Positions 1 through 64,000 of a DNA stretch of 64,000 nucleotides are shown piece after piece; position 1 is the stretch's first letter, and every line of letters begins with the position of its first letter. The translations under genes were made by a program, and so were the position numbers. Origin of the DNA: Calditrichota bacterium (GTDB lineage: Bacteria; Calditrichota; Calditrichia; RBG-13-44-9; J042); the NCBI GenBank assembly GCA_013150955.1, contig JAADJD010000005.1:61470-125469 (forward strand). The letters run 5' to 3'. The notes under the pieces are model-generated. The model did no database searches. It was given only the letters and a program-made list of their open reading frames with translations, and was not told where the DNA came from.

Positions 1-30
1 GGTATTTAGGTTATAACGCCGGTGCCATAA

Positions 31-50
31 TTATGGTAAAAATACCATAA
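31..50. promoter_or_regulatory. Inverted repeat, possible operator upstream of the sHdr locus
   Basis: An 8-bp perfect inverted repeat (TTATGGTA, four A, TACCATAA) lies about 150 bp before the first gene of the sulfur locus. The size and spacing suit a dimeric repressor. The bound protein is unknown and the region may belong to a gene left of the window. Confidence 0.35.
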
Positions 51-131
51 CTGTTGGATCGATGGAAACCCGCCTGAATGATCCGTTTTACTTGCAAATT
101 CTATAAAATTTCAGGGGAATCCGTTTATAGA

Positions 132-145
132 GTGAAATATTTCAC
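132..145. promoter_or_regulatory. CRP/FNR-type palindrome GTGA-N6-TCAC
   Basis: GTGAAATATTTCAC is a perfect 14-bp palindrome with the GTGA-N6-TCAC core of CRP/FNR-family sites. It is about 55 bp upstream of the first start codon. A TATAAA box at 102-107 lies just upstream, so the site could act as a repressor site near a transcription start. A near copy (GTGAAATAATGCAC) lies in the promoter of the hdr-mvh operon at 49171-49184. Regulation is inferred from sequence only. Confidence 0.45.
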
Positions 146-199
146 GAATGTGAAAATTCTGGAACGCCGTTTGCACATCACCGGGGCCAGGAGGAAAGG

Positions 200-433
200 A
201 TGAATCTGGTCGTCAGTAAAAAACTGGATTGTCGCTGGATGTACACCCCTCTGGCGGTGGTGCATCTGTATTTTGCTTTTCGGGAAATGCGTTCGGGAGA
301 AATCATTGAATTGCTCATCAACAACGAGGAGAGTCATGCGGACGTGCAGAGCTGGAGCCGCATGACCGGAAATCCCATTCTGCAGGTGCGCGACAAACAG
401 GAGCACCTGAGCCTATTTGTTCAAAAAAAATAA
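200..433 (+). CDS. TusA-fold protein lacking the catalytic cysteine
   Basis: This 77-residue protein aligns without gaps to the TusA encoded next to it. The first conserved Cys (residue 11, in LDC) is kept, but the CPxP motif has become T16-P-L-A, so the sulfur-carrying Cys is a Thr and the second Pro is an Ala. The C-terminal TusA pattern (GEIIELLINN, then a DVQSW-like helix) is retained. It cannot be a normal persulfide carrier; a binding or scaffolding role for the TusA/DsrE relay is an inference. A strong ribosome site (AGGAGGAAAGG) precedes the ATG, and the stop codon overlaps an upstream ATG of tusA. Length is normal for the family. Confidence 0.75.
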   Translation: MNLVVSKKLDCRWMYTPLAVVHLYFAFREMRSGEIIELLINNEESHADVQSWSRMTGNPILQVRDKQEHLSLFVQKK

Positions 434-444
434 TGGAGGAAGCA

Positions 445-684
445 ATGGCAGATATCCCAATTGCGGAAACCCTGGATTGTAGCGGCCTGCTGTGTCCCAT
501 GCCGGTCGTCAAAACCAACAAGGCCATAAAAAATCTGAAAGTGGGGGAAGTACTGGAAATGATCGCCACCGATCCCGGATCCATTCCCGATATGGAGGCA
601 TGGGCCAAGCAAACCGGTCATGAGCTTCTGGAGGCAAAAGAAGAAGGGGGCAAGTACCGCTTTTTGATTAAGAAGACCCACTGA
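445..684 (+). CDS. tusA: Sulfurtransferase TusA
   Basis: This is a 79-residue TusA family sulfur carrier. Residues 10-20 read LDCSGLLCPMP, with the active Cys17 in the CPxP motif. Such proteins carry sulfane sulfur as a cysteine persulfide in the cytoplasm, and in sHdr organisms TusA hands sulfur between DsrE-type proteins and the LbpA/sHdr system. The ATG at 445 is preferred because GGAGGA lies just upstream; an ATG at 433 overlaps the previous stop and would add four residues. It is the second gene of the sulfur locus and is followed by dsrE and the lipoate ligase. Confidence 0.92.
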   Translation: MADIPIAETLDCSGLLCPMPVVKTNKAIKNLKVGEVLEMIATDPGSIPDMEAWAKQTGHELLEAKEEGGKYRFLIKKTH

Positions 685-796
685 TCGGGAAGGATGTGCC
701 TCGGCAGGCAGGCCGTTTTCTGGAGAACGCAGGTTTACAAAAAGGGAAAGTTGACGGTTCAAAAGTAACAAACCAATCAATTGAGAGGGGGCCAAA

Positions 797-1309
797 ATGT
801 CGGAGAAAAACGGACGTCGTCGTTTAGCGATAATTGCCAGCAAGGGGACGCTGGACTGGGCATACCCGCCCTTTATTCTGGCCACAGCTGCAGGGGCCAT
901 GAACTGGGAGGTGGCCATTTTCTTTACGTTTTACGGGTTGCCCCTGCTGAAGAAGAAGCTGGATGCTTCGGTCAGTCCACTGGGGAATCCCGCCATGCCC
1001 ATGAAGATGCCCTTTGGGCCGCTGGAAAAAATTGATTTGCCGATTCCCAATCTGATCATGAGCAATGTGCCTGGATTCCAGCAGATGGCCACTGCATTGA
1101 TGAAGAAAACCTTCAAGAAAAAAGGGGTGGCCAGCATTGAGGAATTGCGCGATATGGCCGTGGAAATGGACGTGCGGCTCATTGGCTGTCAGATGACCAT
1201 GGACGTCTTTGGGTTCAAAAAGGAAGATTTTATTGACGAGGCCGAAATTGGTGGAGCGGCCACATTTCTGGAATTTGCCGCCGACGCCAATGTTACCCTG
1301 TTTATTTGA
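797..1309 (+). CDS. dsrE3A: DsrE3A-type sulfurtransferase
   Basis: This 170-residue protein of the DsrE/DsrF-like fold has the single conserved Cys131 in the motif IGCQMTMDVFG, typical of the DsrE3A branch. An N-terminal ASKGTLDWAYPP segment and a long charged insertion around residues 95-125 also fit that branch. The family binds and transfers sulfane sulfur. Here it probably exchanges persulfide with TusA and the second DsrE-like protein (2786-3166). A good ribosome site (GAGAGGGGG) precedes the ATG. It lies 112 bp after tusA and 22 bp before the ligase, consistent with one transcript. Confidence 0.88.
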   Translation: MSEKNGRRRLAIIASKGTLDWAYPPFILATAAGAMNWEVAIFFTFYGLPLLKKKLDASVSPLGNPAMPMKMPFGPLEKIDLPIPNLIMSNVPGFQQMATALMKKTFKKKGVASIEELRDMAVEMDVRLIGCQMTMDVFGFKKEDFIDEAEIGGAATFLEFAADANVTLFI

Positions 1310-1331
1310 AACAAAGCACAATGGTCAATAA

Positions 1332-2441
1332 ATGAAAGGGGCGTTTGTGGACAGGAAAAAACCATTGCGTTTAATCGATGCCGGAACCATTCCGTATCTG
1401 GAATCTCAGACTATTTATCACGCCGTGGCCCATGCCATGACCCCGGAAACGCCGGACACTGCCATCCTGGTCAGTCCCCAAACTCCGTACGTTTGCGTGG
1501 GATTCCATCAGGAGGTAGATCGTGAAGTGGATCTGGAATATTGTCAGGCGCATCAGATTCCGGTTACCCGTCGTGAGGTAGGCGGTGGGGCGGTGCTTCT
1601 GGATGCCAATCAAATTTTTACTCAATGGGTGTTTCAGCCCGATCATGTTCCCCTGAAAGTGGTGGATCGGTTTCGGTTGCATGCGGAACCCATCATGGCC
1701 ACTTATCGGGATTTTGGGGTGGAAGCCAATTTCCGGCCCATTAATGACATTCACGTAAGCGGGAAAAAGATTGGGGGCATGGGGGCAGCAGCCATTGGCA
1801 ATGCAGAGGTCGTGGTCAGCTCGCTGATGCTGGATTTCGATACCCGGACCATGGCCCGGGTGTTGAAAGTACCCAACGAGAAGTTCCGGGATAAGGTCTT
1901 TCAGGGACTGGAAAACTACATGACCACCCTGAAAAAAGAGCTGGGGCAGATGCCGGATCGGGACGAAGTGAAACAACACTACGTCCGGCATCTGGAAGAG
2001 GTTTTGCAGCGGCCGGTCGAGTGGGGTGAGTTGACTCCTGGCGAAAAGGAGGTCATGGCCCAGTTAAATGCCCGCTTTGCCACCCGGGAATGGTTGTACC
2101 AGAAAGGTGGGCTGGTTCGAGGCGCCGTGAAGATCCACAGCGGTGTATGGGTGGGGGAAACGGCTTACAAGGCACCCGGTGGCCTGATTCGCATCACGCT
2201 CCGCATCCGGGAAAATACCATCGATGACCTGGCCATTTCCGGGGACTTCACGTTTTATCCGCAACATCAGCTGGCGGCCTTCGAGGCCTTTTTGAAGGGC
2301 CATTCTCTGGAACCCGCCACCCTGCGGCGTACCATCGAGGCATTCTACCAGGAAACGGGCGTGCAAACACCGGGCATCGAAGTTGACCACTGGCTGACGG
2401 TTTTTGGTCAGCTGGCGGATGCGGTGGCAAAACACAGTTGA
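1332..2441 (+). CDS. slpl(AB): Lipoate-protein ligase dedicated to LbpA
   Basis: This 369-residue ligase has the LplA core (residues about 10-270) and a C-terminal accessory domain, all in one chain. Visible motifs are RREVGGGAV (80-88, substrate loop) and NDIHVSGKKIGGMG (138-151, catalytic Lys region). It would attach lipoate to Lys74 of LbpA (3312-3770). Dedicated ligases of this kind are a known companion of sHdr clusters. ATG 1332 has no clear ribosome site; GTG 1347 has AAAGGGG five bases upstream and may be the real start, five codons shorter. Confidence 0.88.
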   Translation: MKGAFVDRKKPLRLIDAGTIPYLESQTIYHAVAHAMTPETPDTAILVSPQTPYVCVGFHQEVDREVDLEYCQAHQIPVTRREVGGGAVLLDANQIFTQWVFQPDHVPLKVVDRFRLHAEPIMATYRDFGVEANFRPINDIHVSGKKIGGMGAAAIGNAEVVVSSLMLDFDTRTMARVLKVPNEKFRDKVFQGLENYMTTLKKELGQMPDRDEVKQHYVRHLEEVLQRPVEWGELTPGEKEVMAQLNARFATREWLYQKGGLVRGAVKIHSGVWVGETAYKAPGGLIRITLRIRENTIDDLAISGDFTFYPQHQLAAFEAFLKGHSLEPATLRRTIEAFYQETGVQTPGIEVDHWLTVFGQLADAVAKHS

Positions 2442-2493
2442 GTCCGTGAATGCATGGGAGAACAAAATACTGGGACTCCGAGAACTCAGCGAG

Positions 2494-2700
2494 ATGTACC
2501 TGCAGGAAGCCGGAAAGTGGGTGTTGCTGGAAATTCTGGAAACCGATGCGCGCGGTCAGGCCAGTCGGGTCCGGGTGGTGAAATTGAGTCCCCGTAAGGA
2601 TGATTTGCTGGACTACATGATGGAACACGACGAAGACTGGGATTGGCACAAACAATTCGTTATCGTCCACGCCGATCCCAAACTCTGTACGTTGCTGTAA
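2494..2700 (+). CDS. Small acidic protein of unknown function in the sHdr locus
   Basis: A 68-residue open frame (MYLQEAGKWVLLEIL... to ...DPKLCTLL) lies between the ligase and the second dsrE in the same direction. It is rich in Asp, Glu and Trp (EHDEDWDWHKQF near residues 43-54) and has one Cys near the C-terminus. No known family is recognised. The start is uncertain: GTG 2446 and ATG 2404 are in frame, the latter overlapping the ligase by 38 bp. Placement inside a tight sulfur-metabolism operon suggests a role there, but nothing in the sequence gives a reaction. Confidence 0.6.
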   Translation: MYLQEAGKWVLLEILETDARGQASRVRVVKLSPRKDDLLDYMMEHDEDWDWHKQFVIVHADPKLCTLL

Positions 2701-2785
2701 AACAAAGCACCAGGGCAATCGGCCAATTCATTAGATGGCAGATGAGGACAATCGATTGGAATTAAAATAAGCGAGGGAAATGGAT

Positions 2786-3166
2786 ATGGAAGATCTGGAA
2801 GGCAAAAAGATTCTGGTAATTCAAACCCACGGAGTGGATACGCCCACGCGGACGTATTCGCCGGTGTATTATGCCATTGCCGCGGCAGCCATGGAGATGG
2901 ATGTGATGATCTGGTTTACCATGAACGGTACCAATCAGTTGCGGAAAGGCGAGGCGGAAAAAATCGAATTGAAACCCGGCAGCGGGGTAACCCTGAAGAC
3001 CTTGCTGGATCAGGCCCTGGACGCCGGGGTGAAATTATCCGTGTGCCAGCAAAGCATGGATCTGTGGGACATGAAGCCCGAAGACCTGATCGATGGGGTA
3101 AAGATCCTGGGAGCCACCAGCATCATCGATCTGGCCCTGGAGGCCGATCACGTGATGTATTTCTAA
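2786..3166 (+). CDS. Second DsrE-like sulfurtransferase (DsrE3B/C-like)
   Basis: This protein of about 126 residues has the DsrE-like fold: a first strand KKILVIQTHG, then YSPVYYAIAAAAMEMDV, and the conserved Cys in LSVCQQSMDLW (residue 87). It is shorter than the DsrE3A protein upstream and lacks its insertion. Its role is probably to pass persulfide sulfur between TusA, DsrE3A and the sHdr complex; subgroup assignment is uncertain. An in-frame ATG at 2780 exists, but GAGGGA (2773-2778) is better spaced for 2786. It lies just upstream of lbpA. Confidence 0.85.
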   Translation: MEDLEGKKILVIQTHGVDTPTRTYSPVYYAIAAAAMEMDVMIWFTMNGTNQLRKGEAEKIELKPGSGVTLKTLLDQALDAGVKLSVCQQSMDLWDMKPEDLIDGVKILGATSIIDLALEADHVMYF

Positions 3167-3311
3167 ATCAAAAAATTGGCACATTTGAGATTCAAATGAA
3201 GATGGGAAAACCGGGGAAATTAGAAAAGATTTCTTTGAGCTGGCCGGGAAGCCATAGCCGGGAATGTAAGCGATTGAGCACAATTTGAAAATTAAGTGAA
3301 GGAGTGCTGCT

Positions 3312-3770
3312 ATGTCAGACGTTGGGGAAGTTCGTGGATGCAGGATACCGAAGGACCTGTACTATTCGGTGGACGACCATACCTGGGTTCGCCTGAATGA
3401 GGATGGCACCGTCACCGTGGGTATGACCGATGTGGCCCAGAATCTGGCCGGGCCGGTGCTGCATGCCAAGGTGAAGAAGGTGGGGTTGACCCGTGCCCGG
3501 GGAAAACCCATCGGCACCGTGGAAAGTGCCAAGTGGGTGGGGCCTATCAAAACACCGGTATCTGGAGAAATTGTGGAGGTGAACGAGAAATTGGCGGAAG
3601 ACCCTCAATTGCTGAATCGCGATCCCTATGGTGAAGGCTGGGTGGTCAAAATGAAACCCACCAACTGGGACGAGGAGGTGAAGGACCTGGTCACCGGAGA
3701 AGAAGCGGTGGAAAAGTATCGGGAAAAGGTTGAACGGGAAGATATTAAAGCGTGTGACCATATCGAATAG
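3312..3770 (+). CDS. lbpA: Lipoate-binding protein LbpA (GcvH-like)
   Basis: This 152-residue biotinyl/lipoyl domain protein resembles glycine cleavage H protein. The lipoylation site is Lys74 in VESAKWVGP, where GcvH usually has ESVKA. The C-terminal residues 115-152 include a charged helix and Cys148. In sHdr organisms LbpA carries sulfur substrates on lipoate to the Hdr-like complex and is not part of glycine cleavage; no gcvT or gcvP is nearby. The neighbouring dedicated ligase and shdrC1 support this. The ribosome site AAGGAG is well placed. Confidence 0.92.
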   Translation: MSDVGEVRGCRIPKDLYYSVDDHTWVRLNEDGTVTVGMTDVAQNLAGPVLHAKVKKVGLTRARGKPIGTVESAKWVGPIKTPVSGEIVEVNEKLAEDPQLLNRDPYGEGWVVKMKPTNWDEEVKDLVTGEEAVEKYREKVEREDIKACDHIE

Positions 3771-3938
3771 CGACGGTGAATGTTGCTGGATGCGGGTTGT
3801 GTGTACAACGTGACGGGGACGGGCAGAAAAAGGGTTGAGGACATGACATGCGTCAGGGCAAAGGGAATCCGCACCTGTTGACAGGGCAGGATTCTTTGCC
3901 CAAATCCATTGCAACGATGTAGCGTAAGGAGAGGGCTC

Positions 3939-4667
3939 ATGAATTTTGACATCAATTCAACGCCACTGGATTTAACCGGGGAAAAATACAGGGATGTTCC
4001 TTACGAGGAAAAGGAACGCTTGTTTAACGAGATCAAAGCCGATGTCCGTTTTCACGATGTGCTGTATGGGTGTTATGAATGCGGGGTGTGTGTGGCGGCC
4101 TGTCCATCCGCCCGGTTCTACGACTTCAGTCCACGGGTCATTGCCCAGGCTGTGGCGCGGGAGGATGTGGAGCTGGTCTACACCCTGATGAACGATAGCA
4201 TCTGGGACTGTTCGCAATGCTTTTCCTGCGATCGCTGTCCGCGGGGGAATTCGCCTGGTGGACTGATTACCCTGATGCGCGAGGTGGCGGTCAAAAACGG
4301 TCTGGAAACCGCCAAGGAAGCGCTGGAAGGCTACGGTCGCATTATTTACAAGATTATGTCCACGGGAACTCAGGTATCGCCCGATATGCTCCAGCCCAAT
4401 GCCTTTCCGGACTGGGGACACCATGTGAATGAAATTGCGGAAAATCTGGATCTCTGGCGTCGTGCCCTGCCACCGGAAACCCTGCACACCGTGGAAACCG
4501 GCTGGAGTGTGAGCGAAAAAACCATCATCGAACTTTACCTGATCTGGCACATGACCGGCGTAATGGACATGATCAAAGAAATCGATGAAGGCCTGTTCAT
4601 GATTTTACAGGACGTAATGGAAGAACGCCTGGAGGATGCCGGTTACGATGTTTTGTTCGATGAATAA
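3939..4667 (+). CDS. shdrC1: sHdr complex subunit C1 (two [4Fe-4S] clusters)
   Basis: This 242-residue HdrC-like ferredoxin has a first cluster at C45-x2-C48-x2-C51-x3-C55-P, then a second with tight spacing, C91-x2-C94-x2-C97-x2-C100-P. It relays electrons between the sHdrA flavin and sHdrB1 in the cytoplasmic complex. The second motif differs from the usual CxxCxxxCP spacing seen in the methanogen-type HdrC at 49506. ATG 3939 follows AAGGAGAG; an upstream in-frame ATG at 3909 lacks a ribosome site. It starts the shdrC1-B1-A-H-C2B2 series. Confidence 0.9.
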   Translation: MNFDINSTPLDLTGEKYRDVPYEEKERLFNEIKADVRFHDVLYGCYECGVCVAACPSARFYDFSPRVIAQAVAREDVELVYTLMNDSIWDCSQCFSCDRCPRGNSPGGLITLMREVAVKNGLETAKEALEGYGRIIYKIMSTGTQVSPDMLQPNAFPDWGHHVNEIAENLDLWRRALPPETLHTVETGWSVSEKTIIELYLIWHMTGVMDMIKEIDEGLFMILQDVMEERLEDAGYDVLFDE

Positions 4668-4715
4668 AGGCGGTTGGACGCCAATCCACAGTCGAACTAA
4701 GTAAGGAGAACCATT

Positions 4716-5921
4716 ATGGGACAGCAAGTTATCCCGGTGGAAGAACTGATTAAATCCAAGAAAAAACCCGGTTTTAAATACACCCCCGAGGAAGCCCCCA
4801 CGGAGGATTATCGAGACATCCTGTTTCAGCTGGAAAAAGAAGGCGAGCTGGAGGTCATTCGGGTTCCCGAGCCGTACGTGGAGGTAACCACCAAGTATGG
4901 TCGCAAAAAGAAAATTCCCCTGGAGCATACCTGGCATCATAAGAGTTGCGGTCAGTGTGGGCACATTCCGGGATATTCCACATCGATTTTCTGGTTGAAC
5001 CGCCAGTTTGGATTCGACTATGTGGATCCCAGCGACCAGACCTCCTGTACAGCCTGGAACTACTACGCTTCGGCGACATCGAATGCGGAAGCCCAGGCGG
5101 CCGTGGCGGTTCGCAATTTTGCTGCAGCAGCGGAAACCGGCCGCTTCCCTCTGATCCACTGTGGTACCAGCTTCGGGCACTATAAAGAAGTGCGCCACGA
5201 ACTGCTTCACCATCATGATCTGCGCCGCAAGGTGCGTGAGATTATGGAACGTCTGGGCAAAAAACTGGTCTTCCCGGAAGAAATTGTACATTACAGTGAG
5301 TGGGTTTATGCCATTCGCGATAAAATTGCCGAGCGCCAGGTGATCGACATGAAACACATCGTGGCCTCGGTTCATCCCGCCTGTCATTATCACAAACTGG
5401 TGGAAGAGGATGCCATTTACGATCCCGAAATTTACGGGGCTCAGCGAACGGCCGTCGTGACCGGCACGCTAAAAGCCCTGGGAATCCAGATCGGGGAATA
5501 TTCCAGCTGGTACGATTGCTGCGGATTCGGATTCCGCCATATTCTGGTGTCGCGGGACTTTTCTCGTTCCTTTGCAGTGCAGCGGAAAATCGAAGTCATG
5601 AAGGAAGAAGCCAACCCCGATGTTGTCGTTACCCACGACACGGGATGCGTCACCACCCTGGATCAAAGCCAGTTTGCCGGAAAGGCACATGGCAAGAAGG
5701 TGGGCATCCCGGTCATGTCCGATTCCCAGATTGCTGCGCTGGCCATGGGGGCGCATCCCTACAAAGTGTTGCAGCTACACTGGCACAACACCGAAAACCG
5801 GCCGTTCCTGGAAAAACTGGGCATTGACCCCGATGAAAAGTGGCGGGAATTCGAGGAAGCCCTGGAAAAATTGAAACGTGGTGAAAAACAATACTTAACC
5901 TGGGAGGATGCAGATGCCTAA
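4716..5921 (+). CDS. shdrB1: sHdr complex subunit B1
   Basis: This 401-residue HdrB-like protein is longer than classical HdrB (about 290). The C-terminal half carries one complete CCG motif: C223 in HPACHYHK, C268-C269-G in YDCCGFGF, and C311 in HDTGC, expected to bind a non-cubane FeS cluster. The N-terminal region has only scattered cysteines (C78, C81, C111, C149), so the first CCG domain is degenerate, and there is a basic N-terminal extension of about 70 residues. It is probably the site of disulfide/persulfide chemistry on LbpA. It overlaps the start of shdrA by 8 bp. Confidence 0.88.
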   Translation: MGQQVIPVEELIKSKKKPGFKYTPEEAPTEDYRDILFQLEKEGELEVIRVPEPYVEVTTKYGRKKKIPLEHTWHHKSCGQCGHIPGYSTSIFWLNRQFGFDYVDPSDQTSCTAWNYYASATSNAEAQAAVAVRNFAAAAETGRFPLIHCGTSFGHYKEVRHELLHHHDLRRKVREIMERLGKKLVFPEEIVHYSEWVYAIRDKIAERQVIDMKHIVASVHPACHYHKLVEEDAIYDPEIYGAQRTAVVTGTLKALGIQIGEYSSWYDCCGFGFRHILVSRDFSRSFAVQRKIEVMKEEANPDVVVTHDTGCVTTLDQSQFAGKAHGKKVGIPVMSDSQIAALAMGAHPYKVLQLHWHNTENRPFLEKLGIDPDEKWREFEEALEKLKRGEKQYLTWEDADA

Positions 5922-6978
5922 TCAAGACATTCTCGTGATTGGAGGAGGCCCCGCAGGTCTGGAGGCCGCTCGTTCGATTGGAGACCTGGGATACAAAGCC
6001 ATTTTAATCGAAAAACGGGATCGTCTGGGAGGTACACCGGACGAAGCCAGTTATGCCGCCTTAACCCCGGACCTTCGCAGTGCTGAGGAAGCCATGAACG
6101 CCATGATCCAGGCGGTGGAGAATAATCCCAATGTAGACGTTCGACTGGGTACAACGGTGGTGGCTGCGGAGGGCAGTGTGGGAGACTTTAAAGTGACCAT
6201 TCAAAATGGAAAGGGAAAAGAAACCCTGAACGTGGGAGCGGTGATCATTGCCACCGGCTTTCAACATTTCGATCCCGGTCGGGAAACCCAAAAATACGGG
6301 TACTATGAATATGAAGACGTCATTACGCTGGTGGATTGCGAAAAGATGCTTAAAGCCCACCGTTTTGTGCGCCCTTCTGATGGGAAAAAGCCGGAGCGAG
6401 TATGCTTCATTCAGTGCGTGGGTTCCCGCGATCGCCGCATCGGGAATGAGTACTGTTCAAAAGTGTGTTGTGGAATCGCTTCCAAGGAGGCCATTGAAAT
6501 TCGCCAGCTGGTGCCCGATTGCAAGGTGTTCATTTTTTACATCGACATGCGTATGTACGCATACTGGGAACCCGATCTGTACTGGAAGGCGCAGGAAGAA
6601 CACAAGGTGAACTACGTTAAAGGCATTGCCACGGAAATCGTCAAAAAAGGGGACAAATTGCTGGTGAAGGGAGAAGACACAACCCTGCGGCGTCCGTTTG
6701 AGATTCCCATGGACATTGTGATTCTCTCTGTGGGAATGGAGCCCAGTCAGGGAACCCGCGAAATGGCAAAGATCTTCGGGCTGAAGCAGAATAAATATCA
6801 GTTCATCGAGGCAGTCGGTGCCCCCATGGACACGGTGAGCACGTCGGTGCCCGGTGTGTTTGCAGCTGGTGCCTGTACGGGGCCTGCGGATTTAGAGGAT
6901 TCCATCTCCGCTGCCGGTCTGGCGGCCATGCGCGCCATTAAGGCCGTGCGGGAAAACGGTACCAAAAAAGCCAGCTAA
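5914..6978 (+). CDS. shdrA: sHdr complex flavoprotein subunit A
   Basis: This 354-residue FAD protein begins with the dinucleotide motif ILVIGGGPAGLEA and has a second region IIATGFQ plus a C-terminal FAD motif (VFAAGACTGPADL). Cysteines cluster at FIQCVGSRDRR and YCSKVCCG, as in HdrA. It lacks the N-terminal domain and the ferredoxin-like inserts of the 668-residue HdrA at 50966, which is typical of the sulfur-oxidising form. GGGAGG precedes ATG 5914; ATG 5908 is an alternative. It is followed by shdrH after 11 bp. Confidence 0.93.
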   Translation: MPNQDILVIGGGPAGLEAARSIGDLGYKAILIEKRDRLGGTPDEASYAALTPDLRSAEEAMNAMIQAVENNPNVDVRLGTTVVAAEGSVGDFKVTIQNGKGKETLNVGAVIIATGFQHFDPGRETQKYGYYEYEDVITLVDCEKMLKAHRFVRPSDGKKPERVCFIQCVGSRDRRIGNEYCSKVCCGIASKEAIEIRQLVPDCKVFIFYIDMRMYAYWEPDLYWKAQEEHKVNYVKGIATEIVKKGDKLLVKGEDTTLRRPFEIPMDIVILSVGMEPSQGTREMAKIFGLKQNKYQFIEAVGAPMDTVSTSVPGVFAAGACTGPADLEDSISAAGLAAMRAIKAVRENGTKKAS

Positions 6979-6989
6979 AAGGAAAGCCA

Positions 6990-7736
6990 ATGGCGCTGTT
7001 CATCGACAAACAATCTACCAAGGAATTTATGCTGGAGACGCTTTCCCGGATTACCCTGGAAGAACTGGAGCAAATCCAGGCAGACCTGCATTTGAAGAGT
7101 CAATGCGTGCAGGAAATGGTTCGGCAGGCATCGGGAGGGCGTTTTTCCGATGGCACCTTGCGGCAGCTGTTGCGGTGCGTATTTGCAACCCGGCGGCGCG
7201 CCAATAAAATTGCGGACCGGTACCCGGCGGACTATTTTGCCAGACACATCCAGAGCTTGCTGGATCCAGGCAAACCGGTGGAATGGCGTTTTCAGGAATT
7301 CTTTCACGCCTTCCCGGACATTGAGGCCAGCCAGCGCTATGATCTGGCCAGCGAGATCCTCTTTTTTTCCCATCCCGATCAATACTGGATGTGGACCCGC
7401 TGGATGTGGGATCCCCGCACCCGAACCGGTTCGCTGCCCCTGGTGCTAATGGAACAGGTTTCCCTGGAAGGCAACTCCGAGGGAGAAATTTACCGGAAGG
7501 TGGGAGAAGCCGTCCGTCACCTTCAGGAAATCGGGCGGACGCGCGAAATCCCTTCCTTTCTGCAAACCGCGTATGGGGTGTACACCTATCTGGCCTGTGT
7601 TTATGTGATTTACAGTTACACCGTGCTGCGAATGCGCATGACACAGGAGTTCAACAAGGTGATGCCGAAATTACCCGAATTTATTCGAAGGCTGCTTGGC
7701 ATTTATAGATTGGAGGAATTGAAACATGCCAGTTGA
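6990..7736 (+). CDS. shdrH: Conserved sHdr-cluster protein H (formerly Hyp)
   Basis: This 248-residue, mainly alpha-helical protein is recognised by position and character: a protein of unknown function always placed between the A and the next C/B subunit genes in sHdr clusters. There is no cofactor motif; its few cysteines (SQC near 36, LRC near 66, AC near 205) are not in a cluster pattern. The C-terminal third has a hydrophobic segment (TYLACVYVIYSYTVL). It overlaps the following gene by 11 bp, implying translational coupling. Its biochemical role is unknown. Confidence 0.8.
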   Translation: MALFIDKQSTKEFMLETLSRITLEELEQIQADLHLKSQCVQEMVRQASGGRFSDGTLRQLLRCVFATRRRANKIADRYPADYFARHIQSLLDPGKPVEWRFQEFFHAFPDIEASQRYDLASEILFFSHPDQYWMWTRWMWDPRTRTGSLPLVLMEQVSLEGNSEGEIYRKVGEAVRHLQEIGRTREIPSFLQTAYGVYTYLACVYVIYSYTVLRMRMTQEFNKVMPKLPEFIRRLLGIYRLEELKHAS

Positions 7737-8988
7737 TCCCAAACAAATTCGCGCCAAAGACAAAGTGGTTGTCGATGGCATTGAGCTGACCAGCGAATGG
7801 AACCGCATGTTCGATCAGCGTCCGGTTTTTGATTATGACGTGGATGTTCTGGATAAAATCGCCAGCATTCCCGGAGCCGAGTCCATTGCCTGGTGTTATC
7901 AGTGTGCCCAGTGTGTGCCTGTGTGTCCGGTAAATGAGGTCGGGGATTACGGCCCGCGGAAGATTTACCGGCGATTGCAATTTGGAATCGATCTGCTTAC
8001 GGATGATGAATTGTGGAAGTGCACCACCTGCATGAATTGTTTGCGGGTATGCCCGAAGGATGTGAATATGATTGACATCATGCCGGCCGTCCGCGAAGAG
8101 GCCGTGATGGAAGGCCACGTGCCGGCCGAACTGCAAGAAGTGTTCGAAAACACGTTTGAATATGGCAATCCCCTGGGTGAATCGCCCCGCAAGCGGGCGG
8201 ATTGGGTGAAGGACGCCGGCGTGCCGGTGCCAATCATGAAGGAGAAAAAAGAGGCGGATATTTTGTGGTTCGTGGAGTGTTACCCATCCTATCATCCCCG
8301 TGGGAAAGAAACCAGTGTAGCACTGGCCAAAGTATTGAATGCGCTGGGAGTCGATTTTGCCATTCTGGGGGTTGAGGAAAAGTGCAGCTGCGACTCGCAG
8401 CGACTGGCAGGCGAGCGGGGATTGTTCGAAGAATTTGCCGAAGAAAACATCAAAACTTTCAGCAAATACAAATTTAACAGGATTCTGGTGACCGATCCGC
8501 ATGCGCTAAATGCCTTTAAAACGGAATACCCCAAACTGGGCGGAGAATACGATGTGGTGCATTACACCACCTTTCTGGCACCAATGATGGATCGGCTGGA
8601 ATTGAAGAACCGGTTGAATTATAAAGTGACCTTTCATGATCCCTGCTACCTGGGACGCCATCACGGGGAATTTGATGCACCGCGGCAGATCATTAATAGC
8701 CTGCCGGGAGTGGAGCTGGTGGAGATGTGGCGTTGCCGGCAGAATAGCTTCTGCTGCGGAGGCGGGGGCGGTGGCATGTGGCTGGATGGCTTCATGGCCG
8801 ATCACGTCAAGGAACGGCTTTCGGAAAATCGGGTTCGCGAAGCTGTGGAGACCGGTGCCGAGGTGCTGGTGGTGTGCTGTCCCTACGAAATTTCCCGGTT
8901 CGAAGATGCGGTCAAATCTACCGGCAATGAGGGCAAACTGATCGTCAAGGATATCATTGAACTGGTGGTGGAGGCGATGGGCGTGTAG
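7726..8988 (+). CDS. shdrB3: Fused sHdrC2-B2 type FeS protein (B3-like)
   Basis: This 420-residue fusion has an HdrC-like N-terminus with two ferredoxin motifs (C57, C60, C63, C67 and C99, C102, C105, C109) and an HdrB-like C-terminus. The first CCG domain is degenerate (C185, C220, C222, then DPH where a Cys would be). The second is complete: C307 in HDPCYLG, C343-C344-G, C384-C385-P. The last 170 residues closely resemble the end of EMO (11141-13225). A fused subunit together with etf and emo matches the type II sHdr arrangement as I recall it. It probably hands electrons to Etf. Confidence 0.87.
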   Translation: MPVDPKQIRAKDKVVVDGIELTSEWNRMFDQRPVFDYDVDVLDKIASIPGAESIAWCYQCAQCVPVCPVNEVGDYGPRKIYRRLQFGIDLLTDDELWKCTTCMNCLRVCPKDVNMIDIMPAVREEAVMEGHVPAELQEVFENTFEYGNPLGESPRKRADWVKDAGVPVPIMKEKKEADILWFVECYPSYHPRGKETSVALAKVLNALGVDFAILGVEEKCSCDSQRLAGERGLFEEFAEENIKTFSKYKFNRILVTDPHALNAFKTEYPKLGGEYDVVHYTTFLAPMMDRLELKNRLNYKVTFHDPCYLGRHHGEFDAPRQIINSLPGVELVEMWRCRQNSFCCGGGGGGMWLDGFMADHVKERLSENRVREAVETGAEVLVVCCPYEISRFEDAVKSTGNEGKLIVKDIIELVVEAMGV

Positions 8989-9179
8989 CCGCCGGGGGTA
9001 TCCGGAACCCGTGGTGAAGGACAACGAAGAAAGATCTCACGGTGCCGGAAACACGGGGGCAGGAAGACGGGGATCCCGCGGTTTCTGGCGATACGACGGG
9101 CGATTGGGTTGATCGGTAAGAAGATGAAAAATTAAAAATAAATCACAGCGTGAACGTTTAAGCGGCAAGGAGGTGTGGT

Positions 9180-9944
9180 ATGAACATCATTGTGCCACTT
9201 CGGCAGGTACCGGATCTGGTAGAAGACCTGGAGATCGATGCTTCCGGGAAGGATCTGGATCGTGAATGGTTAAAATACAAAATCAATGAATTCGATGACC
9301 ATGCGCTGGAAGAAGCATTGCTTTTGAAGGAAGACGTGGGCGGAACGGTTACCGCAATGGCTCTGGATGGGGATGATGTGGACAAGCTGTTATTTACGGC
9401 GGCTGCTAAAGGGGCGGATAAACTGATTAAGGTGACCGGCGATTTTCCCCAACCGCTTTCCAGCCATGCCATTGCCAGAGCCCTGGCCAGTGCCATTCAG
9501 GGAATGGATTATCAGCTCATCCTCATCGGCGTGCAGGCCGTGGATGAGCTGGACGGCCAGGTGGGGGTGTTGCTGGCCCATTATCTGGGTGTTCCCCACG
9601 TATCGGTGGTGACCGGGGTTCAGGTAACCAATGGAAAGGCGGTGGTGCATAAGGAATATGCCGGTGGTGTGATGGGCGAGTTTGAGGTCACCTTACCGGC
9701 GGTGCTGGGGATTCAGGCGGCACGCCAGACCCCGCGATATGCACCGGTCAGCCGGGTGCGCATGGCCATGCGGAAATCGACCATTGAGGAGGTGAGCGCC
9801 AGCGATACCGCAGCGGGTGGGACGCCGGAAATTCGGAAACTATTCAAACCCGAAAAAGGTGCCGGCGCGCAGATGCTGGACGGTTCACCCGAAGAAGTGG
9901 CCGAAAAAATTGTGAGCATATTAAAAGAGAAGGGGATTGTGTAA
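9180..9944 (+). CDS. etfB: Electron transfer flavoprotein beta subunit
   Basis: This 254-residue EtfB/FixA family protein starts MNIIVPLRQVPDLVEDLEID, followed by KYKINEFDDHALEEAL, the nucleotide-binding region. Together with EtfA it forms a soluble FAD (and AMP or second FAD) protein carrying one or two electrons. The neighbours suggest it accepts electrons from the sHdr proteins and gives them to EMO. AAGGAGGTG is a very strong ribosome site. It is separated from the C2B2 gene by 191 bp with no recognised terminator, and its stop overlaps the etfA start by one base. Confidence 0.93.
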   Translation: MNIIVPLRQVPDLVEDLEIDASGKDLDREWLKYKINEFDDHALEEALLLKEDVGGTVTAMALDGDDVDKLLFTAAAKGADKLIKVTGDFPQPLSSHAIARALASAIQGMDYQLILIGVQAVDELDGQVGVLLAHYLGVPHVSVVTGVQVTNGKAVVHKEYAGGVMGEFEVTLPAVLGIQAARQTPRYAPVSRVRMAMRKSTIEEVSASDTAAGGTPEIRKLFKPEKGAGAQMLDGSPEEVAEKIVSILKEKGIV

Positions 9945-10906
9945 TGAGCGACGTTCTGGTTTTTGCCGAACATTTACAGGGAAATTTTACGGATTCCACG
10001 TTTGAGTTGTTGGGAAAAGGCCGGGAACTGGCCGCTGCCACCGGTGACCATCTGGTCGCCGCGCTGTTGGGTAACGGGGTCGATGACATGGTTCATCAGC
10101 TGGGTGCGGCTGATAAGGTGGTGGCAGTGGAGCACGATCAACTGGCGGAATTCAATCCCGAAGCCCATACCCTGGCTCTGAAAGCCGTGGTGCAGGCCGT
10201 AAATCCCGCCATCATTTTAATCCCTTATACCTCCATGGGAATGGATCTGGCCTCTGCCCTGTCTGCCGATCTGGACATCCCGCTGGCATCTTATGTTGCG
10301 GATGTTCGGGTGGAGGATGGAAAACTGGTTACCGTGAGCCAGATGTATGGCGGTAAAGTGAATGTGGAATCGGAAATTGCGGGAAATCAGAAGATCGTGT
10401 CCGTACTGGCAGGCGCTTTCCCCGCCGATGCCGGTAAAAAAGAGGGCAGTCCGGCCGTGGAAAAACTGGATCCCCCTGCCGAGCTGAGCAATTTGCGGGT
10501 ATCGTTTAAACAGCTGATTGAACCGGAGGGCGGGGATGTGGACATCACCCAGCAGGACGTGCTGGTGAGCATTGGACGTGGGATTCAGAGCGAGGAAAAC
10601 ATTCCCATGGTCGAGGAACTGGCACAAAAGCTGGGTGGTGCCGTGTCAGCCTCTCGTCCCATTATTGACAATAAATGGCTACCCAAGAGTCGCCAGGTGG
10701 GCAAATCCGGCCTGAAGGTGAAACCCAAATTATACCTGGCCCTGGGAATTTCGGGAGCACCGGAGCATATCGAAGGAATGAAGGATGCAGAGTTGATCAT
10801 CGCCATCAATTCCGATCCCAACGCCCCCATTTTTGAATACGCCCATTACGGGGTGGTGGGCGACCTGTTCGATATTGTGCCGGTGCTGAAGGAGAAACTG
10901 GGGTAG
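9944..10906 (+). CDS. etfA: Electron transfer flavoprotein alpha subunit
   Basis: This 320-residue EtfA/FixB has an N-terminal alpha/beta domain (residues 1-190) and a C-terminal FAD domain with VSIGRGIQSEEN, SRPIIDNKWLP, RQVGKSG, LALGISGAPEHIEGM and IIAINSDPNAPIF, all hallmark FAD-contact stretches. There is no extra ferredoxin domain as in some bifurcating EtfA proteins. It is translationally coupled to etfB (TAATG). It should pair with EtfB to shuttle electrons from sHdr to the membrane oxidoreductase downstream. Confidence 0.94.
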   Translation: MSDVLVFAEHLQGNFTDSTFELLGKGRELAAATGDHLVAALLGNGVDDMVHQLGAADKVVAVEHDQLAEFNPEAHTLALKAVVQAVNPAIILIPYTSMGMDLASALSADLDIPLASYVADVRVEDGKLVTVSQMYGGKVNVESEIAGNQKIVSVLAGAFPADAGKKEGSPAVEKLDPPAELSNLRVSFKQLIEPEGGDVDITQQDVLVSIGRGIQSEENIPMVEELAQKLGGAVSASRPIIDNKWLPKSRQVGKSGLKVKPKLYLALGISGAPEHIEGMKDAELIIAINSDPNAPIFEYAHYGVVGDLFDIVPVLKEKLG

Positions 10907-10961
10907 GCAAAAACCATCCTCCCCACCATCGCAACCCGAATCCGGGGTGTCCGTCCATGGT

Positions 10962-10995
10962 GTCGGGATGGCGGGTTACCATCCGGTATCCCGAC
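10962..10995 (+). other. Hairpin between etfA and emo
   Basis: GTCGGGAT and ATCCCGAC form an 8-bp stem with an 18-base loop in the 234-bp etfA-emo gap. The next bases are CTTTCCC, not a clear T-run, so an attenuating or mRNA-stabilising hairpin is more likely than a full terminator. Confidence 0.35.
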
Positions 10996-11140
10996 CTTTC
11001 CCGGCAGAACAGGAGGGGAACCCATTCGGGGCAACAGGCTGGCAAGAAACGTTGTCCTGCCAGCAGGGAAATCATAAGCCATGCTGAGGAATGGTCATCC
11101 ACAATACCATTGACGGGTCATTTAAATTGGAGGAGCGCCC

Positions 11141-13225
11141 ATGCCTGAGTTGATACCCACCCGCGAAATCTTTCGACATTTCCCCACGTGGGCTCAGTTG
11201 CTGTTTTATGCCATTGCTTTTGGCGGCACGCTGATCTTTTTCTACGGTGTGTATTCCCGCATTCAGAAATATCGTCAGGGTCGCCCGGAAAACCGATTCG
11301 ACAATTTGCCCGGACGATTTGTCCAGGCCCTGACCACCGTTTTGCGAAATAAAACTATTTATCGGGGGGATCCCTTTGCCGGATTTGCCCACAGTCTCAT
11401 CCTGTGGGGCTTCATTGTCCTGTTCATTGGAACGGTGATTGTGTTCATCGATCACGACATCCTGCGGCTGCTGGGGTACCGCTTGCTTCAGGGAACGTTC
11501 TATCTGTGGTTTTCTCTGATTCTGGATATTTTTGGGGTATTATTTCTGGTTGGATTGGTGCTCATGTGGTTTCGTCGCACCCTGGTCATGCCTTTTAAGC
11601 TGGACTACAGCCGGGTGGATCGCAAAGAAGAAGAATACGATCGCCGGGGGTATGCCACCGATGATGCGGTTTTTCTGGGCCTGCTGTTTTTTATCGGAGT
11701 TAGTGGTTTCCTGATAGAAGGTTTCCGCATTTATGCCGATCAACCGGAGTGGGCCAGATGGTCTCCGGTGGGCTGGTTGACGGCGGAATTTCTCAGTTTT
11801 ATGCGCCTGAGTCCGGCCACCATCAATTTCTGGCATGCCACCACCTGGTGGACGCACGCAGTGGCAGTGATGATTTTTCTGGCCTACATTCCGTTTTCCA
11901 AAGCCATGCACATGTTCACCGATTTTGCCAATCTAATGTTTCGGGATGAAAACGTGCCCCGGCGGTTGCCCGGTATCACCGAGGCGCAAATGAAAGAAGG
12001 CATGGGCTACAAAAAAATTACCGATTTTACCTGGAAGGAATTGCTGGACCTGGATGCCTGCACCAAGTGTGGGCGTTGCCACGAAGCCTGCCCGGCCCGA
12101 AGTGCAGGACAACCCCTTTCCCCGCGGGATTTGATCCTGGATCTGCGCACCTTTGCCGATGCGACCTTCGGCACCAGCGAATGGTTTACTCAGAAGGTTA
12201 ACGGGTGGGATACCCGCACCGCCGTCGTCGCCGGAGATGTGATTAAAGCCGAAACCCTGTGGTCCTGTACCACCTGCATGGCCTGTGTGGAGAGTTGTCC
12301 CGTGGGCATCGAACATCTGCTTCACATCGTGCAGATGCGCCGCACGCTGGTGGACGAAGGTAACATGGATGATTCCCTGCAGGAAGCCCTGATGAACATC
12401 GGCGATTATGGTAATTCCTTCGGGCAACCTGAACGCGCCCGCGGTAAATGGACTCAGGGACTGGATTTTAAAATTAAGGATGCCCGCAAAGAGGAAGTGG
12501 AATATTTGTGGTTCGTTGGAGATTATGCCTCATTCGATCCCCGTATTCAGGAAAATTCCAGAACCGTGGCCCGTATTTTCAATAAATTGGGCATCGATTT
12601 TGGCATCCTGTATGACGGGGAGAAAAACGCGGGCAATGATGTGCGTCGGGTGGGAGAAGAAGGGTTGTATGAAATGCTGGTGGAAGACAATATGGCCGTT
12701 TTGCAAAAAGCCAGATTTAAAAAGATTGTGACCACCGATCCGCATTCCTACAACACCCTGAAGAATGAATATCCCGAATTTGGGCTGGAAGCGCCCGTTT
12801 TTCACTACACGCAGGTGCTGGCCCAGTTGATTGACGAGGGAAAATTGCGGTTTAATAAGAAGTTGAATTACAAAGTCACCTACCACGATCCCTGCTACCT
12901 GGGACGCTATAATCGGGAAACCGAAGCACCGCGGAAGATTTTGCAGGCATTGGGGGTGGAATTTAAGGAAATGCCCCGTTGTGGTACCAATACCTTCTGT
13001 TGTGGGGCCGGGGGTGGTCGCATCTGGATGGATGATTCCAATATCCAGGAACGCCCCAGCGAGCAACGGATTAGAGAAGCCCTGGCGCTGGGAGAGCTGG
13101 ATTATTTCGTTGTAGCCTGTCCCAAGGATTATGCCATGTATTCCGATGCGGTGAAGACCTCGGGAAATGAGGGGAAGATTGAGGTAAAGGACATTATTCA
13201 ACTGGTGGAGGAAGCGTTGAGTTAA
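11141..13225 (+). CDS. emo: Membrane Etf:menaquinone FeS oxidoreductase (EMO)
   Basis: This 694-residue protein has three parts. Residues 1-265 are a NarI-like membrane domain with about five helices and candidate heme b histidines (H84, H232, H239, H257). Residues 307-317 and 376-386 are two [4Fe-4S] motifs. Residues 440-694 are HdrB-like with a complete CCG motif (HDPCYLG, FCCGAGGG, VACP). Proteins of this type next to etfAB pass electrons from Etf to the menaquinone pool. Its C-terminal half is paralogous to the C2B2 fusion. The stop codon lies inside the 4-bp target repeat (TTAA) of a palindromic element. Confidence 0.9.
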   Translation: MPELIPTREIFRHFPTWAQLLFYAIAFGGTLIFFYGVYSRIQKYRQGRPENRFDNLPGRFVQALTTVLRNKTIYRGDPFAGFAHSLILWGFIVLFIGTVIVFIDHDILRLLGYRLLQGTFYLWFSLILDIFGVLFLVGLVLMWFRRTLVMPFKLDYSRVDRKEEEYDRRGYATDDAVFLGLLFFIGVSGFLIEGFRIYADQPEWARWSPVGWLTAEFLSFMRLSPATINFWHATTWWTHAVAVMIFLAYIPFSKAMHMFTDFANLMFRDENVPRRLPGITEAQMKEGMGYKKITDFTWKELLDLDACTKCGRCHEACPARSAGQPLSPRDLILDLRTFADATFGTSEWFTQKVNGWDTRTAVVAGDVIKAETLWSCTTCMACVESCPVGIEHLLHIVQMRRTLVDEGNMDDSLQEALMNIGDYGNSFGQPERARGKWTQGLDFKIKDARKEEVEYLWFVGDYASFDPRIQENSRTVARIFNKLGIDFGILYDGEKNAGNDVRRVGEEGLYEMLVEDNMAVLQKARFKKIVTTDPHSYNTLKNEYPEFGLEAPVFHYTQVLAQLIDEGKLRFNKKLNYKVTYHDPCYLGRYNRETEAPRKILQALGVEFKEMPRCGTNTFCCGAGGGRIWMDDSNIQERPSEQRIREALALGELDYFVVACPKDYAMYSDAVKTSGNEGKIEVKDIIQLVEEALS

Positions 13226-13440
13226 ACCCGGATTGTGCATGAGAACCCCAAATGACACGAATGAACACAAATAAACCCAGATTATGCAGTAGACCACGAA
13301 TTACACGAATTAACACAAATAAAACCAATAAAATGTATTAGATTATGTATGGATGAAAATGTGGTCTAGGGTTTATTCACGATTTTGTAGATATTTTTTG
13401 GTTTCATTCGTGTGATTCGCGGTTTAGTGCATGATTTGGG
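13226..13440 (+). repeat. Palindromic element, with a left fragment of an older copy
   Basis: An older left end (13226-13274) directly follows the emo stop codon and is preceded by TTAA. A complete copy occupies 13275-13440, from ACCCAG to TTTGGG, flanked on both sides by ATAA (13271-13274 and 13441-13444). Confidence 0.85.
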
Positions 13441-13593
13441 ATAATAAACAGGCGGATCACCACCCCACAAAATCCCCCCAAATCCGCAATCCGCAATCCC
13501 AAATCCGAAATCCGACATCCGCAATCCGAAATCCAGCATCGTTTCCGGTTGCCCTACAGGCAACGTGGGCAGTTAGGGTGGTGACGTATGGAC

Positions 13594-13639
13594 CCCCACG
13601 CGCTGCGTGGGGCTACCCTCTTTTTGCCCTTCGGGCAAA
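13594..13639. repeat. Hairpin block of the composite unit (first copy)
   Basis: CCCCACGCG-C-TGCGTGGGG-type palindrome at 13594-13612 is followed by TTTGCCC-TTC-GGGCAAA at 13623-13639. The same pair recurs in every unit (first palindromes at 14179-14197, 14798-14816 and 15428-15446). A smaller hairpin (GTTGCC/GGCAAC) precedes it. Three closely spaced GC hairpins suggest a folded RNA or DNA structure. Confidence 0.7.
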
Positions 13640-13869
13640 TGGTCTCCAGAGAAAATCCCGCAAAATCATTTCACCCGGATGACACCCACTACCATGAACC
13701 CGAACCACCACCACGCAAAATCCCCCCAAATCCGACATCCGACATCCGCAATCCGAAATCCACCATCCTTTCCGCCCCGAAGGGGCAGCATATGGTAACC
13801 CGGGGCACCGCCCCGGGAGTCAGAGAAGCTTACCAGGAAGAACCCCTGCGCCCTTTAAGGGCACAATAA

Positions 13870-14049
13870 ACCCAGATTATGCGATAGCCTACGAATTACA
13901 CGAATTAACACAAATAAAACCAATAAAATGCATTGGATTGTGTATGATTGGATTGTGTATGGATGAAAATGTGGTCCAGGGTTTCTTCGCAATTTTGTAG
14001 ATATTTTTGGTTTTATTCGTGTGATTCGCGGTTTAATGCATGATTTGGG
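13870..14049 (+). repeat. Palindromic element, unit 2 of the array
   Basis: Full-length copy, ACCC to GGG, with ATAA on both sides (13866-13869 and 14050-14053). A short internal duplication of a GGATTGTGTATG-like segment lies near the middle. Its flanks are shared with units 3 and 4, so it probably spread by unit duplication and not by a separate insertion. Confidence 0.85.
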
Positions 14050-14476
14050 ATAATAAACAGGCGAACCACCACCCCACAAAATCCCCCCAAATCCACAATC
14101 CGAAATCCGCAATCCGAAATCCGAAATTTTCCGGTTGCCCTACAGGCAACGTGGGGAGTTAGGGTGGTGCCGTGTGGTCCCCACGCGCTGCGTGGGGCTA
14201 CCCTCTTTTTGCCCTTCGGGCAAATGGCCTCCCACGGAAAATCCCGCAAATTCATTTCACCCGGATGACGTCCACTACCCTGAACCCAAACCATCACCAC
14301 GCAAACTCACCCATCACCCCCCAAATCCGCAATCCGCAATCCGAAATTCGAAATCCGCAATCCGAAATCCACCATCCTTTCCGCCCCGAAGGGGCAGCAT
14401 ATGGTAACCCGGGGCACCGCCCCGGGATCAGAGAAGCTCACCAGAAGAACCCCTGCGCCCTGTAAGGGCACAATAA

Positions 14477-14658
14477 ACCCAGATTATGCGATAGCCTACG
14501 AATTACACGAATTAACACAAATAAAACCAATAAAATGCATTGGAAATAAAATGCATTGGATTGTGTATGGATGAAAATGTGGTCCAGGGTTTCTTCGCAA
14601 TTTTGTAGATATTTTTTGGTTTTATTCGTGTGATTCGCGGTTTAATGCATGATTTGGG
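14477..14658 (+). repeat. Palindromic element, unit 3 of the array
   Basis: Full-length copy with flanking ATAA at 14473-14476 and 14659-14662. An extra AAATAAAATGCATTGG-like duplication sits at the centre. Confidence 0.85.
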
Positions 14659-15106
14659 ATAATAAACAGGCGGATCACCACCCCACAAAATCCCCCCAAA
14701 TCCCAAATCCGAAATCCGACATCGGCAATCCGAAATCCAGCATCATTTCCGGTTGCCCTGCAGGCAACGTGAGGGGGTAAGGGTGGCGCCATGTGGTCCC
14801 CACGCGCTGCGTGGGGCTACCCTCTTTTTGCCCTTCGGGCAAATGGCCTCCACGGAAAATCACGCAAATTCATTTCACACGGATGACACCCACCACCGTG
14901 AACCCGAACCACCACCCCGCAAAATCCCCCCAAATCCGAAATCCGCAATCCGAAATTCGAAATCCGCAATCCGAAATCCACCATCCGCAATCCGATATCC
15001 ACCACCTTTCCGCCCCGAAGGGGCAGCATATGGTAACCCGGGGCACCGCCCCGGGAGTCAGAGAAGCTCACCAGAAGAATCCATGCGCCCTGTAAGGGCA
15101 CAATAA

Positions 15107-15289
15107 ACCCAGATTATGCGATAGCCTACGAATTACACGAATTAACACAAATAAAACCAATAAAATGCATTGGACAATAAAATGCATTGGATTGTGTATG
15201 GATGAAAATGTGGTCCAGGGTTTCTTCGCAATTTTGTAGATATTTTTGGGTTTCATTCGTGTGATTCGCGGTTTATTGCATTGTTTGGG
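15107..15289 (+). repeat. Palindromic element, unit 4 of the array
   Basis: Full-length copy with ATAA at 15103-15106 and 15290-15293. The central duplication seen in unit 3 is present in a slightly different form. Confidence 0.85.
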
Positions 15290-15623
15290 ATAAAAAACAG
15301 GTGGGCAACCACCCCACAAAATCCCCCCAAATCCGCAATCCGCCATCCGAAATCCGAAATCCGAAATCCAGCATCGTTTCCGGTTGCCCTACAGGCAACG
15401 TGGGGAGTTAGGGTGGCGCCATGGGGTCCCCACGCGCTGCGTGGGGCTACCCTCTTTTTGCCCTTCGGGCAAATGGCCTCCACGGAAAATCCCGCAAATT
15501 CATTTCACCCGGACGACGCCCACTACCGTGAACCCAAACCATCAACACGCAAACTCACCCCTCACCCCCCAAATCCGCAATCCGCAATCCGACATCCGAA
15601 ATCCGAAATCCGCAATCCCCAAC

Positions 15624-17096
15624 CTAATCCCCCTCCGCCAATCTTTCTTCCGCAATCTTCTGGAACACCTTTCGGTTGGGCTTAATCATGTATTCGGTCT
15701 TTTCGGGCCAGGGGAAAAAGTGGTCTGGAATTTTAAATCCAGGCAAAAACGCCCGGAGCAGTTGACGCATCCGGTCCGCATCCAATTCGGGGGCGTCCTC
15801 GTTCATTTCCAGAAAGGCAACCGGGCGCTGCCCGTATTCAGCATGCGGCACCGGCACCACCAGCGCCTGTTTGACACCTGGCAACCGCAGCAACATGGCT
15901 TCTATTTCTTCCGGCTGAATATTTTCCCCTCCCGAAATGAACATGTTATCCTTACGTCCCACCACCTTTAAATATCCATCAATCGTCCAGCGGCCAATAT
16001 CCCCGGTGTGGAACCAGCCCAACTCGTCCACCGGACGATCCAGTTGCCCCTCTTTCCAGTATCCTTTAAACAGGGTCGGGCCTTTTACCAGAATTTCGCC
16101 ATCGGCAGCGATGTGCACTTCCCGGTATGGCAGTGGCTTTCCCGCAGTTAACAATTGCTGCAGGGTATCCCCCGGACGCGTGGTGGTTATCTGCGAACCC
16201 ATCTCCGTGGACCCATAGGTGGTAAACAGCGGGGGCCGAAGATCCAGAGCCTGCTGGATGAGGTGCGGCGGTATGGGACCGCCACCTGTCAATATGCATT
16301 TAAGCGACGAACGATAGCCCGGCCCGGGAATCTCCTGCAGAAAACGTTGCAACTGGGTGGCCACCACGGAAAGGTGAGTAATTTGATGGCGCTCGATGAT
16401 TTCCGGGGTAATGGCGCGGTTTTCCGGGATGACAATGGCTCCACCCCCCAGCAAGGCCCGAAAAATAATAGCCAATCCCCCTACATGAAACAACGGCAGG
16501 CTGAGCAGCCAGCGATCACCCACTTTGAAGGGGATGTTCTGATTGGCTCCGCGAGCATTGTAATAATGGTTCGCCCAGGTGTGACAGGCCGCTCGCGGTT
16601 CACCGGTGGTGCCGGAGGTGAAAATAAGCGTCAGTTCTGGATCCGGATGATGCCACGCGCCCTCCACAATCGGTTGTTTTCGAGAAGCAAATAACGATTC
16701 CAGCTCCATCAGGGGAATTGTCCAGTCTGGTGGCAGTGCCGATGCCAGTTCGGCTTCAACGATCAGCGCGTGGGCCTGCACGGTGGCCAGATGCATGCGC
16801 AAGTTTTCGATGGGGAGCTTTGGATTCAATGGCGCGGTTAGAATCTCCCGATACCAGCAGGCCATCAGCAGAACCACCAGCTCCCAGCGATTGCGGCACC
16901 AGATGGCCAGACGTTTACCCGGGCCAAGATCCATTTCCTGTAACCGATCGGCAATTTCCCGGATCATCCGTTCGTATTCCGCAAAGGAGATGATCCGGTC
17001 AGGCGTTACCAGCGCCGGGGCCTCAGGCATCTGGCGTGCCCGTTGTTGTAACATGGGAACCATCCCTGATAGATGCAATTTCAACGCCCCCTTCAT
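15624..17096 (-). CDS. menE: o-Succinylbenzoate-CoA ligase
   Basis: This 490-residue acyl-adenylate-forming enzyme activates o-succinylbenzoate with ATP and CoA in menaquinone synthesis. The P-loop-like motif LIFTSGTTGEPRA (about 153-165), the YGSTEMGSQ motif (about 294), GWFHTGDIG and the C-terminal hinge KVVGRKDNMFISGGENI are all visible. The predicted catalytic Lys near the end (IKPNRKVFQK) is present. It is the last gene of the men operon, overlapping menC by 4 bp. Its stop codon abuts the 7-bp repeat of the composite array. Confidence 0.94.
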   Translation of the reverse strand: MKGALKLHLSGMVPMLQQRARQMPEAPALVTPDRIISFAEYERMIREIADRLQEMDLGPGKRLAIWCRNRWELVVLLMACWYREILTAPLNPKLPIENLRMHLATVQAHALIVEAELASALPPDWTIPLMELESLFASRKQPIVEGAWHHPDPELTLIFTSGTTGEPRAACHTWANHYYNARGANQNIPFKVGDRWLLSLPLFHVGGLAIIFRALLGGGAIVIPENRAITPEIIERHQITHLSVVATQLQRFLQEIPGPGYRSSLKCILTGGGPIPPHLIQQALDLRPPLFTTYGSTEMGSQITTTRPGDTLQQLLTAGKPLPYREVHIAADGEILVKGPTLFKGYWKEGQLDRPVDELGWFHTGDIGRWTIDGYLKVVGRKDNMFISGGENIQPEEIEAMLLRLPGVKQALVVPVPHAEYGQRPVAFLEMNEDAPELDADRMRQLLRAFLPGFKIPDHFFPWPEKTEYMIKPNRKVFQKIAEERLAEGD

Positions 17097-18241
17097 ATAC
17101 CGCTCCTGATTAATGTGAGCATATTTCGATTAACCTGGTATTGATGGTCGATTACCTCCGTTAAGAAAAACGCGCCGCCCCTGGGCCTGAGAGAGGTTTC
17201 CAGAATGTCCTGCTTAAAATACAAAAAGGTGCTCAGCCCCTGCGGGGACAAATCGTCGATCCAGGCACTGGCCAGTTGTACCAGCGTGGCCAGGGTATAC
17301 CCGGTGTAAAAAGAGCAGCTCAGGATAGGGCGAATGCCCCGTTGTTGTACCCGTTTGATGAGCTGGTAGGTGGTGCTGAGTTCCCCAAAAAACTCCGGTT
17401 TAAAAACGATCGCCTGCACACCGGGCAACAGCATTTTTTCCACATCCCGGGCCTCCCCGATGGATTCATCCAGGGCCACCGGGATACCAGTTGCCTCGTA
17501 AAATTGGGGGACCATCCGGGGATCTCTCAGGGGTTCTTCGATGTACTCGATGTTCAACGGGGCCACGGCTTTTCCGAAGGCAATGGCCGCCTCCAGCTCC
17601 CAGCGGCGATTGGCATCCAGCCGCAGCTGAATCTGATCCCCCAGCGCCGATCGAATGTCCTCCAGCAGGCGAATTTCCTGTCGGAACGGTTTTCGGCCAA
17701 CCTTGATTTTAATTGCCGGATATCCTTCTTCCCGGAACGTCATGCAGCGAAAAACCGCCTGTTCATTCAGATCGTTCAACAGGGCGTTTGTCGGTATCCG
17801 CAGGTGGGGTTTTCCGTTCCAGATGTGCGACAGCGGTGTGTCGTGTTGCTGGCACAACAGGTGGAGAAATGCCTGATCCAGTGCAAATCGAATGAGAGGC
17901 GAAACGGGCACTTTCCATTTCCAGTGAATGGGAAACATATCGCTGGTGCGCTGGAAAAGGTTGATATCCCCGCTGTGGATCATCTGCAGCGTCAGCAAAA
18001 GCTCCAGGCGAATCTGATAGCCAATCTGGGGATGAAAGCCAGGCAGATAGGAGACTTCTCCCAGCCCCCGTCGACCCTCGGCATCCTCCAGTTCAATAAA
18101 AAATCCATGACGAACTCGCATCCGTTTAACCGAATATTGCAATTGCCGCAGCAAAGGCAGTCGATACGCATATAGCCGCACGTGTTGAATGGTGGAGCGA
18201 GCGATAAACGCCTGTGATCGTGTTGAATGGGACGATGGCAT
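17093..18241 (-). CDS. menC: o-Succinylbenzoate synthase
   Basis: This 382-residue enolase-superfamily enzyme dehydrates SHCHC to o-succinylbenzoate. The expected residues are present: KIKVG (catalytic Lys pair region), RLDANRRW, YIEEPLRD, ALDESIGE (three Mg-binding acids) and the Lys in VFKPEF. It is translationally coupled to menE through ATGA. A GGGTGG ribosome site precedes the ATG. Confidence 0.92.
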   Translation of the reverse strand: MPSSHSTRSQAFIARSTIQHVRLYAYRLPLLRQLQYSVKRMRVRHGFFIELEDAEGRRGLGEVSYLPGFHPQIGYQIRLELLLTLQMIHSGDINLFQRTSDMFPIHWKWKVPVSPLIRFALDQAFLHLLCQQHDTPLSHIWNGKPHLRIPTNALLNDLNEQAVFRCMTFREEGYPAIKIKVGRKPFRQEIRLLEDIRSALGDQIQLRLDANRRWELEAAIAFGKAVAPLNIEYIEEPLRDPRMVPQFYEATGIPVALDESIGEARDVEKMLLPGVQAIVFKPEFFGELSTTYQLIKRVQQRGIRPILSCSFYTGYTLATLVQLASAWIDDLSPQGLSTFLYFKQDILETSLRPRGGAFFLTEVIDHQYQVNRNMLTLIRSGI

Positions 18242-18438
18242 CCGTTACCACCCTTTTCCTATTCTTTGAATGGACTGAGGGCTACCGGGCACCGGGAAGA
18301 TCCTGATTCCCATTCTCAGAAATCACCGCAACCAGTGATTCGCTTCTTTTAAACGGCGGTTATCCGGGTAAAATGCCTGTTCCCGGAACCCTGCCTGAGC
18401 GGGTTGTTTCCCGGTGACTCGATTGATTGGGCACCTCC

Positions 18439-18462
18439 TGGATTGGCATAAGGGCCAATCCA
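18439..18462 (-). other. Hairpin in the menA-menC gap
   Basis: TGGATTGG and CCAATCCA form a perfect 8-bp stem with an 8-base loop in the 291-bp gap. There is no T-run, so it is not a standard terminator. It may modulate expression of menC and menE relative to menA. Nothing else is recognised in this gap. Confidence 0.3.
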
Positions 18463-18532
18463 CACATTGTATGTCAATCCGTTCCGTTTTTATGCCAGGT
18501 GAACCGTCTTGAAGGTGAAAAAGATTTTTTCA

Positions 18533-19444
18533 TCATCCCGGCAGAATCCATCCAATGGAAAACAGGAGACTGTATATGAATACCATTTTTCCAGTGCGTG
18601 CAAGGGTTTGATTGAGCACTGCGGGATCATTGAAGTTAAAAACGGTCTTGATTTCACCAATTGCCGGGATGAGGATGAGAATAGCCAGGATACTGAAGTA
18701 ATGGGTGTGCAGGGTCATGGACAGATACACGGGCAGGAAAGCCGCAACCAGGATGCAGAACACATATTCCCACTGGGCAAAATGTTTGCCGAAGCGAACC
18801 GCCAGGGTTTTCTTACCCACTTCTCGATCGGTGTCGATGTCGCGCAGATTGTTCACCGTGAGCAGGGCGGTGGAGAGGAGTCCGGGCGCCAGGCCTGCAA
18901 TGGCCACCTCCGGGGTTAGCGTTAGCGCCTGCACGTAATACGTCCCCCCGACAGCCACCGGGCCAAAGAAAATGAGCACGAAAATATCCCCCAGCCCGTT
19001 GTAGCCCAGTGGGTACGGGCCACCGGTGTACAGAATACCGAACAGTATGGAAAGTAGCCCGATGATCAGGATGGGAATGCCCCCGCGCCAGATGAGATAG
19101 GTGCCAATGACAAAGGCCAGGAAAAAGGTGAATACAAAGGCGCGTTTCATGGTGGTCGGGGCGATCAGTCCAGCCTGAGTCACCCGCAATGGGCCCAGCC
19201 GTCCCTGTTGATCCGCCCCTTTCAGATAATCGTAATAATCATTGGCCAGGTTGGTGCCAATCTGAATAAGAACGGCACCCACCAGTGCGGCCAGTGCGGC
19301 CAGCCAGTGGAATTTCCCGTCGGCATAGGCCATTGCGGTTCCCATCAATACCGGGGCAACGGATGCCCACAGCGTTTTGGGACGTGCCGCCAGCCACCAG
19401 ACTTTCCAGCGGGGTAACGCCGTTTGTGTATTCACCATTTCCAT
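18533..19444 (-). CDS. menA: DHNA polyprenyltransferase
   Basis: This 303-residue integral membrane prenyltransferase of the UbiA family attaches the isoprenoid side chain to 1,4-dihydroxy-2-naphthoate. The two Asp-rich motifs are visible: NLANDYYDYLKGAD (about 66-79) and NNLRDIDTDREVGKKTLAVR (about 196-215). About eight to nine hydrophobic helices are predicted by eye. It lies between menC and menB in the same operon. Confidence 0.94.
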   Translation of the reverse strand: MEMVNTQTALPRWKVWWLAARPKTLWASVAPVLMGTAMAYADGKFHWLAALAALVGAVLIQIGTNLANDYYDYLKGADQQGRLGPLRVTQAGLIAPTTMKRAFVFTFFLAFVIGTYLIWRGGIPILIIGLLSILFGILYTGGPYPLGYNGLGDIFVLIFFGPVAVGGTYYVQALTLTPEVAIAGLAPGLLSTALLTVNNLRDIDTDREVGKKTLAVRFGKHFAQWEYVFCILVAAFLPVYLSMTLHTHYFSILAILILIPAIGEIKTVFNFNDPAVLNQTLARTGKMVFIYSLLFSIGWILPG

Positions 19445-19561
19445 CGGTCTTCCTGGATCGATTCAAACATACCTCCCGGGGGCTTTCACCACCCGGGAGG
19501 ATAATTTATCATTCAAAAAGGAATTACCCAACAGGTAGCGGTAGATTTTTTCTTTATCGCA

Positions 19562-20383
19562 TCAGGGACGCCGGGGGAACCGGGAAAAATCGGGTTTGCG
19601 CTTTTCCAGAAAAGCATTCCGGCCTTCCTGTCCTTCTTCCGTCTGATAAAAGAGCATGGTGGCACATCCTGCCAGTTCCTGCAATCCCGCCTGCCCATCG
19701 CAATCGGCATTCAGCGCCGCCTTCAAGCAGCGAATGGCGGTAGGGGAGTTGGCCAAAATTTCTTTGGCCCATTTGATGGTTTCTTCTTCCAGCTTTTCCA
19801 GAGGCACCACGGTATTTACCAGTCCCATTTCCAGCGCTTCCTGAGCGGTATACTGGCGGCACAGGAACCAGATTTCCCGCGCCTTTTTCTGGCCCACCAC
19901 GCGTGCCAGGTAGCTGGCACCGTACCCTCCATCGAAGGAGCCGACCCGCGGGCCGGTCTGGCCAAAAATGGCATTGTCAGCAGCGATGGTCAGATCGCAC
20001 AGCAGGTGCAGGACATGTCCCCCGCCAATGGCATACCCGGCAACCATGGCGATAACCGGTTTCGGGCAGGTGCGAATTTGCCGCTGAAAATCCAGCACAT
20101 TTAACCGGTGAATGCCTTTCTCATCCACATAACCGGCATCGCCGCGGACTTTTTGATCCCCACCGGAACAAAAGGCCTTGGTGCCTTTCCCGGTCAGAAT
20201 GATCACCCCAATTTGCTCATCATCGCGGGCATCGGCCAGCGCCTGGGACATTTCCATTACCGTCAGTGGACGAAACGCATTGCGCACTTCCGGGCGATTG
20301 ATGGTGATCTTGGCGATTCCCTCTGCCTTGTGATACTCGATGTCGGTAAATTTTCCGGCTTCTACCCAATTCACAGTACTCAT
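19562..20383 (-). CDS. menB: DHNA-CoA synthase
   Basis: This 273-residue crotonase-family enzyme closes the second ring of the naphthoate from o-succinylbenzoyl-CoA. Conserved segments include [37 protein letters not shown] and [18 protein letters not shown], typical of MenB. The length matches the family. A strong AGGAGG ribosome site lies upstream of the ATG. It overlaps no neighbour but is spaced closely with menH upstream. Confidence 0.95.
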
Positions 20384-20423
20384 GTGTTCCTCCTATGATT
20401 GCTTATGTGTTTGTTGTATGATT

Positions 20424-21269
20424 TTATTCGAGGGGGTGGTGTAAAAAGTCCAGGATTGCCTGTACAAAGGCGTCGGGATTTTCTCGGTGTATGTTGTGTC
20501 CACATCCAGCAATGACCTTTACGCTGCATTTAGGTGCCATCCTGACCATTTCCTCCGAAATGGCTCTAAATTTAGGGTCTTTTTCGCCGGTCAACAATAA
20601 TAAAGGTTTTTTCAATGTGGGGAGGTGTTCCCACAGGGAAGGCTGCACCCCGGTGCCCATGCCCCGTAACACGTGAGCCAGCCATTCCGGACGGTTGTTC
20701 AGGCGCTGGCGGAAAAGGGCATCGAATGATGGATGGTGTTTCAGCGTGCGGAAGAGGGGCTGGTTGTACCATTTTTCCAGAAAGCGAGGGAAGGGTTCCC
20801 GTTCCAGCTGGCGGGCCCAGTGCTCATCCCACTGGCGGCGCTGGTGCCGTTCCGATGCGGTTCGCAGCCCCGGGGAGGCCGATTCCAGGACGATGGCCCG
20901 AAACAGATCGGGATAATGCACGGCCAGGTACAGTGCCAGACGCCCGCCCAGGGAGTATCCGATCAACACCACCGGGCTTTCAGAAGCGGTGCCAATCCAT
21001 TGAGCCAGGGCCGCTGCCACACGGGGCATGGTAAAACAACGAGCATGGCCCGCTGGTGTGACCTCGGTTTTCCCGTGACCGGGTAAATCCACCGCCAGCG
21101 TGCGGTACCTTTCGGGAAGGCGTTTGATCACATCTTCCCAGTCCAGATGACTTCCCAGAAAGCCATGAAAGAAGACCAGTGTGGGGTGGTGCGATCGTCC
21201 CTTTTCTCGAATGAAGAATCGATATCCACAGGGCGGTTGTTCGATAAGGGTGACGGATTCGGTTGCCAT
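20424..21269 (-). CDS. menH: SHCHC synthase (alpha/beta hydrolase)
   Basis: This 281-residue alpha/beta hydrolase has FFHGFLGSHLDWE near residue 35, the nucleophile elbow GYSLGGRLAL (Ser near 105), and a C-terminal His in GCGHNIHRENPD. It removes pyruvate from SEPHCHC to give SHCHC. Position between menD and menB strongly supports MenH over other hydrolases. It starts 15 bp after the menD stop. Confidence 0.9.
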   Translation of the reverse strand: MATESVTLIEQPPCGYRFFIREKGRSHHPTLVFFHGFLGSHLDWEDVIKRLPERYRTLAVDLPGHGKTEVTPAGHARCFTMPRVAAALAQWIGTASESPVVLIGYSLGGRLALYLAVHYPDLFRAIVLESASPGLRTASERHQRRQWDEHWARQLEREPFPRFLEKWYNQPLFRTLKHHPSFDALFRQRLNNRPEWLAHVLRGMGTGVQPSLWEHLPTLKKPLLLLTGEKDPKFRAISEEMVRMAPKCSVKVIAGCGHNIHRENPDAFVQAILDFLHHPLE

Positions 21270-21284
21270 GCTTATTCCGTGTTT

Positions 21285-23039
21285 TTACCGCTCCTTTTCC
21301 AGCTGTTCGATGAATTGCCGGACGCGTTCCTGCAGCTGGCGGTAATCGGTGTGTTGGGTCTCCACCTCGATGATGCAGGAATTCTTGCTTTGCAGCGCAT
21401 CGGTGTATGCCTGTTCAAATGCGGCCGGGGTGGTGGGCTTTTGATAGTCCAATCCAAAGAATTCGGCCAGTTTTTGAAAGGTTAATTCATGGGGCGTCAG
21501 GAAAAAGCGTTCGAACACATCCGGGAACTGTGCAATGGGCAGGAATTGAAAGATCCCCCCACCGTGATTGTTGATAACGACCAAGATGATCGGATGGGGG
21601 AGGCGAACCAGCAGGGCTAACGCGTTCATGTCGTGGATCAGCGCCAGATCTCCCAGAAGGAGCGTAACCGGCCGACGGGCTCCAGCGGCGTATCCCGTGG
21701 CGGTGGCGATCAGGCCATCGATGCCACTGGCGCCGCGGTTCCCCTCTACGGGCAGGCACTTTCCTGCCGGTGGGGCGAACATGTCCAGGTCGCGGATGGG
21801 CATGCTGTTTCCCACGAACAGGGCGTGTTCCGGGGGAATTCGTTCGGCAATCACACGGGCTACTGCCACTTCGCTCAGGGTGTCGGTCGCAAGGGATTTT
21901 TGCAGAAATTGATCAATGGTCTGCGAATGGTTTTTCAGCCAATCCAGTATTGGGGACGGCCGTACCGGGATTTCCGTCTGAAACAGCCGGTCAACAAAGA
22001 GCTCGATGGAGGCCTGTAGCCGCAGGGTGATTCGATGGGCAGGATCCTGCCGTTCCGGCCCGGCTGCAACGTGAATGTATTGCTGTGGCGGATATGCCTC
22101 CAGCCACTGCAGGAAACGCCTGGAGGTCACCGGTCGACCAATATGAAGAATGGTGTCGATCCTCAGCTTCCGTTGCAGCGGTCGGGAATGAAGCAGCTGG
22201 TCAAAATAAAAGATGATGGGCCATTGATTGCCAGCCAGTCGGTAACCGGATCGGATGTCTGCAAAAACCGGCCAGTTCAGGCGCGTGATGAGTTTGCTCA
22301 GGGCAGGATTGGGATTGGGATGTCCCGTCCAGCCCAGCACCACCAGTCCCCGTCGCGCCCGAAGCAAAGCCGTTTTCACCTGCCGAATGTCGTCATCCGA
22401 CGGCACCGGAGGCGCGGGGCGATAACGCGTGTACGGTTGCTCTCCGGTTTCCCACTGCAGAAGGGGACGCAAGTACCGCGCCGGAATTTTCTGAGGTGTG
22501 GGAGCCAGAGGTTCCCGAAACATGCAGTTCAGGTGAACGGGGCCCGGGTGGTGTCCCACCGCACGGTACCAGAGCTGATCCACCGTGGTCAGGACCACCG
22601 TTGGAGGAATGTGCAAATCCGGAGCCGGCAGGTCGAATGACCAGCGAACGTAATGGGAATACAGTCCGGGCTGTAAAATGGTTTGATTGGCCCCGGTTTC
22701 CCGAAGCTCCGGAGGACGATCCGCGGTAAGGACGATGAGGGGAATTCCCTCCTGTGAGGCTTCGATAATGGCCGGCAGGTAGTTGGCCGTTGCGGTGCCG
22801 GAGGTGCAAATCAAGGCCGCTGGTTTGCCGGTCGCCCGCGCGTATCCCAGCGCGTGAAAAGCCGCTCCTCGTTCGTCGTAGGCAATAAGGTGACGTACCC
22901 GTGCATTTCGGGCCACTGCCACCGTCAAAGGAGTGGAACGGGAGCCCGGAGAGATGATGAAATAGTCCACACCCAGACGCCGGAGTTCTTCAACAATCAG
23001 ACTGCCCCAAATGGTGTTAATGTTTGCCCGATCAATCAC
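21285..23039 (-). CDS. menD: SEPHCHC synthase (ThDP enzyme)
   Basis: This 584-residue thiamine diphosphate enzyme joins isochorismate and 2-oxoglutarate. Visible are SPGSRSTPLTVAVARN at the N-terminus, CTSGTATANYLPA, the VGNSMPIRDLDMF and GNRGASGIDGLIATATG segments, and the cofactor region VINNHGGGIFQFLP. The start is a GTG with AAGGAG seven bases upstream. It lies between menF and menH in the men operon. Confidence 0.95.
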   Translation of the reverse strand: MIDRANINTIWGSLIVEELRRLGVDYFIISPGSRSTPLTVAVARNARVRHLIAYDERGAAFHALGYARATGKPAALICTSGTATANYLPAIIEASQEGIPLIVLTADRPPELRETGANQTILQPGLYSHYVRWSFDLPAPDLHIPPTVVLTTVDQLWYRAVGHHPGPVHLNCMFREPLAPTPQKIPARYLRPLLQWETGEQPYTRYRPAPPVPSDDDIRQVKTALLRARRGLVVLGWTGHPNPNPALSKLITRLNWPVFADIRSGYRLAGNQWPIIFYFDQLLHSRPLQRKLRIDTILHIGRPVTSRRFLQWLEAYPPQQYIHVAAGPERQDPAHRITLRLQASIELFVDRLFQTEIPVRPSPILDWLKNHSQTIDQFLQKSLATDTLSEVAVARVIAERIPPEHALFVGNSMPIRDLDMFAPPAGKCLPVEGNRGASGIDGLIATATGYAAGARRPVTLLLGDLALIHDMNALALLVRLPHPIILVVINNHGGGIFQFLPIAQFPDVFERFFLTPHELTFQKLAEFFGLDYQKPTTPAAFEQAYTDALQSKNSCIIEVETQHTDYRQLQERVRQFIEQLEKER

Positions 23040-23262
23040 CTCGGCTCCTTTTTCGGTTCCCCGCGAAGGGTTAAAAATAGAGCATGACGGGAAAAATCAA
23101 AAGGGTTTTTCCAAAACGGATAGTTTGCCTGCGCGATCTCTGGTAGTAAGAATACCGGACAATTCTGCCCGTCTCCTGACCGATTCATCCTGTTGGTGGG
23201 TGTCTACCTTGGGGAAAATCATTTGCGGGATACTTCCCGGGGGAAAGAACACCGGGCCGCGG

Positions 23263-24681
23263 TTACTGTTTCCCGTTCATCCGCTGGACGATGGTCAGGA
23301 AATTGCTGATCTTGTTTTCGATTTCCTCCCATTCGTTCTCTGCGGTGGAGCCCTCAACGATTCCCGCCCCGGAGTACAGGTGCAGCCGGTGATCTTCGAT
23401 GAGGCCCGTCCGGATGGCCACCGCAAATTCCGCTTCGTTCTGGCTGATCCATCCCACGGGTGCGGCGTACCAGCCGCGCTGGAAGGGCTCCAGATTTTCA
23501 ATTTCCATTTCTGAGTTCAGGGTGGGATATCCTCCCACAGCGGGTGTGGGATGCAACCGGGAAATGATCTGGGCATCGGATACGTCGGGACGCAATTGAC
23601 CGCGCAGTTTTTTGCACAGGTGTTGCACCCGGGTAAGTTTTAAGATGGAGATTTCGGGATCTACCTCATACCTTTCGCAGACGCTGGACAGCACCTCCTT
23701 AATGCTTTGTACCACGTAGTCGTGTTCCCGTAAGTCTTTGGAGGAGTTGAGGAGGGTTTCGGCCAGTTGGCGGTCTTCGGCTTCGGTGGTGCCCCGGGGA
23801 CGGGTTCCGGCGACTGCTTCGGTTTCGATGATGCGTCCCACCCGGCGGTAGAGCCGTTCCGGTGAAGCACCCAGGAAGGCCGATCCCGATACCGGTTGCA
23901 GGCAGAAGTGGTACGTTTCCGGCGAGGCCTGCGACAGGCGTTTGAGGATTTCCAGCGGGTGCAGATCCTCTTCGAACTCGAAAGTCGAGCGTCTGGCGAG
24001 CACAATCTTCTCAAAGCTGCCGGAACGAATCTTCTGCAGGGCCCGGGCAATCATTCGATTCCACCCCTCGTAACCGGGAGCATCCAGCCGGCGCCGGTAG
24101 CGGGGGACGGTGAAATCGATGTCGCTGTCGTTCCACACCACCGTTTCCAGAAAATCCAGCAGCTTTTCGATTTGTAGCGGCAGCGGCTCGCCGGGATGCA
24201 ATTTTAGATTTAATGCCAGAAAATATTGATCGTTTTCCCGGAAAACCTCCAGCTGCGGCAGTACAAACCAGTAGGCGCCAAAATCTGCCCAGAAAGGATC
24301 TTCGTTCAGGCGGGGGCTGAATTGAAATCCTCCCACATAGCGCATGCGGGGAAATTCCGCATCAAAGTGAGATTGAATTTGACGAAAAATGTGGGTGAAG
24401 CCTTCTCGAATGCGCCCCTGAATCACATCGGCCTGGCCAATGCCGGCCAGCTCAAATTGACCATCGCGATTACCCCAGTAGATGCAGGTGGACTGCCGTT
24501 GGTGCATGAGCCAGTTCAGCGGCTGCAGCGGTTCCAGCGGTAGCGTCACGCGATGAATGATGGGGCGGGTGATGTGTGTGGTTTGTCGCGAAAGTTGTTC
24601 CAGAAAGGTTTGAACCCGATGCTGCAGGACTTCCGTTGCCAGTGGCAGACGAATCCGAGACTCCTGTTTAGTTCCTATCAT
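23263..24681 (-). CDS. menF: Isochorismate synthase
   Basis: This 472-residue chorismate-utilising enzyme makes isochorismate for menaquinone. C-terminal signatures are KIVLARRSTFEF, FLGASPERL, ETEAVAGTRPRG, LHPTPAVGGYP and YSGAGIVEGSTAENEW. MenF or EntC-type function is favoured over anthranilate or PABA synthase because the gene heads the men operon. A 223-bp gap without recognised features separates it from menD. Confidence 0.92.
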   Translation of the reverse strand: MIGTKQESRIRLPLATEVLQHRVQTFLEQLSRQTTHITRPIIHRVTLPLEPLQPLNWLMHQRQSTCIYWGNRDGQFELAGIGQADVIQGRIREGFTHIFRQIQSHFDAEFPRMRYVGGFQFSPRLNEDPFWADFGAYWFVLPQLEVFRENDQYFLALNLKLHPGEPLPLQIEKLLDFLETVVWNDSDIDFTVPRYRRRLDAPGYEGWNRMIARALQKIRSGSFEKIVLARRSTFEFEEDLHPLEILKRLSQASPETYHFCLQPVSGSAFLGASPERLYRRVGRIIETEAVAGTRPRGTTEAEDRQLAETLLNSSKDLREHDYVVQSIKEVLSSVCERYEVDPEISILKLTRVQHLCKKLRGQLRPDVSDAQIISRLHPTPAVGGYPTLNSEMEIENLEPFQRGWYAAPVGWISQNEAEFAVAIRTGLIEDHRLHLYSGAGIVEGSTAENEWEEIENKISNFLTIVQRMNGKQ

Positions 24682-25311
24682 GCCCTTTACCGTTTGTTTT
24701 CTCCCGTGCCGTTATGTATGCTTCCTCATCCATCAAACCGGAATAATGTGGATGCTCTCGTTTCACGCCTCCTGACTCAAAATCGGTGCTGCCGTAATTA
24801 AAAGATTGAAATATTAATGAACGCTTTAATTCCCCTCGTATTTTCGGGAAGTCCAACCGCTCCATCGAACGCTTCTGTCCTTTCTTTTTTGAATAAATCG
24901 GTGAGGAATCCCACCGTTGATCCCTCCCCATACGGTTTTATCCGGCAATCTCTTACCCGGTGCATCCGTTGGAGGAGCGGGACGTTCATTTTATTTCTCA
25001 TCATGACCAATTTTTCAGTGTCCCGAATATGGTTTTGCGACGAATCCTGCTTTTCCTTCATCCATGTGAGTTGCCGGCTGTCTTTACCCGGCATCATCTG
25101 TCCGTTCCACCCAATCGAATCCACGTAAGGTAGACGCATCTTTGAATGTGTCCTTACATTCAGTTGATTTCATTCACCTGTGATGCCTGAAATGCCCGCA
25201 TTTTCACCGTCGTTAAAACATCCCACGCACATTCTGATCCGCCAGTGTGACTGAATTGGAAAATTTGAATATCCATTCGTACAGGTTCTTTTCAGATTGC
25301 AACATTTGCGA
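24682..25311. other. Intergenic region between menF and menG
   Basis: This 630-bp gap contains no convincing gene. An open frame of 113 codons on the minus strand (24798-25139) overlaps another frame and has no ribosome site or family resemblance. The region is richer in A and T near 24780-24840, where a menF promoter may lie. None of the palindromic elements is present. Confidence 0.6.
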
Positions 25312-26070
25312 TCACATCAACTTGTCGCCATAGTAAATGGTGGCCACACCAAAGGTTAAGGATTTGTAGCCAACGCGACTGAATCCCGCCTCGGTCATCA
25401 ATTGCGCAAACGACTCTCCGTAGGGAAAGGATTCGACCGTTTTGTTTAAATATTGATAAGCGTAGTGATCTCCAGAAATCCATCCCCCGATTCGCGGCAA
25501 AATATTCCGAAAATAAAACAGATATGCGTTCCGGACGATGGGTGATCGGGGCAGGGAGAATTCCAGTACCAGCGCACGCCCTCCAGGCTTCAAGACCCGG
25601 TACATTTCCCTCAGGCTCTGGGGGACATTTTCCACGTTCCGGATCCCAAACGCAATGGTCACCACGTGAAATTGATTGTCCGGAAACGGAATCCGGGTCG
25701 CATCTCCCACCTTCAATTCCACCACCTGATCCAGTTGATGTTCACGGATTTTTTGCTGGCCGATCTCCAGCATCCGTTCAGCAAGATCGATACCCACGGC
25801 CCGGAAAACCCGTGCACTTTTTTGAAACAGATAAATGATGACGTCGGCCGTTCCGGTGGCCAGATCCAGCACCTCCAGGCATTCCCCCTCCGGAAGAAAG
25901 CGGGCCAGTTTTTTCCGCCAGACCACATCCTGACCAAAGGAAAGCAAGCGGTTGAGTAGATCGTAGCGCTGGGCAATGCGGTCGAACATGCGCCACAATT
26001 CGTTCCGGGGGACTTCCGGTGTGGGGGAGGGTGAATATACCGATTGATCTAATTTTTCCATGGTTGCCAT
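25312..26070 (-). CDS. menG: Demethylmenaquinone methyltransferase
   Basis: This methyltransferase of about 252 residues belongs to the UbiE/MenG family and makes the last step of menaquinone synthesis with SAM. Key segments are FDRIAQRYDLLNRLLSFGQD, VLDLATGTADV (SAM motif I), VKVGDATRIPFPDN-like, and AFGIRNVEN with ALVLEFSLP. ATG 26070 is preferred because it has a GGTGGTG site upstream; an upstream TTG gives 263 residues. It is 630 bp upstream of menF and may be transcribed separately. Confidence 0.93.
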   Translation of the reverse strand: MATMEKLDQSVYSPSPTPEVPRNELWRMFDRIAQRYDLLNRLLSFGQDVVWRKKLARFLPEGECLEVLDLATGTADVIIYLFQKSARVFRAVGIDLAERMLEIGQQKIREHQLDQVVELKVGDATRIPFPDNQFHVVTIAFGIRNVENVPQSLREMYRVLKPGGRALVLEFSLPRSPIVRNAYLFYFRNILPRIGGWISGDHYAYQYLNKTVESFPYGESFAQLMTEAGFSRVGYKSLTFGVATIYYGDKLM

Positions 26071-26334
26071 CTGTTGATCACCACCGTATGGCTTCGTCAC
26101 CAAAATGCCCGGTTGTCAAACATCCCGTGCAATGTTCCGTTCCTTCACAAAGGACAAAATTTATGGAATTTAAAGCAATTCATCAAATGAATTATTTTTA
26201 AATCCGGGAACCTGAAAAAATAGGGCGTTGTAAATAAAAATTTATTTGATTGGGAAAATGATTTTCCTTACAAAAGGGGCGAATGGGAATCGGTTACCCG
26301 CTGATGCCCAACTTGCTGAATTCAAGTTGTATTA

Positions 26335-26670
26335 ACCCGGATTATGCCTTCGCCTACGAATGACACGGATGAACACCAATAGAAATAATAAACCCAAATA
26401 ATGCATTAAACCGCGAATCACACGAATGAAGCCAGAAAATTTTTGCAAAATCGCGAATAAACCCTGGAACACATTTTCATCCAGATATCATCCAGTGGAT
26501 TTTATTGTCTATATTCGTTTTAATTCGTGTCATTCGTAGGCTATTACCTAAACCGGGATAAAATGCACTGGATTCCATCGGAATGAAAATGTTTTCCCGG
26601 AAATATTCGCTATTTTGTTGATTCTTTTCGAATGCATTCGCGTGATTCGTGGGTTAACGCTTTATTTGGG
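26335..26670. repeat. Palindromic element with a second copy nested in it
   Basis: The outer copy (26335-26391 and 26558-26670, plus orientation) is flanked by ATTA (26331-26334, 26671-26674). A complete inverted copy (26392-26557) interrupts it and is flanked by ATAA (26388-26391, 26558-26561). Removing the inner copy and one ATAA restores a normal element centre. The right ATTA includes the stop codon of the minus-strand gene that follows. The rest of the gap (26071-26334) shows nothing recognised. Confidence 0.9.
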
Positions 26671-26671
26671 A

Positions 26672-27115
26672 TTAAGAATTTCTCCAGAAGACAATGCTGC
26701 TGGTAAGTAGCGCCACTGCCAGACTGTAATCCAGTGCCGAGACGCCCATCAGGAAATGAAGATCGCCTTCTGCCATGCGGGAAAGCGAGACACCCAGGGT
26801 AATCATGGCCGCCAGTTCAAAATAGAAGCGAGTGCGGTATGCCTGCCAGAAGCGTGGCCGCGACAGTTGATCGATGCGGGCCAGATTTTTACGGCAAACC
26901 GGCATAAATAAAAAGCGCGATTTAATCAGCCCGACCAGTATCCCAATTCCGATGGCAAGGGCCGGCACCTTCCAGTGGGGCTGGATGGCGTACGCCTGAA
27001 AAAGCAAATCGGTGGCCTTCAGAAGTAGCACAATGCCACCAATGTACCAGACCACCGCAGCCAGAATTTTTAATGTATTTTTAGAGACCATCATGACGTT
27101 CTTCCCATTTTTCAT
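26672..27115 (-). CDS. Membrane protein of unknown function
   Basis: This 147-residue protein has about four hydrophobic helices: ILAAVVWYIGGIVLLLKAT, VPALAIGIGILVGLI, FYFELAAMITLGVSL and YSLAVALLTSSIVFW. A basic loop (CRKNLARIDQLSRPRFWQAYRTR) lies between helices two and three. No family is recognised. An in-frame ATG nine codons in may be the true start. Its stop codon sits within the 4-bp target repeat of the adjacent palindromic element. Confidence 0.65.
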   Translation of the reverse strand: MKNGKNVMMVSKNTLKILAAVVWYIGGIVLLLKATDLLFQAYAIQPHWKVPALAIGIGILVGLIKSRFLFMPVCRKNLARIDQLSRPRFWQAYRTRFYFELAAMITLGVSLSRMAEGDLHFLMGVSALDYSLAVALLTSSIVFWRNS

Positions 27116-27287
27116 TCCGTCAGAGCAAATCGAGTCCCATCTAAAAGAGGCAAAATATGATAAAAAAGCCTTCCGCAGACAACTGAATTCTCACTTCTGT
27201 GGATGATTCGGAAGGGCTCAATTTTCTGCGGAAACCATCGATCCTGTTAAATGAAGCAAAAACAGGGATTCCGTTTAAGAAGCAACG

Positions 27288-28487
27288 ATGGTCAAAGAGA
27301 GCGAAACCTATCGGCTGGGCACGGCATTGTTCGGGTATTTTATTATTGTTACCCTGATTATGACGCTACTTCCGTTCCGATTTCACCTGCCCACCCGGAT
27401 CGAAATTCTTTTCCACACCAATGTGCGGGATTTTCTGCTGAATGTGTTCCTGTTTGTGCCCCTTGGATTTTTGTATCAGTTGAGCCGCCCCAAAAACGCT
27501 CCCCTGCGAACGGGAGATGTGTTGCTGTTTGGTCTGGCACTCAGTGCCGCCATCGAGATGGCCCAGCTGTTTTTAGCCGGCCGGTACACCAGCGTGATTG
27601 ATGTGGTTACCAACGGTGCTGGAGCCTGGCTGGGGGCATGGGTGTATCGATTTCTCCGGCAGCATCTTCGGCAGCAGGCAGTGGGATTGATGGCCCTGGA
27701 GTTGCCGCTGGTGAGCCTGGTCTATTTGCTTATCCCGCTGCAATGGTTAAGTGGCATGGCCACCGGCAGGGAATTGAATCGCCTGTGGTTGCTCCTGCTG
27801 AACGGTTTTATTGGTGCCAGAGTGTTCGTTGCCATTTATCAGAATCGCCTGAAAGACCTACCTTCCGTAACGCCGGTTGCCGTTACCCTGGCCGCGGTGG
27901 TCTGGTTCATTACCGCCAACCTGCCGGCCCTGCTGAACTTCCCTCTGCGAATCCTGATATTTGCAACGGCCATCGGGGTAATGGTCTACGGACAGGTGCG
28001 TCAACCGGTTCGCATCCATCCTGAGGATCGCCGCTTCGAAATCCCGACCCTGCGGAAAATCATCCCTCTGTTTGCCCTGTACCTGGTGTTGCTGGTATAC
28101 TGGCCACCGGTCATTCAAAAATTTCAATGGGACTGGATGATACCTGCCGGCCTGTTCAGCGATGATCCACCCATGCCAGTGGTGCTGGGATTTATTGAGT
28201 ATCTGGCCGCCTGCACATTGATGGGATACATGGTAGCGGAATGGCGGGGGCGTTTACACCGGGGAACGGGATGGGCATTCATCCGCCAGTATGTGTTTAT
28301 TGGACTGGTGGTACTGGCTCTGGAAATCCTGCGCGGCCTGCATCCCCAGCATGCGGCCAGTGTGTTGCGCTTTTTCCTGGCTGCTGCGGCCGGAATCTAC
28401 GGTTCCATTATCTACCGCCTGCAGGTAAATACCATTCGAAAAATCCTGTCCACGCGGTCTTTTTCTCCTTCCGCAAATTTGCATTAA
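27288..28487 (+). CDS. VanZ-like multi-spanning membrane protein
   Basis: This 399-residue protein has an N-terminal VanZ-like domain (residues about 10-125) with LPFRFHLP, DFLLNVFLFVPLGFL and the SAAIEMAQLFLAGRYTSVIDV signature, including the conserved Glu and Asp. Several further helices follow (about residues 130-390). VanZ proteins are small membrane proteins linked to teicoplanin tolerance in enterococci; most homologues have no known role. The stop codon lies inside the TTAA target of the adjoining element. Confidence 0.8.
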   Translation: MVKESETYRLGTALFGYFIIVTLIMTLLPFRFHLPTRIEILFHTNVRDFLLNVFLFVPLGFLYQLSRPKNAPLRTGDVLLFGLALSAAIEMAQLFLAGRYTSVIDVVTNGAGAWLGAWVYRFLRQHLRQQAVGLMALELPLVSLVYLLIPLQWLSGMATGRELNRLWLLLLNGFIGARVFVAIYQNRLKDLPSVTPVAVTLAAVVWFITANLPALLNFPLRILIFATAIGVMVYGQVRQPVRIHPEDRRFEIPTLRKIIPLFALYLVLLVYWPPVIQKFQWDWMIPAGLFSDDPPMPVVLGFIEYLAACTLMGYMVAEWRGRLHRGTGWAFIRQYVFIGLVVLALEILRGLHPQHAASVLRFFLAAAAGIYGSIIYRLQVNTIRKILSTRSFSPSANLH

Positions 28488-29038
28488 ACCCGGATTATGC
28501 AGTAGCCTGCGAATGACACGAATTCGCGCGAACAAAAATAATTCACCCCAAATTATGCGATAGCCTACGAATTACACGAATTAACACCAAAAAAAATAAT
28601 AAAATACACTTGATTCTATCTGGATGAAAATGTTCTCTTGGATATATTCGCTATTTTGTTGATTTTATTCGAATTCATTCGCATGATTCGTGGTTTAACG
28701 CTTTATTTGAGTTCAATTTTATCGGCATGAAAATAGGTTCCGGAGTTTATCCCAGATTATGTATTAAACCACGAATTGCACGAATGAACACAAATAAAAT
28801 TAATAAAATAAATTGGGTAGTATCTGGATGAAAAATGGTTTTCGTGATTTATTCGCTATTTTGTGGATGTGTTTTGGTTTCATTCGTGTGATTCGCGGTT
28901 AAATGCATTTTTGGGATTTATTGTTTTTGGTTCCATTCGCCTGATTCGCGGTTTAAAGCGTTATTTGGGATTATTCGCGATTGGGTTGATATTTTTGGGA
29001 TGGATTCACGCGATTTGTGGTTTCGTGCGTAATTTGGG
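28488..29038. repeat. Cluster of degenerate palindromic elements
   Basis: The 626-bp gap holds overlapping copies. The outermost limits are flanked by TTAA (28484-28487 and 29039-29042). An inner complete copy (28546-28711) is flanked by TTCA on both sides. Another (28750-28916) is flanked by TTTA. Further right-end fragments fill 28917-29038. Repeated insertion at one place is the simplest reading. Confidence 0.8.
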
Positions 29039-29114
29039 TTAAAGGTTACCCTTTTCCGATCGAACATGGTTCATGTCCTCAAATAAACAAGAAGGTCAGG
29101 GATAATTACCGATC

Positions 29115-29984
29115 ATGAATTCCTATAAATGGATCATGCGGATTTTGTACGGGGTGACCCTTTTATTGTACCTTTATTTTCTGGTGGATGGTTGGGCCTT
29201 TTACACAACCCCGTATGCGGAACGGCCATTTCACGAACAGTACCGCTATCTCAGGCCAGCGGGATTTCAGGGACATGGGTTTGGCATTGTTGGCAGCGCT
29301 ATGATGATTTTTATGCTGTTGTATTCGGCACGGAAACGCTGGCGGTTTATGCGCCACTGGGGCCTGTTACGCCACTGGCTGGATGTGCACATTTATTTTG
29401 GTATCTTCGGGCCCCTGTTTGTCATTCTACACTCGGCATTTAAGGTGCAGGGATTGATCGCCGTAAGCTTCTGGTCGATGATTCTGGTGATGTGCAGCGG
29501 TATTCTGGGACGCTACCTGTATTTGAAAATTCCCAGAGACGTTACCGGGGAGGAACTCAGCCTGAGACAATTGCAGGAACAGGAAAAGGAACTGGTACAG
29601 GCACTGGCAGAACGCTACCGGCTGGATACGTCCGTTCAGGAGCGGATTCAGGCACTGGCCGATATGCGCCGGCTGGAGAGTCTGCCACTGCTCATTTTGT
29701 TGTTTACCCTTTTCTTTCAGGATATCGTGCGTCCATTCCGCATGCGCCGGTTTCGCCAAATGCTGCGCCGACAATCGGGGTTGTCCGCAAAAGAGGCAAA
29801 GACCATGTCGCAATTAGTGCAACAAAAAATTACCCTGCATCAAAAGGTGGTATTGATCAATAAAATACATCGCCTGTTTCATTACTGGCATGTTTTTCAT
29901 AAGCCCTTTGCGATTATCATGTATTTGATTATGTTCGTTCATGTGGGCATATCGGTCTGGCTGGGTTACACCTGGATTTTTTAA
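29115..29984 (+). CDS. Membrane diheme cytochrome b-like protein
   Basis: This 289-residue protein has about five membrane helices and a soluble, charged middle (about 140-250). Two helices each carry a pair of histidines 14 residues apart: H92/H106 and H262/H276. This is the classic arrangement for two stacked b hemes between two helices. No close family is named with confidence; NarI- or ferric-reductase-like b cytochromes are comparable. The multiheme cytochrome gene starts 10 bp downstream, so it is probably the inner-membrane quinol-oxidising entry to that conduit. Confidence 0.75.
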   Translation: MNSYKWIMRILYGVTLLLYLYFLVDGWAFYTTPYAERPFHEQYRYLRPAGFQGHGFGIVGSAMMIFMLLYSARKRWRFMRHWGLLRHWLDVHIYFGIFGPLFVILHSAFKVQGLIAVSFWSMILVMCSGILGRYLYLKIPRDVTGEELSLRQLQEQEKELVQALAERYRLDTSVQERIQALADMRRLESLPLLILLFTLFFQDIVRPFRMRRFRQMLRRQSGLSAKEAKTMSQLVQQKITLHQKVVLINKIHRLFHYWHVFHKPFAIIMYLIMFVHVGISVWLGYTWIF

Positions 29985-29994
29985 GGTCAGGGTC

Positions 29995-31716
29995 ATGATG
30001 AACTCCATTTGGTACTTCTGGATTGGCCTTGTGGGAATGTTGCTATACGGTAGTGTTCCCGCATGGGGACAGCTATCTCCAGGAAAACTCAGCCGGGTGC
30101 ATCAGCAACTGGAAGGACTCAGGAATTGTACCCGCTGCCACGAAGTTGGTAAAAAGCTCAGTCCCCAAAAATGCCTGGATTGCCATCGATTGCTCCGCCA
30201 GCGGATTGAAGCTGGAAAAGGCCTGCACGCCCATCCCGAATATCGCTCGTGTGAACGATGCCACGTGGATCACCAGGGATTGGATTTTCCCCTGATTCAC
30301 TGGAAGGACGGGATGGAACGATTGGATCATACGTTAACGGGGTTTCCGCTGGAGGGCAAACATGCCCGCCTGAAATGTCGGGAATGCCACCAACCCAAAT
30401 ACATTCAGAATCCTGAAATATTTGAACAGGCGGGGAAAGATTTACGCCGAACGTTTCTGGGACTGACAGCCGACTGTTCCCAATGTCACACCGATGTCCA
30501 TCGGGGAGAGCTGGGGAACGATTGTTCCCGCTGCCACGATCCACGCGCCTGGTCGCCGGCACCGGGATTCGACCATCAGCAGACGCGCTTTCCACTAACG
30601 GGAAAGCATCAGCAGGTGGACTGTGCCCGCTGTCATCCCACAGAGGAAGCCGAGCCATCTTTGACATCCGGGAAATATCGGAAATTTGTGGGATTGGCAT
30701 TTGCCAGTTGTGGCGATTGCCATCGGGATGTGCACCGGGGGAAGCTGGGCAGCCAGTGCGCATCCTGCCATTCCACCCGTGGGTGGAATCAGGTTGCCCT
30801 GGCCCGGTTTGATCACGACCAAACGGGATTTCCGTTAAAAGGCAAACACCGTGAGTTGTCCTGCCAGCAGTGCCATCCGCCGGGGAAATCGTTTGCGGGA
30901 TTGCCCCATCAATTTTGCGCGGACTGTCATGACAATCCCCACCGCGGGGAGATGTCGCCAACCCGGTTGCGCTGGGACTGTTCCCGCTGCCATACGGAAT
31001 CGTCCTTTCAAACCAGCCAGTTCAGCGTAGAGGATCATCAGGCTACCCGTTTCCCCCTGGAAGGGGCCCATCTGGCCGTTCCCTGCCGGGTCTGTCACTC
31101 GCTGGTGGAACGGGAGAATCGCCGGCAAACGGTGCAATTCCGGTTTGAACCGCTGGATTGCCAGGGCTGTCACTCCCATCCGCATGGACAAACCATTCCC
31201 GCCCGTTTCCAGGGGAAGGATTGTAAGGCCTGTCACGGTGTGGTGGACTGGCACGTGACGACATTTGACCATGCGAAAACCAATTTTCCACTGGAGGGAC
31301 GGCATCAATCGGTTCCCTGTGGTGCCTGTCATCGGAGCCTCATGTCAGAAGATGGGCGCGGACACGTCCCGCTGGCGGGGATTTCGTCACGGTGCCAGGA
31401 TTGCCATCCCGATGTGCATCAACGCCAGTTTGCCGAGCGCGCGATTAACGAGAAGGAAGGTGCCTTGCAGACCGATTGTCGTCGCTGCCACACACCGGAA
31501 GACTGGACGGCGCGCCTGTTCGATCACAATCGGGATTCGCGATTTCCTCTGGAAGGTGCGCACCTGCGGGTGGCGTGTCAGGCCTGTCATCCTCAGGAGC
31601 GGGAAGGTAACGTGATTTTCACGCGCTATCGACCAATGGACGTGGCCTGCCGTGCCTGTCACGGATCATCACTAAACAAAGAAGCGCAGGAATCAACCGG
31701 GAAGGGAAGTTCATGA
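29995..31716 (+). CDS. 20-heme cytochrome c
   Basis: This 573-residue secreted protein has an N-terminal signal (about residues 1-24, ending SVPAWG) and 20 CxxCH heme motifs counted by eye. A module of about 75-95 residues recurs, marked six times by the pattern DHxxTxFPLxGxHxxxxCxxCH, so the protein grew by internal duplication. It is expected in the periplasm, carrying electrons from the membrane cytochrome b (29115-29984) to the outer membrane. The start may be ATG 29995 or 29998; the longer frame to 29941 overlaps the upstream gene. Confidence 0.92.
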   Translation: MMNSIWYFWIGLVGMLLYGSVPAWGQLSPGKLSRVHQQLEGLRNCTRCHEVGKKLSPQKCLDCHRLLRQRIEAGKGLHAHPEYRSCERCHVDHQGLDFPLIHWKDGMERLDHTLTGFPLEGKHARLKCRECHQPKYIQNPEIFEQAGKDLRRTFLGLTADCSQCHTDVHRGELGNDCSRCHDPRAWSPAPGFDHQQTRFPLTGKHQQVDCARCHPTEEAEPSLTSGKYRKFVGLAFASCGDCHRDVHRGKLGSQCASCHSTRGWNQVALARFDHDQTGFPLKGKHRELSCQQCHPPGKSFAGLPHQFCADCHDNPHRGEMSPTRLRWDCSRCHTESSFQTSQFSVEDHQATRFPLEGAHLAVPCRVCHSLVERENRRQTVQFRFEPLDCQGCHSHPHGQTIPARFQGKDCKACHGVVDWHVTTFDHAKTNFPLEGRHQSVPCGACHRSLMSEDGRGHVPLAGISSRCQDCHPDVHQRQFAERAINEKEGALQTDCRRCHTPEDWTARLFDHNRDSRFPLEGAHLRVACQACHPQEREGNVIFTRYRPMDVACRACHGSSLNKEAQESTGKGSS

Positions 31717-31776
31717 TCCAAAAACGAGGTTGCCCGGATTTTGTTTCCGTTGGTGACGAAAGCATCGATCATTTTA

Positions 31777-31942
31777 ACCCAGATTATGCAATAGCCTACG
31801 AATTACACGAATTAAAACGAATAAAAATAATAAAATCCATTTGATGATATCTGGATGAAAATGTGTTTTGTGTTTTATTCACGATTTTGCAGATATTTTT
31901 TGGTTTCATTCGTGTGATTCGCGGTTTAATGCATTATTTGGG
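31777..31942 (+). repeat. Palindromic element between cytochrome genes
   Basis: A complete copy, ACCCAG to TTTGGG, flanked by TTTA on both sides (31773-31776 and 31943-31946). It splits what is probably one cytochrome operon. The remaining gap up to 32106 shows no other feature. Confidence 0.9.
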
Positions 31943-32106
31943 TTTAAATAAGATCTGAATTTTTTGAGGAAAATATGTGGGTGAGCAAAACTCCATGATA
32001 GCAAACAGGAAATTTTTCTGAAGGGATTCTTATTGAGGAAAATTACCGGATTAAACCGTCGTTCAGTTAAACGGTTTCGGAGCGTATTCACAAAAAGGGA
32101 CAGGAC

Positions 32107-32913
32107 ATGCAATATCGCATGGCGAACGGGAAATGGATGGTGTTGCTGGGTATCCTTGTCGGATTCATAACCGGCCTGGCGCAGGATCATCCGCACCAGG
32201 TGTTGAAGCGCGACTGTGGTAGCTGCCATACGCCGCAAGGCTGGAAGACCATCGTGTTTGATCATCAGCAGACAGCCTTTCCGTTGAGCGGACGTCATAC
32301 CCAGGTGGCCTGTGTGGATTGCCACCGGGTGACCAATTTCAGTCAGGTCAATCGCGAATGTTCTCGATGTCATCTGGATGTGCACCAGGGGGGATTGGGT
32401 CAGGATTGCGAGCGGTGCCATTCCGCTGTGGGCTGGCAGATTTTTGACGCCATGGAAGTGCACCAGAACACCAATTTCCCGCTGCTGGGAGCCCACGAAA
32501 AACTGGATTGCAAAAGCTGCCATCGTCGGGAGGTGCTGTCGGAGTATCGTCTGCTTTCTTCCGAATGTCAGGATTGCCATTTAACCGATTTCCGTCAGGC
32601 GGTCAATCCGGTACACACTGAGCTGGGGTTTGGTTTGAATTGCGAAAATTGCCACGTGTTATTCTCCTGGCGACCCGCTTCCTTTCGGGAACACGATGCG
32701 TATTTTCCCATATTTTCCGGTTCCCACGCGGGGGAATGGAGCCAGTGTGCCACCTGCCACATTCAGGAAGGGGATTACAAAGTCTTCAGTTGCCTGACCT
32801 GTCACGAGCATTCTCAGAGCCGCACCGATAGCGAACACGATGAGGTCAGCGGGTATGTGTACGACAGTCAGGCCTGCTATGCGTGTCATCCCACAGGGGA
32901 AGGGGAGGATTGA
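32107..32913 (+). CDS. Decaheme cytochrome c
   Basis: This 268-residue protein has a signal peptide (about residues 1-26, ending TGLAQ) and 10 CxxCH motifs. The first half shares the module DHQQTAFPLSGRH...CVDCH with the 20-heme protein, so the two are paralogues. Ten hemes is the size of MtrA/PioA-like proteins that plug outer-membrane barrels, though the family is not the same by eye. The stop overlaps the start of the barrel gene (TGATG), so the two are translationally coupled, which supports a barrel-cytochrome complex. Confidence 0.92.
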   Translation: MQYRMANGKWMVLLGILVGFITGLAQDHPHQVLKRDCGSCHTPQGWKTIVFDHQQTAFPLSGRHTQVACVDCHRVTNFSQVNRECSRCHLDVHQGGLGQDCERCHSAVGWQIFDAMEVHQNTNFPLLGAHEKLDCKSCHRREVLSEYRLLSSECQDCHLTDFRQAVNPVHTELGFGLNCENCHVLFSWRPASFREHDAYFPIFSGSHAGEWSQCATCHIQEGDYKVFSCLTCHEHSQSRTDSEHDEVSGYVYDSQACYACHPTGEGED

Positions 32914-34529
32914 TGATGAAGGGGATTTTGTATGGATGGATGATCCTGTTTTTGTGGGTGACCCTACATGCCCGGTCTGCGGATACGATGCGAGTGCAGT
33001 ACCAGACGCCGAATCTGGTGTATGTCAATCAGGGACGGGCACAGGGGTTGGCCTTGGGCGATACCTTACGGGTGATCCGAAATGGCCAGACCATTGCTCG
33101 CCTGGTGGTTCAGTATGTGTCATCCCGTTCGGCGGCCTGTCGGGTTGTGCAGGCGGATGCAGCGATTCGGGTGGGAGATCAAGTGGAACGGGTGGAGCCC
33201 GCCACGGCGATTGCGGAGTCCCCCACGGAGGAATCGCCCCGGATGACGGATACGTCATTCGTCCGCCCGACGCCTCCAGAGCGCGTTCATCCCGAATCCG
33301 CCGTCCGTGAACAGAAAGCCGCCATCCGCGGTCATCTGGCCATTCAATTTTTTGGGGTGGACGATTTTTCCAGCAACAATCGCGATTATGGAGTACCCAA
33401 CCTCTCTCTTCGGCTGCGGGCACAAAATCTCTGGCGACGGGGAATGCACATCCACATTCGATTACGATCCCGCTATTACCAGCGGAATCAGCTGATACCG
33501 GGTGTGGTTCCACAGCAGGAATGGCGCAATCGTTTGTATGAAATGGCATTCATCTATGAACCATCCGGTGCTCGCCTGCATTATCGATTTGGCCGCTTGC
33601 TTACGGAGGTAATAAACGGAGTGGGGTATCTGGATGGACTGTTGTTGCAGGGGAATTTAGGTTCCCATCTGGCAATCGGGGGATTTAGCGGCACCCAGCC
33701 AGACTGGCGCACTTCGGCATTCCAGACGGATGTGACCAAGCATGGACTGTACCTGCGGTATCGACGGGAAGCGGGAGCCGTTCGGTATTCCGGTACCGCG
33801 GCCATTACGGGAGAATACCGGGGTGGGAAGGTCAGTCGCGAATTCCTGTACATCCAGAACCGCATCAATTTGTTGACTCATCTGTACATTTATCAAAGTG
33901 CGGAGGTGGAATGGAATCGCGGCTGGCGACGGCAGCGCAGCGGAACCACCCTGGCGTTAACCAGCTTTTATGCCATGATCCGCTACCAGCCATTTCCCTG
34001 GATCAGCACCACCTTAAGTGTGGACAATCGACAGAATTACTGGACATACGAGATCGTCTCCCTGGCCGATAGTTTGTTTAATCGTAACCAGCGGCAGGGG
34101 ATACGCGGCTACCTGCAATTGCGATTGCCTTCTTACTGGAATGTGCAGCTGAATGTTGGGGTGAATCGCCGGGTGACCGATACGCAACCCACGTATAACT
34201 TCGGGGGCGTATTGTCCAAACGGCACCTTTTTCTGCGACGATCGTTCTTGTCCCTGCGATTTTTTGGGTTTACCAGTGATCTAACCTCAGGCCAATATGT
34301 CAACCTGATGTTTCGCCAGTATCTGGGGGTGCAGCATTATGTGGCGCTGGCTGCAGGTGGGTACACCTACACCTTTGGTGGAGACTGGCGGCGAAATCAG
34401 ATGATTTTTCGGTTGACCGGGCACCTTGCTGTGGGAGTGAAATTTTATCTACGCGGATATCTGGAAAGACAGGAGGGAAGCGACTTCCGGGGTATTCGTG
34501 GGTTGATGGAGGTGGGGTATCAGTTTTGA
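32913..34529 (+). CDS. Outer-membrane beta-barrel partner of the cytochromes
   Basis: This 538-residue protein has a signal peptide (MMKGILYGWMILFLWVTLHARS), a small periplasmic N-terminal domain (about 25-100), a low-complexity linker, and from about residue 145 alternating aromatic strands (LRLRAQNLW, IHIRLRSRYYQR, GARLHYRFGRLL). It ends in a Phe-terminated strand (LMEVGYQF), the usual barrel-assembly signal. Coupled translation with the decaheme gene suggests a porin-cytochrome conduit. It is not recognisably MtrB. The stop codon lies in the TTGA target of the element downstream. Confidence 0.78.
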   Translation: MMKGILYGWMILFLWVTLHARSADTMRVQYQTPNLVYVNQGRAQGLALGDTLRVIRNGQTIARLVVQYVSSRSAACRVVQADAAIRVGDQVERVEPATAIAESPTEESPRMTDTSFVRPTPPERVHPESAVREQKAAIRGHLAIQFFGVDDFSSNNRDYGVPNLSLRLRAQNLWRRGMHIHIRLRSRYYQRNQLIPGVVPQQEWRNRLYEMAFIYEPSGARLHYRFGRLLTEVINGVGYLDGLLLQGNLGSHLAIGGFSGTQPDWRTSAFQTDVTKHGLYLRYRREAGAVRYSGTAAITGEYRGGKVSREFLYIQNRINLLTHLYIYQSAEVEWNRGWRRQRSGTTLALTSFYAMIRYQPFPWISTTLSVDNRQNYWTYEIVSLADSLFNRNQRQGIRGYLQLRLPSYWNVQLNVGVNRRVTDTQPTYNFGGVLSKRHLFLRRSFLSLRFFGFTSDLTSGQYVNLMFRQYLGVQHYVALAAGGYTYTFGGDWRRNQMIFRLTGHLAVGVKFYLRGYLERQEGSDFRGIRGLMEVGYQF

Positions 34530-34685
34530 ACTTAAATCATGCCTTAAACCGCGAATCAGGCGAATGGAACCAAAAATATCGATAAAATCGCGAATAAATT
34601 TCGAATCAAATTTTCATCCAGATATAATCCAATGGTTTTTATTAATTTTGTTCGTGTTAATTCGTGGTCTGCTGCATCATCTGGG
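34530..34685 (-). repeat. Palindromic element, inverted orientation
   Basis: A complete copy reading in the opposite orientation, flanked by TTGA (34526-34529 and 34686-34689). The left repeat contains the TGA stop of the barrel gene. The outer three bases have drifted (ACTT for ACCC). Confidence 0.88.
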
Positions 34686-34737
34686 TTGAAATGATCTTCC
34701 GCCTGGAGGCAATGTTTGATTTCCGAAGGAGAAAAGA

Positions 34738-36066
34738 ATGGAAAGCGGGATTATCTGGTTTCTTACGGCGTTAATCAGTGTGCTGATTGTTCTCCCGTAT
34801 TATTTGAAATTTCGCAAGAGTCAGCGGGAGCACCTGCAACGGAAGAAAGAAGCGCAGGCACTGGGACTGGATCGACCGCATGCCCAGTATCCGTTCATCG
34901 ACGTGAACCATTGCATTGGATGCGGTTCCTGCGTGGAGGCCTGTCCCGAAGGGGATGTGCTGGGGGTGGTGTGGGGCAAGGCCACGGTGATTAACGCCAT
35001 GCGCTGTGTGGGACACGGCTTCTGCGAGCAGGTCTGTCCGGTGGGTGCCATTGAAGTCGGGCTGGGAGATATCAAGCAGCGAACGGATATTCCGGTTCTG
35101 AGCGAGCACTTCGAGACCAACATTCCGGGTATTTACATTGTGGGAGAATTAAGCGGTTTTTCCCTGATCCGCAATGCGATTATTCAGGGGAATCAGGCCG
35201 TTACCCACATTGCCGGGACGTCCCGTCGTTCCACCGATCCAGAGGTGCTGGATGTGTTGATCGTTGGGGCAGGCCCGGCGGGTGTCAGCGCCGCGTTGAC
35301 GGCCATTCAGCATGGTTTATCGTATGTAATCTTGGAACAACACGATCTGGGCGGTACCATTCTGAAATATCCCCGGCGAAAATTGGTGATGACCCGACCG
35401 GTAGAAATCCCCCTTTACGGCATGCTGGAAAAAACCGAAATTGAGAAGGAAGAGTTGCTGGAAATCTGGTATCGCATTCAACGGGAGTTTCGGCTGAAGT
35501 TGCGCACCGGGGAACGGGTGGTGGATATCCAGCGGCAGGAAGATGGCAGTTTCCGGATCATTTCCACCGGGGGCGAATACCGGGCGTTGCATGTGGTGCT
35601 GGCTCTGGGACGCCGTGGTACTCCCCGAAAACTTGGCGTTCCTGGAGAAGCTTTGCCAAAAGTCCTCTACCAATTGATCGATGCCCAGTCCTATCAACAT
35701 ATGAAATTGCTGGTGGTTGGGGGTGGAGACAGCGCTGTGGAAGCCGCCATTGGTCTGGCGCGGCAAAAAGGCAATACGGTTCACATTTCGTACCGCAAAC
35801 CCCGGTTTTTCCGGATCAAGCAGAAGAATCAGGAACGCATCCAGCAGTTGATCCGGCAGAAGAAAATTTTTCCACTATTTAATTCCCGGATCGTCGAAAT
35901 TACCCCCAACACGGTGATCCTGGAACAGGAGGGTCAGCGATTGGAGCTACCCAATGACTTTGTGTTTATTTTCATCGGTGGTGAGCCCCCGTTTGATTTC
36001 CTGAAAAAAATCGGCATTCAATTTGGGCCGGAGGTTGCGGTGGACGGTACACCGGGTTCCTCATGA
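34738..36066 (+). CDS. Membrane-anchored ferredoxin/FAD pyridine-nucleotide oxidoreductase
   Basis: This 442-residue protein has one N-terminal helix (IIWFLTALISVLIVLPYYL) and two [4Fe-4S] motifs (CIGCGSCVEACP near 59-70, then CVGHGFCEQVCP). A thioredoxin-reductase-like part follows, with VLIVGAGPAGVSAAL near 172 and VVGGGDSAVEAA near 323 for FAD and NAD(P)H. The CxxC of true thioredoxin reductase is absent. It could exchange electrons between NAD(P)H, ferredoxin-like centres and the membrane quinone or cytochrome chain. AAGGAG precedes the ATG. It sits last in the cytochrome cluster. Confidence 0.85.
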   Translation: MESGIIWFLTALISVLIVLPYYLKFRKSQREHLQRKKEAQALGLDRPHAQYPFIDVNHCIGCGSCVEACPEGDVLGVVWGKATVINAMRCVGHGFCEQVCPVGAIEVGLGDIKQRTDIPVLSEHFETNIPGIYIVGELSGFSLIRNAIIQGNQAVTHIAGTSRRSTDPEVLDVLIVGAGPAGVSAALTAIQHGLSYVILEQHDLGGTILKYPRRKLVMTRPVEIPLYGMLEKTEIEKEELLEIWYRIQREFRLKLRTGERVVDIQRQEDGSFRIISTGGEYRALHVVLALGRRGTPRKLGVPGEALPKVLYQLIDAQSYQHMKLLVVGGGDSAVEAAIGLARQKGNTVHISYRKPRFFRIKQKNQERIQQLIRQKKIFPLFNSRIVEITPNTVILEQEGQRLELPNDFVFIFIGGEPPFDFLKKIGIQFGPEVAVDGTPGSS

Positions 36067-36232
36067 ACCCAGATGATGCAATAGCCTATGAATTACACGA
36101 ATGAACACAAATAAAGCCAATAAATTACATTGGATTGTGTCTGTATGAAAATGTGTTCCAGGGTTTATTCGCGATTTTGCAGATATTTTTTGGTTTCATT
36201 CGCGTGATTCGTGTTTTATCGCATTATTTGGG
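36067..36232 (+). repeat. Palindromic element after the oxidoreductase gene
   Basis: A complete copy, ACCCAG to TTTGGG. Flanks are ATGA on the left (36063-36066, containing the TGA stop) and ATAA on the right (36233-36236), differing at one base. Confidence 0.85.
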
Positions 36233-36279
36233 ATAAAAATGATTCCACATGACGGATCATGTAGGCCTGTCCGGTAGGG

Positions 36280-38382
36280 TCACCGTATCAACATCATTTT
36301 ATGGCTCTGAACAAAAGTCCCGGCCTGAAGGCGGTAAAGATAAATCCCGCTGGGTAGCAGGGAAGCGTTCCAGTTAATTGTGTACTCTCCCGCTGCCTGT
36401 CGCGCATTTATCAGAGTGGCCACCCGTTTGCCCAGCACGTTGAATACCTCAATTTTTACCAACGAACGGGTGGGTATGCCGTAACGAATGGTGGTCTGTG
36501 GATTGAACGGGTTAGGGTAGTTCTGCTGTAGAAAAAAATGGTCGGGGATGGCTGATCCCGGTTGATGGCTAATGCCCGTCGGGATGCCAGCAACGATCAA
36601 CAGCATTGCGCTGTCCGTTTGCACCAATTCCAGATGTAACCCCGTATCGGGGAATGAGGGAAGCAGCGTGTCGGCAAATGCACCGGTGGAATTGTGGTAT
36701 TTGATAATTTCAAATGTATCGTTTAAAGCAGGCTGAAAGGTGCTGGATACCTGCACCTCCAGCGTTCCGTTGAAATGGATGGTGCCTTCAACAACCAGCT
36801 GGTCATATTCCGTGGCGGGCGTGGGACCATTCAAATCCATTTGCAACCGTGTCGAGGGGTAGAAATCGACTGCCGTGTAGGGGATTAACGTAAGTGTACC
36901 GGTTGCTTCCCCGGCAGGCTTTATTTTTCCGAATATTCTGAACAGATTATTCGCTGTTTGCTTTATAGTGCCCGCGCTGTTCAGTTCCGCGTTGTGATAC
37001 CAGGTGATGACCCGTTTGGTGTTCAAATGCGTTTTTTCTCCCATATTCCAGATGCCGTAACAATTCACGTTCAGGCGGAAATCAATGGTGCCTGTTTCCT
37101 GGTTGATGATGCCATAGTTGAGAAAGTCACGCGGGGTAAAGATGAGCGTTTCCGATAGTGGTACGCTGATTTGCATCACACCGGTACTGTCATTGATAAC
37201 GTTGGAGAAACTGAAGGGATAAAGGGAAGGCGAAAGTTCCATCTCGCCGCGATTGATGATGAACGCATCGGAGCTGCCGCCCAATTGCCCGTTGGCAGTA
37301 AATACGGTTTTGCCCAGCAAATATAACGTATCCAGACTGGTGTTTAGCTCACCGTCCACCAGAAAAACCGCCGATTCGTCTACAATGAAGGTCTGGTTGC
37401 TGGCGATAGTTTTCCCTACTGGAGCCACCGTTACGGAGTCGCTTACTATAATTGTTCCGGGTCCGTCGATGAATGTGCTGTTTAGATACAGTTTGGAGAA
37501 GCGATTGGTGTTGTAAACATAAATTCTATTACTGTTTATGGTGGATTGCAGGTAGACGGTGCCATTGCCCGTGACGGTTAGGTTTGAAATACTGACCGAC
37601 GCGGTTTTAATATACAACGATCCGCTATCGGCAATATCTACAGTGCCAGAAAGCACACCTGACGTGGCTCTAATATCGAATTTTCCATTCTGAATATAAA
37701 TGTGACCAAAGTTTTCAAATTTATTATCAAAACCGTTGGTAAAGGTTACCGGTTCAGGAAACGTTTTGGTTACGATCCCGGATGCCTCGTTGCGAAAGCT
37801 GGCGGAGTTATTTAACGCCCCGAAATATTCTGTAGAAATCTCTAAGGCACCGTAATTCACCCAGCCGGCTCCGCTCCGATCGGGGCAGGTAATTTGCCCG
37901 CCTTCCCATCGCGATACGCCCCGTGTTTCCAGGCGGGCAGAATCCCGGAATGTTTTGCTTGCGGACCCCGTTATTTTAGTAAAGGAACTGTCCGGTAAGT
38001 GGACAATTAAATTCCCACCAAATCCGTCGCCCCACATGTGCAGAGAATCCGTGATGGTGTAGGTTTGCCAGATGTCCCCCGTATACAAAATGGCATTTTG
38101 ACCGGAGGTGGTAATTAAAAATCGAACCACTCGATTGGGGTAGGAATAGCCGAGATAAACACCCGAGGGGCCAGAGGTGTTTCTGGGCCATAACTGGACG
38201 GTATCCAGAGAATCCGGAACGTTACCCGTATCCGGGTCAGAGTCCCAGTTGAGCGGATTGCTGTAATTGTTGGTATTGGCAACAGGCACCCAGCGGAAAA
38301 ATATCCCTTCCTGAGTGAAGGCATCAACTTTAAGCATGGAAGTGCACAATAAAGCCACTATGATGAATCGGGATGCTCTCAT
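36280..38382 (-). CDS. Secreted protein with type IX sorting domain
   Basis: This 700-residue protein has a signal peptide (MRASRFIIVALLCTSMLKVDA), a long Ser/Thr/Asn-rich beta-structured body (about 30-610) and a C-terminal Por/T9SS domain of about 80 residues (YPNPFNPQTTIRYGIP, then VFNVLGKRVATLI and SGIYLYRLQAG). The body reads like parallel beta-helix or autotransporter-type repeats. It should be exported and attached at the cell surface by the type IX system. ATG 38382 has AAAGGA upstream; ATG 38397 is also in frame. Confidence 0.85.
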   Translation of the reverse strand: MRASRFIIVALLCTSMLKVDAFTQEGIFFRWVPVANTNNYSNPLNWDSDPDTGNVPDSLDTVQLWPRNTSGPSGVYLGYSYPNRVVRFLITTSGQNAILYTGDIWQTYTITDSLHMWGDGFGGNLIVHLPDSSFTKITGSASKTFRDSARLETRGVSRWEGGQITCPDRSGAGWVNYGALEISTEYFGALNNSASFRNEASGIVTKTFPEPVTFTNGFDNKFENFGHIYIQNGKFDIRATSGVLSGTVDIADSGSLYIKTASVSISNLTVTGNGTVYLQSTINSNRIYVYNTNRFSKLYLNSTFIDGPGTIIVSDSVTVAPVGKTIASNQTFIVDESAVFLVDGELNTSLDTLYLLGKTVFTANGQLGGSSDAFIINRGEMELSPSLYPFSFSNVINDSTGVMQISVPLSETLIFTPRDFLNYGIINQETGTIDFRLNVNCYGIWNMGEKTHLNTKRVITWYHNAELNSAGTIKQTANNLFRIFGKIKPAGEATGTLTLIPYTAVDFYPSTRLQMDLNGPTPATEYDQLVVEGTIHFNGTLEVQVSSTFQPALNDTFEIIKYHNSTGAFADTLLPSFPDTGLHLELVQTDSAMLLIVAGIPTGISHQPGSAIPDHFFLQQNYPNPFNPQTTIRYGIPTRSLVKIEVFNVLGKRVATLINARQAAGEYTINWNASLLPSGIYLYRLQAGTFVQSHKMMLIR

Positions 38383-38537
38383 GGCTTTTCCTTTCATTGA
38401 TGATTTTCAGGAAAACAATGGATTTTAGCGGATTTTCAGCGATATTGCTGGTGATCCGTCAAGTAACATAAGCCAAAGATGCTCGAATGGCTATAGCACA
38501 ACTGTGTCATTTTTCCGGGAACGCATTGATGGTTTAA

Positions 38538-38704
38538 ACCCGGATTATGCATAAGAACCACGGATGACACGAATGAACACCAACTAAAATGATAAAGTGC
38601 ACTTGATGCTATCTGGATGAAAATGTCTTCCTGGATATATCCGCTATTTTGTTGATATGATTCGAATTCATTCGCGTGATTCGCAGGTTAATCCATGATT
38701 TGGG
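38538..38704 (+). repeat. Palindromic element beside the response regulator
   Basis: A complete copy flanked by TTAA (38534-38537 and 38705-38708). The right repeat contains the stop codon of the minus-strand response regulator. The rest of the 38383-38537 gap has nothing recognised. Confidence 0.9.
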
Positions 38705-39352
38705 TTAAAGGAGCTTTTCCTTGAGCGCTTTGGCAACTGCTTCGGATTTGGAGTGCACCTGCAATTTTTCGTAAATGTGGCGTAAATGGTTCCGGACGGT
38801 GTCGAAGCTGATAAACAGTTTTTGTGCAATTTGCTTGTAACTGAGGCCTTCCACCAGAGCGTTTAACACTTCGCGTTCTCGAGGGGTAAGATGGGTGGGG
38901 TTATTGGCAGGACCGGGTGCAAATTCCCGGAACATGGTCATCACCTTGCGGGCAATAATGGGGGTCATGGGAATACCCCCGCTGGCCACCTGCTTAATGG
39001 CATCCAGGATTTGCTCCGGGGTAGATTGTTTCAGCAAATACCCCGAAGCCTCTGCACAAATGGCCCGGAACACGTTGGCATCATTATCGTAAACGGTGAG
39101 CATGAGCACCTGACAGTCGGGGTGAATGGCCTTAATGCGTTGCACGCCTTCGATGCCGGAAATCCCTGGCAGGCCGATGTCCATCAGCACCACACGGGGA
39201 CAAATTTTACCCAACTCAATATCGCGAATTAACGGTTCACAGCGCTCGTAAACCACTTCACACTCGATTTGTGGGTCCGCTTCAAGAATTAATTGCAGAC
39301 CGTTTCTAAAATCTGCATGGTCTTCCACGATGCTGACGGTTATTGTTTTCAT
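38705..39352 (-). CDS. NarL/LuxR-family response regulator
   Basis: This 215-residue regulator has a receiver domain (1-120) with acidic residues ED near 10, phospho-acceptor Asp58 in VLMDIGLPG, and Lys in the expected later position. The C-terminal LuxR-type HTH (about 150-210) reads LTPREREVLNALVEG and FISFDTVRNHLRHIYEKL. It lies 43 bp downstream of the sensor kinase and is its likely partner. The target genes are unknown. Confidence 0.93.
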   Translation of the reverse strand: MKTITVSIVEDHADFRNGLQLILEADPQIECEVVYERCEPLIRDIELGKICPRVVLMDIGLPGISGIEGVQRIKAIHPDCQVLMLTVYDNDANVFRAICAEASGYLLKQSTPEQILDAIKQVASGGIPMTPIIARKVMTMFREFAPGPANNPTHLTPREREVLNALVEGLSYKQIAQKLFISFDTVRNHLRHIYEKLQVHSKSEAVAKALKEKLL

Positions 39353-39395
39353 AGGGAGTAATGTATCCTATTGGGTTACTGGTGCCATGACACAC

Positions 39396-42300
39396 CTATG
39401 TTATTTTTACGTGCAGATGCAATCGGGTGCCGCTGTGCGGATGGGACTCTATGGTAAGATGGGCGCCGATGTGGTTCGCGCGTGTTTTCAAATTGTGCAT
39501 GCCATGGCCTGATGGCGGTGCTATGGGATCAAATCCTATTCCATTATCTTCCAGAGTGAATTTTAGCGTTTTTCGGTACTGTTCAAAGTGCAGTCGTACC
39601 TCTGTACATTGGGCGTGCTGAAGGCTGTTATTCATGCCTTCCTTTAAAATCAAATAAATAGCCCGTCGCTGATCCGGTGAAAGGATGAGCGATTTGACGT
39701 GTTCTGGCGGATGGTATGAAAACGTTATCCCCGCGGCTGAAAACAATTGAACCCCTTCGGTGCACAGGGTATTCAGTAAATCCTCTAACGGATCATGGCG
39801 GGGGTCTACTGCCCAGACAATCTGACCGATGCCTTCCATGGCTTCCCGGGAAAGATGACGAATGCGCTGAAGGATGGTGGTTGCCTCCTGCGGAGCCTGA
39901 GAAAACTGGCGTTCAACAACTTCGGCATAAAGTTGTACACTTGCCAGAGATGAGGCCAGCTCGTCGTGTAAATCCGCCGCAATGCGTGCCCGGATGGTGA
40001 TGATTTCCTGTATTTTCTTCAATTGATATCGACGAATGCCCAAAATGAGGATCACCACCAGGCCAATCCCCAGCAACCGAAACCACCCGGTAGCCCAGAA
40101 AGGTGTGGCAATCGAAAGTGCAATCCGGGCAGGTGTGGCATTCCAGATGCCGTCACTGTTAGTGGCCTGCACTTCAAACAGGTAATCCCCGGGTGGAACA
40201 TTGGTATAGGCCGCTAAACGTCGGTTACCGCTGTGAACCCAGTTTTCGTCCAGGCCTTTCAGGCGGTACCGGTACTGGATTTTTGAAGGATTGCTGAAAT
40301 CCAGACTGGAAAATTCAAAGGAAAAGAAATTCTGACGGTGGCCAAGTGTTATCTGAGTGCCCACCGTTATTGCGATTGGCAGCTTGATGGGTTCGTTGAA
40401 CAAGCGGAAGCGGTGAATCACCACAGGAGGGGTGAATGAACTGAGTGTAATCTGGTCAGGATGAAAACGGTTGAAGCCACCAATGCCTCCAAACAAAAGT
40501 TCCCCGTTGGTTCGACGTAAAAACGCTCCCATGTTGAACTCATCGGCCTGCAAGCCATCGTCCGCGGTGAAATTGGTGAAGGTTTCCTTAACGGGATCAA
40601 ACCGGGAAAGTCCCCGGTTGGTGCTGAGCCACAATTTACCGGCATCGTCTTCCACAATGCCGTAAACCACGTGATTGGGCAATCCTTCGGCCTCACTCCA
40701 GAAATCAAAGTTACCCGTTGCGGGCTGGTACCGATGGAGCCCGGCATCAGAAGCAATCCACAGGGTCCGGTCCCGACTTTCAAAGATGTGAAAGAACACA
40801 TCTCCACGGAGACCGCGCGAGTGATGCGGAAAACGCGGCAGTCGACGGAACACCGACTGGTTTTCCTCGAAAACGGCCACACCCCGAGCCGCCGCCACCC
40901 ACAGTTCCCCGCTGGTGGTGCGCATAATCCAGCGAACATCGTTGGAGGGAATGGTCGTGCTATCAGAATTGGAGTGGGTGAAATGCCGGATGCGTTGCTG
41001 CCGGGCATGATAATAAACCAGCCCCTTGCGGGTTGCCAGCCAGATTTCGTCGTTGGTTTCGGAGTATATCGCCAGAATGGCGGCATTTTTTAATACCGCG
41101 AATGCGTTTTGTTCCGGAAACGGACGACGGAACCGGTGCTGCTGTAAATCGAATTGCCACAATCCATCTAACCGACCGACCCAGAGGGCTGCGGCATTGC
41201 GGGGCTGTACACAATAGTAGTCCGATGCGTCTTGGCCAAAATGGATGAATTGGCTGTTGGGTTCATCCCACAATTCCAGACTGTTGGCGGTGCAAATCCA
41301 GAGGCGTCCCTGAAAATCTTCGGCAAATGAGTACACCGTATTGTTAAATAAGCTCCCTGGTTTATCAGGACGGTGTTCATACCGTTGAAATTTCTGTTTT
41401 CCGGGGAACCAGACGTTTATTCCATTGCTCACAGTGCCCACCCACAGCCCCTGATCCTCCCCGGCCCGACTCTGGTACAATGCCAGCACCCGGTTGTTAC
41501 TCAACGACGCCGGATTGTGTGTATCGTGGGCATATCGATGAAACGTCTGCGTGGCCCTGTCAAAGTAAACCAGTCCCCCGCCAAAATTAGCCAGCCATAA
41601 TCCATTGGGTGGTGCCGGTATAATGCGCCACACAATCGGCTGGCTCAACTGCCGGGGATCACCGGGTTGGGGTGGATACGCGTGCCATGTGTCCTGATCA
41701 ACACGGTGCCGGTTCAGTCCCATGTCGGTGCCTGCCCAGAGAATGCCCGGACGTTCCCAATGCAGGGAGTAAACGGTTCTTCCCTGAAAGGATGGATTTT
41801 CCGATAGTAAGCGACAGGATAACGGGAGAGTGCCCCGTGCAATTTCTGCAAGGCCTTCGCTGTAGCCCACATACAATCGGTTTCGGATGGAATCTTCTGT
41901 GATTGCAAAAACGGTCTTCCCGGTAAAAGGAGCTGCCACGATGAGGGGATTCAGAGTCGTGTCGAAGCTCAGCGAAAAAAGGTCAAACCGGAATAGGCCG
42001 GCGGAGGTACCGACCCATAACGTCTGGTGGTTGTCTTCGTAAAGTGTGCGAATATCGTTTGCACCCGGTGGTGCCTGCGGCAGACGAAAGGTTTGAAATG
42101 TCTCGGTTGAATCGTTGTAGCGGCACAGGCCATTCACCGTACCCACCCACAGTCGACCGGAATGATCCAGCAGCAGGCTCAACACGGTGCTGGCGGGTAA
42201 TGAGCTGGAATCCGTTGGATGATGATAAAACACCCTGAATTCATATCCGTCGTACCGATTCAGCCCGTCCTCTGTGCCAAACCACATGAAGCCTCTGGCA

Positions 42301-42440
42301 TCCTGAACAATGGCATACACCGTCGATTGCGACAGGCCATCCGCATGTGTCAGGTGAGAAAACCGCAGCTGTGGGGGCTGGCCGAAAAGTGTGCTGGCAA
42401 ATGCGATGAGCAAAATTTGTGTGAAAAGGCTGCCGCTCAT
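39396..42440 (-). CDS. Sensor histidine kinase with two-propeller periplasmic sensor
   Basis: This 1014-residue protein has a signal peptide and many Reg_prop strands (such as GFMWFGTEDGLNRYD, GRLWVGTVNGLCRY), forming two seven-bladed propellers over about residues 25-690. A Y_Y_Y domain (about 700-770) and one membrane helix (about 775-797) follow. The HisKA_3 region has phospho-acceptor His825 in ADLHDELASSLA, and the HATPase region has DNGIGF and GHGMHNLK. It lacks the AraC or receiver domains of hybrid Bacteroides systems, so it signals to the separate regulator at 38705-39352. Confidence 0.93.
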   Translation of the reverse strand: MSGSLFTQILLIAFASTLFGQPPQLRFSHLTHADGLSQSTVYAIVQDARGFMWFGTEDGLNRYDGYEFRVFYHHPTDSSSLPASTVLSLLLDHSGRLWVGTVNGLCRYNDSTETFQTFRLPQAPPGANDIRTLYEDNHQTLWVGTSAGLFRFDLFSLSFDTTLNPLIVAAPFTGKTVFAITEDSIRNRLYVGYSEGLAEIARGTLPLSCRLLSENPSFQGRTVYSLHWERPGILWAGTDMGLNRHRVDQDTWHAYPPQPGDPRQLSQPIVWRIIPAPPNGLWLANFGGGLVYFDRATQTFHRYAHDTHNPASLSNNRVLALYQSRAGEDQGLWVGTVSNGINVWFPGKQKFQRYEHRPDKPGSLFNNTVYSFAEDFQGRLWICTANSLELWDEPNSQFIHFGQDASDYYCVQPRNAAALWVGRLDGLWQFDLQQHRFRRPFPEQNAFAVLKNAAILAIYSETNDEIWLATRKGLVYYHARQQRIRHFTHSNSDSTTIPSNDVRWIMRTTSGELWVAAARGVAVFEENQSVFRRLPRFPHHSRGLRGDVFFHIFESRDRTLWIASDAGLHRYQPATGNFDFWSEAEGLPNHVVYGIVEDDAGKLWLSTNRGLSRFDPVKETFTNFTADDGLQADEFNMGAFLRRTNGELLFGGIGGFNRFHPDQITLSSFTPPVVIHRFRLFNEPIKLPIAITVGTQITLGHRQNFFSFEFSSLDFSNPSKIQYRYRLKGLDENWVHSGNRRLAAYTNVPPGDYLFEVQATNSDGIWNATPARIALSIATPFWATGWFRLLGIGLVVILILGIRRYQLKKIQEIITIRARIAADLHDELASSLASVQLYAEVVERQFSQAPQEATTILQRIRHLSREAMEGIGQIVWAVDPRHDPLEDLLNTLCTEGVQLFSAAGITFSYHPPEHVKSLILSPDQRRAIYLILKEGMNNSLQHAQCTEVRLHFEQYRKTLKFTLEDNGIGFDPIAPPSGHGMHNLKTRANHIGAHLTIESHPHSGTRLHLHVKIT

Positions 42441-42801
42441 GAAAGCCCTTTGCCTGGTGATGGGGATGGGATCATCGGGAAAGCGATTCCCTTCCGTTTT
42501 TAGGGGTTTGCGGACTAATTGTGCTTAATCTATGAGTGCCATGTCTGGATTTGTGAAGTGACTTCCAGCTTCCGACATGCCATCGCGTCTGATTCTGCAC
42601 ATCGCATGTTACGCAATAATTGGGCGGGAATCGAGTGAAAATTAACGAAATTGACGAATGGATGAATGAAAATGCATGAATCCACCCAGCCACCAATGCA
42701 CCCGAAGGGAAGCGGAAACCATCAAATCCGTTCGTTTGCTGCTGAATATCCCCAACTGTTTGTGGGAATAGAAGCGAAGGTCTGATCAATACAGGCCTTA
42801 A

Positions 42802-43017
42802 ACCCAGATGATGCTTTAGACCGCGAATTTCACGAATGAACACGAATAAATCCAGATGATGCAATAGCCTACGAATTACACGAATGAACACAAATAAAGC
42901 CAATAAATTACATTGGATTGTGTCTGTATGAAAATATATTCCAGGGTTTATTCGCGATTTTGTAGATATTTATGATTTCATTCGTGGGATTCGCGGTTTC
43001 ATGCAGAATTTCGGTGG
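42802..43017 (+). repeat. Palindromic element with an older left fragment
   Basis: A left-end fragment (42802-42850) is followed by a nearly complete but decayed copy to about 43017. The outer left flank is TTAA; the right end is too diverged to define. The upstream stretch 42441-42801 contains no recognised gene or site. Confidence 0.75.
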
Positions 43018-43112
43018 ATTCCCGCTAATAAACAGAAGAATTTCCCCTGTCTTGCAATATACCTGCTTTTGCCGTTAACTTCCCGCAGCTGGAAAAAATA
43101 ATGGAGAAAACG

Positions 43113-43487
43113 ATGGATCGGATATTCATATTTCTGGGTGGCCTGAACGCCACGATTGCCATCGCGCTGGGTGCATTTGGTGCTCATGCGTTAAAAGGCC
43201 GTTTGTCTGCCGAGCTGTTTCAAACCTTTGAAACGGGGACGCGTTATCATCTCATTCACGCCCTGGGATTGATTCTGGTCGGGATCCTGTACCACTGGCT
43301 GGAGAGGAATGGATGGATTGGCGTGGCGGGGTGGATCATGCTCCTGGGTATTGTGCTGTTTTCCGGTAGCCTTTACCTGATTACCTTTTCCGGGGTGCGC
43401 GCCTGGGGTGCCGTTGCGCCGCTGGGGGGCATTTCCTTCATGATCTCCTGGTTGTTGATTGCCATTGCCGTTATCCGCAAAGGGTAG
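43113..43487 (+). CDS. DUF423 family membrane protein
   Basis: This protein of about 124 residues has four helices and the DUF423 signature: FGAFGAHALKGR-like start (LGAFGAHALKG), FETGTRYHLIHALGLI, and SLYLITFSGVRAWGAVAPLGG. The family is widespread and uncharacterised (YgdD in E. coli). ATG 43113 has GGAGA seven bases upstream; ATG 43101 gives 128 residues. It is followed after 52 bp by the M23-like gene. Confidence 0.9.
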   Translation: MDRIFIFLGGLNATIAIALGAFGAHALKGRLSAELFQTFETGTRYHLIHALGLILVGILYHWLERNGWIGVAGWIMLLGIVLFSGSLYLITFSGVRAWGAVAPLGGISFMISWLLIAIAVIRKG

Positions 43488-43539
43488 GGGAATGGCAGCG
43501 GTCAAGAATACATAAATCCAAACAAACCGAGGCACACGT

Positions 43540-44460
43540 ATGCTGGGACAGATACTGGGGCACATCGTTACCCATCTGGTCATCCCCTTTTCGATCTATG
43601 GGGTGTTGTGGCGCGCCCGATTTAAGACCCGGGTGGATTGGCTATTCATGGGACTCATTTCGCTGTGTTACACCGTCTATATTTACCTTTCCGGTCGCTG
43701 GGACTGGTTGGGATATCCTTTACGGAATGTCTTGCTGCTGTTTTTTGCAATTAGCCTGATCCGTTCGATATTTCAGAATCGGGCGATTCCGTTCTTTGTT
43801 CCCCGGTTGCCGGCCTGGAATTTCGTCTATTTCATTCAAACGTTTGTGATTTTGCTGTTTGGTTCTCTGGCATTTTTTGCGTTTCAGGGCACGCAACCTC
43901 CGCCGGATCGGGTTTCACTGGCGTTTCCCCTGAAACACGGTACCTTTTACGTGGCGCAGGGAGGGAACAGTGCCATTCTCAATTATCATCATTTGAGCGA
44001 ATCCCCCCGTTTTGCACTGGACATTACCCGGTTACAGGATTGGGGTCGTCGGGCCAGCGGAATTTTCCCCGGCGATCCCACACATTATTACATCTATGGC
44101 GATACGGTGTTCAGTCCCTGCGATGGGGTGGTGTTTGTGGTTCAGGATAGCCTGCCGGATCTGTTTACCAATCAGGTAGATACCGCGCACATTGCCGGGA
44201 ATTATGTGGGGATTCGGTTTGAGCAATATAATGTGTTTCTGGCGCACCTGCAGCCATACAGCATTCAGGTGAAGGTGGGCGATACCGTTCGCGTGGGACA
44301 ACCGCTGGGACGCGTGGGCAATTCCGGGGCGACCAGTGAACCGGTATTGCATATCCACGTGGAGCAGGGGAGTCAGGCAGACATTCTCTCCCGTCCCGGT
44401 GTGCCCATCGCCTTTAACGGCCGTTTCCTGGTGCGCAACGATCGCGTGGTGATTCCGTGA
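43540..44460 (+). CDS. Membrane-anchored M23-like peptidase domain protein
   Basis: This 306-residue protein has three to four N-terminal helices (1-115) and a C-terminal LytM/M23-like domain. The domain shows D161 in RFALDI, GDTVFSPCDGVVFVV, FLAHLQPYSIQVKVGDTVRVGQPLGRVGNSG and the HIH motif near 275. The first zinc His of the HxxxD motif is an Arg here, as in the M23 subset reading RYAxD, so activity is uncertain. It probably acts on or binds peptidoglycan in the periplasm. Confidence 0.8.
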   Translation: MLGQILGHIVTHLVIPFSIYGVLWRARFKTRVDWLFMGLISLCYTVYIYLSGRWDWLGYPLRNVLLLFFAISLIRSIFQNRAIPFFVPRLPAWNFVYFIQTFVILLFGSLAFFAFQGTQPPPDRVSLAFPLKHGTFYVAQGGNSAILNYHHLSESPRFALDITRLQDWGRRASGIFPGDPTHYYIYGDTVFSPCDGVVFVVQDSLPDLFTNQVDTAHIAGNYVGIRFEQYNVFLAHLQPYSIQVKVGDTVRVGQPLGRVGNSGATSEPVLHIHVEQGSQADILSRPGVPIAFNGRFLVRNDRVVIP

Positions 44461-44541
44461 AGGATGATCCGGCAGATCTGCCCGTTCGAGTCTTGGGATT
44501 CATGGGGAAACGCGCCAGGTGTGTCCACGCCCTCTGGTTAA

Positions 44542-44876
44542 TTCCAAATTATGCTTTAGACCACGAATTGCACGAATTAACACAAATAAACCCAGATTGT
44601 GCATTAGCCTACGAATGACACGAATTAAAACGAATAAAAATAAAAATATCCATTTGATGATATCTGGATGAAATGTGTTCCAGGGTGTATTCGCAATTTT
44701 GTAGATATTTTTTGGTTTCATTCGTGTGATTCGCGGTTTAACGCATAATTTGGGATAAGAACAATAAAATCCATTGATTTAGATCTGTATGAAAATTCGC
44801 TTCGAGGTTTATTCGTGATTTTATTGATATTTTTTGTGTTCATTCGCGTGATTCGCAGTTTAATGCATTATCTGGG
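44542..44876 (+). repeat. Palindromic element interrupted by a second copy
   Basis: The outer copy (44542-44589 plus 44755-44876) is flanked by TTAA (44538-44541, 44877-44880). The inner complete copy (44590-44754) is flanked by ATAA on both sides (44586-44589, 44755-44758). An uninterrupted relative of the outer copy at 56379-56555 shows the same local sequence with a single ATAA, so the empty site is known. Confidence 0.92.
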
Positions 44877-44964
44877 TTAATCAATGAAGAGCGCACATTT
44901 TTAAGAACCGTGTTGGTTGGTGAATATTTGGGATTAACTTACGGGGGACAAAACACTGGATGAA

Positions 44965-45384
44965 ATGAAAACCATGGATAAGATGAAATATTTTACACCG
45001 GAAGAGGCGGAGCGAACGCTGCCGCTGGTGCGCCAGATTGTGCAAGATATTTTGACCGCCGGACAGCAGGCGCGTCAGTATGTGCAGACACTGGGGGAGG
45101 AGGCCGAATCGCATCCCTGGATTCAGGAAAAAATTCAGGAGATTCAGGCATACATTCAGGAGCTGGAAGACATTGGCTGCTATTTTAAGGACTGGAATTT
45201 TGAAATCGGGCTGGTGGATTTCCCGGCCATCATAAATGGGGAGCAGGTGTTCCTGTGCTGGCGTAGCGATGAAACCCACATTCGATACTACCACGGCATT
45301 CACGAGGGATACGCCGGTCGAAAACCCATTCCACCGGAATATCTCTTTGCCAGCCAGGGAGCCGATCCGAATGGGGAAAAGTGA
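44965..45384 (+). CDS. DUF2203 family protein
   Basis: This 139-residue protein has an N-terminal helical part (YFTPEEAERTLPLVRQIVQDI) and a conserved C-terminal stretch with DIGCYFKDWNFEIGLVDFPA, VFLCWRSDETHIRYYHGIHEGYAGRKPIP. This is the DUF2203 signature. No function is established. The start is one of three nearby in-frame ATG codons (44965, 44974, 44983). The esterase gene lies 167 bp downstream in the same direction. Confidence 0.85.
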   Translation: MKTMDKMKYFTPEEAERTLPLVRQIVQDILTAGQQARQYVQTLGEEAESHPWIQEKIQEIQAYIQELEDIGCYFKDWNFEIGLVDFPAIINGEQVFLCWRSDETHIRYYHGIHEGYAGRKPIPPEYLFASQGADPNGEK

Positions 45385-45551
45385 TCCAGAAGGCCGTTGA
45401 AGGTGGGATTCTGGAAATCCAGGATGTTCATACCTGTAAATACAGAGATTTGCCAGGGCCGGGTGGAGTGTGGCTGTATCTTGAAGAGCCGCCAGGCATC
45501 TAATCCTGTGATGAGATTCGATGAACCACGGTAACGCGCTGGAGTGATGCC

Positions 45552-46322
45552 ATGGAACTCTTTTTTCGAAAGGTGGGGCAGGGGCCACCGCTGATCGTGC
45601 TGCACGGGGTTTTTGGCGCTTCCGAAAATTGGTTAACCATCGCCAGGCAACTGGGCGATGCATATACGGTTTACCTGCTGGATTTGCGCAATCATGGACG
45701 CTCTCCTCATACGGAGGAAATGACCTATCCCGCCATGGCGGGGGATGTTCTGGAATTTATTCAGAACCACCGACTGAAAGGTGCCGCCCTGATGGGGCAT
45801 TCCATGGGCGGCAAAGTGGCCATGTGGCTGGCCATGCAGCATCCGCAGGTCATTTCCCGTTTGATTGTGGTGGATATTGCACCCAAAAAGTACCCGGCCT
45901 TTCACCCGGATATTCTGGAAGGATTGCAGAGTCTGGATCTGCGAAAGATCCGCCGGCGGGAAGAGGCCGATGCCCATCTGGCCCGATTCATTCCCGAAGC
46001 CCGCATTCGCCAGTTTCTGCTGAAAAATCTGATTCGGGACAAACAGCGCCAGTTTCAATGGCGCATCCATTTAAAAGCCATACTGGAAAACATGCCTCAC
46101 ATCCTGGATTGGCCGGAAAAACCGGGAACGTTCGAGAAACCTACCCTGTTCATTCGGGGCGAAAATTCGAACTATATTTTGTCAGAGGATTTTGCCTGCA
46201 TCCGCAATCAATTTCCACGGGCGTATTTTGTGACCATTCACCAGGCAACCCACTGGGTGCATGTGGATCAACCCACCGTGTTCCTGCAGGCGGTACTGTA
46301 TTTCCTGAACGCCACCCGGTGA
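45552..46322 (+). CDS. Alpha/beta hydrolase (YbfF-like esterase)
   Basis: This 256-residue hydrolase has LHGVFGASENWLTIARQL, the DLRNHGRSPH motif, nucleophile elbow GHSMGGKVAM (Ser near 92) and C-terminal His in ATHWVHVDQP. The pattern fits the YbfF acyl-CoA thioesterase/esterase group. The natural substrate is not known. The ribosome site GGAG precedes the ATG. It is distinct from MenH (20424-21269), which has its own men context. Confidence 0.88.
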   Translation: MELFFRKVGQGPPLIVLHGVFGASENWLTIARQLGDAYTVYLLDLRNHGRSPHTEEMTYPAMAGDVLEFIQNHRLKGAALMGHSMGGKVAMWLAMQHPQVISRLIVVDIAPKKYPAFHPDILEGLQSLDLRKIRRREEADAHLARFIPEARIRQFLLKNLIRDKQRQFQWRIHLKAILENMPHILDWPEKPGTFEKPTLFIRGENSNYILSEDFACIRNQFPRAYFVTIHQATHWVHVDQPTVFLQAVLYFLNATR

Positions 46323-46556
46323 CCAATGCACGGAAGGATAAACTCGGTTCCAGATGGCGTACTTTACAGCTGAGGATTTCATGTAGTGGTGCGCCATTGA
46401 GTAGAATAATGGCTTTTGTCGATGGCGGAAAATTGGTTGTGATAAGCAGCTGATAAAACGCCAGAAGAGGGCAGAGGGAATTTGACAGAAGGCTGATTTT
46501 CGATCGGCGGTATGGTTCTGGGAAGATACGGGAGAACATACCTGGAGAAAAATTGA

Positions 46557-46824
46557 ACTCAGATAAAACGTTAAACCGCGAATCCCGCGAATGAATTCGA
46601 AAAAAATAAACCCAGATTAAGCAATAGCCTACGAATTACACGAATTAATACCAATAAAACCAATACAATACTTTGGATTGTGTCTGGATGAAAATGTGTT
46701 CCAGGGTTTATTCGCGATTTTGTGGATATTTTTTGGTTTCATTCGCGTGATTCGCGGTTTAATGCATTATTTGGGTTTATTGGTGTTCATTCGTGTCATT
46801 CGTGGTTCTAATGCATAATCCGGG
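46557..46824. repeat. Rearranged palindromic elements
   Basis: An inverted outer fragment (46557-46609 and about 46776-46824) surrounds a plus-oriented copy starting at 46610. ATAA flanks both 46610 and 46824, whereas the first internal GGG (46773-46775) is followed by TTTA, so the locus has been rearranged after insertion. The upstream stretch 46323-46556 holds nothing recognised. Confidence 0.75.
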
Positions 46825-46906
46825 ATAAAAAAATGCCTTCAAATTCCCGTCATCCGTGGATGTTGCCTGCCGCAGAACAATGGCGGGAACCTCAAACAGT
46901 TGCCCA

Positions 46907-47440
46907 TCAACCCAGCATGTCCACGGCAATCGCCCCGATGACGCTAAACGTCCCAAAAACCGCAATGGATTTGAAATAAGTGGCCGGTGTCAGCTGGTAA
47001 TACGCCTGAAGGCCATAGACGTAAATGATGATGAGCGTGGCCCCATACGCGATGAACAGAACGGTGATTAATCGGAGGGGAATGCCCACCAGGTTTTGTT
47101 CGGCCATGTTTCCCAATCGGGAGCGCCCGACAAAAACATAGCCCAGGAGAATGGTCAGGCCGATGAGGAAAAATGCCCGCTGAATGGATATACTTTCCGC
47201 CAGTTTCCAGATTTCTTCGGTGAACAACAAGGGAAAAACGAACCCCACGGCACCGATCAATTGCTGAAACAGGTCATCCAGTCCCAGCCGATCCAGATCG
47301 GGCAATACCTTCCGATGAATCTCATGCAGGTTTTTCTTCAGATTTTTTACATCCGTGTTCAGCTGGTTCATTTCGTCCAGCAATTCATCCAGTTGTTCCT
47401 GCTGCGTTTTTCGTGGGGATTTGCCTTTCTGTTCACTCAT
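46907..47440 (-). CDS. Integral membrane protein, possibly DUF2391
   Basis: This 177-residue protein has a charged coiled-coil N-terminus (about 10-55, QLDELLDEMNQLNTDVKNLKKN) and four predicted helices (about 62-175). The overall form resembles DUF2391 membrane proteins, but the assignment is tentative. No catalytic motif is visible. The gene is followed on the same strand by the element-rich gap 46323-46906. Confidence 0.65.
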   Translation of the reverse strand: MSEQKGKSPRKTQQEQLDELLDEMNQLNTDVKNLKKNLHEIHRKVLPDLDRLGLDDLFQQLIGAVGFVFPLLFTEEIWKLAESISIQRAFFLIGLTILLGYVFVGRSRLGNMAEQNLVGIPLRLITVLFIAYGATLIIIYVYGLQAYYQLTPATYFKSIAVFGTFSVIGAIAVDMLG

Positions 47441-47571
47441 GAGAATTCCCGGGACTTATATGCCTTGTGTTTTAAAACGATTTTTTATGGTGACTGATTC
47501 TCTGGGAAACGGTTTTGCGAACGGATTTGGCGATTGTTTTTCCATTGCCCGTAAAATCCGTAAACCGGAGA

Positions 47572-47922
47572 TCAGGACGCGTTGGCATACCGCTGCAGTA
47601 CCCGGCTCATGGCCGCATCGTCAATATCCCAGTGGGAGCCGTGCCAGACCACCTTTCCACGATACAGGATGATCACCTGAGGAGATTCATGGGTTACGCC
47701 CGTTCGCCGGGCCAATTCCTGGGATACATCCCGATGTGCGATCACATCGATTTTCCAGCAGGGAAAGGCTTTTTGCTGTCGCAAAAAATCCAGAAACAGA
47801 TCCCACATGTAGGAAGAAAGGGAGCATCGTGGCGAAAATTTAAACACCAGCGTGGGTTGTTGCTGGCTATCGGAGAAAATGGCATCAATCTGTTCCGGCT
47901 GTTCACAGGTCTTGATCGTCAT
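47572..47922 (-). CDS. ytxJ: YtxJ-family monothiol bacilliredoxin
   Basis: This 116-residue thioredoxin-fold protein has FKFSPRCSLSS with a single active Cys33, then RRTGVTHESPQVIILYRGKVVWHGSHWDI, the hallmark of YtxJ (DUF2847). Such proteins remove bacillithiol from mixed disulfides, so the organism may use bacillithiol. ATG 47922 has AGGAGA upstream; the ATG at 47940 adds six residues. Confidence 0.88.
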   Translation of the reverse strand: MTIKTCEQPEQIDAIFSDSQQQPTLVFKFSPRCSLSSYMWDLFLDFLRQQKAFPCWKIDVIAHRDVSQELARRTGVTHESPQVIILYRGKVVWHGSHWDIDDAAMSRVLQRYANAS

Positions 47923-48128
47923 GGCATCTCCTGCATCCATTGGATGACCGTTTCCACTCCCCGCGGTTCATTCTTTTGGTTGTGTGTTGGGTTTACGAAC
48001 CGCTTCACCATGGCGCCAAATTACAAAATCCTCCCGCAAAAGAAAAGTTGATTGTGGAATCTGCAAAGGCATTGGATATACCGGGGTGGAGCGGTAAATT
48101 TGTGCCGGTATCAAACGGGAGAGAAAGG

Positions 48129-49061
48129 ATGAAAATTGGCCTGGCATTGGGAGGCGGTGCGGCACGGGGATTGGCCCATATTGGTGTGTTGCAGGTTCTG
48201 GAGCGGGAGGGCATTCCCATTCACGTGATTGTGGGATGCAGTATTGGCGCCGTGATCGGGGGTGTTTATGCGCAGACCCGAAGTGTGGAAGCCGTGAAGG
48301 AAGTGGCCTATCAAATGTTGAAAAGCGAGGCGGTGGAGAAGATGGGACTGGATTTCATGGGCGAAGAGGGATTTCGGTTGCCAGAGGACGCGGGTCTGGA
48401 AGACATTTTTAATTATTTGAAACTGCACTTTTCGCTGATCAAGGTTTTCAATAAACCGTATTTTTTTGATCCTGAATTGGTGGACGCGCTGTTTGCGCCC
48501 ATCAGCACAGCCCGCATCGAGCGTTTCCCGATCAAGTTTGCCGCCGTGGCTACCGATTTAATTGCGGCGGAAGAGGTGCTCATTCAGAAAGGGCCCCTGC
48601 GCGATGCGGTGCGGGCCAGTTCAGCCATTCCAGGGGTGTTCCCACCATTTGAAAAGGACGATCGCCTGCTGGTGGACGGCAGCAGCACCAACACCGTTCC
48701 CGCGCAGGAAGTCCGCGACCTGGGCGCCGATGTGGTCATTGCCGTGGATGTGTCCAAGGACATCCACCGGATTGGTAAACTGGACAATGCCCTGAACATC
48801 CTGTACCGGGTGGACGAAATTGCCTCCCATCTGTTAACCCGTCAACGATTGCATGCCGCGGATGTCATCATTCGACCCCACGTGGGAAATGTCGTCTGGG
48901 CGGATTTCGATCGGATCGAAGAATTGATCCAGAAGGGTCGGGATGCAGCCGAAAGCCGCCTGCCCCTGATTCAGCAAATGCTGACGGCCCCTGCCTGGAG
49001 CTGGAAACGCCGCTGGCAATCGGTGCGGCGAAAGCTAACAGGGTGGATACGTTCTACCTGA
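48129..49061 (+). CDS. Patatin-like phospholipase
   Basis: This 310-residue protein has the RssA/patatin layout: oxyanion loop LALGGGAARG (residues 6-13), nucleophile elbow GCSIGAV with Ser38, and the Asp in LLVDGSS near 182. It is a predicted serine-Asp dyad lipid acyl hydrolase, cytoplasmic or membrane-associated. GAGAAAGG precedes ATG 48129; a longer frame to 47940 has an unlikely Trp- and Cys-rich start that overlaps the antisense ytxJ promoter. Confidence 0.9.
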   Translation: MKIGLALGGGAARGLAHIGVLQVLEREGIPIHVIVGCSIGAVIGGVYAQTRSVEAVKEVAYQMLKSEAVEKMGLDFMGEEGFRLPEDAGLEDIFNYLKLHFSLIKVFNKPYFFDPELVDALFAPISTARIERFPIKFAAVATDLIAAEEVLIQKGPLRDAVRASSAIPGVFPPFEKDDRLLVDGSSTNTVPAQEVRDLGADVVIAVDVSKDIHRIGKLDNALNILYRVDEIASHLLTRQRLHAADVIIRPHVGNVVWADFDRIEELIQKGRDAAESRLPLIQQMLTAPAWSWKRRWQSVRRKLTGWIRST

Positions 49062-49161
49062 TCGATGGAATGCGGTTCAACAATCGCCCGATTTGTCGGA
49101 AAAATTGCGGTTTCCAGGTAGCGGGTAGGGACATGCGGGTTTGAGAAAATCGGTTTGCATA

Positions 49162-49190
49162 TTGACTTTTGTGAAATAATGCACTAATTT
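49162..49190 (+). promoter_or_regulatory. Predicted promoter of the hdr-mvh operon
   Basis: TTGACT, a 17-bp spacer and TAATTT form a good sigma-70-type promoter about 315 bp before hdrC. The spacer holds GTGAAATAATGCAC (49171-49184), a near match to the perfect palindrome before the sHdr locus. The 13-mer TTTGTGAAATAAT occurs at 49168-49180 and again at 49201-49213, 33 bp apart, or about three helical turns. A CRP/FNR-like regulator bound over the promoter is a reasonable inference. The long leader up to 49505 has no other recognised element. Confidence 0.6.
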
Positions 49191-49505
49191 ATAAGTGGAG
49201 TTTGTGAAATAATTATCAATATCTCAAGCGCGCCGGATTTGCGCCGACTATATGTACGGTCAGGTGTAGGGAAACGGAAATCGACTCCAGACACGCAAAC
49301 GAATTTTGACCTTTCATTTCTCCTGCTGGCCCGGTGAGTGGGGAGGTACCGCACCGACGGCTGAGCGCCTTTCGGAATCAGGATCGCGAACGCTCCTGAT
49401 CGCATTCCTGCTGTTGTGTTGATCGAAATGGCTCCACAGGTACGCAACGCTCGATGAAGCATTGATGATTATAATGTGAAATGAATAACAAATTGGGAGC
49501 GTACC

Positions 49506-50084
49506 ATGATCCCCATCCAGCGTACCATTAAATACGAATCCGACCTGGATCACGCCTTCCGGGAAAAAATCATGTCCGTGCAGGGGTGTGAAAACATCTG
49601 GAGCTGCATTCAGTGTGGCCAGTGTTCGGCTGCCTGCCCGCTTTCCATTTACATGGATTACACCCCGCGTAAAATCATTGCCATGACCCGCGAAGGCTTC
49701 CGCGAAGAGGTTCTGTCTTCCCGAACCATCTGGTTGTGTGCCTCCTGCTACGCCTGTGCCGCATACTGTCCGCAAAATGTGAACATCACCGAAATTATGT
49801 ACGCCCTCAAACGTTACGCCATCGAGGAAAAGAAATATCCGAAAAACTTTCCCATTCCCGAACTGGCAAAGGCGTTTTTTACTTATGTGAAGACCCACGG
49901 ACGCAATGCGGAATTCTGGGTGGTCTTCAACGTCTGGCGGCGGGTGGCCGTCTTTAAGTTGCTGAAAATGCTGCCTCTGGGATGGAAATTGTTGACCCGT
50001 CGTCGCCTGCCATTGCGTCGGGACCGCATTCAAAACACCCGGCAATTGAAAACCATTCTGTCCAACTTAAATGGGGAGGCGTAA
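49506..50084 (+). CDS. hdrC: Heterodisulfide reductase subunit C
   Basis: This 192-residue protein has two ferredoxin motifs, CIQCGQCSAACP (about 34-45) and CASCYACAAYCP (about 78-89), the standard HdrC spacing. A basic C-terminal tail follows. It conducts electrons from HdrA to HdrB in the soluble complex. It is the first gene of hdrCBA-mvhDGA and is spaced without gap from hdrB. Confidence 0.93.
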   Translation: MIPIQRTIKYESDLDHAFREKIMSVQGCENIWSCIQCGQCSAACPLSIYMDYTPRKIIAMTREGFREEVLSSRTIWLCASCYACAAYCPQNVNITEIMYALKRYAIEEKKYPKNFPIPELAKAFFTYVKTHGRNAEFWVVFNVWRRVAVFKLLKMLPLGWKLLTRRRLPLRRDRIQNTRQLKTILSNLNGEA

Positions 50085-50954
50085 ATGGAATATTTTTATT
50101 ATCCAGGCTGCTCGTTGAAGGGCACCGGGGCCTCCTACGAAAAGAGTTTGCTGGAGGTGTTTGCCCTTCTGGGCATTCCCATGAAAGAACTGCCGGACTG
50201 GAATTGTTGTGGCGCCACCTCGTACATGTCCATCGATGAGGAAGTGGCGCTGGCCATGGCCGCCCGAAATCTGGCTATTGCCGAAGAAAACGGCCGCGAC
50301 GTAATTGCCCCCTGCAGCGCCTGTTACATGGTGTTGCGCAAGACGCAGAAGTACATGAAAGAATATGCACATATCCGCCAGTCCATCCTGAATGCGCTGA
50401 AGAAGGCCGGATTGACCTATCATGGCGATCGGGTACGCATCCGCCATCCACTGGATGTGCTGGTCAACGATGTGGGCATCGCCGAGATTCGCAAACGGGT
50501 ACAGCGATCGTTAAATGGGGTGCGGGTGTTTCCGTACTACGGCTGCCTGATTGTTCGTCCCAAAAACGGTTTTGACCACGCCACCTATCCCACCTCCATG
50601 GATCGGTTGCTGGAGGCGCTGGGCTGCGAGGTCATCGATCATCCGCTGAAAACCAAATGTTGTGGGGGATCGCTCACCGGTACGTTGGAAGAAGTGGGAA
50701 TGCGTCTGGTGTACATTCTGCTGAAGGAGGCAAAAAAACGCGGTTCTCACGCCATCGCCACGGTTTGTCCATTGTGCCAGTTTAACCTCGATGCCTATCA
50801 GGAAAAGGTGGAAAAGATTTACAGCGAGTCCCTGGGCATTCCTGTCATGTATTTCACTCAATTGCTGGGATATGCCCTGGGGGCAGAGGATAGCCATCTG
50901 GGACTGGAACAGCATATTGTTCCCGTCCAGGAAGTGTTTGAAATGGTGAGATGA
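50085..50954 (+). CDS. hdrB: Heterodisulfide reductase subunit B
   Basis: This 289-residue protein has two complete CCG domains: YYPGCSLKG with NCCGAT and CSACY, then YYGC with KCCGGS and CPLCQ. These bind two non-cubane [4Fe-4S] clusters that reduce a disulfide. The native disulfide in a bacterium is unknown. The start follows the hdrC stop directly (TAA-ATG), and the stop overlaps an ATG of the hdrA frame. Confidence 0.94.
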   Translation: MEYFYYPGCSLKGTGASYEKSLLEVFALLGIPMKELPDWNCCGATSYMSIDEEVALAMAARNLAIAEENGRDVIAPCSACYMVLRKTQKYMKEYAHIRQSILNALKKAGLTYHGDRVRIRHPLDVLVNDVGIAEIRKRVQRSLNGVRVFPYYGCLIVRPKNGFDHATYPTSMDRLLEALGCEVIDHPLKTKCCGGSLTGTLEEVGMRLVYILLKEAKKRGSHAIATVCPLCQFNLDAYQEKVEKIYSESLGIPVMYFTQLLGYALGAEDSHLGLEQHIVPVQEVFEMVR

Positions 50955-50965
50955 AGGAGGCAATC

Positions 50966-52972
50966 ATGGCCGGAAGAAACGGTGACCTTCCCCGAATTGG
51001 GGTTTACGTCTGTCATTGCGGTACCAACATTGGCGGCAAGGTGAATGTTCCCGAGGTCGTGGCCTTTGCCCGAACCCTGCCCAACGTGGTGGTGGCCCGG
51101 GAGTACAAATACATGTGTTCCGATCCCGGCCAGCTGCTCATTAAAGAAGATATCCAGAAGCTGAATATCAATCGCGTGATTGTGGCCTCCTGTTCCCCTC
51201 ATCTGCATGAGCACACGTTCCGGAAGGCCACTCTGGAAGGGGGGCAGAACCCCTACCTTTTTCACATGGCGAATATCCGCGAGCATGTGTCCTGGGTAAC
51301 CGACGATCCCGAAAAAGCCACCGAGAAGGCCAAGGCGATCATCGAAGCGGCGGTTTACCGCATTCAGTTTCACGAACCGCTGGAATCCAAGCAGGTTCCG
51401 GTCAATCCGGACGTGCTGATCGTGGGGGGTGGTATTGCCGGCATCACGGCGGCCCTCACGCTGGCCAACGCTGGCAAAAAGGTCTATCTGGTGGAGCGGG
51501 AATCTTCCATCGGTGGACACATGGCCAAGTTCGATAAAACCTTTCCCACGCTGGATTGCGCGTCCTGTATTTTAACCCCGAAGATGACCGCGGTGAAGGA
51601 TCATCCCAACATTCAGCTAATCACCTACGCGGAAGTGCTGGAAGTGGATGGTTACGTGGGGAACTTCACCGTAAAGGTGAAAAAGAAGCCCCGCTACGTC
51701 ATCGAAGATCGGTGCATCGGGTGTTACGTGTGTGTGGAAAATTGTGTGTACAAGACGCCCAAATATCCCTCGGAATTTGATGAGGGCATCGGGCTGAGGA
51801 AGCCCATTTACATTCCCTTTCCGCAGGCGGTGCCCCTGGTGGCGGTGATTGATCCGGAAACCTGCATCGAGTTTAAATCCGGCCGCTGTCCCAAGAAATG
51901 CCAGCAGGCCTGTCGCGAGGTGGTGGGACGCGATGCCATTGATTTTACCCAGAAGGAAGAAATCCTGGAAATTCAGGTCGGTGCCATCGTTCTGGCTACC
52001 GGATTTCAGACCTTCGATGCGTCCCGGATTCCCGAATACGGTTACGGGCGCTATCCCAATGTCTACACGTCCCTGGAAATTGAGCGACTGGTCAATTCCT
52101 CCGGGCCGACCGGTGGGGAGATTGTGCTCCGCGATGGCCGCAAGCCCCGTTCGGTGGGCATCATCCACTGCGTGGGCTCGCGGGATCGCAATTTCAATCC
52201 CTGGTGTTCCCGGGTGTGCTGCATGTATTCGCTGAAACTGGCGCATCTGGTTCGGGAACGCACCGGCGCCGAGGTGTACAATTTTTACATTGACATGCGT
52301 ACACCGGGGAAGGGATACGAGGAGTTTTACGAAAAGCTGCTTCACGAAGGCGTCCATTTCATCCGGGGCAAGGTGGCCGAAGTCACGGACTGGACGATCA
52401 ATCCCGAGGAAGCCGGCAGGCTGGTAATTCGGGTAGAGGATTCGCTCATCGGGGTGGTGCGGCGGATTCCGGTGGATATGGTGATTCTTTCCGTAGGGCT
52501 GGAGCCCCGTGCGGATGCCGAGGAGTTGCGGCGCTTGTTCAATATCTCCTGCTCCGCCGAAGGGTGGTTTCTGGAGCGCCATCCCAAGCTGGCACCGGTC
52601 TCGACCTACACGGATGGGGTCTTTATTGCCGGAGCCTGTCAGGGGCCCAAGGATATTCCGGACACGGTGGCGCAAGCCGGTGCGGCCGCTGGAGAGGTGC
52701 TGTCCCTGGTCGACCGCGGTTTTATTGAACTGGAACCCAACATTGCGGTGATCGATGCCCGGAAATGCTCCGGTTGCCACGTGTGCATCGCCCTGTGTCC
52801 CTATTCGGCCATCTCGTTTAATGAGACAGAAAATGTGGCGCAGATTAACGAGGCGCTTTGCAAGGGATGTGGCGTTTGCGTGGGCGCCTGTCCTTCCCGG
52901 GCCATTCATCAGCAACTGTTCAAGGACGAACAGATCATGGCAGAGATTGAGGGTCTGTTGATGGTGGAATGA
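50966..52972 (+). CDS. hdrA: Heterodisulfide reductase subunit A (bifurcating flavoprotein)
   Basis: This 668-residue HdrA has an N-terminal domain (VYVCHCGTNIGGKV), FAD motif LIVGGGIAGI (about 152-161), and an inserted cluster region (CASCILTPKM, then CIGCYVCVENC). The central HdrA motifs HCVGSRDR and CSRVCCMYS follow, and two C-terminal ferredoxin clusters (CSGCHVCIALC, CKGCGVCVGAC). No selenocysteine is needed. The FAD here is the site of electron bifurcation between hydrogen-derived electrons, ferredoxin and HdrB. AAGGAGG precedes ATG 50966. Confidence 0.95.
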   Translation: MAGRNGDLPRIGVYVCHCGTNIGGKVNVPEVVAFARTLPNVVVAREYKYMCSDPGQLLIKEDIQKLNINRVIVASCSPHLHEHTFRKATLEGGQNPYLFHMANIREHVSWVTDDPEKATEKAKAIIEAAVYRIQFHEPLESKQVPVNPDVLIVGGGIAGITAALTLANAGKKVYLVERESSIGGHMAKFDKTFPTLDCASCILTPKMTAVKDHPNIQLITYAEVLEVDGYVGNFTVKVKKKPRYVIEDRCIGCYVCVENCVYKTPKYPSEFDEGIGLRKPIYIPFPQAVPLVAVIDPETCIEFKSGRCPKKCQQACREVVGRDAIDFTQKEEILEIQVGAIVLATGFQTFDASRIPEYGYGRYPNVYTSLEIERLVNSSGPTGGEIVLRDGRKPRSVGIIHCVGSRDRNFNPWCSRVCCMYSLKLAHLVRERTGAEVYNFYIDMRTPGKGYEEFYEKLLHEGVHFIRGKVAEVTDWTINPEEAGRLVIRVEDSLIGVVRRIPVDMVILSVGLEPRADAEELRRLFNISCSAEGWFLERHPKLAPVSTYTDGVFIAGACQGPKDIPDTVAQAGAAAGEVLSLVDRGFIELEPNIAVIDARKCSGCHVCIALCPYSAISFNETENVAQINEALCKGCGVCVGACPSRAIHQQLFKDEQIMAEIEGLLMVE

Positions 52973-53011
52973 TTGAAAAACACGGTTCATGAAAGCCATG
53001 GGAGAGATAGA

Positions 53012-53491
53012 ATGAAATCGTTCGAACCCAAAATTATCGGGTTATTTTGCAACTGGTGTACTTACCTGGCGGCCGATCTGGCGGGGGTGTCCCGCATGCA
53101 ATACGCCCCCAATCTTCGCATTGTACGGGTAATGTGCTCGGGCCGGATTCACCCGGAGCACGTGCTCTGGGCGTTTGAGAATGGGGCGGATGGGGTGTTG
53201 ATCGGTGGTTGCCATCCCGGAGATTGTCACTACATCGAGGGCAATTTCAAGAACCTGAGACGGTACCTCCTGCTAAAACGTCTGTTAAAGCAATTTGGTA
53301 TTGATGAGCGGCGATTGCGGCTGGAATGGATCTCGGCGTCGGAAGCCGATAAGCTACGTCGGGTGGTGGATGAATTCACCGAGACGTTACGCGAGCTGGG
53401 CCCGTTTGCACAGGAAGCGCCACTTTTTCAGGCGGCAGAAAGCCCGTCGCCCATTCAAAAAAGCACCCTGGGGATGAAGGAGGAGGATTAG
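53012..53491 (+). CDS. mvhD: Hydrogenase [2Fe-2S] linker subunit MvhD
   Basis: This 159-residue protein has the conserved MvhD pattern FCNWCTYLAADLAG (C13, C16), RVMCSGR (C42) and GGCHPGDCHYIEGN (C67, C72). It joins the hydrogenase to HdrA and passes electrons through a [2Fe-2S] cluster. GGAGAGATAG precedes ATG 53012; the longer TTG frame to 52973 has none. Its C-terminal region is longer and less conserved. Confidence 0.92.
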   Translation: MKSFEPKIIGLFCNWCTYLAADLAGVSRMQYAPNLRIVRVMCSGRIHPEHVLWAFENGADGVLIGGCHPGDCHYIEGNFKNLRRYLLLKRLLKQFGIDERRLRLEWISASEADKLRRVVDEFTETLRELGPFAQEAPLFQAAESPSPIQKSTLGMKEED

Positions 53492-53493
53492 CC

Positions 53494-54522
53494 ATGGCAA
53501 AGAAAAAAGTCGGATTTTACTGGTGTGCTTCCTGTGGCGGCTGCGAAGAAGCGGTGGTGGATCTGGCCGAGGATCTGCTGGCCGCGCTGGAGCAAATCGA
53601 GATTGTCTTCTGGCCGGTGGCCATGGATTTTAAACGTGAAGATGTGGAAAAAATGGCTGATGGGGAAATCTTTGCCACCTTCATTAATGGTGCTGTTCGC
53701 TTGTCCGAGCAGGAAGAAATCGTCCACCTGCTGCGGCGGAAATCGCAGGTCATTGTGGCGTTTGGGGCCTGTTCCCACATGGGTGGCATTCCCGGTCTGG
53801 CCAATGGGGTGCAGCGAGAACAAATCCTGGATTATTACTATCATTCCGGTCCCACGGTGGAAACTAACGGTTCGGTGGAACCGGATCCCGGGATCACCAA
53901 GAAGGAACATGGATTTGATCTGCCGGAGTTTTATCGGCATGTCAGGGCGCTGGATCAGGTGATTGATGTGGATTATTACATTCCCGGATGTGCTCCACCC
54001 CCGGCGATTGTGAAAGGGGCACTGGCGCAGTTGCTGGCAGAAGAGCCGCCGCCTCCGGGAACAGTGCTGGCATCCTCCCACGCCTTGTGCCACGAATGCG
54101 AACTGAACGAGACCAAACCGGCGGAAGGGATTCGGATAAAAGAATTTAAACGGCCACATCAGGTGGAAAAGATTGACCCCAATACCTGCTTGCTGGTTCA
54201 GGGATTGGTGTGTCTGGGACCGGTGACGCGTGGCGGATGCGGTGCCCTATGTGTGAAAGGCCGTATGCCCTGTACCGGATGTTTCGGCCCGTTGGATGGC
54301 GTTCAGGATTTTGGTGCGGCAGCCCTGTCCTTTGTCGCGTCGATTATCGATTCCAACGATCCGCACGAAATCGAACGCATTCTGGACGAGGGCATTCCCG
54401 ATCCCCTGGGCACATTCTACCTGTACTCCTTACCCAAATCGCTGCTCTTTCAGAAATTGCTCGGTCGGAATGGTAAAAAAGTCGCGGAATCCCGACCGCG
54501 AAAGGAAAAGGTCGAAGCCTGA
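53494..54522 (+). CDS. mvhG: [NiFe] hydrogenase small subunit MvhG
   Basis: This 342-residue small subunit has the proximal cluster motif WCASCGGCEEA (C11, C14, C17), further Cys in FGACSHMGG and PGCAPPP, and two C-terminal clusters (CHECEL, CLLVQGLVCLGPVTRGGCGALC, CTGC). It has no twin-arginine signal, so it is cytoplasmic, in agreement with group 3c. Start and stop are tightly spaced from mvhD (two bases). Confidence 0.92.
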   Translation: MAKKKVGFYWCASCGGCEEAVVDLAEDLLAALEQIEIVFWPVAMDFKREDVEKMADGEIFATFINGAVRLSEQEEIVHLLRRKSQVIVAFGACSHMGGIPGLANGVQREQILDYYYHSGPTVETNGSVEPDPGITKKEHGFDLPEFYRHVRALDQVIDVDYYIPGCAPPPAIVKGALAQLLAEEPPPPGTVLASSHALCHECELNETKPAEGIRIKEFKRPHQVEKIDPNTCLLVQGLVCLGPVTRGGCGALCVKGRMPCTGCFGPLDGVQDFGAAALSFVASIIDSNDPHEIERILDEGIPDPLGTFYLYSLPKSLLFQKLLGRNGKKVAESRPRKEKVEA

Positions 54523-54665
54523 TGTCCCCTGGAATGAGTCGCAGCGCCGTGTCGTTTCACAGATGCCGACAGCAAAAGGCATAACGATCATTCAATATAT
54601 GTGCAGGATTGGGACGATGTTTGATGACAAACCTTGCCATTCACAGGAAAGATAGAGGTGCAGCC

Positions 54666-56144
54666 ATGGGCAAACGCATTGAAATTGATCCCATTACCCG
54701 ATTGGAAGGGCATGGGAAGATCGAGATCTTTCTGGATAAGAAAGGAAACGTGGAAAAGGCCTACCTGTCCATACCGGAATTGAGGGGTTTCGAGGTGTTC
54801 TGTCAGGGCAAGCCGGCGGAGATGATGCCCCAGATTACCGCCCGCATTTGCGGTGTGTGTCCCACGGCGCATCACATGGCATCCGCAAAGGCCTGCGATG
54901 ACCTGTATGCGGTGGAGCCACCAGTTGCCGCAAAGAAATTGCGGGAAATGCTGTACAACATGTTCATGTTCGAAGATCATTTGCTGCATTTCTACATCCT
55001 TGGGGGACCCGATTTCATTGTTGGACCGCGCGCCGATAAAGGTCAGCGCAATGTGCTGGGGGTGATTCAGGTGGTGGGACTGGATACGGGCAAACGATTG
55101 ATCGCGATGCGGCGCAAGGTTCGAGAGCTGATGACCTTTCTGGCCGGGAAGGTCATCCATCCAGTCTGGGCACTTCCCGGTGGGGTAACCAAAGGTCTGG
55201 ATCGATCCAGTCAAAAGCAGTTTGTTGCGGTGGCCAGGGAAGCGGTGGATTTTGCGCGCTTCACCCTGCAGGCATTCCGCGAAATTGTGCTGGGAAACGA
55301 CGAATACATGCAAATGATCACCTCGGATGCTTATACCCATCGGACGTATTATATGGGTCTGGTGGATGAGCAGAATCGGGTGAATTTTTACGATGGCGTG
55401 ATTCGGGTGGTGGATCCAAATGGAAAGGAATTTCTGCGTTTTCCGGCTCAGGAATATGCCAGACATCTGGCCGAGCATGTGGAGCCCTGGACATACATTA
55501 AATTCCTGTATTTGAAAGATGTTGGCTGGAAGGGATTTGTGGATGGAGAGGCGTCGGGCGTTTATGCCGTGGCCCCGCTGGCACGTCTGAATGTTGCTGA
55601 CGGCATGGCCACCCCGGAAGCGCAGGCAGCTTACGAAGAAATGTTCCGCACCCTGGGCGGGAAACCTGTGCATCACACCCTGGCCATGCACTGGGCGCGC
55701 GTGGTGGAAATCATGTACGCCGCGGAACGGTTCCTGGAGCTGGCCTCGGATGAAAGCATCCTGTCCGATACCATTCGAACCGTCCCCCAGACGGTCCCGC
55801 GGGAAGGCGTGGGAGTGGTGGAGGCCCCTCGTGGCACGTTGTTTCACCATTACTGGACGGACGAAAACGGATTGATTCAAAAAGCCAATCTGCTTGTGGC
55901 AACTCAGAATAATGCCGCACGGATTGCCATGTCCGTGGACAAGGCCGCCCGGCACTGGATTCACGATGGAAAGGTGGATGAGGGGATCCTGAACATGGTG
56001 GAAATGGCCTTTCGGGCTTACGATCCCTGCCATGCCTGTGGTACCCATTCGCTGCCGGGACATTTTGCTTTTAAAATCCGCATCCGCGATCAACGTGGAA
56101 AGGTCATCCGGGAAATTGAGAATGTTGGCCTGAACCGATCGTGA
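54666..56144 (+). CDS. mvhA: [NiFe] hydrogenase large subunit MvhA
   Basis: This 492-residue large subunit has the N-terminal Ni ligands in RICGVC (C62, C65) and the C-terminal ones in DPCHACGTH (C455, C458, H461). A 31-residue tail follows H461, longer than a simple His-ended protein, so cleavage by the nearby protease is plausible. Together with MvhG it oxidises H2 and supplies HdrA through MvhD. GAGGTG precedes ATG 54666. It is separated from mvhG by 143 bp. Confidence 0.94.
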   Translation: MGKRIEIDPITRLEGHGKIEIFLDKKGNVEKAYLSIPELRGFEVFCQGKPAEMMPQITARICGVCPTAHHMASAKACDDLYAVEPPVAAKKLREMLYNMFMFEDHLLHFYILGGPDFIVGPRADKGQRNVLGVIQVVGLDTGKRLIAMRRKVRELMTFLAGKVIHPVWALPGGVTKGLDRSSQKQFVAVAREAVDFARFTLQAFREIVLGNDEYMQMITSDAYTHRTYYMGLVDEQNRVNFYDGVIRVVDPNGKEFLRFPAQEYARHLAEHVEPWTYIKFLYLKDVGWKGFVDGEASGVYAVAPLARLNVADGMATPEAQAAYEEMFRTLGGKPVHHTLAMHWARVVEIMYAAERFLELASDESILSDTIRTVPQTVPREGVGVVEAPRGTLFHHYWTDENGLIQKANLLVATQNNAARIAMSVDKAARHWIHDGKVDEGILNMVEMAFRAYDPCHACGTHSLPGHFAFKIRIRDQRGKVIREIENVGLNRS

Positions 56145-56235
56145 AGTTGGAATGGGACAGACAAAGGGAACGGTTAGAATCTGCCACGTGCTGCCTGCCC
56201 GACCGGCTGGCGGTTGAATGGATGGGTTGGAATTA

Positions 56236-56572
56236 TCCCAGATTATGCATTCGCCTACGAATTAACACAAATAAAACAAATAAAGTACGTTGGATTGTAT
56301 CTGGATGAAAATGTGTTCCGGGGGTTATTCACGATTTTGTAGATATTTTTGGGTTTCATTCATGTGTTTCGCGGTTTAACCCAAATTATGCTTTAGACCA
56401 CGAATTGCACGAATTAACACAAATAAAAACAATAAAATCCATTGATTTAGATCTGTATTAGATCTGTATGAATATTCGCTTCAAGGTATATTCGTGATTT
56501 TATTGATATCTTTTGTGTTCATTCGCGTGTTTCGCGGTTTCATGCATTATTTGGGTTTCATGCATTATCTGG
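56236..56572 (+). repeat. Two overlapping palindromic elements
   Basis: A first copy starts at 56236 (TCCCAG) after ATTA. Near its right end a second copy (56379-56555) interrupts it, flanked by TTTA on the left and TTTC on the right. The last 13-17 bases of the first copy follow. The second copy is the uninterrupted relative of the outer element at 44542-44876. Confidence 0.85.
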
Positions 56573-56607
56573 AATGATATGGGGTAAAACGTTCTGGAGA
56601 AGTCGTC

Positions 56608-57081
56608 ATGAGCAATCCACAGCCAAATGTGGTGCTTGGACTGGGCAACACCATGCACGGAGACGATGGCATTGGAATATATGTGATCGAACGGTTGCAG
56701 GCCGATATCCTGCCCTTTGCGGATGTGTATGTGACCGAGGAAATGGGCTTGAGTCTGCTGGATTTTCTTTCTGGTTACGAGCGTGCCGTCATTGTGGACA
56801 GTGTGAAGACGGAAAAAGGATACGAGGGGCAGGTGCATCGTTTCAGCCTGCGGGATTTTGCGGCGCTGCCTTACTGTGGATGCCATCAGGTGGGTCTGCC
56901 GGAGATGGCTCTGCTGGCAAAAGAAATGGGCATTCCGTTTCCCCAAACCGTGCATATCCTGGGTATTGAAATAGAGGATCCCTATCGGGTCGCCAATACC
57001 CTTTCGCCCTCCCTGCGGCGAAAGCTACCGGATCTGGTACATCAGGTGAGATGGCACATTCTAAAGTTACTGCAATCATAA
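56608..57081 (+). CDS. Hydrogenase maturation protease
   Basis: This 157-residue protease of the HycI/HyaD family reads GLGNTMHGDDGIG (11-23), with Ni-sensing acids at D19/D20, D64 in VIVDSVK and H93 in CGCHQVG. It clips the C-terminus of the [NiFe] large subunit after nickel insertion. The neighbouring mvhA with its 31-residue tail is the likely substrate. The stop codon is within the ATAA target of the next element. Confidence 0.92.
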   Translation: MSNPQPNVVLGLGNTMHGDDGIGIYVIERLQADILPFADVYVTEEMGLSLLDFLSGYERAVIVDSVKTEKGYEGQVHRFSLRDFAALPYCGCHQVGLPEMALLAKEMGIPFPQTVHILGIEIEDPYRVANTLSPSLRRKLPDLVHQVRWHILKLLQS

Positions 57082-57317
57082 ACCCAGATTATGTAGTAGC
57101 CTACGAATTACACGAATTAAAACAAATAAATAATCCCAGATTAAGCAATAGCCTACGAATGACACGAATTAACACAAATAAAACCAATACAATACTTTGG
57201 ATTGTGTCTGGATGAAAATGTGTTCCAGGGTTTATTCGCGATTTTGTGGATATGCTTTATTTTCATTCGTGTGATTCGCGGTTTATTGCACTTTTTGGGT
57301 TTAATGCATTATTCGGG
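57082..57317 (+). repeat. Rearranged palindromic elements after the protease gene
   Basis: The outer limits are flanked by ATAA (57078-57081 and 57318-57321). A left fragment (57082-57134) is followed by an almost complete inner copy (57135-57299) and only 18 bp of the outer right end. The left ATAA carries the TAA stop codon of the protease gene. Confidence 0.85.
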
Positions 57318-57664
57318 ATAAACGGGCAATGGCACCGGCTGAAGAATCGGAGACCTCCTCTCCCGGTTGCCGGTGATGTCACTCCATAATGATCAGAATT
57401 ATATGCGGCAAGAAGCATCTTCTAACTTTCCCCCATTCTGTCCAGAGGGGCACGCAGCAATGCCGGTCACTTCTTTGAAGGTAAGAATTCCGGTTGACAT
57501 TTTTGGAATCCCGCCGTTACATTTCACCGTGGCAAAAATTTTGAAAAAGTTGAAACATTCGGGTTGGATCACAGCCGTTTTCATTTAAGTGGCTTTATTA
57601 AGTTGCCTGCTTAAATGGATTATGTCCGGTTCCACCGGACTTTGAAAAAGGGGGATTGCATTCC
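57318..57664. other. Intergenic region before the glycosyltransferase
   Basis: Short opposing frames of 61-73 codons overlap here and neither has a ribosome site or recognisable domain. A small hairpin (GTCCGG-TTCCA-CCGGAC, 57624-57640) lies just before the next gene and may affect its translation. Confidence 0.5.
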
Positions 57665-58849
57665 ATGTTCGAGATGTTCTTTGCTGAAGCCAAACGCATC
57701 GATGTCTTTCCATTGCCCCGCACCCACCGATGCATCAATATACTGGAGGTTTGTTTCCATCGCCAGCTGGGGGAGCGTGAACTTCAATTGATTCACATGG
57801 GGCAATATTTGAAAGAAAGGGGACATGTTGTATTGTCCATTGCCGCTGCGGGAAGTCCATTGGAGCATCGGCTTCAGGAAGCGGATCTGCCCGTGGAGCC
57901 CATTGCAACGGCAGGTTTAATGGGAGTCCCCCGCACCGTCTGGCGTCTGGCCAATCTCATCCGAAATTCCCACGCTGATGTGGTGCGCGTGCATCGTCCC
58001 GGGGACCTGATTCCGGCCATTCTGGCCAAAAAACTGGCGGGCTTCGGGAAGGTGGTCTGGCAGGTGCAGCCGGGGGATATCCCCGACCTGTCCCGGGCTT
58101 ACCGTTCCTGGTGGCTATCACAGGTGGATGCCATCCTGGTACCCACCCGCCAGCTGGCCAGCCAGATTCGTGAAGCATGGCCTCACGCATCCGTCCCGCT
58201 CTTCCATCTACCCCCGGGAGTCGATTTGCGCCGGTTTTATCCCAATGCCATATTGCGGGATACCTGGCGGGAATATTACGGCATTCAGCCTCATGAAGTG
58301 GTCATTGGAATGGCGGTATCGTCGGCGGAATGGCACCCGCACGTGCTGTTTCTGGAAGCGGCCGCTCTGGTGAGCCGAAAGCTGCCCGGGTTGCGATTTG
58401 TGCTGCTGCTGGAAACGGAAACCCCCTCCCACCAGCACGTCGAACGGTTGCGCACCCGGGTTTTTCAACAGGGACTGCAGGAGATGGTTGTGGTGTGTCG
58501 CCAGGAGCGGGAGCGGTACGAACAAACCAATGTGTTTGACGTGTTTATCCAGCTGGGAACCGGGGACATTTTCCCCCGGCGATTATTGGAGGCCATGGCC
58601 TGTGGAGCGGTGCCCATTGGAAGCAATTCCGGCTGTATTCCCGAAATCATCGAGCACAACCGAAACGGATTATTGGTGCCACCGGACAATGCCCCTGCCC
58701 TGGCCAATGCCATGTTCAAATTAGCCGGCGATGCCGGAAAACGCAAACGGTTGGCCCGGGAAGCCCGACAAATGGTGGAAGTCCGGTTCAATCTGATGCA
58801 CCACCTGGAACAACTGGAACACATTTGCTATGAAATTTTGAAAATCTGA
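57665..58849 (+). CDS. Glycosyltransferase, GT4-like
   Basis: This 394-residue GT-B protein has an N-terminal acceptor domain (CFHRQLGERELQLIHMGQYLKERGH) and a C-terminal nucleotide-sugar domain (LPPGVDLRRFYPN, then PRRLLEAMACGAVPIGSNSGCIPEIIE with the conserved Glu pair region). It probably adds a sugar to a surface polysaccharide or lipid. No other polysaccharide gene is nearby. GGGGG lies about nine bases before the ATG. Confidence 0.85.
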   Translation: MFEMFFAEAKRIDVFPLPRTHRCINILEVCFHRQLGERELQLIHMGQYLKERGHVVLSIAAAGSPLEHRLQEADLPVEPIATAGLMGVPRTVWRLANLIRNSHADVVRVHRPGDLIPAILAKKLAGFGKVVWQVQPGDIPDLSRAYRSWWLSQVDAILVPTRQLASQIREAWPHASVPLFHLPPGVDLRRFYPNAILRDTWREYYGIQPHEVVIGMAVSSAEWHPHVLFLEAAALVSRKLPGLRFVLLLETETPSHQHVERLRTRVFQQGLQEMVVVCRQERERYEQTNVFDVFIQLGTGDIFPRRLLEAMACGAVPIGSNSGCIPEIIEHNRNGLLVPPDNAPALANAMFKLAGDAGKRKRLAREARQMVEVRFNLMHHLEQLEHICYEILKI

Positions 58850-58930
58850 TGCTTTTGGGAACGGAATCGGTTAATTTTGCCGCCGGATTGGGACAGGTTG
58901 AACGAATGAGTTGACAGGAAATCGAGCACC

Positions 58931-59908
58931 ATGCCAAAGCCAAAGGAAAAGGGAGTACGTAAGGGAATGACACCGATTGCGGATCTGGTGGAAAACGTGA
59001 AGCAGGGACAGATTCAGGCCATTGCCCGGGCCATGAGTCTGGTCGAAAACGAAGCCCCGGTAGCGCGCGACATTATGGATCGATTGTATACCCGGACCGG
59101 GCGCGCATATCGGATTGGCATTACCGGTCCGCCAGGTGCGGGAAAAAGCACCCTGACCGCTCAGCTGACCCGGCGCTTCCGTCAACAGGGAAAAACCGTG
59201 GGGATTGTGGCCGTGGACCCCACCAGCCCCTTCACCGGCGGAGCGGTGCTGGGCGATCGCATCCGCATGGCCGAATTTGCCACCGATCCCGGAGTGTTCA
59301 TCCGCAGCATGGCCAGTCGCGGCAGCATGGGAGGTCTGGCCCGACGAACCCAGGAAGTGGCCGACATCCTGGACGCCGCCGGAAAGGATGTGATTATTTT
59401 CGAAACCGTGGGGGTGGGACAAACCGAACTGGACATAGCCGAAGCCGCCGATACCACCATCGTGGTGCTGGTGCCAGAGAGTGGCGATGCCATTCAGGCC
59501 ATGAAAGCCGGTTTAATGGAGATTGCCGATATCTTTGTGGTGAACAAAGCCGATCGGGAAGGAGCGGATCGGATTAAGATGGAACTGGAGTTGATGCTTC
59601 AACTGCGACCGGATGGGGAAGGAAAGGGATGGAAACCCCCGATCTATTTGACCGTGGCCTCCCGGGGAGAGGGAGTGGACGCATTGCTCACGGAAATTGA
59701 ACGGCATTATCAGTTTTTGCACAAAAATGGCCTTCTGGAAGCCCGACGGCGGAAACGGCTGATTCACAAAGTGCAGGAGATGGTGACCGAACGATTGAAA
59801 GAAAAATTCTGGACCCGGGATCGCCGGCAAAAACTTGAAAAACGTTTGCCCGATCTGATCGAAAACAAAATCTCTCCCTATGCGCTGGCAGATGAACTGG
59901 TCGAGTGA
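58931..59908 (+). CDS. meaB: MeaB/ArgK-type GTPase
   Basis: This 325-residue G3E GTPase has Walker A GPPGAGKS (66-73), AVDPTSPFTGGAVLGDRIRM, ETVGVGQTE and the guanine motif NKADREG. MeaB protects and reactivates adenosylcobalamin-dependent methylmalonyl-CoA mutase. No mutase gene lies in the window, so the partner must be elsewhere. The alternative start at 58967 removes a basic leader. Confidence 0.9.
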   Translation: MPKPKEKGVRKGMTPIADLVENVKQGQIQAIARAMSLVENEAPVARDIMDRLYTRTGRAYRIGITGPPGAGKSTLTAQLTRRFRQQGKTVGIVAVDPTSPFTGGAVLGDRIRMAEFATDPGVFIRSMASRGSMGGLARRTQEVADILDAAGKDVIIFETVGVGQTELDIAEAADTTIVVLVPESGDAIQAMKAGLMEIADIFVVNKADREGADRIKMELELMLQLRPDGEGKGWKPPIYLTVASRGEGVDALLTEIERHYQFLHKNGLLEARRRKRLIHKVQEMVTERLKEKFWTRDRRQKLEKRLPDLIENKISPYALADELVE

Positions 59909-59992
59909 AAGGGCCGGCCTTTTTCAAAAAGCAAGGATGGCGGAAGGGCACGGAAACTCAGCTATGGGATACGCAAAAAAAACGGCCGGGAA

Positions 59993-60340
59993 TTACTCTT
60001 CGCGCTTTTCCTCTGCCTTCAGGAGCTCGTGCAATTCTTTGGCCTCATCTTTCAGGCGTCCACAAACCAGCATGCAAATGCCCTGTATGCTGGGATCCTG
60101 GATTTTGTAATATATCTTTAACCCTTCTTTCCGTCGGGTCAAAATCCCCTCTTTGGCCATAAGATTCAGATGTTTGCTAACATTGGCCTGATTTTGCCTC
60201 AGCGCATCCACCAGTTCGGAGACACACATTTCCCCGTGCACCATCAGCAAATTCAGTATTTGCAAACGAAGCGGTTCGCTGAGGATTTTAAACCGTTGGG
60301 CGACCCGTTCCAGCAAGAAGGGTGGTATGATCTGTTTCAT
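59993..60340 (-). CDS. ArsR/SmtB-family regulator
   Basis: This 115-residue winged-helix regulator has RFKILSEPLRLQILNLL, the recognition helix QANVSKHLNLMAKEGIL and the wing RRKEGLKIYYKI. Cys39 (GEMCVSEL) and C89/C93 (GICMLVCGR) could form a sulfur- or metal-sensing site between helices, as in ArsR-type sulfane-sulfur sensors, but the exact pattern differs from SqrR. A 20-bp palindrome (60361-60380) sits just upstream. It converges with meaB. The start is ATG 60340; a TTG start to 60382 would run through the palindrome. Confidence 0.85.
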   Translation of the reverse strand: MKQIIPPFLLERVAQRFKILSEPLRLQILNLLMVHGEMCVSELVDALRQNQANVSKHLNLMAKEGILTRRKEGLKIYYKIQDPSIQGICMLVCGRLKDEAKELHELLKAEEKREE

Positions 60341-60360
60341 GCGTAAAATTACTCCCCCTT

Positions 60361-60380
60361 GGCTATATTCCAATATAGCC
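60361..60380. promoter_or_regulatory. Palindromic operator of the ArsR gene
   Basis: GGCTATATT-CC-AATATAGCC is a perfect 9-bp inverted repeat with a 2-bp centre, 20 bases before the arsR start. AT-rich 9-2-9 palindromes over the promoter are usual for autorepressing ArsR proteins. Confidence 0.7.
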
Positions 60381-60573
60381 AAATATAGAAGTGTGGCGTT
60401 AGAATTCCAAATTTTTCACGCAATTCCATATTCAGTCAGCCACTTATTGGAATGATCGTGCTGGAAAAAACGCAACGGCATTGGGATATCGGAAGAGGTG
60501 CGCCTGACGTCTATTCATGGTTTGTTAGAGCCGTGATCCCAGGGCCATCTCCCCAATATCTCCTCTGCACTTA

Positions 60574-60755
60574 TCCCGGATTATGAATCAAACAAGAAAA
60601 AGCAATAAACCGCGAATCTCACGAATAAAACCGAAAATATACATAAAATCACAAATAAACCCAGAAACAAAACCACACCCGGATACAATCCAATGTATTT
60701 TATTTGTTTTATTTGTGTTAATTCGTGTAATTCGTAGGCGAATGTATAAGCCGGG
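60574..60755 (-). repeat. Palindromic element, inverted and decayed
   Basis: A full-length copy in inverted orientation with extra bases near its left end. Flanks (CTTA and TTAA) do not match exactly over four bases, so the duplication is lost or shifted. Confidence 0.8.
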
Positions 60756-60787
60756 TTAAAAAAAAACAACCTGGTGAAAGATAGATA

Positions 60788-60816
60788 TTGACAAAAAATT
60801 CCGGCTTTTTTAATAT
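60788..60816 (+). promoter_or_regulatory. Strong sigma-70-type promoter
   Basis: TTGACA, exactly 17 bp, TAATAT. This is the best consensus promoter seen in the window. The nearest convincing start codon downstream is at 61148, so either a leader of about 325 bases or an unrecognised RNA or small gene lies between. Confidence 0.75.
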
Positions 60817-60823
60817 ACATGCA

Positions 60824-61147
60824 GTTTTCAAGGGAAGGGATAGGAAGGGACTCCCACCTTATTTCATGCAAGGTTCTTGAAAAATCAGTTTTTGGGTGTG
60901 AACCCATTTGGGGCATCGCATGGTAAATGTTTATCCACAGGGGAATACTATACCCTATTGCAGAAAGAATGGTATTCATCGGACTGGATATTGGTGGGAA
61001 CCGGGTTCGGGTACGGTTTTTCGGTGGTTATGTTGTGGCCGTTTGCTGGATGGTCTGGATTTATATGCTTTATCTGAAAGGGGACCGCCTGCAGACCGGA
61101 GGATTGGGTTTTTAGTTGAAAAAAACCGATAATAAAGGAGCCCACCC
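60824..61147 (+). other. Transcribed leader or unassigned small genes
   Basis: Three overlapping plus-strand frames (48 to 74 codons) occupy this stretch; each reads a hydrophobic or Gly-rich run in its later half. None has clear family resemblance or a decisive ribosome site, so no CDS is called. It may be the leader of the small peptide gene. Confidence 0.4.
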
Positions 61148-61321
61148 ATGAAGCGATATTTGATTATTTTCATCATATTCACTGCTTTGATTGCCACCCC
61201 TTTGGCGTTCCTGGATGCGCGAGAAGATAGCGGCGGATGGAATCGGACCTTTTTTGACGATCGTCGCGATTGTTTTCCACCACCCGGAGACTGCCTGGAC
61301 GACATCATAGTCACGCCATAG
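61148..61321 (+). CDS. Small secreted two-cysteine peptide
   Basis: This 57-residue product has a clear signal peptide (MKRYLIIFIIFTALIATPLA, cleavage probably near FLDA) and a short acidic mature part with two cysteines (RRDCFPPPGDCLDD). AAAGGAG is well placed before the ATG, and a strong terminator follows 13 bp after the stop, so it is a single-gene unit. It is too short for many gene finders. It resembles in form the small exported peptides next to 6-bladed propeller genes in Bacteroidota (NVEALA type), but the sequence is not of that family. Confidence 0.7.
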   Translation: MKRYLIIFIIFTALIATPLAFLDAREDSGGWNRTFFDDRRDCFPPPGDCLDDIIVTP

Positions 61322-61333
61322 TCCCGACATTTG

Positions 61334-61380
61334 CCCCACCCCGGGAAAGTGAAATACCGGGGTGGGGTTTATTCATTTTG
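61334..61380 (+). terminator. Rho-independent terminator
   Basis: An 11-bp perfect GC-rich stem (61334-61344 pairs with 61357-61367) with a 12-base loop is followed by a T-rich run. It ends the peptide gene. The further gap to 61675 shows only a weak hairpin (61566-61591). Confidence 0.9.
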
Positions 61381-61675
61381 CAAACGACACCAGATGTATT
61401 AATTGTAAAACAATAGATTTTTGTCGATGATTATGAATCAATGTAGCGTGTGGTTGATAATGAATATCGATAATGGCAGGAAGTGTCTTTTGCATTAAAT
61501 ATCTTTGGGGTTCGTAAATTTTGTCGTGATTATTGTTTGATCTGGAAGGCAAAGGGAAAGGACAAACGGATATATCTTTTTATAGATCCGTTGATGGATT
61601 TGATAACCGTTAGTCCGGCGGTAGAATTTTACCATAGATTTTCAAATGGCGAATGAGCAAGGTTGAGGTGTGAAA

Positions 61676-62818
61676 ATGAACACCAACAGACCTAAAATGA
61701 ATTTTTTTCAACTCAATAAACGATTGCCGTTATTATCTATTGGTTTCCTGGGTCTCCTGGTAGGTGTCATTCATTTCTTGAACCCTTCCCCTACATCTCG
61801 TTTAACATTGCCAGTTCGAACGCTGCCTTATGAACTGATCAAACATGATGAAATTGTTTTAGATGAAACGCAACACAAGATTGGGCGGATTGGATATGGC
61901 AATTTCATGGGGGAGAACTTCATTTACCTGATCGATCGCGCCAATTTGCTGTGCTTAAAATATGCAAAAGACGGTCGGTGGATTGGCGTCATTGGCCGGC
62001 GGGGACGGGGGCCAGGCGAGTATTCTGAACCCATTTCCATCTTTGCAGAAGAGGCCCGCGAACGAATCTTCATTTTTGATGTCAGCAAATTCAGCCTGAT
62101 CTGTTACACGGCCAGGGGACAGTTTCATTTCGAAAAATCCTTCCGCAGTGGCTATCCTTATCCCGGAGAACTCCGGGCAATAAACGATGGCTATTTGATC
62201 ACGTTCTTCCAGTACGCGGGTCGCAACCAATGGGAGGATATCCAGTACTTCCACTTTCTCAATCCTGATCTGGAGATTGTCGATGAATGGACGCTTTCGT
62301 TTCCCCCCATATATAAGCGGTTCAACCTGTATAATCTGGCTTCGGTTTACTGGAGTTTTCATCCCGTTACCCACAGGTTATATGTTGCCTTTTACGCCGT
62401 TCCGGAAGTGCATGTGTATGAGAATGGGGCACTTGGTGAGATCTGGCAATTGAGTTTAAAACGGTTTAAACAGATTGATCGTGCCGTTACAGTCGCCAAC
62501 CTGGCGCAAAAAGTGAAAATTTTTTCCCAATATACGTATCTGGACGGGCTGTACCTGCTTTCCCCGGATCGATTACTGATCAGCTACCATACCGAAGAAT
62601 TGCCCGAAATCGGAAAATTCAAAATATTCGAAAGCCGCAAATACCGACAATACTACTTTGCGCTGGTGGATTTAACGAATAAGCAGCTGATCCTTCCGCC
62701 CATGGATCGATTGCCGGGCAGTCTTCTGGGGGTTCGGAATGGCCAGCTTTACCTCCTTGAAACCGATGAACCGAACAATCGCCGAATCGGGGTATATGAA
62801 TTGCATTTTCCGTCCTGA
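61676..62818 (+). CDS. 6-bladed beta-propeller protein
   Basis: This 380-residue protein has one N-terminal membrane anchor (LLSIGFLGLLVGVIHFL) and a propeller body. The blade motif GVIGRRGRGPGEYSEPISI near residue 100 is the usual signature of this family. Such proteins are exported and often bind ligands or peptides; the ligand is unknown. GAGGTG precedes ATG 61676. It overlaps the following lipoprotein gene by 23 bp, so the two are probably co-expressed. Confidence 0.82.
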   Translation: MNTNRPKMNFFQLNKRLPLLSIGFLGLLVGVIHFLNPSPTSRLTLPVRTLPYELIKHDEIVLDETQHKIGRIGYGNFMGENFIYLIDRANLLCLKYAKDGRWIGVIGRRGRGPGEYSEPISIFAEEARERIFIFDVSKFSLICYTARGQFHFEKSFRSGYPYPGELRAINDGYLITFFQYAGRNQWEDIQYFHFLNPDLEIVDEWTLSFPPIYKRFNLYNLASVYWSFHPVTHRLYVAFYAVPEVHVYENGALGEIWQLSLKRFKQIDRAVTVANLAQKVKIFSQYTYLDGLYLLSPDRLLISYHTEELPEIGKFKIFESRKYRQYYFALVDLTNKQLILPPMDRLPGSLLGVRNGQLYLLETDEPNNRRIGVYELHFPS

Positions 62819-63269
62819 GAAGATCATTCTTTTTACGGCGATGGTTTTTATCGGGATGTTTGCCTGTGAGAAAGAGCCATCGCAGAAGAACAATTTGCCC
62901 CTGTTCGAATCGCATCAATACGTGTTGTTGATTCACATTTCTTCTAACGATTGTCCCTCCTGCTTTCAGCCGCTGGAATTATTGCCTGCGTTTCAGCAGG
63001 AAATTCCAGACGGTTTCTTTGATGTGGTGTTCGTGCAATCCAGGGAAGACAGTCTGCTGCCACAGGTATTATCCAGCCTGCAGCTTGGCGATTACCCGCG
63101 CATATCGGCGGAGCAGCTCCGGTTATTAGGCGTTAACTGGTCGTACACATCGCCTTATTTTTTTGTTTACGATACGCGACGGGCGCGCATCGTGATGGAG
63201 CATCGGTTACCGGAAACCCTGGAGGATTTTCAGAAGCTTCTGGCCTACTTAAGTACATTTTGGAAGTAA
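62796..63269 (+). CDS. Thioredoxin-like lipoprotein
   Basis: This 157-residue protein has a lipoprotein-type signal (FIGMFAC with Cys24) and a thioredoxin-like domain with the motif SNDCPSC (C53, C56), followed by a typical FDVVFVQSREDS segment. It probably sits in the periplasm on a membrane and reduces or forms disulfides. A two-cysteine exported peptide is encoded 1.5 kb upstream. The start at 62796 overlaps the propeller gene; an ATG at 62841 would leave no charged start. Confidence 0.75.
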   Translation: MNCIFRPEKIILFTAMVFIGMFACEKEPSQKNNLPLFESHQYVLLIHISSNDCPSCFQPLELLPAFQQEIPDGFFDVVFVQSREDSLLPQVLSSLQLGDYPRISAEQLRLLGVNWSYTSPYFFVYDTRRARIVMEHRLPETLEDFQKLLAYLSTFWK

Positions 63270-63430
63270 AGAGGTATGGCGCCGGGGGATAGGCTTAGTC
63301 AATAAAGGACTGGTGCTCTGTGTACTTCACAGGCGTAAAATTGTTGTCCAGGATCTTTTCAGTTGGGATGCAGATTTTTTCTGTGCTGATAGGAACGAGA
63401 TGCTGGCACAGGGTTCACATGACTCGCTAA

Positions 63431-63592
63431 ACCCAGATTCTGCATTAGAACCACGAATCACACGAATGAACACCAATAAAAATAAAGTACATTGGATGGT
63501 ATCCGGGTGAGGTTTTGTTTCTGGGTTATTTGTGATTTTGTGGATATTTTTAGTTTTATTCGTGTGATTCGCGGTTTAATGCATTATTTGGG
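63431..63592 (+). repeat. Palindromic element near the window end
   Basis: A complete copy with exact CTAA on both sides (63427-63430 and 63593-63596). The rest of 63270-63905 has no gene I can support; one minus-strand frame (63645-63866) is noted among rejected items. Confidence 0.9.
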
Positions 63593-63905
63593 CTAAATTG
63601 TGCTATGTGAATGCGTGGTGAACGGGGACTATATGGAATTATAATTATAACAAAATATTATGAATTCCATTATCAATTTTCTCGATGATTTCGGCGAATT
63701 GCATAAATTCTCGTAAAGTAAACGGTTTTAGAAAGTTTCCTATACCGGTATGGGCTGCATTGGCGGTTCCATTATGTGTGCGCAGATAGATTGCCCAGGT
63801 GGTATTCGGGTAACATGTTTCACACAAATTGAAAATTGAGGAATTAAATTTTGCAGGGGCTGCCATCGCTCCTGCTCATGTTCAAATAAGGAGTGGTGAA
63901 GAAAG

Positions 63906-64000
63906 GTGAGAAAGAAAATTATTTGGGTCCTTCTATGCATATTGGGATTGAGTACGGCAATATGCTTTTTTAATCAATTCTACAGATCTAATGAGAATGA
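63906..64000 (+). CDS. Truncated gene, membrane-anchored N-terminus
   Basis: A GTG start after TAAGGAG opens a frame (RKKIIWVLLCILGLSTAICFF) that is still open at the last base. It encodes a signal or membrane anchor. It could be another propeller or peptide-type protein of the same locus, but too little is visible. Confidence 0.5.
   Translation, partial: MRKKIIWVLLCILGLSTAICFFNQFYRSNEN

Follow-up and report, generated by a model that had tools for sequence, protein, structure and literature searches.

The window, a stretch of 64,000 nucleotides (G000:C40:61470-125469), contains numerous intergenic gaps filled by short near-palindromes, many of them bordered by matching bases. A sequence-only reading had taken these for a non-autonomous mobile family. 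Are they really mobile, and if so, what moved a unit that carries no gene for its own movement?

The repeat family and its copies

The genome consists of 4.07 Mb in 66 contigs, of which 864 kb were examined (the window plus forty 20-kb stretches). A repeat profile built from the window copies yielded 484 matches in this sample, 280 of them non-redundant and 128 full length; by proportion to 4.07 Mb, this corresponds to an estimated ~600 full copies and ~1300 pieces genome-wide. Repeat clusters occupy 32.5 kb, or 3.8% of the 864 kb. The intergenic near-palindromes are confirmed as a real and mobile family, both at the positions of Table 1 and throughout the genome.

Among the 128 full copies, the modal unit is 165 bp long and runs from CCC to GGG. 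Median identity to the consensus is 87%, and the copies are poor in GC (35%, vs 50.5% for the genome). All but four (124/128) lie outside ORFs of at least 120 codons. When folded as single-stranded DNA, the copy at 31778-31942 gives z = -3.87. The consensus has inverted termini (CCCAGATTATGCATTA and CCCAAATAATGCATTA), its length is well within the ~600 bp below which MITEs fall, and it carries neither a long gene nor a transposase. The high copy number (128 full copies per 864 kb) is accompanied by insertion polymorphism, the corresponding gaps of a related genome (G001) being shorter, and by a target duplication of fixed length, 5 bp with the palindromic pattern WTNAW. The repeat is a MITE, a known kind of element that is unusually abundant here. 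The consensus has one frame open from end to end, as would be compatible with the earlier reading's remark that similar repeats give rise to spurious proteins; a text search of papers for such proteins returned none.

Table 1. Copies and arms of the MITE family in the window, with their flanking bases (left / right)
Position	Strand	Feature	Flanks and remarks
13227-13275		older copy's left arm, hosting copy 13276..13440	
13276..13440	+	full copy	ATAAA / ATAAT (4/5); profile match 165.0 bits
13871..14049	+	full copy, tandem array of ~600-bp units	ATAAA / ATAAT
14478..14658	+	full copy, tandem array of ~600-bp units	ATAAA / ATAAT
15108..15289	+	full copy, tandem array of ~600-bp units	exact ATAAA / ATAAA
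26336..26670	+	outer copy split by inner copy	exact ATTAA / ATTAA
26393..26557	-	inner copy within 26336-26670	ATAAA / ATAAA on + strand; 5-bp host overlap
28489..29038	+	outermost ends of nested stack	exact TTAAA / TTAAA; pairing inferred from matching flanks
28547..28711	+	copy in stack 28489..29038	TTCAC / TTCAA
28751..28915	+	copy in stack 28489..29038	profile match 145.3 bits
31778..31942	+	clean single copy	exact TTTAA / TTTAA
34531..34685	-	copy	exact TTGAA / TTGAA
36068..36232	+	copy	ATGAA / ATAAA (4/5)
38539..38704	+	copy	exact TTAAA / TTAAA
42803..43014	+	older left arm 42803-42850, then full copy 42851-43014 at ATAAA	right end degenerate
44543..44876	+	outer copy split by inner copy	exact TTAAT / TTAAT
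44591..44754	+	inner copy in 44543-44876	ATAAA / ATAAG; 5-bp host overlap
46558..46824	+	composite: full copy 46611-46775 flanked by two arms from older copies	loop of host absent
56237..56555	+	two adjoining copies: 56237-56379 (shortened) and 56380-56555	
57083..57299	+	left arm 57083-57130 and full copy 57135-57299	
60597..60757	-	diverged copy	profile match 121.1 bits
63432..63592	+	copy	exact CTAAA / CTAAA

Two other repeated structures were seen in the window. Between 13244 and 15633 lies a tandem array with units of ~600-630 bp, each made of one MITE copy and runs of AATCCGAAATCCGCAATCC-type short repeats. Between 30568 and 32314, four diverged 58-bp direct repeats are spaced hundreds of bases apart, with 60-71% identity to the reference copy.

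Target duplication, nesting and the related genome

Base frequencies in the flanking columns are symmetric, reading W-T-N-A-W on either side of CCC...GGG. Could such AT-rich flanks simply match by chance? This objection, raised by the sequence-only reading against itself, was put to a check in which right flanks were shuffled among copies 1000 times: exact 5-bp pairs surround 42 of the 128 full copies vs 12.2 expected, the highest shuffle reaching 21. In the best 40 copies, 21 have exact pairs vs 5.5 expected. Ranked by divergence, the three thirds of the family keep 18/43, 17/43 and 7/42 exact duplications, with the fewest in the most diverged; the loss in the other 19 of the best 40 is assumed to come from divergence and from recombination between copies. 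Inverted rather than direct symmetry of the flanks was also considered and rejected, since reverse-complement matches are at expectation.

The duplications are thus as real as had been proposed, but their length was misjudged: a 4-bp NTNA duplication is rejected both by a length scan and by the overlaps in nested copies, NTNA being the first four bases of WTNAW. The family was described with a start at about ACCC, the "A" and the base following the right-hand 4-mer in fact belonging to the target pentamer, so that the near-palindromic unit is the 165 bp from CCC to GGG. Many of the thirteen 4-mer pairs reported as exact hold as pentamers, while the copies at 13276, 28547, 36068 and 44591 match at 4/5. 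Several copies first read as single units are nested, the right end of the outer one lying beyond the inner one, and the ATAA pair given for 46610-46824 falls: its left-hand member borders an inner copy, its right-hand one the end of an outer arm.

How copies sit within copies is informative in itself. Among the full copies, 33 have family sequence on both sides, and in 18 of these 33 nested cases the host copy resumes with an overlap of exactly 5 bp; a 4-bp overlap occurs in none. The insertions with 5-bp overlap are found at several host positions and in both orientations, and the window has two examples (44591-44754 in 44543-44876, and 26393-26557 in 26336-26670). The process is one of insertion, not of slippage or conversion. 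There are also composites in which a full copy stands between a left arm (~1-58) and a right arm (~118-168) of family copies while the host loop is absent, at 46558-46824 in the window and at loci in L034, L043, L045, L046, L055 and L059; as a guess, nested copies may have recombined with one another to give them.

The genome G001, of the same genus, is syntenic with this one at roughly 75% nucleotide identity. Because its intergenic DNA is too diverged for empty sites to be recognized base by base, gap lengths were compared instead, with control gaps alongside. Syntenic gaps bearing the repeat are longer here by a median of 284 bp, and by at least 140 bp in 24/30, vs a median difference of 0.5 bp for control gaps, with 5/34 reaching 140 bp. 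The orthologous gaps, where the sequence-only reading had wished to see empty sites in a relative, are shorter by roughly what the repeats add. The exact core motif of the arm, present in 396 copies here, is found nowhere in G001. The expansion is seen only in this genome, G001 being nearly element-free, and the burst probably followed the split between the two. A single G001 copy (L112:2440-2748) has the same arms and exact ATAAT / ATAAT flanks around a different middle of ~200 bp, so that the family is either older than the split or a separate gain. When a left-arm model was run across 40 genomes of the class, the only match besides G001 that includes the terminal repeat was in G007.

A resident IS1380-family element and the probable source of mobility

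The absence of a transposase, as first described, holds for the repeat itself; elsewhere in the genome, there is one with matching ends. The search for an autonomous copy, for which IS1380 had been named as a candidate, led to an IS1380-family transposase on contig C18 (G000:C18:36-1257, L111; NF033539 218 bits; Pfam PF13701 3.6e-40). Joined at an overlap, the unit measures 1459 bp and terminates in CCCAGATTACGCAATAG and CCCAGATTACGCATTAG, and it exists in at least 4-5 near-identical copies with ends CCCAGATTACGCAWTAG. Its left end is exact on C27, C21 and C13 and survives as a relic on C8; the right end is found on C12, C14, C19, C35 and C44. Nearly all these ends coincide with contig ends, as expected for a multi-copy IS that breaks the assembly. 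At the left end on C18 the flank is irregular, with CCCAGATT duplicated. The reading frame on this contig is interrupted once, the other copies being cut by contig ends; the interruption may represent inactivation, an assembly error or frameshifting, and the IS is a putatively active helper at most. Searched against PDB sequences, the transposase found no real relative. An IS1380 copy is also present in G017 (L071).

What links this IS to the MITE is a common set of ends and targets. The IS flanks (TTTAA, TTAAA, ATTAT/ATAAT) are WTNAW-like, which is the same target preference. A pattern scan of the genome gave 16 such ends, some of them part of MITE copies: at C11:91418 and C43:393, MITE copies match 17/17 bp of the IS end and diverge right after it. 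In most copies, the end departs from that of the IS by a single position (ATGC vs ACGC). Ends held in common with a resident IS1380-family element, along with its target preference, are what an IS1380-dependent MITE would have. The interior of the MITE does not derive from the IS, and in two copies, that of G001 (L112) and one at L165 (TTTAC / TTTAC), the middle differs while ends and duplication are kept.

Taken together, the comparisons make it very likely that an IS1380-family DDE transposase, acting in trans, mobilized the family. This enzyme would recognize terminal repeats of ~17 bp (CCCAGATTAYGCAWTAG) and carry out insertion at WTNAW; its 5-bp stagger would leave a duplication of that length around the inserted copy. 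The components of this reading that are shown, as far as sequence comparison can show them, are the ends, the 5-bp duplication, insertion of copy into copy, absence from most orthologous G001 gaps and a matching resident IS. The enzyme was probably supplied by the resident IS1380 or by a close past relative, and the element's interior appears unnecessary for movement. With its median identity of 87%, the MITE burst seems to predate the near-identical copies of the IS, and most MITE copies are one position off the IS end; the original helper may therefore have been a relative. The sequence-only reading of a non-autonomous, MITE-like element finds support in the duplications, the nesting, the G001 gaps and the IS1380 ends alike.

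Two other origins deserve consideration. Near-palindromic and gene-less units, with 124/128 outside long ORFs and some in a tandem array (13.2-15.6 kb), are also what would be expected of non-mobile extragenic palindromes of the REP/ERIC type, had slippage or gene conversion multiplied them and did their AT-rich flanks match by chance. Nested copies with an exact 5-bp overlap already contradict such an origin, as do the flanks, which match far more often than when shuffled, the shorter gaps in G001 and the ends held in common with the resident IS; it is hardly credible. Somewhat less remote, yet still unlikely, is mobilization by a different transposase, whose IS would have CCC ends but belong to another family and be either lost or unsampled; a piggyBac-like element with a 4-bp TTAA target is an example. 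CCC ends and TTAA-containing targets do mark piggyBac as well (PMC10813416), the MITE consensus is one position off the resident IS end, and the transposases of the genome were inspected in part. This alternative has to contend with a duplication of 5 bp, not 4, and with a resident IS1380 that agrees in ends and targets and whose 17-bp end is exact in some MITE copies.

The arm motif and comparison with known systems

The arm motif of the MITE, CCACGAATNNCACGAATNAACAC, is not from the IS. Genomes from a dozen or more phyla contain it, and the CCC...GGG ends are almost always missing there. When one genome per species was scanned for exact CNACGAATNNCACGAATNAACACNAATA, at least 41 stretches were obtained, the phyla being those given in the record titles. 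Among the matches listed, nearly all records are MAGs, and a CCC end lies near the motif only in L165. An inverted partner lies no more than 150 bp downstream in 13 of the 40 usable loci listed, vs a chance of 0.0014 for each. In a sample of 290 genomes, the motif is confined to this genome and G016 (two copies), which is of the same class. Across L163-L203, exact CCACGAATNNCACGAATNAACACNAATA is spread over a dozen phyla or more; it often forms a hairpin that lacks IS1380 ends, and similar-looking words (CACAGATTACACAGATT and CGCAAAGACGC) adjoin some of these loci. Searches of open-access papers with the letters of the repeat and of the motif gave no description. A tentative and rather doubtful idea is that the MITE is a chimera, in which IS1380 ends were combined with CCACGAATNNCACGAATNAACACGAATAA, a hairpin motif of cross-phylum distribution whose inverted partner ends in TTCGTGG and which would spread among bacterial phyla by its own route. 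Since the middles enclosed by these same arms differ in G001 (L112) and in the MAG copy L165, the arms may be a general carrier.

In a single bacterial species, a MITE has expanded very heavily, with a likely IS1380 helper. Having both this helper and a nearly element-free genome of the same genus makes cause and consequence of the expansion testable, and a mobile element is here linked to an intergenic motif recurring in at least a dozen phyla.

ISEcp1 is the best-studied member of the IS1380 family, and its end starts with CC. Duplications of 5 bp have been reported for it (PMC2887853), and the present system resembles that family in this length, in its CC-starting ends and in having a DDE transposase of the family in the genome; it differs in that the repeat is without transposase and has only the terminal ~17 bp in common with the resident IS. 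The piggyBac superfamily is similar in its CCC ends and TTAA-like target core (PMC10813416), with a 4-bp TTAA duplication there vs a 5-bp WTNAW here. REP and ERIC palindromes are likewise high-copy intergenic near-palindromes, whereas the repeat described here has clear target duplications and an IS of the same ends. Bacterial MITEs such as Correia, Chunjie and ERIC (PMC10969869) are likewise short, gene-less and intergenic, with terminal inverted repeats, direct repeats and many partial copies; the family described here is set apart from them by its likely IS1380-family helper and its heavy self-nesting. ERIC is present in 711 copies in Photorhabdus luminescens (PMC10969869), and the estimated 600 full copies here stand at the top of the copy range in that review.
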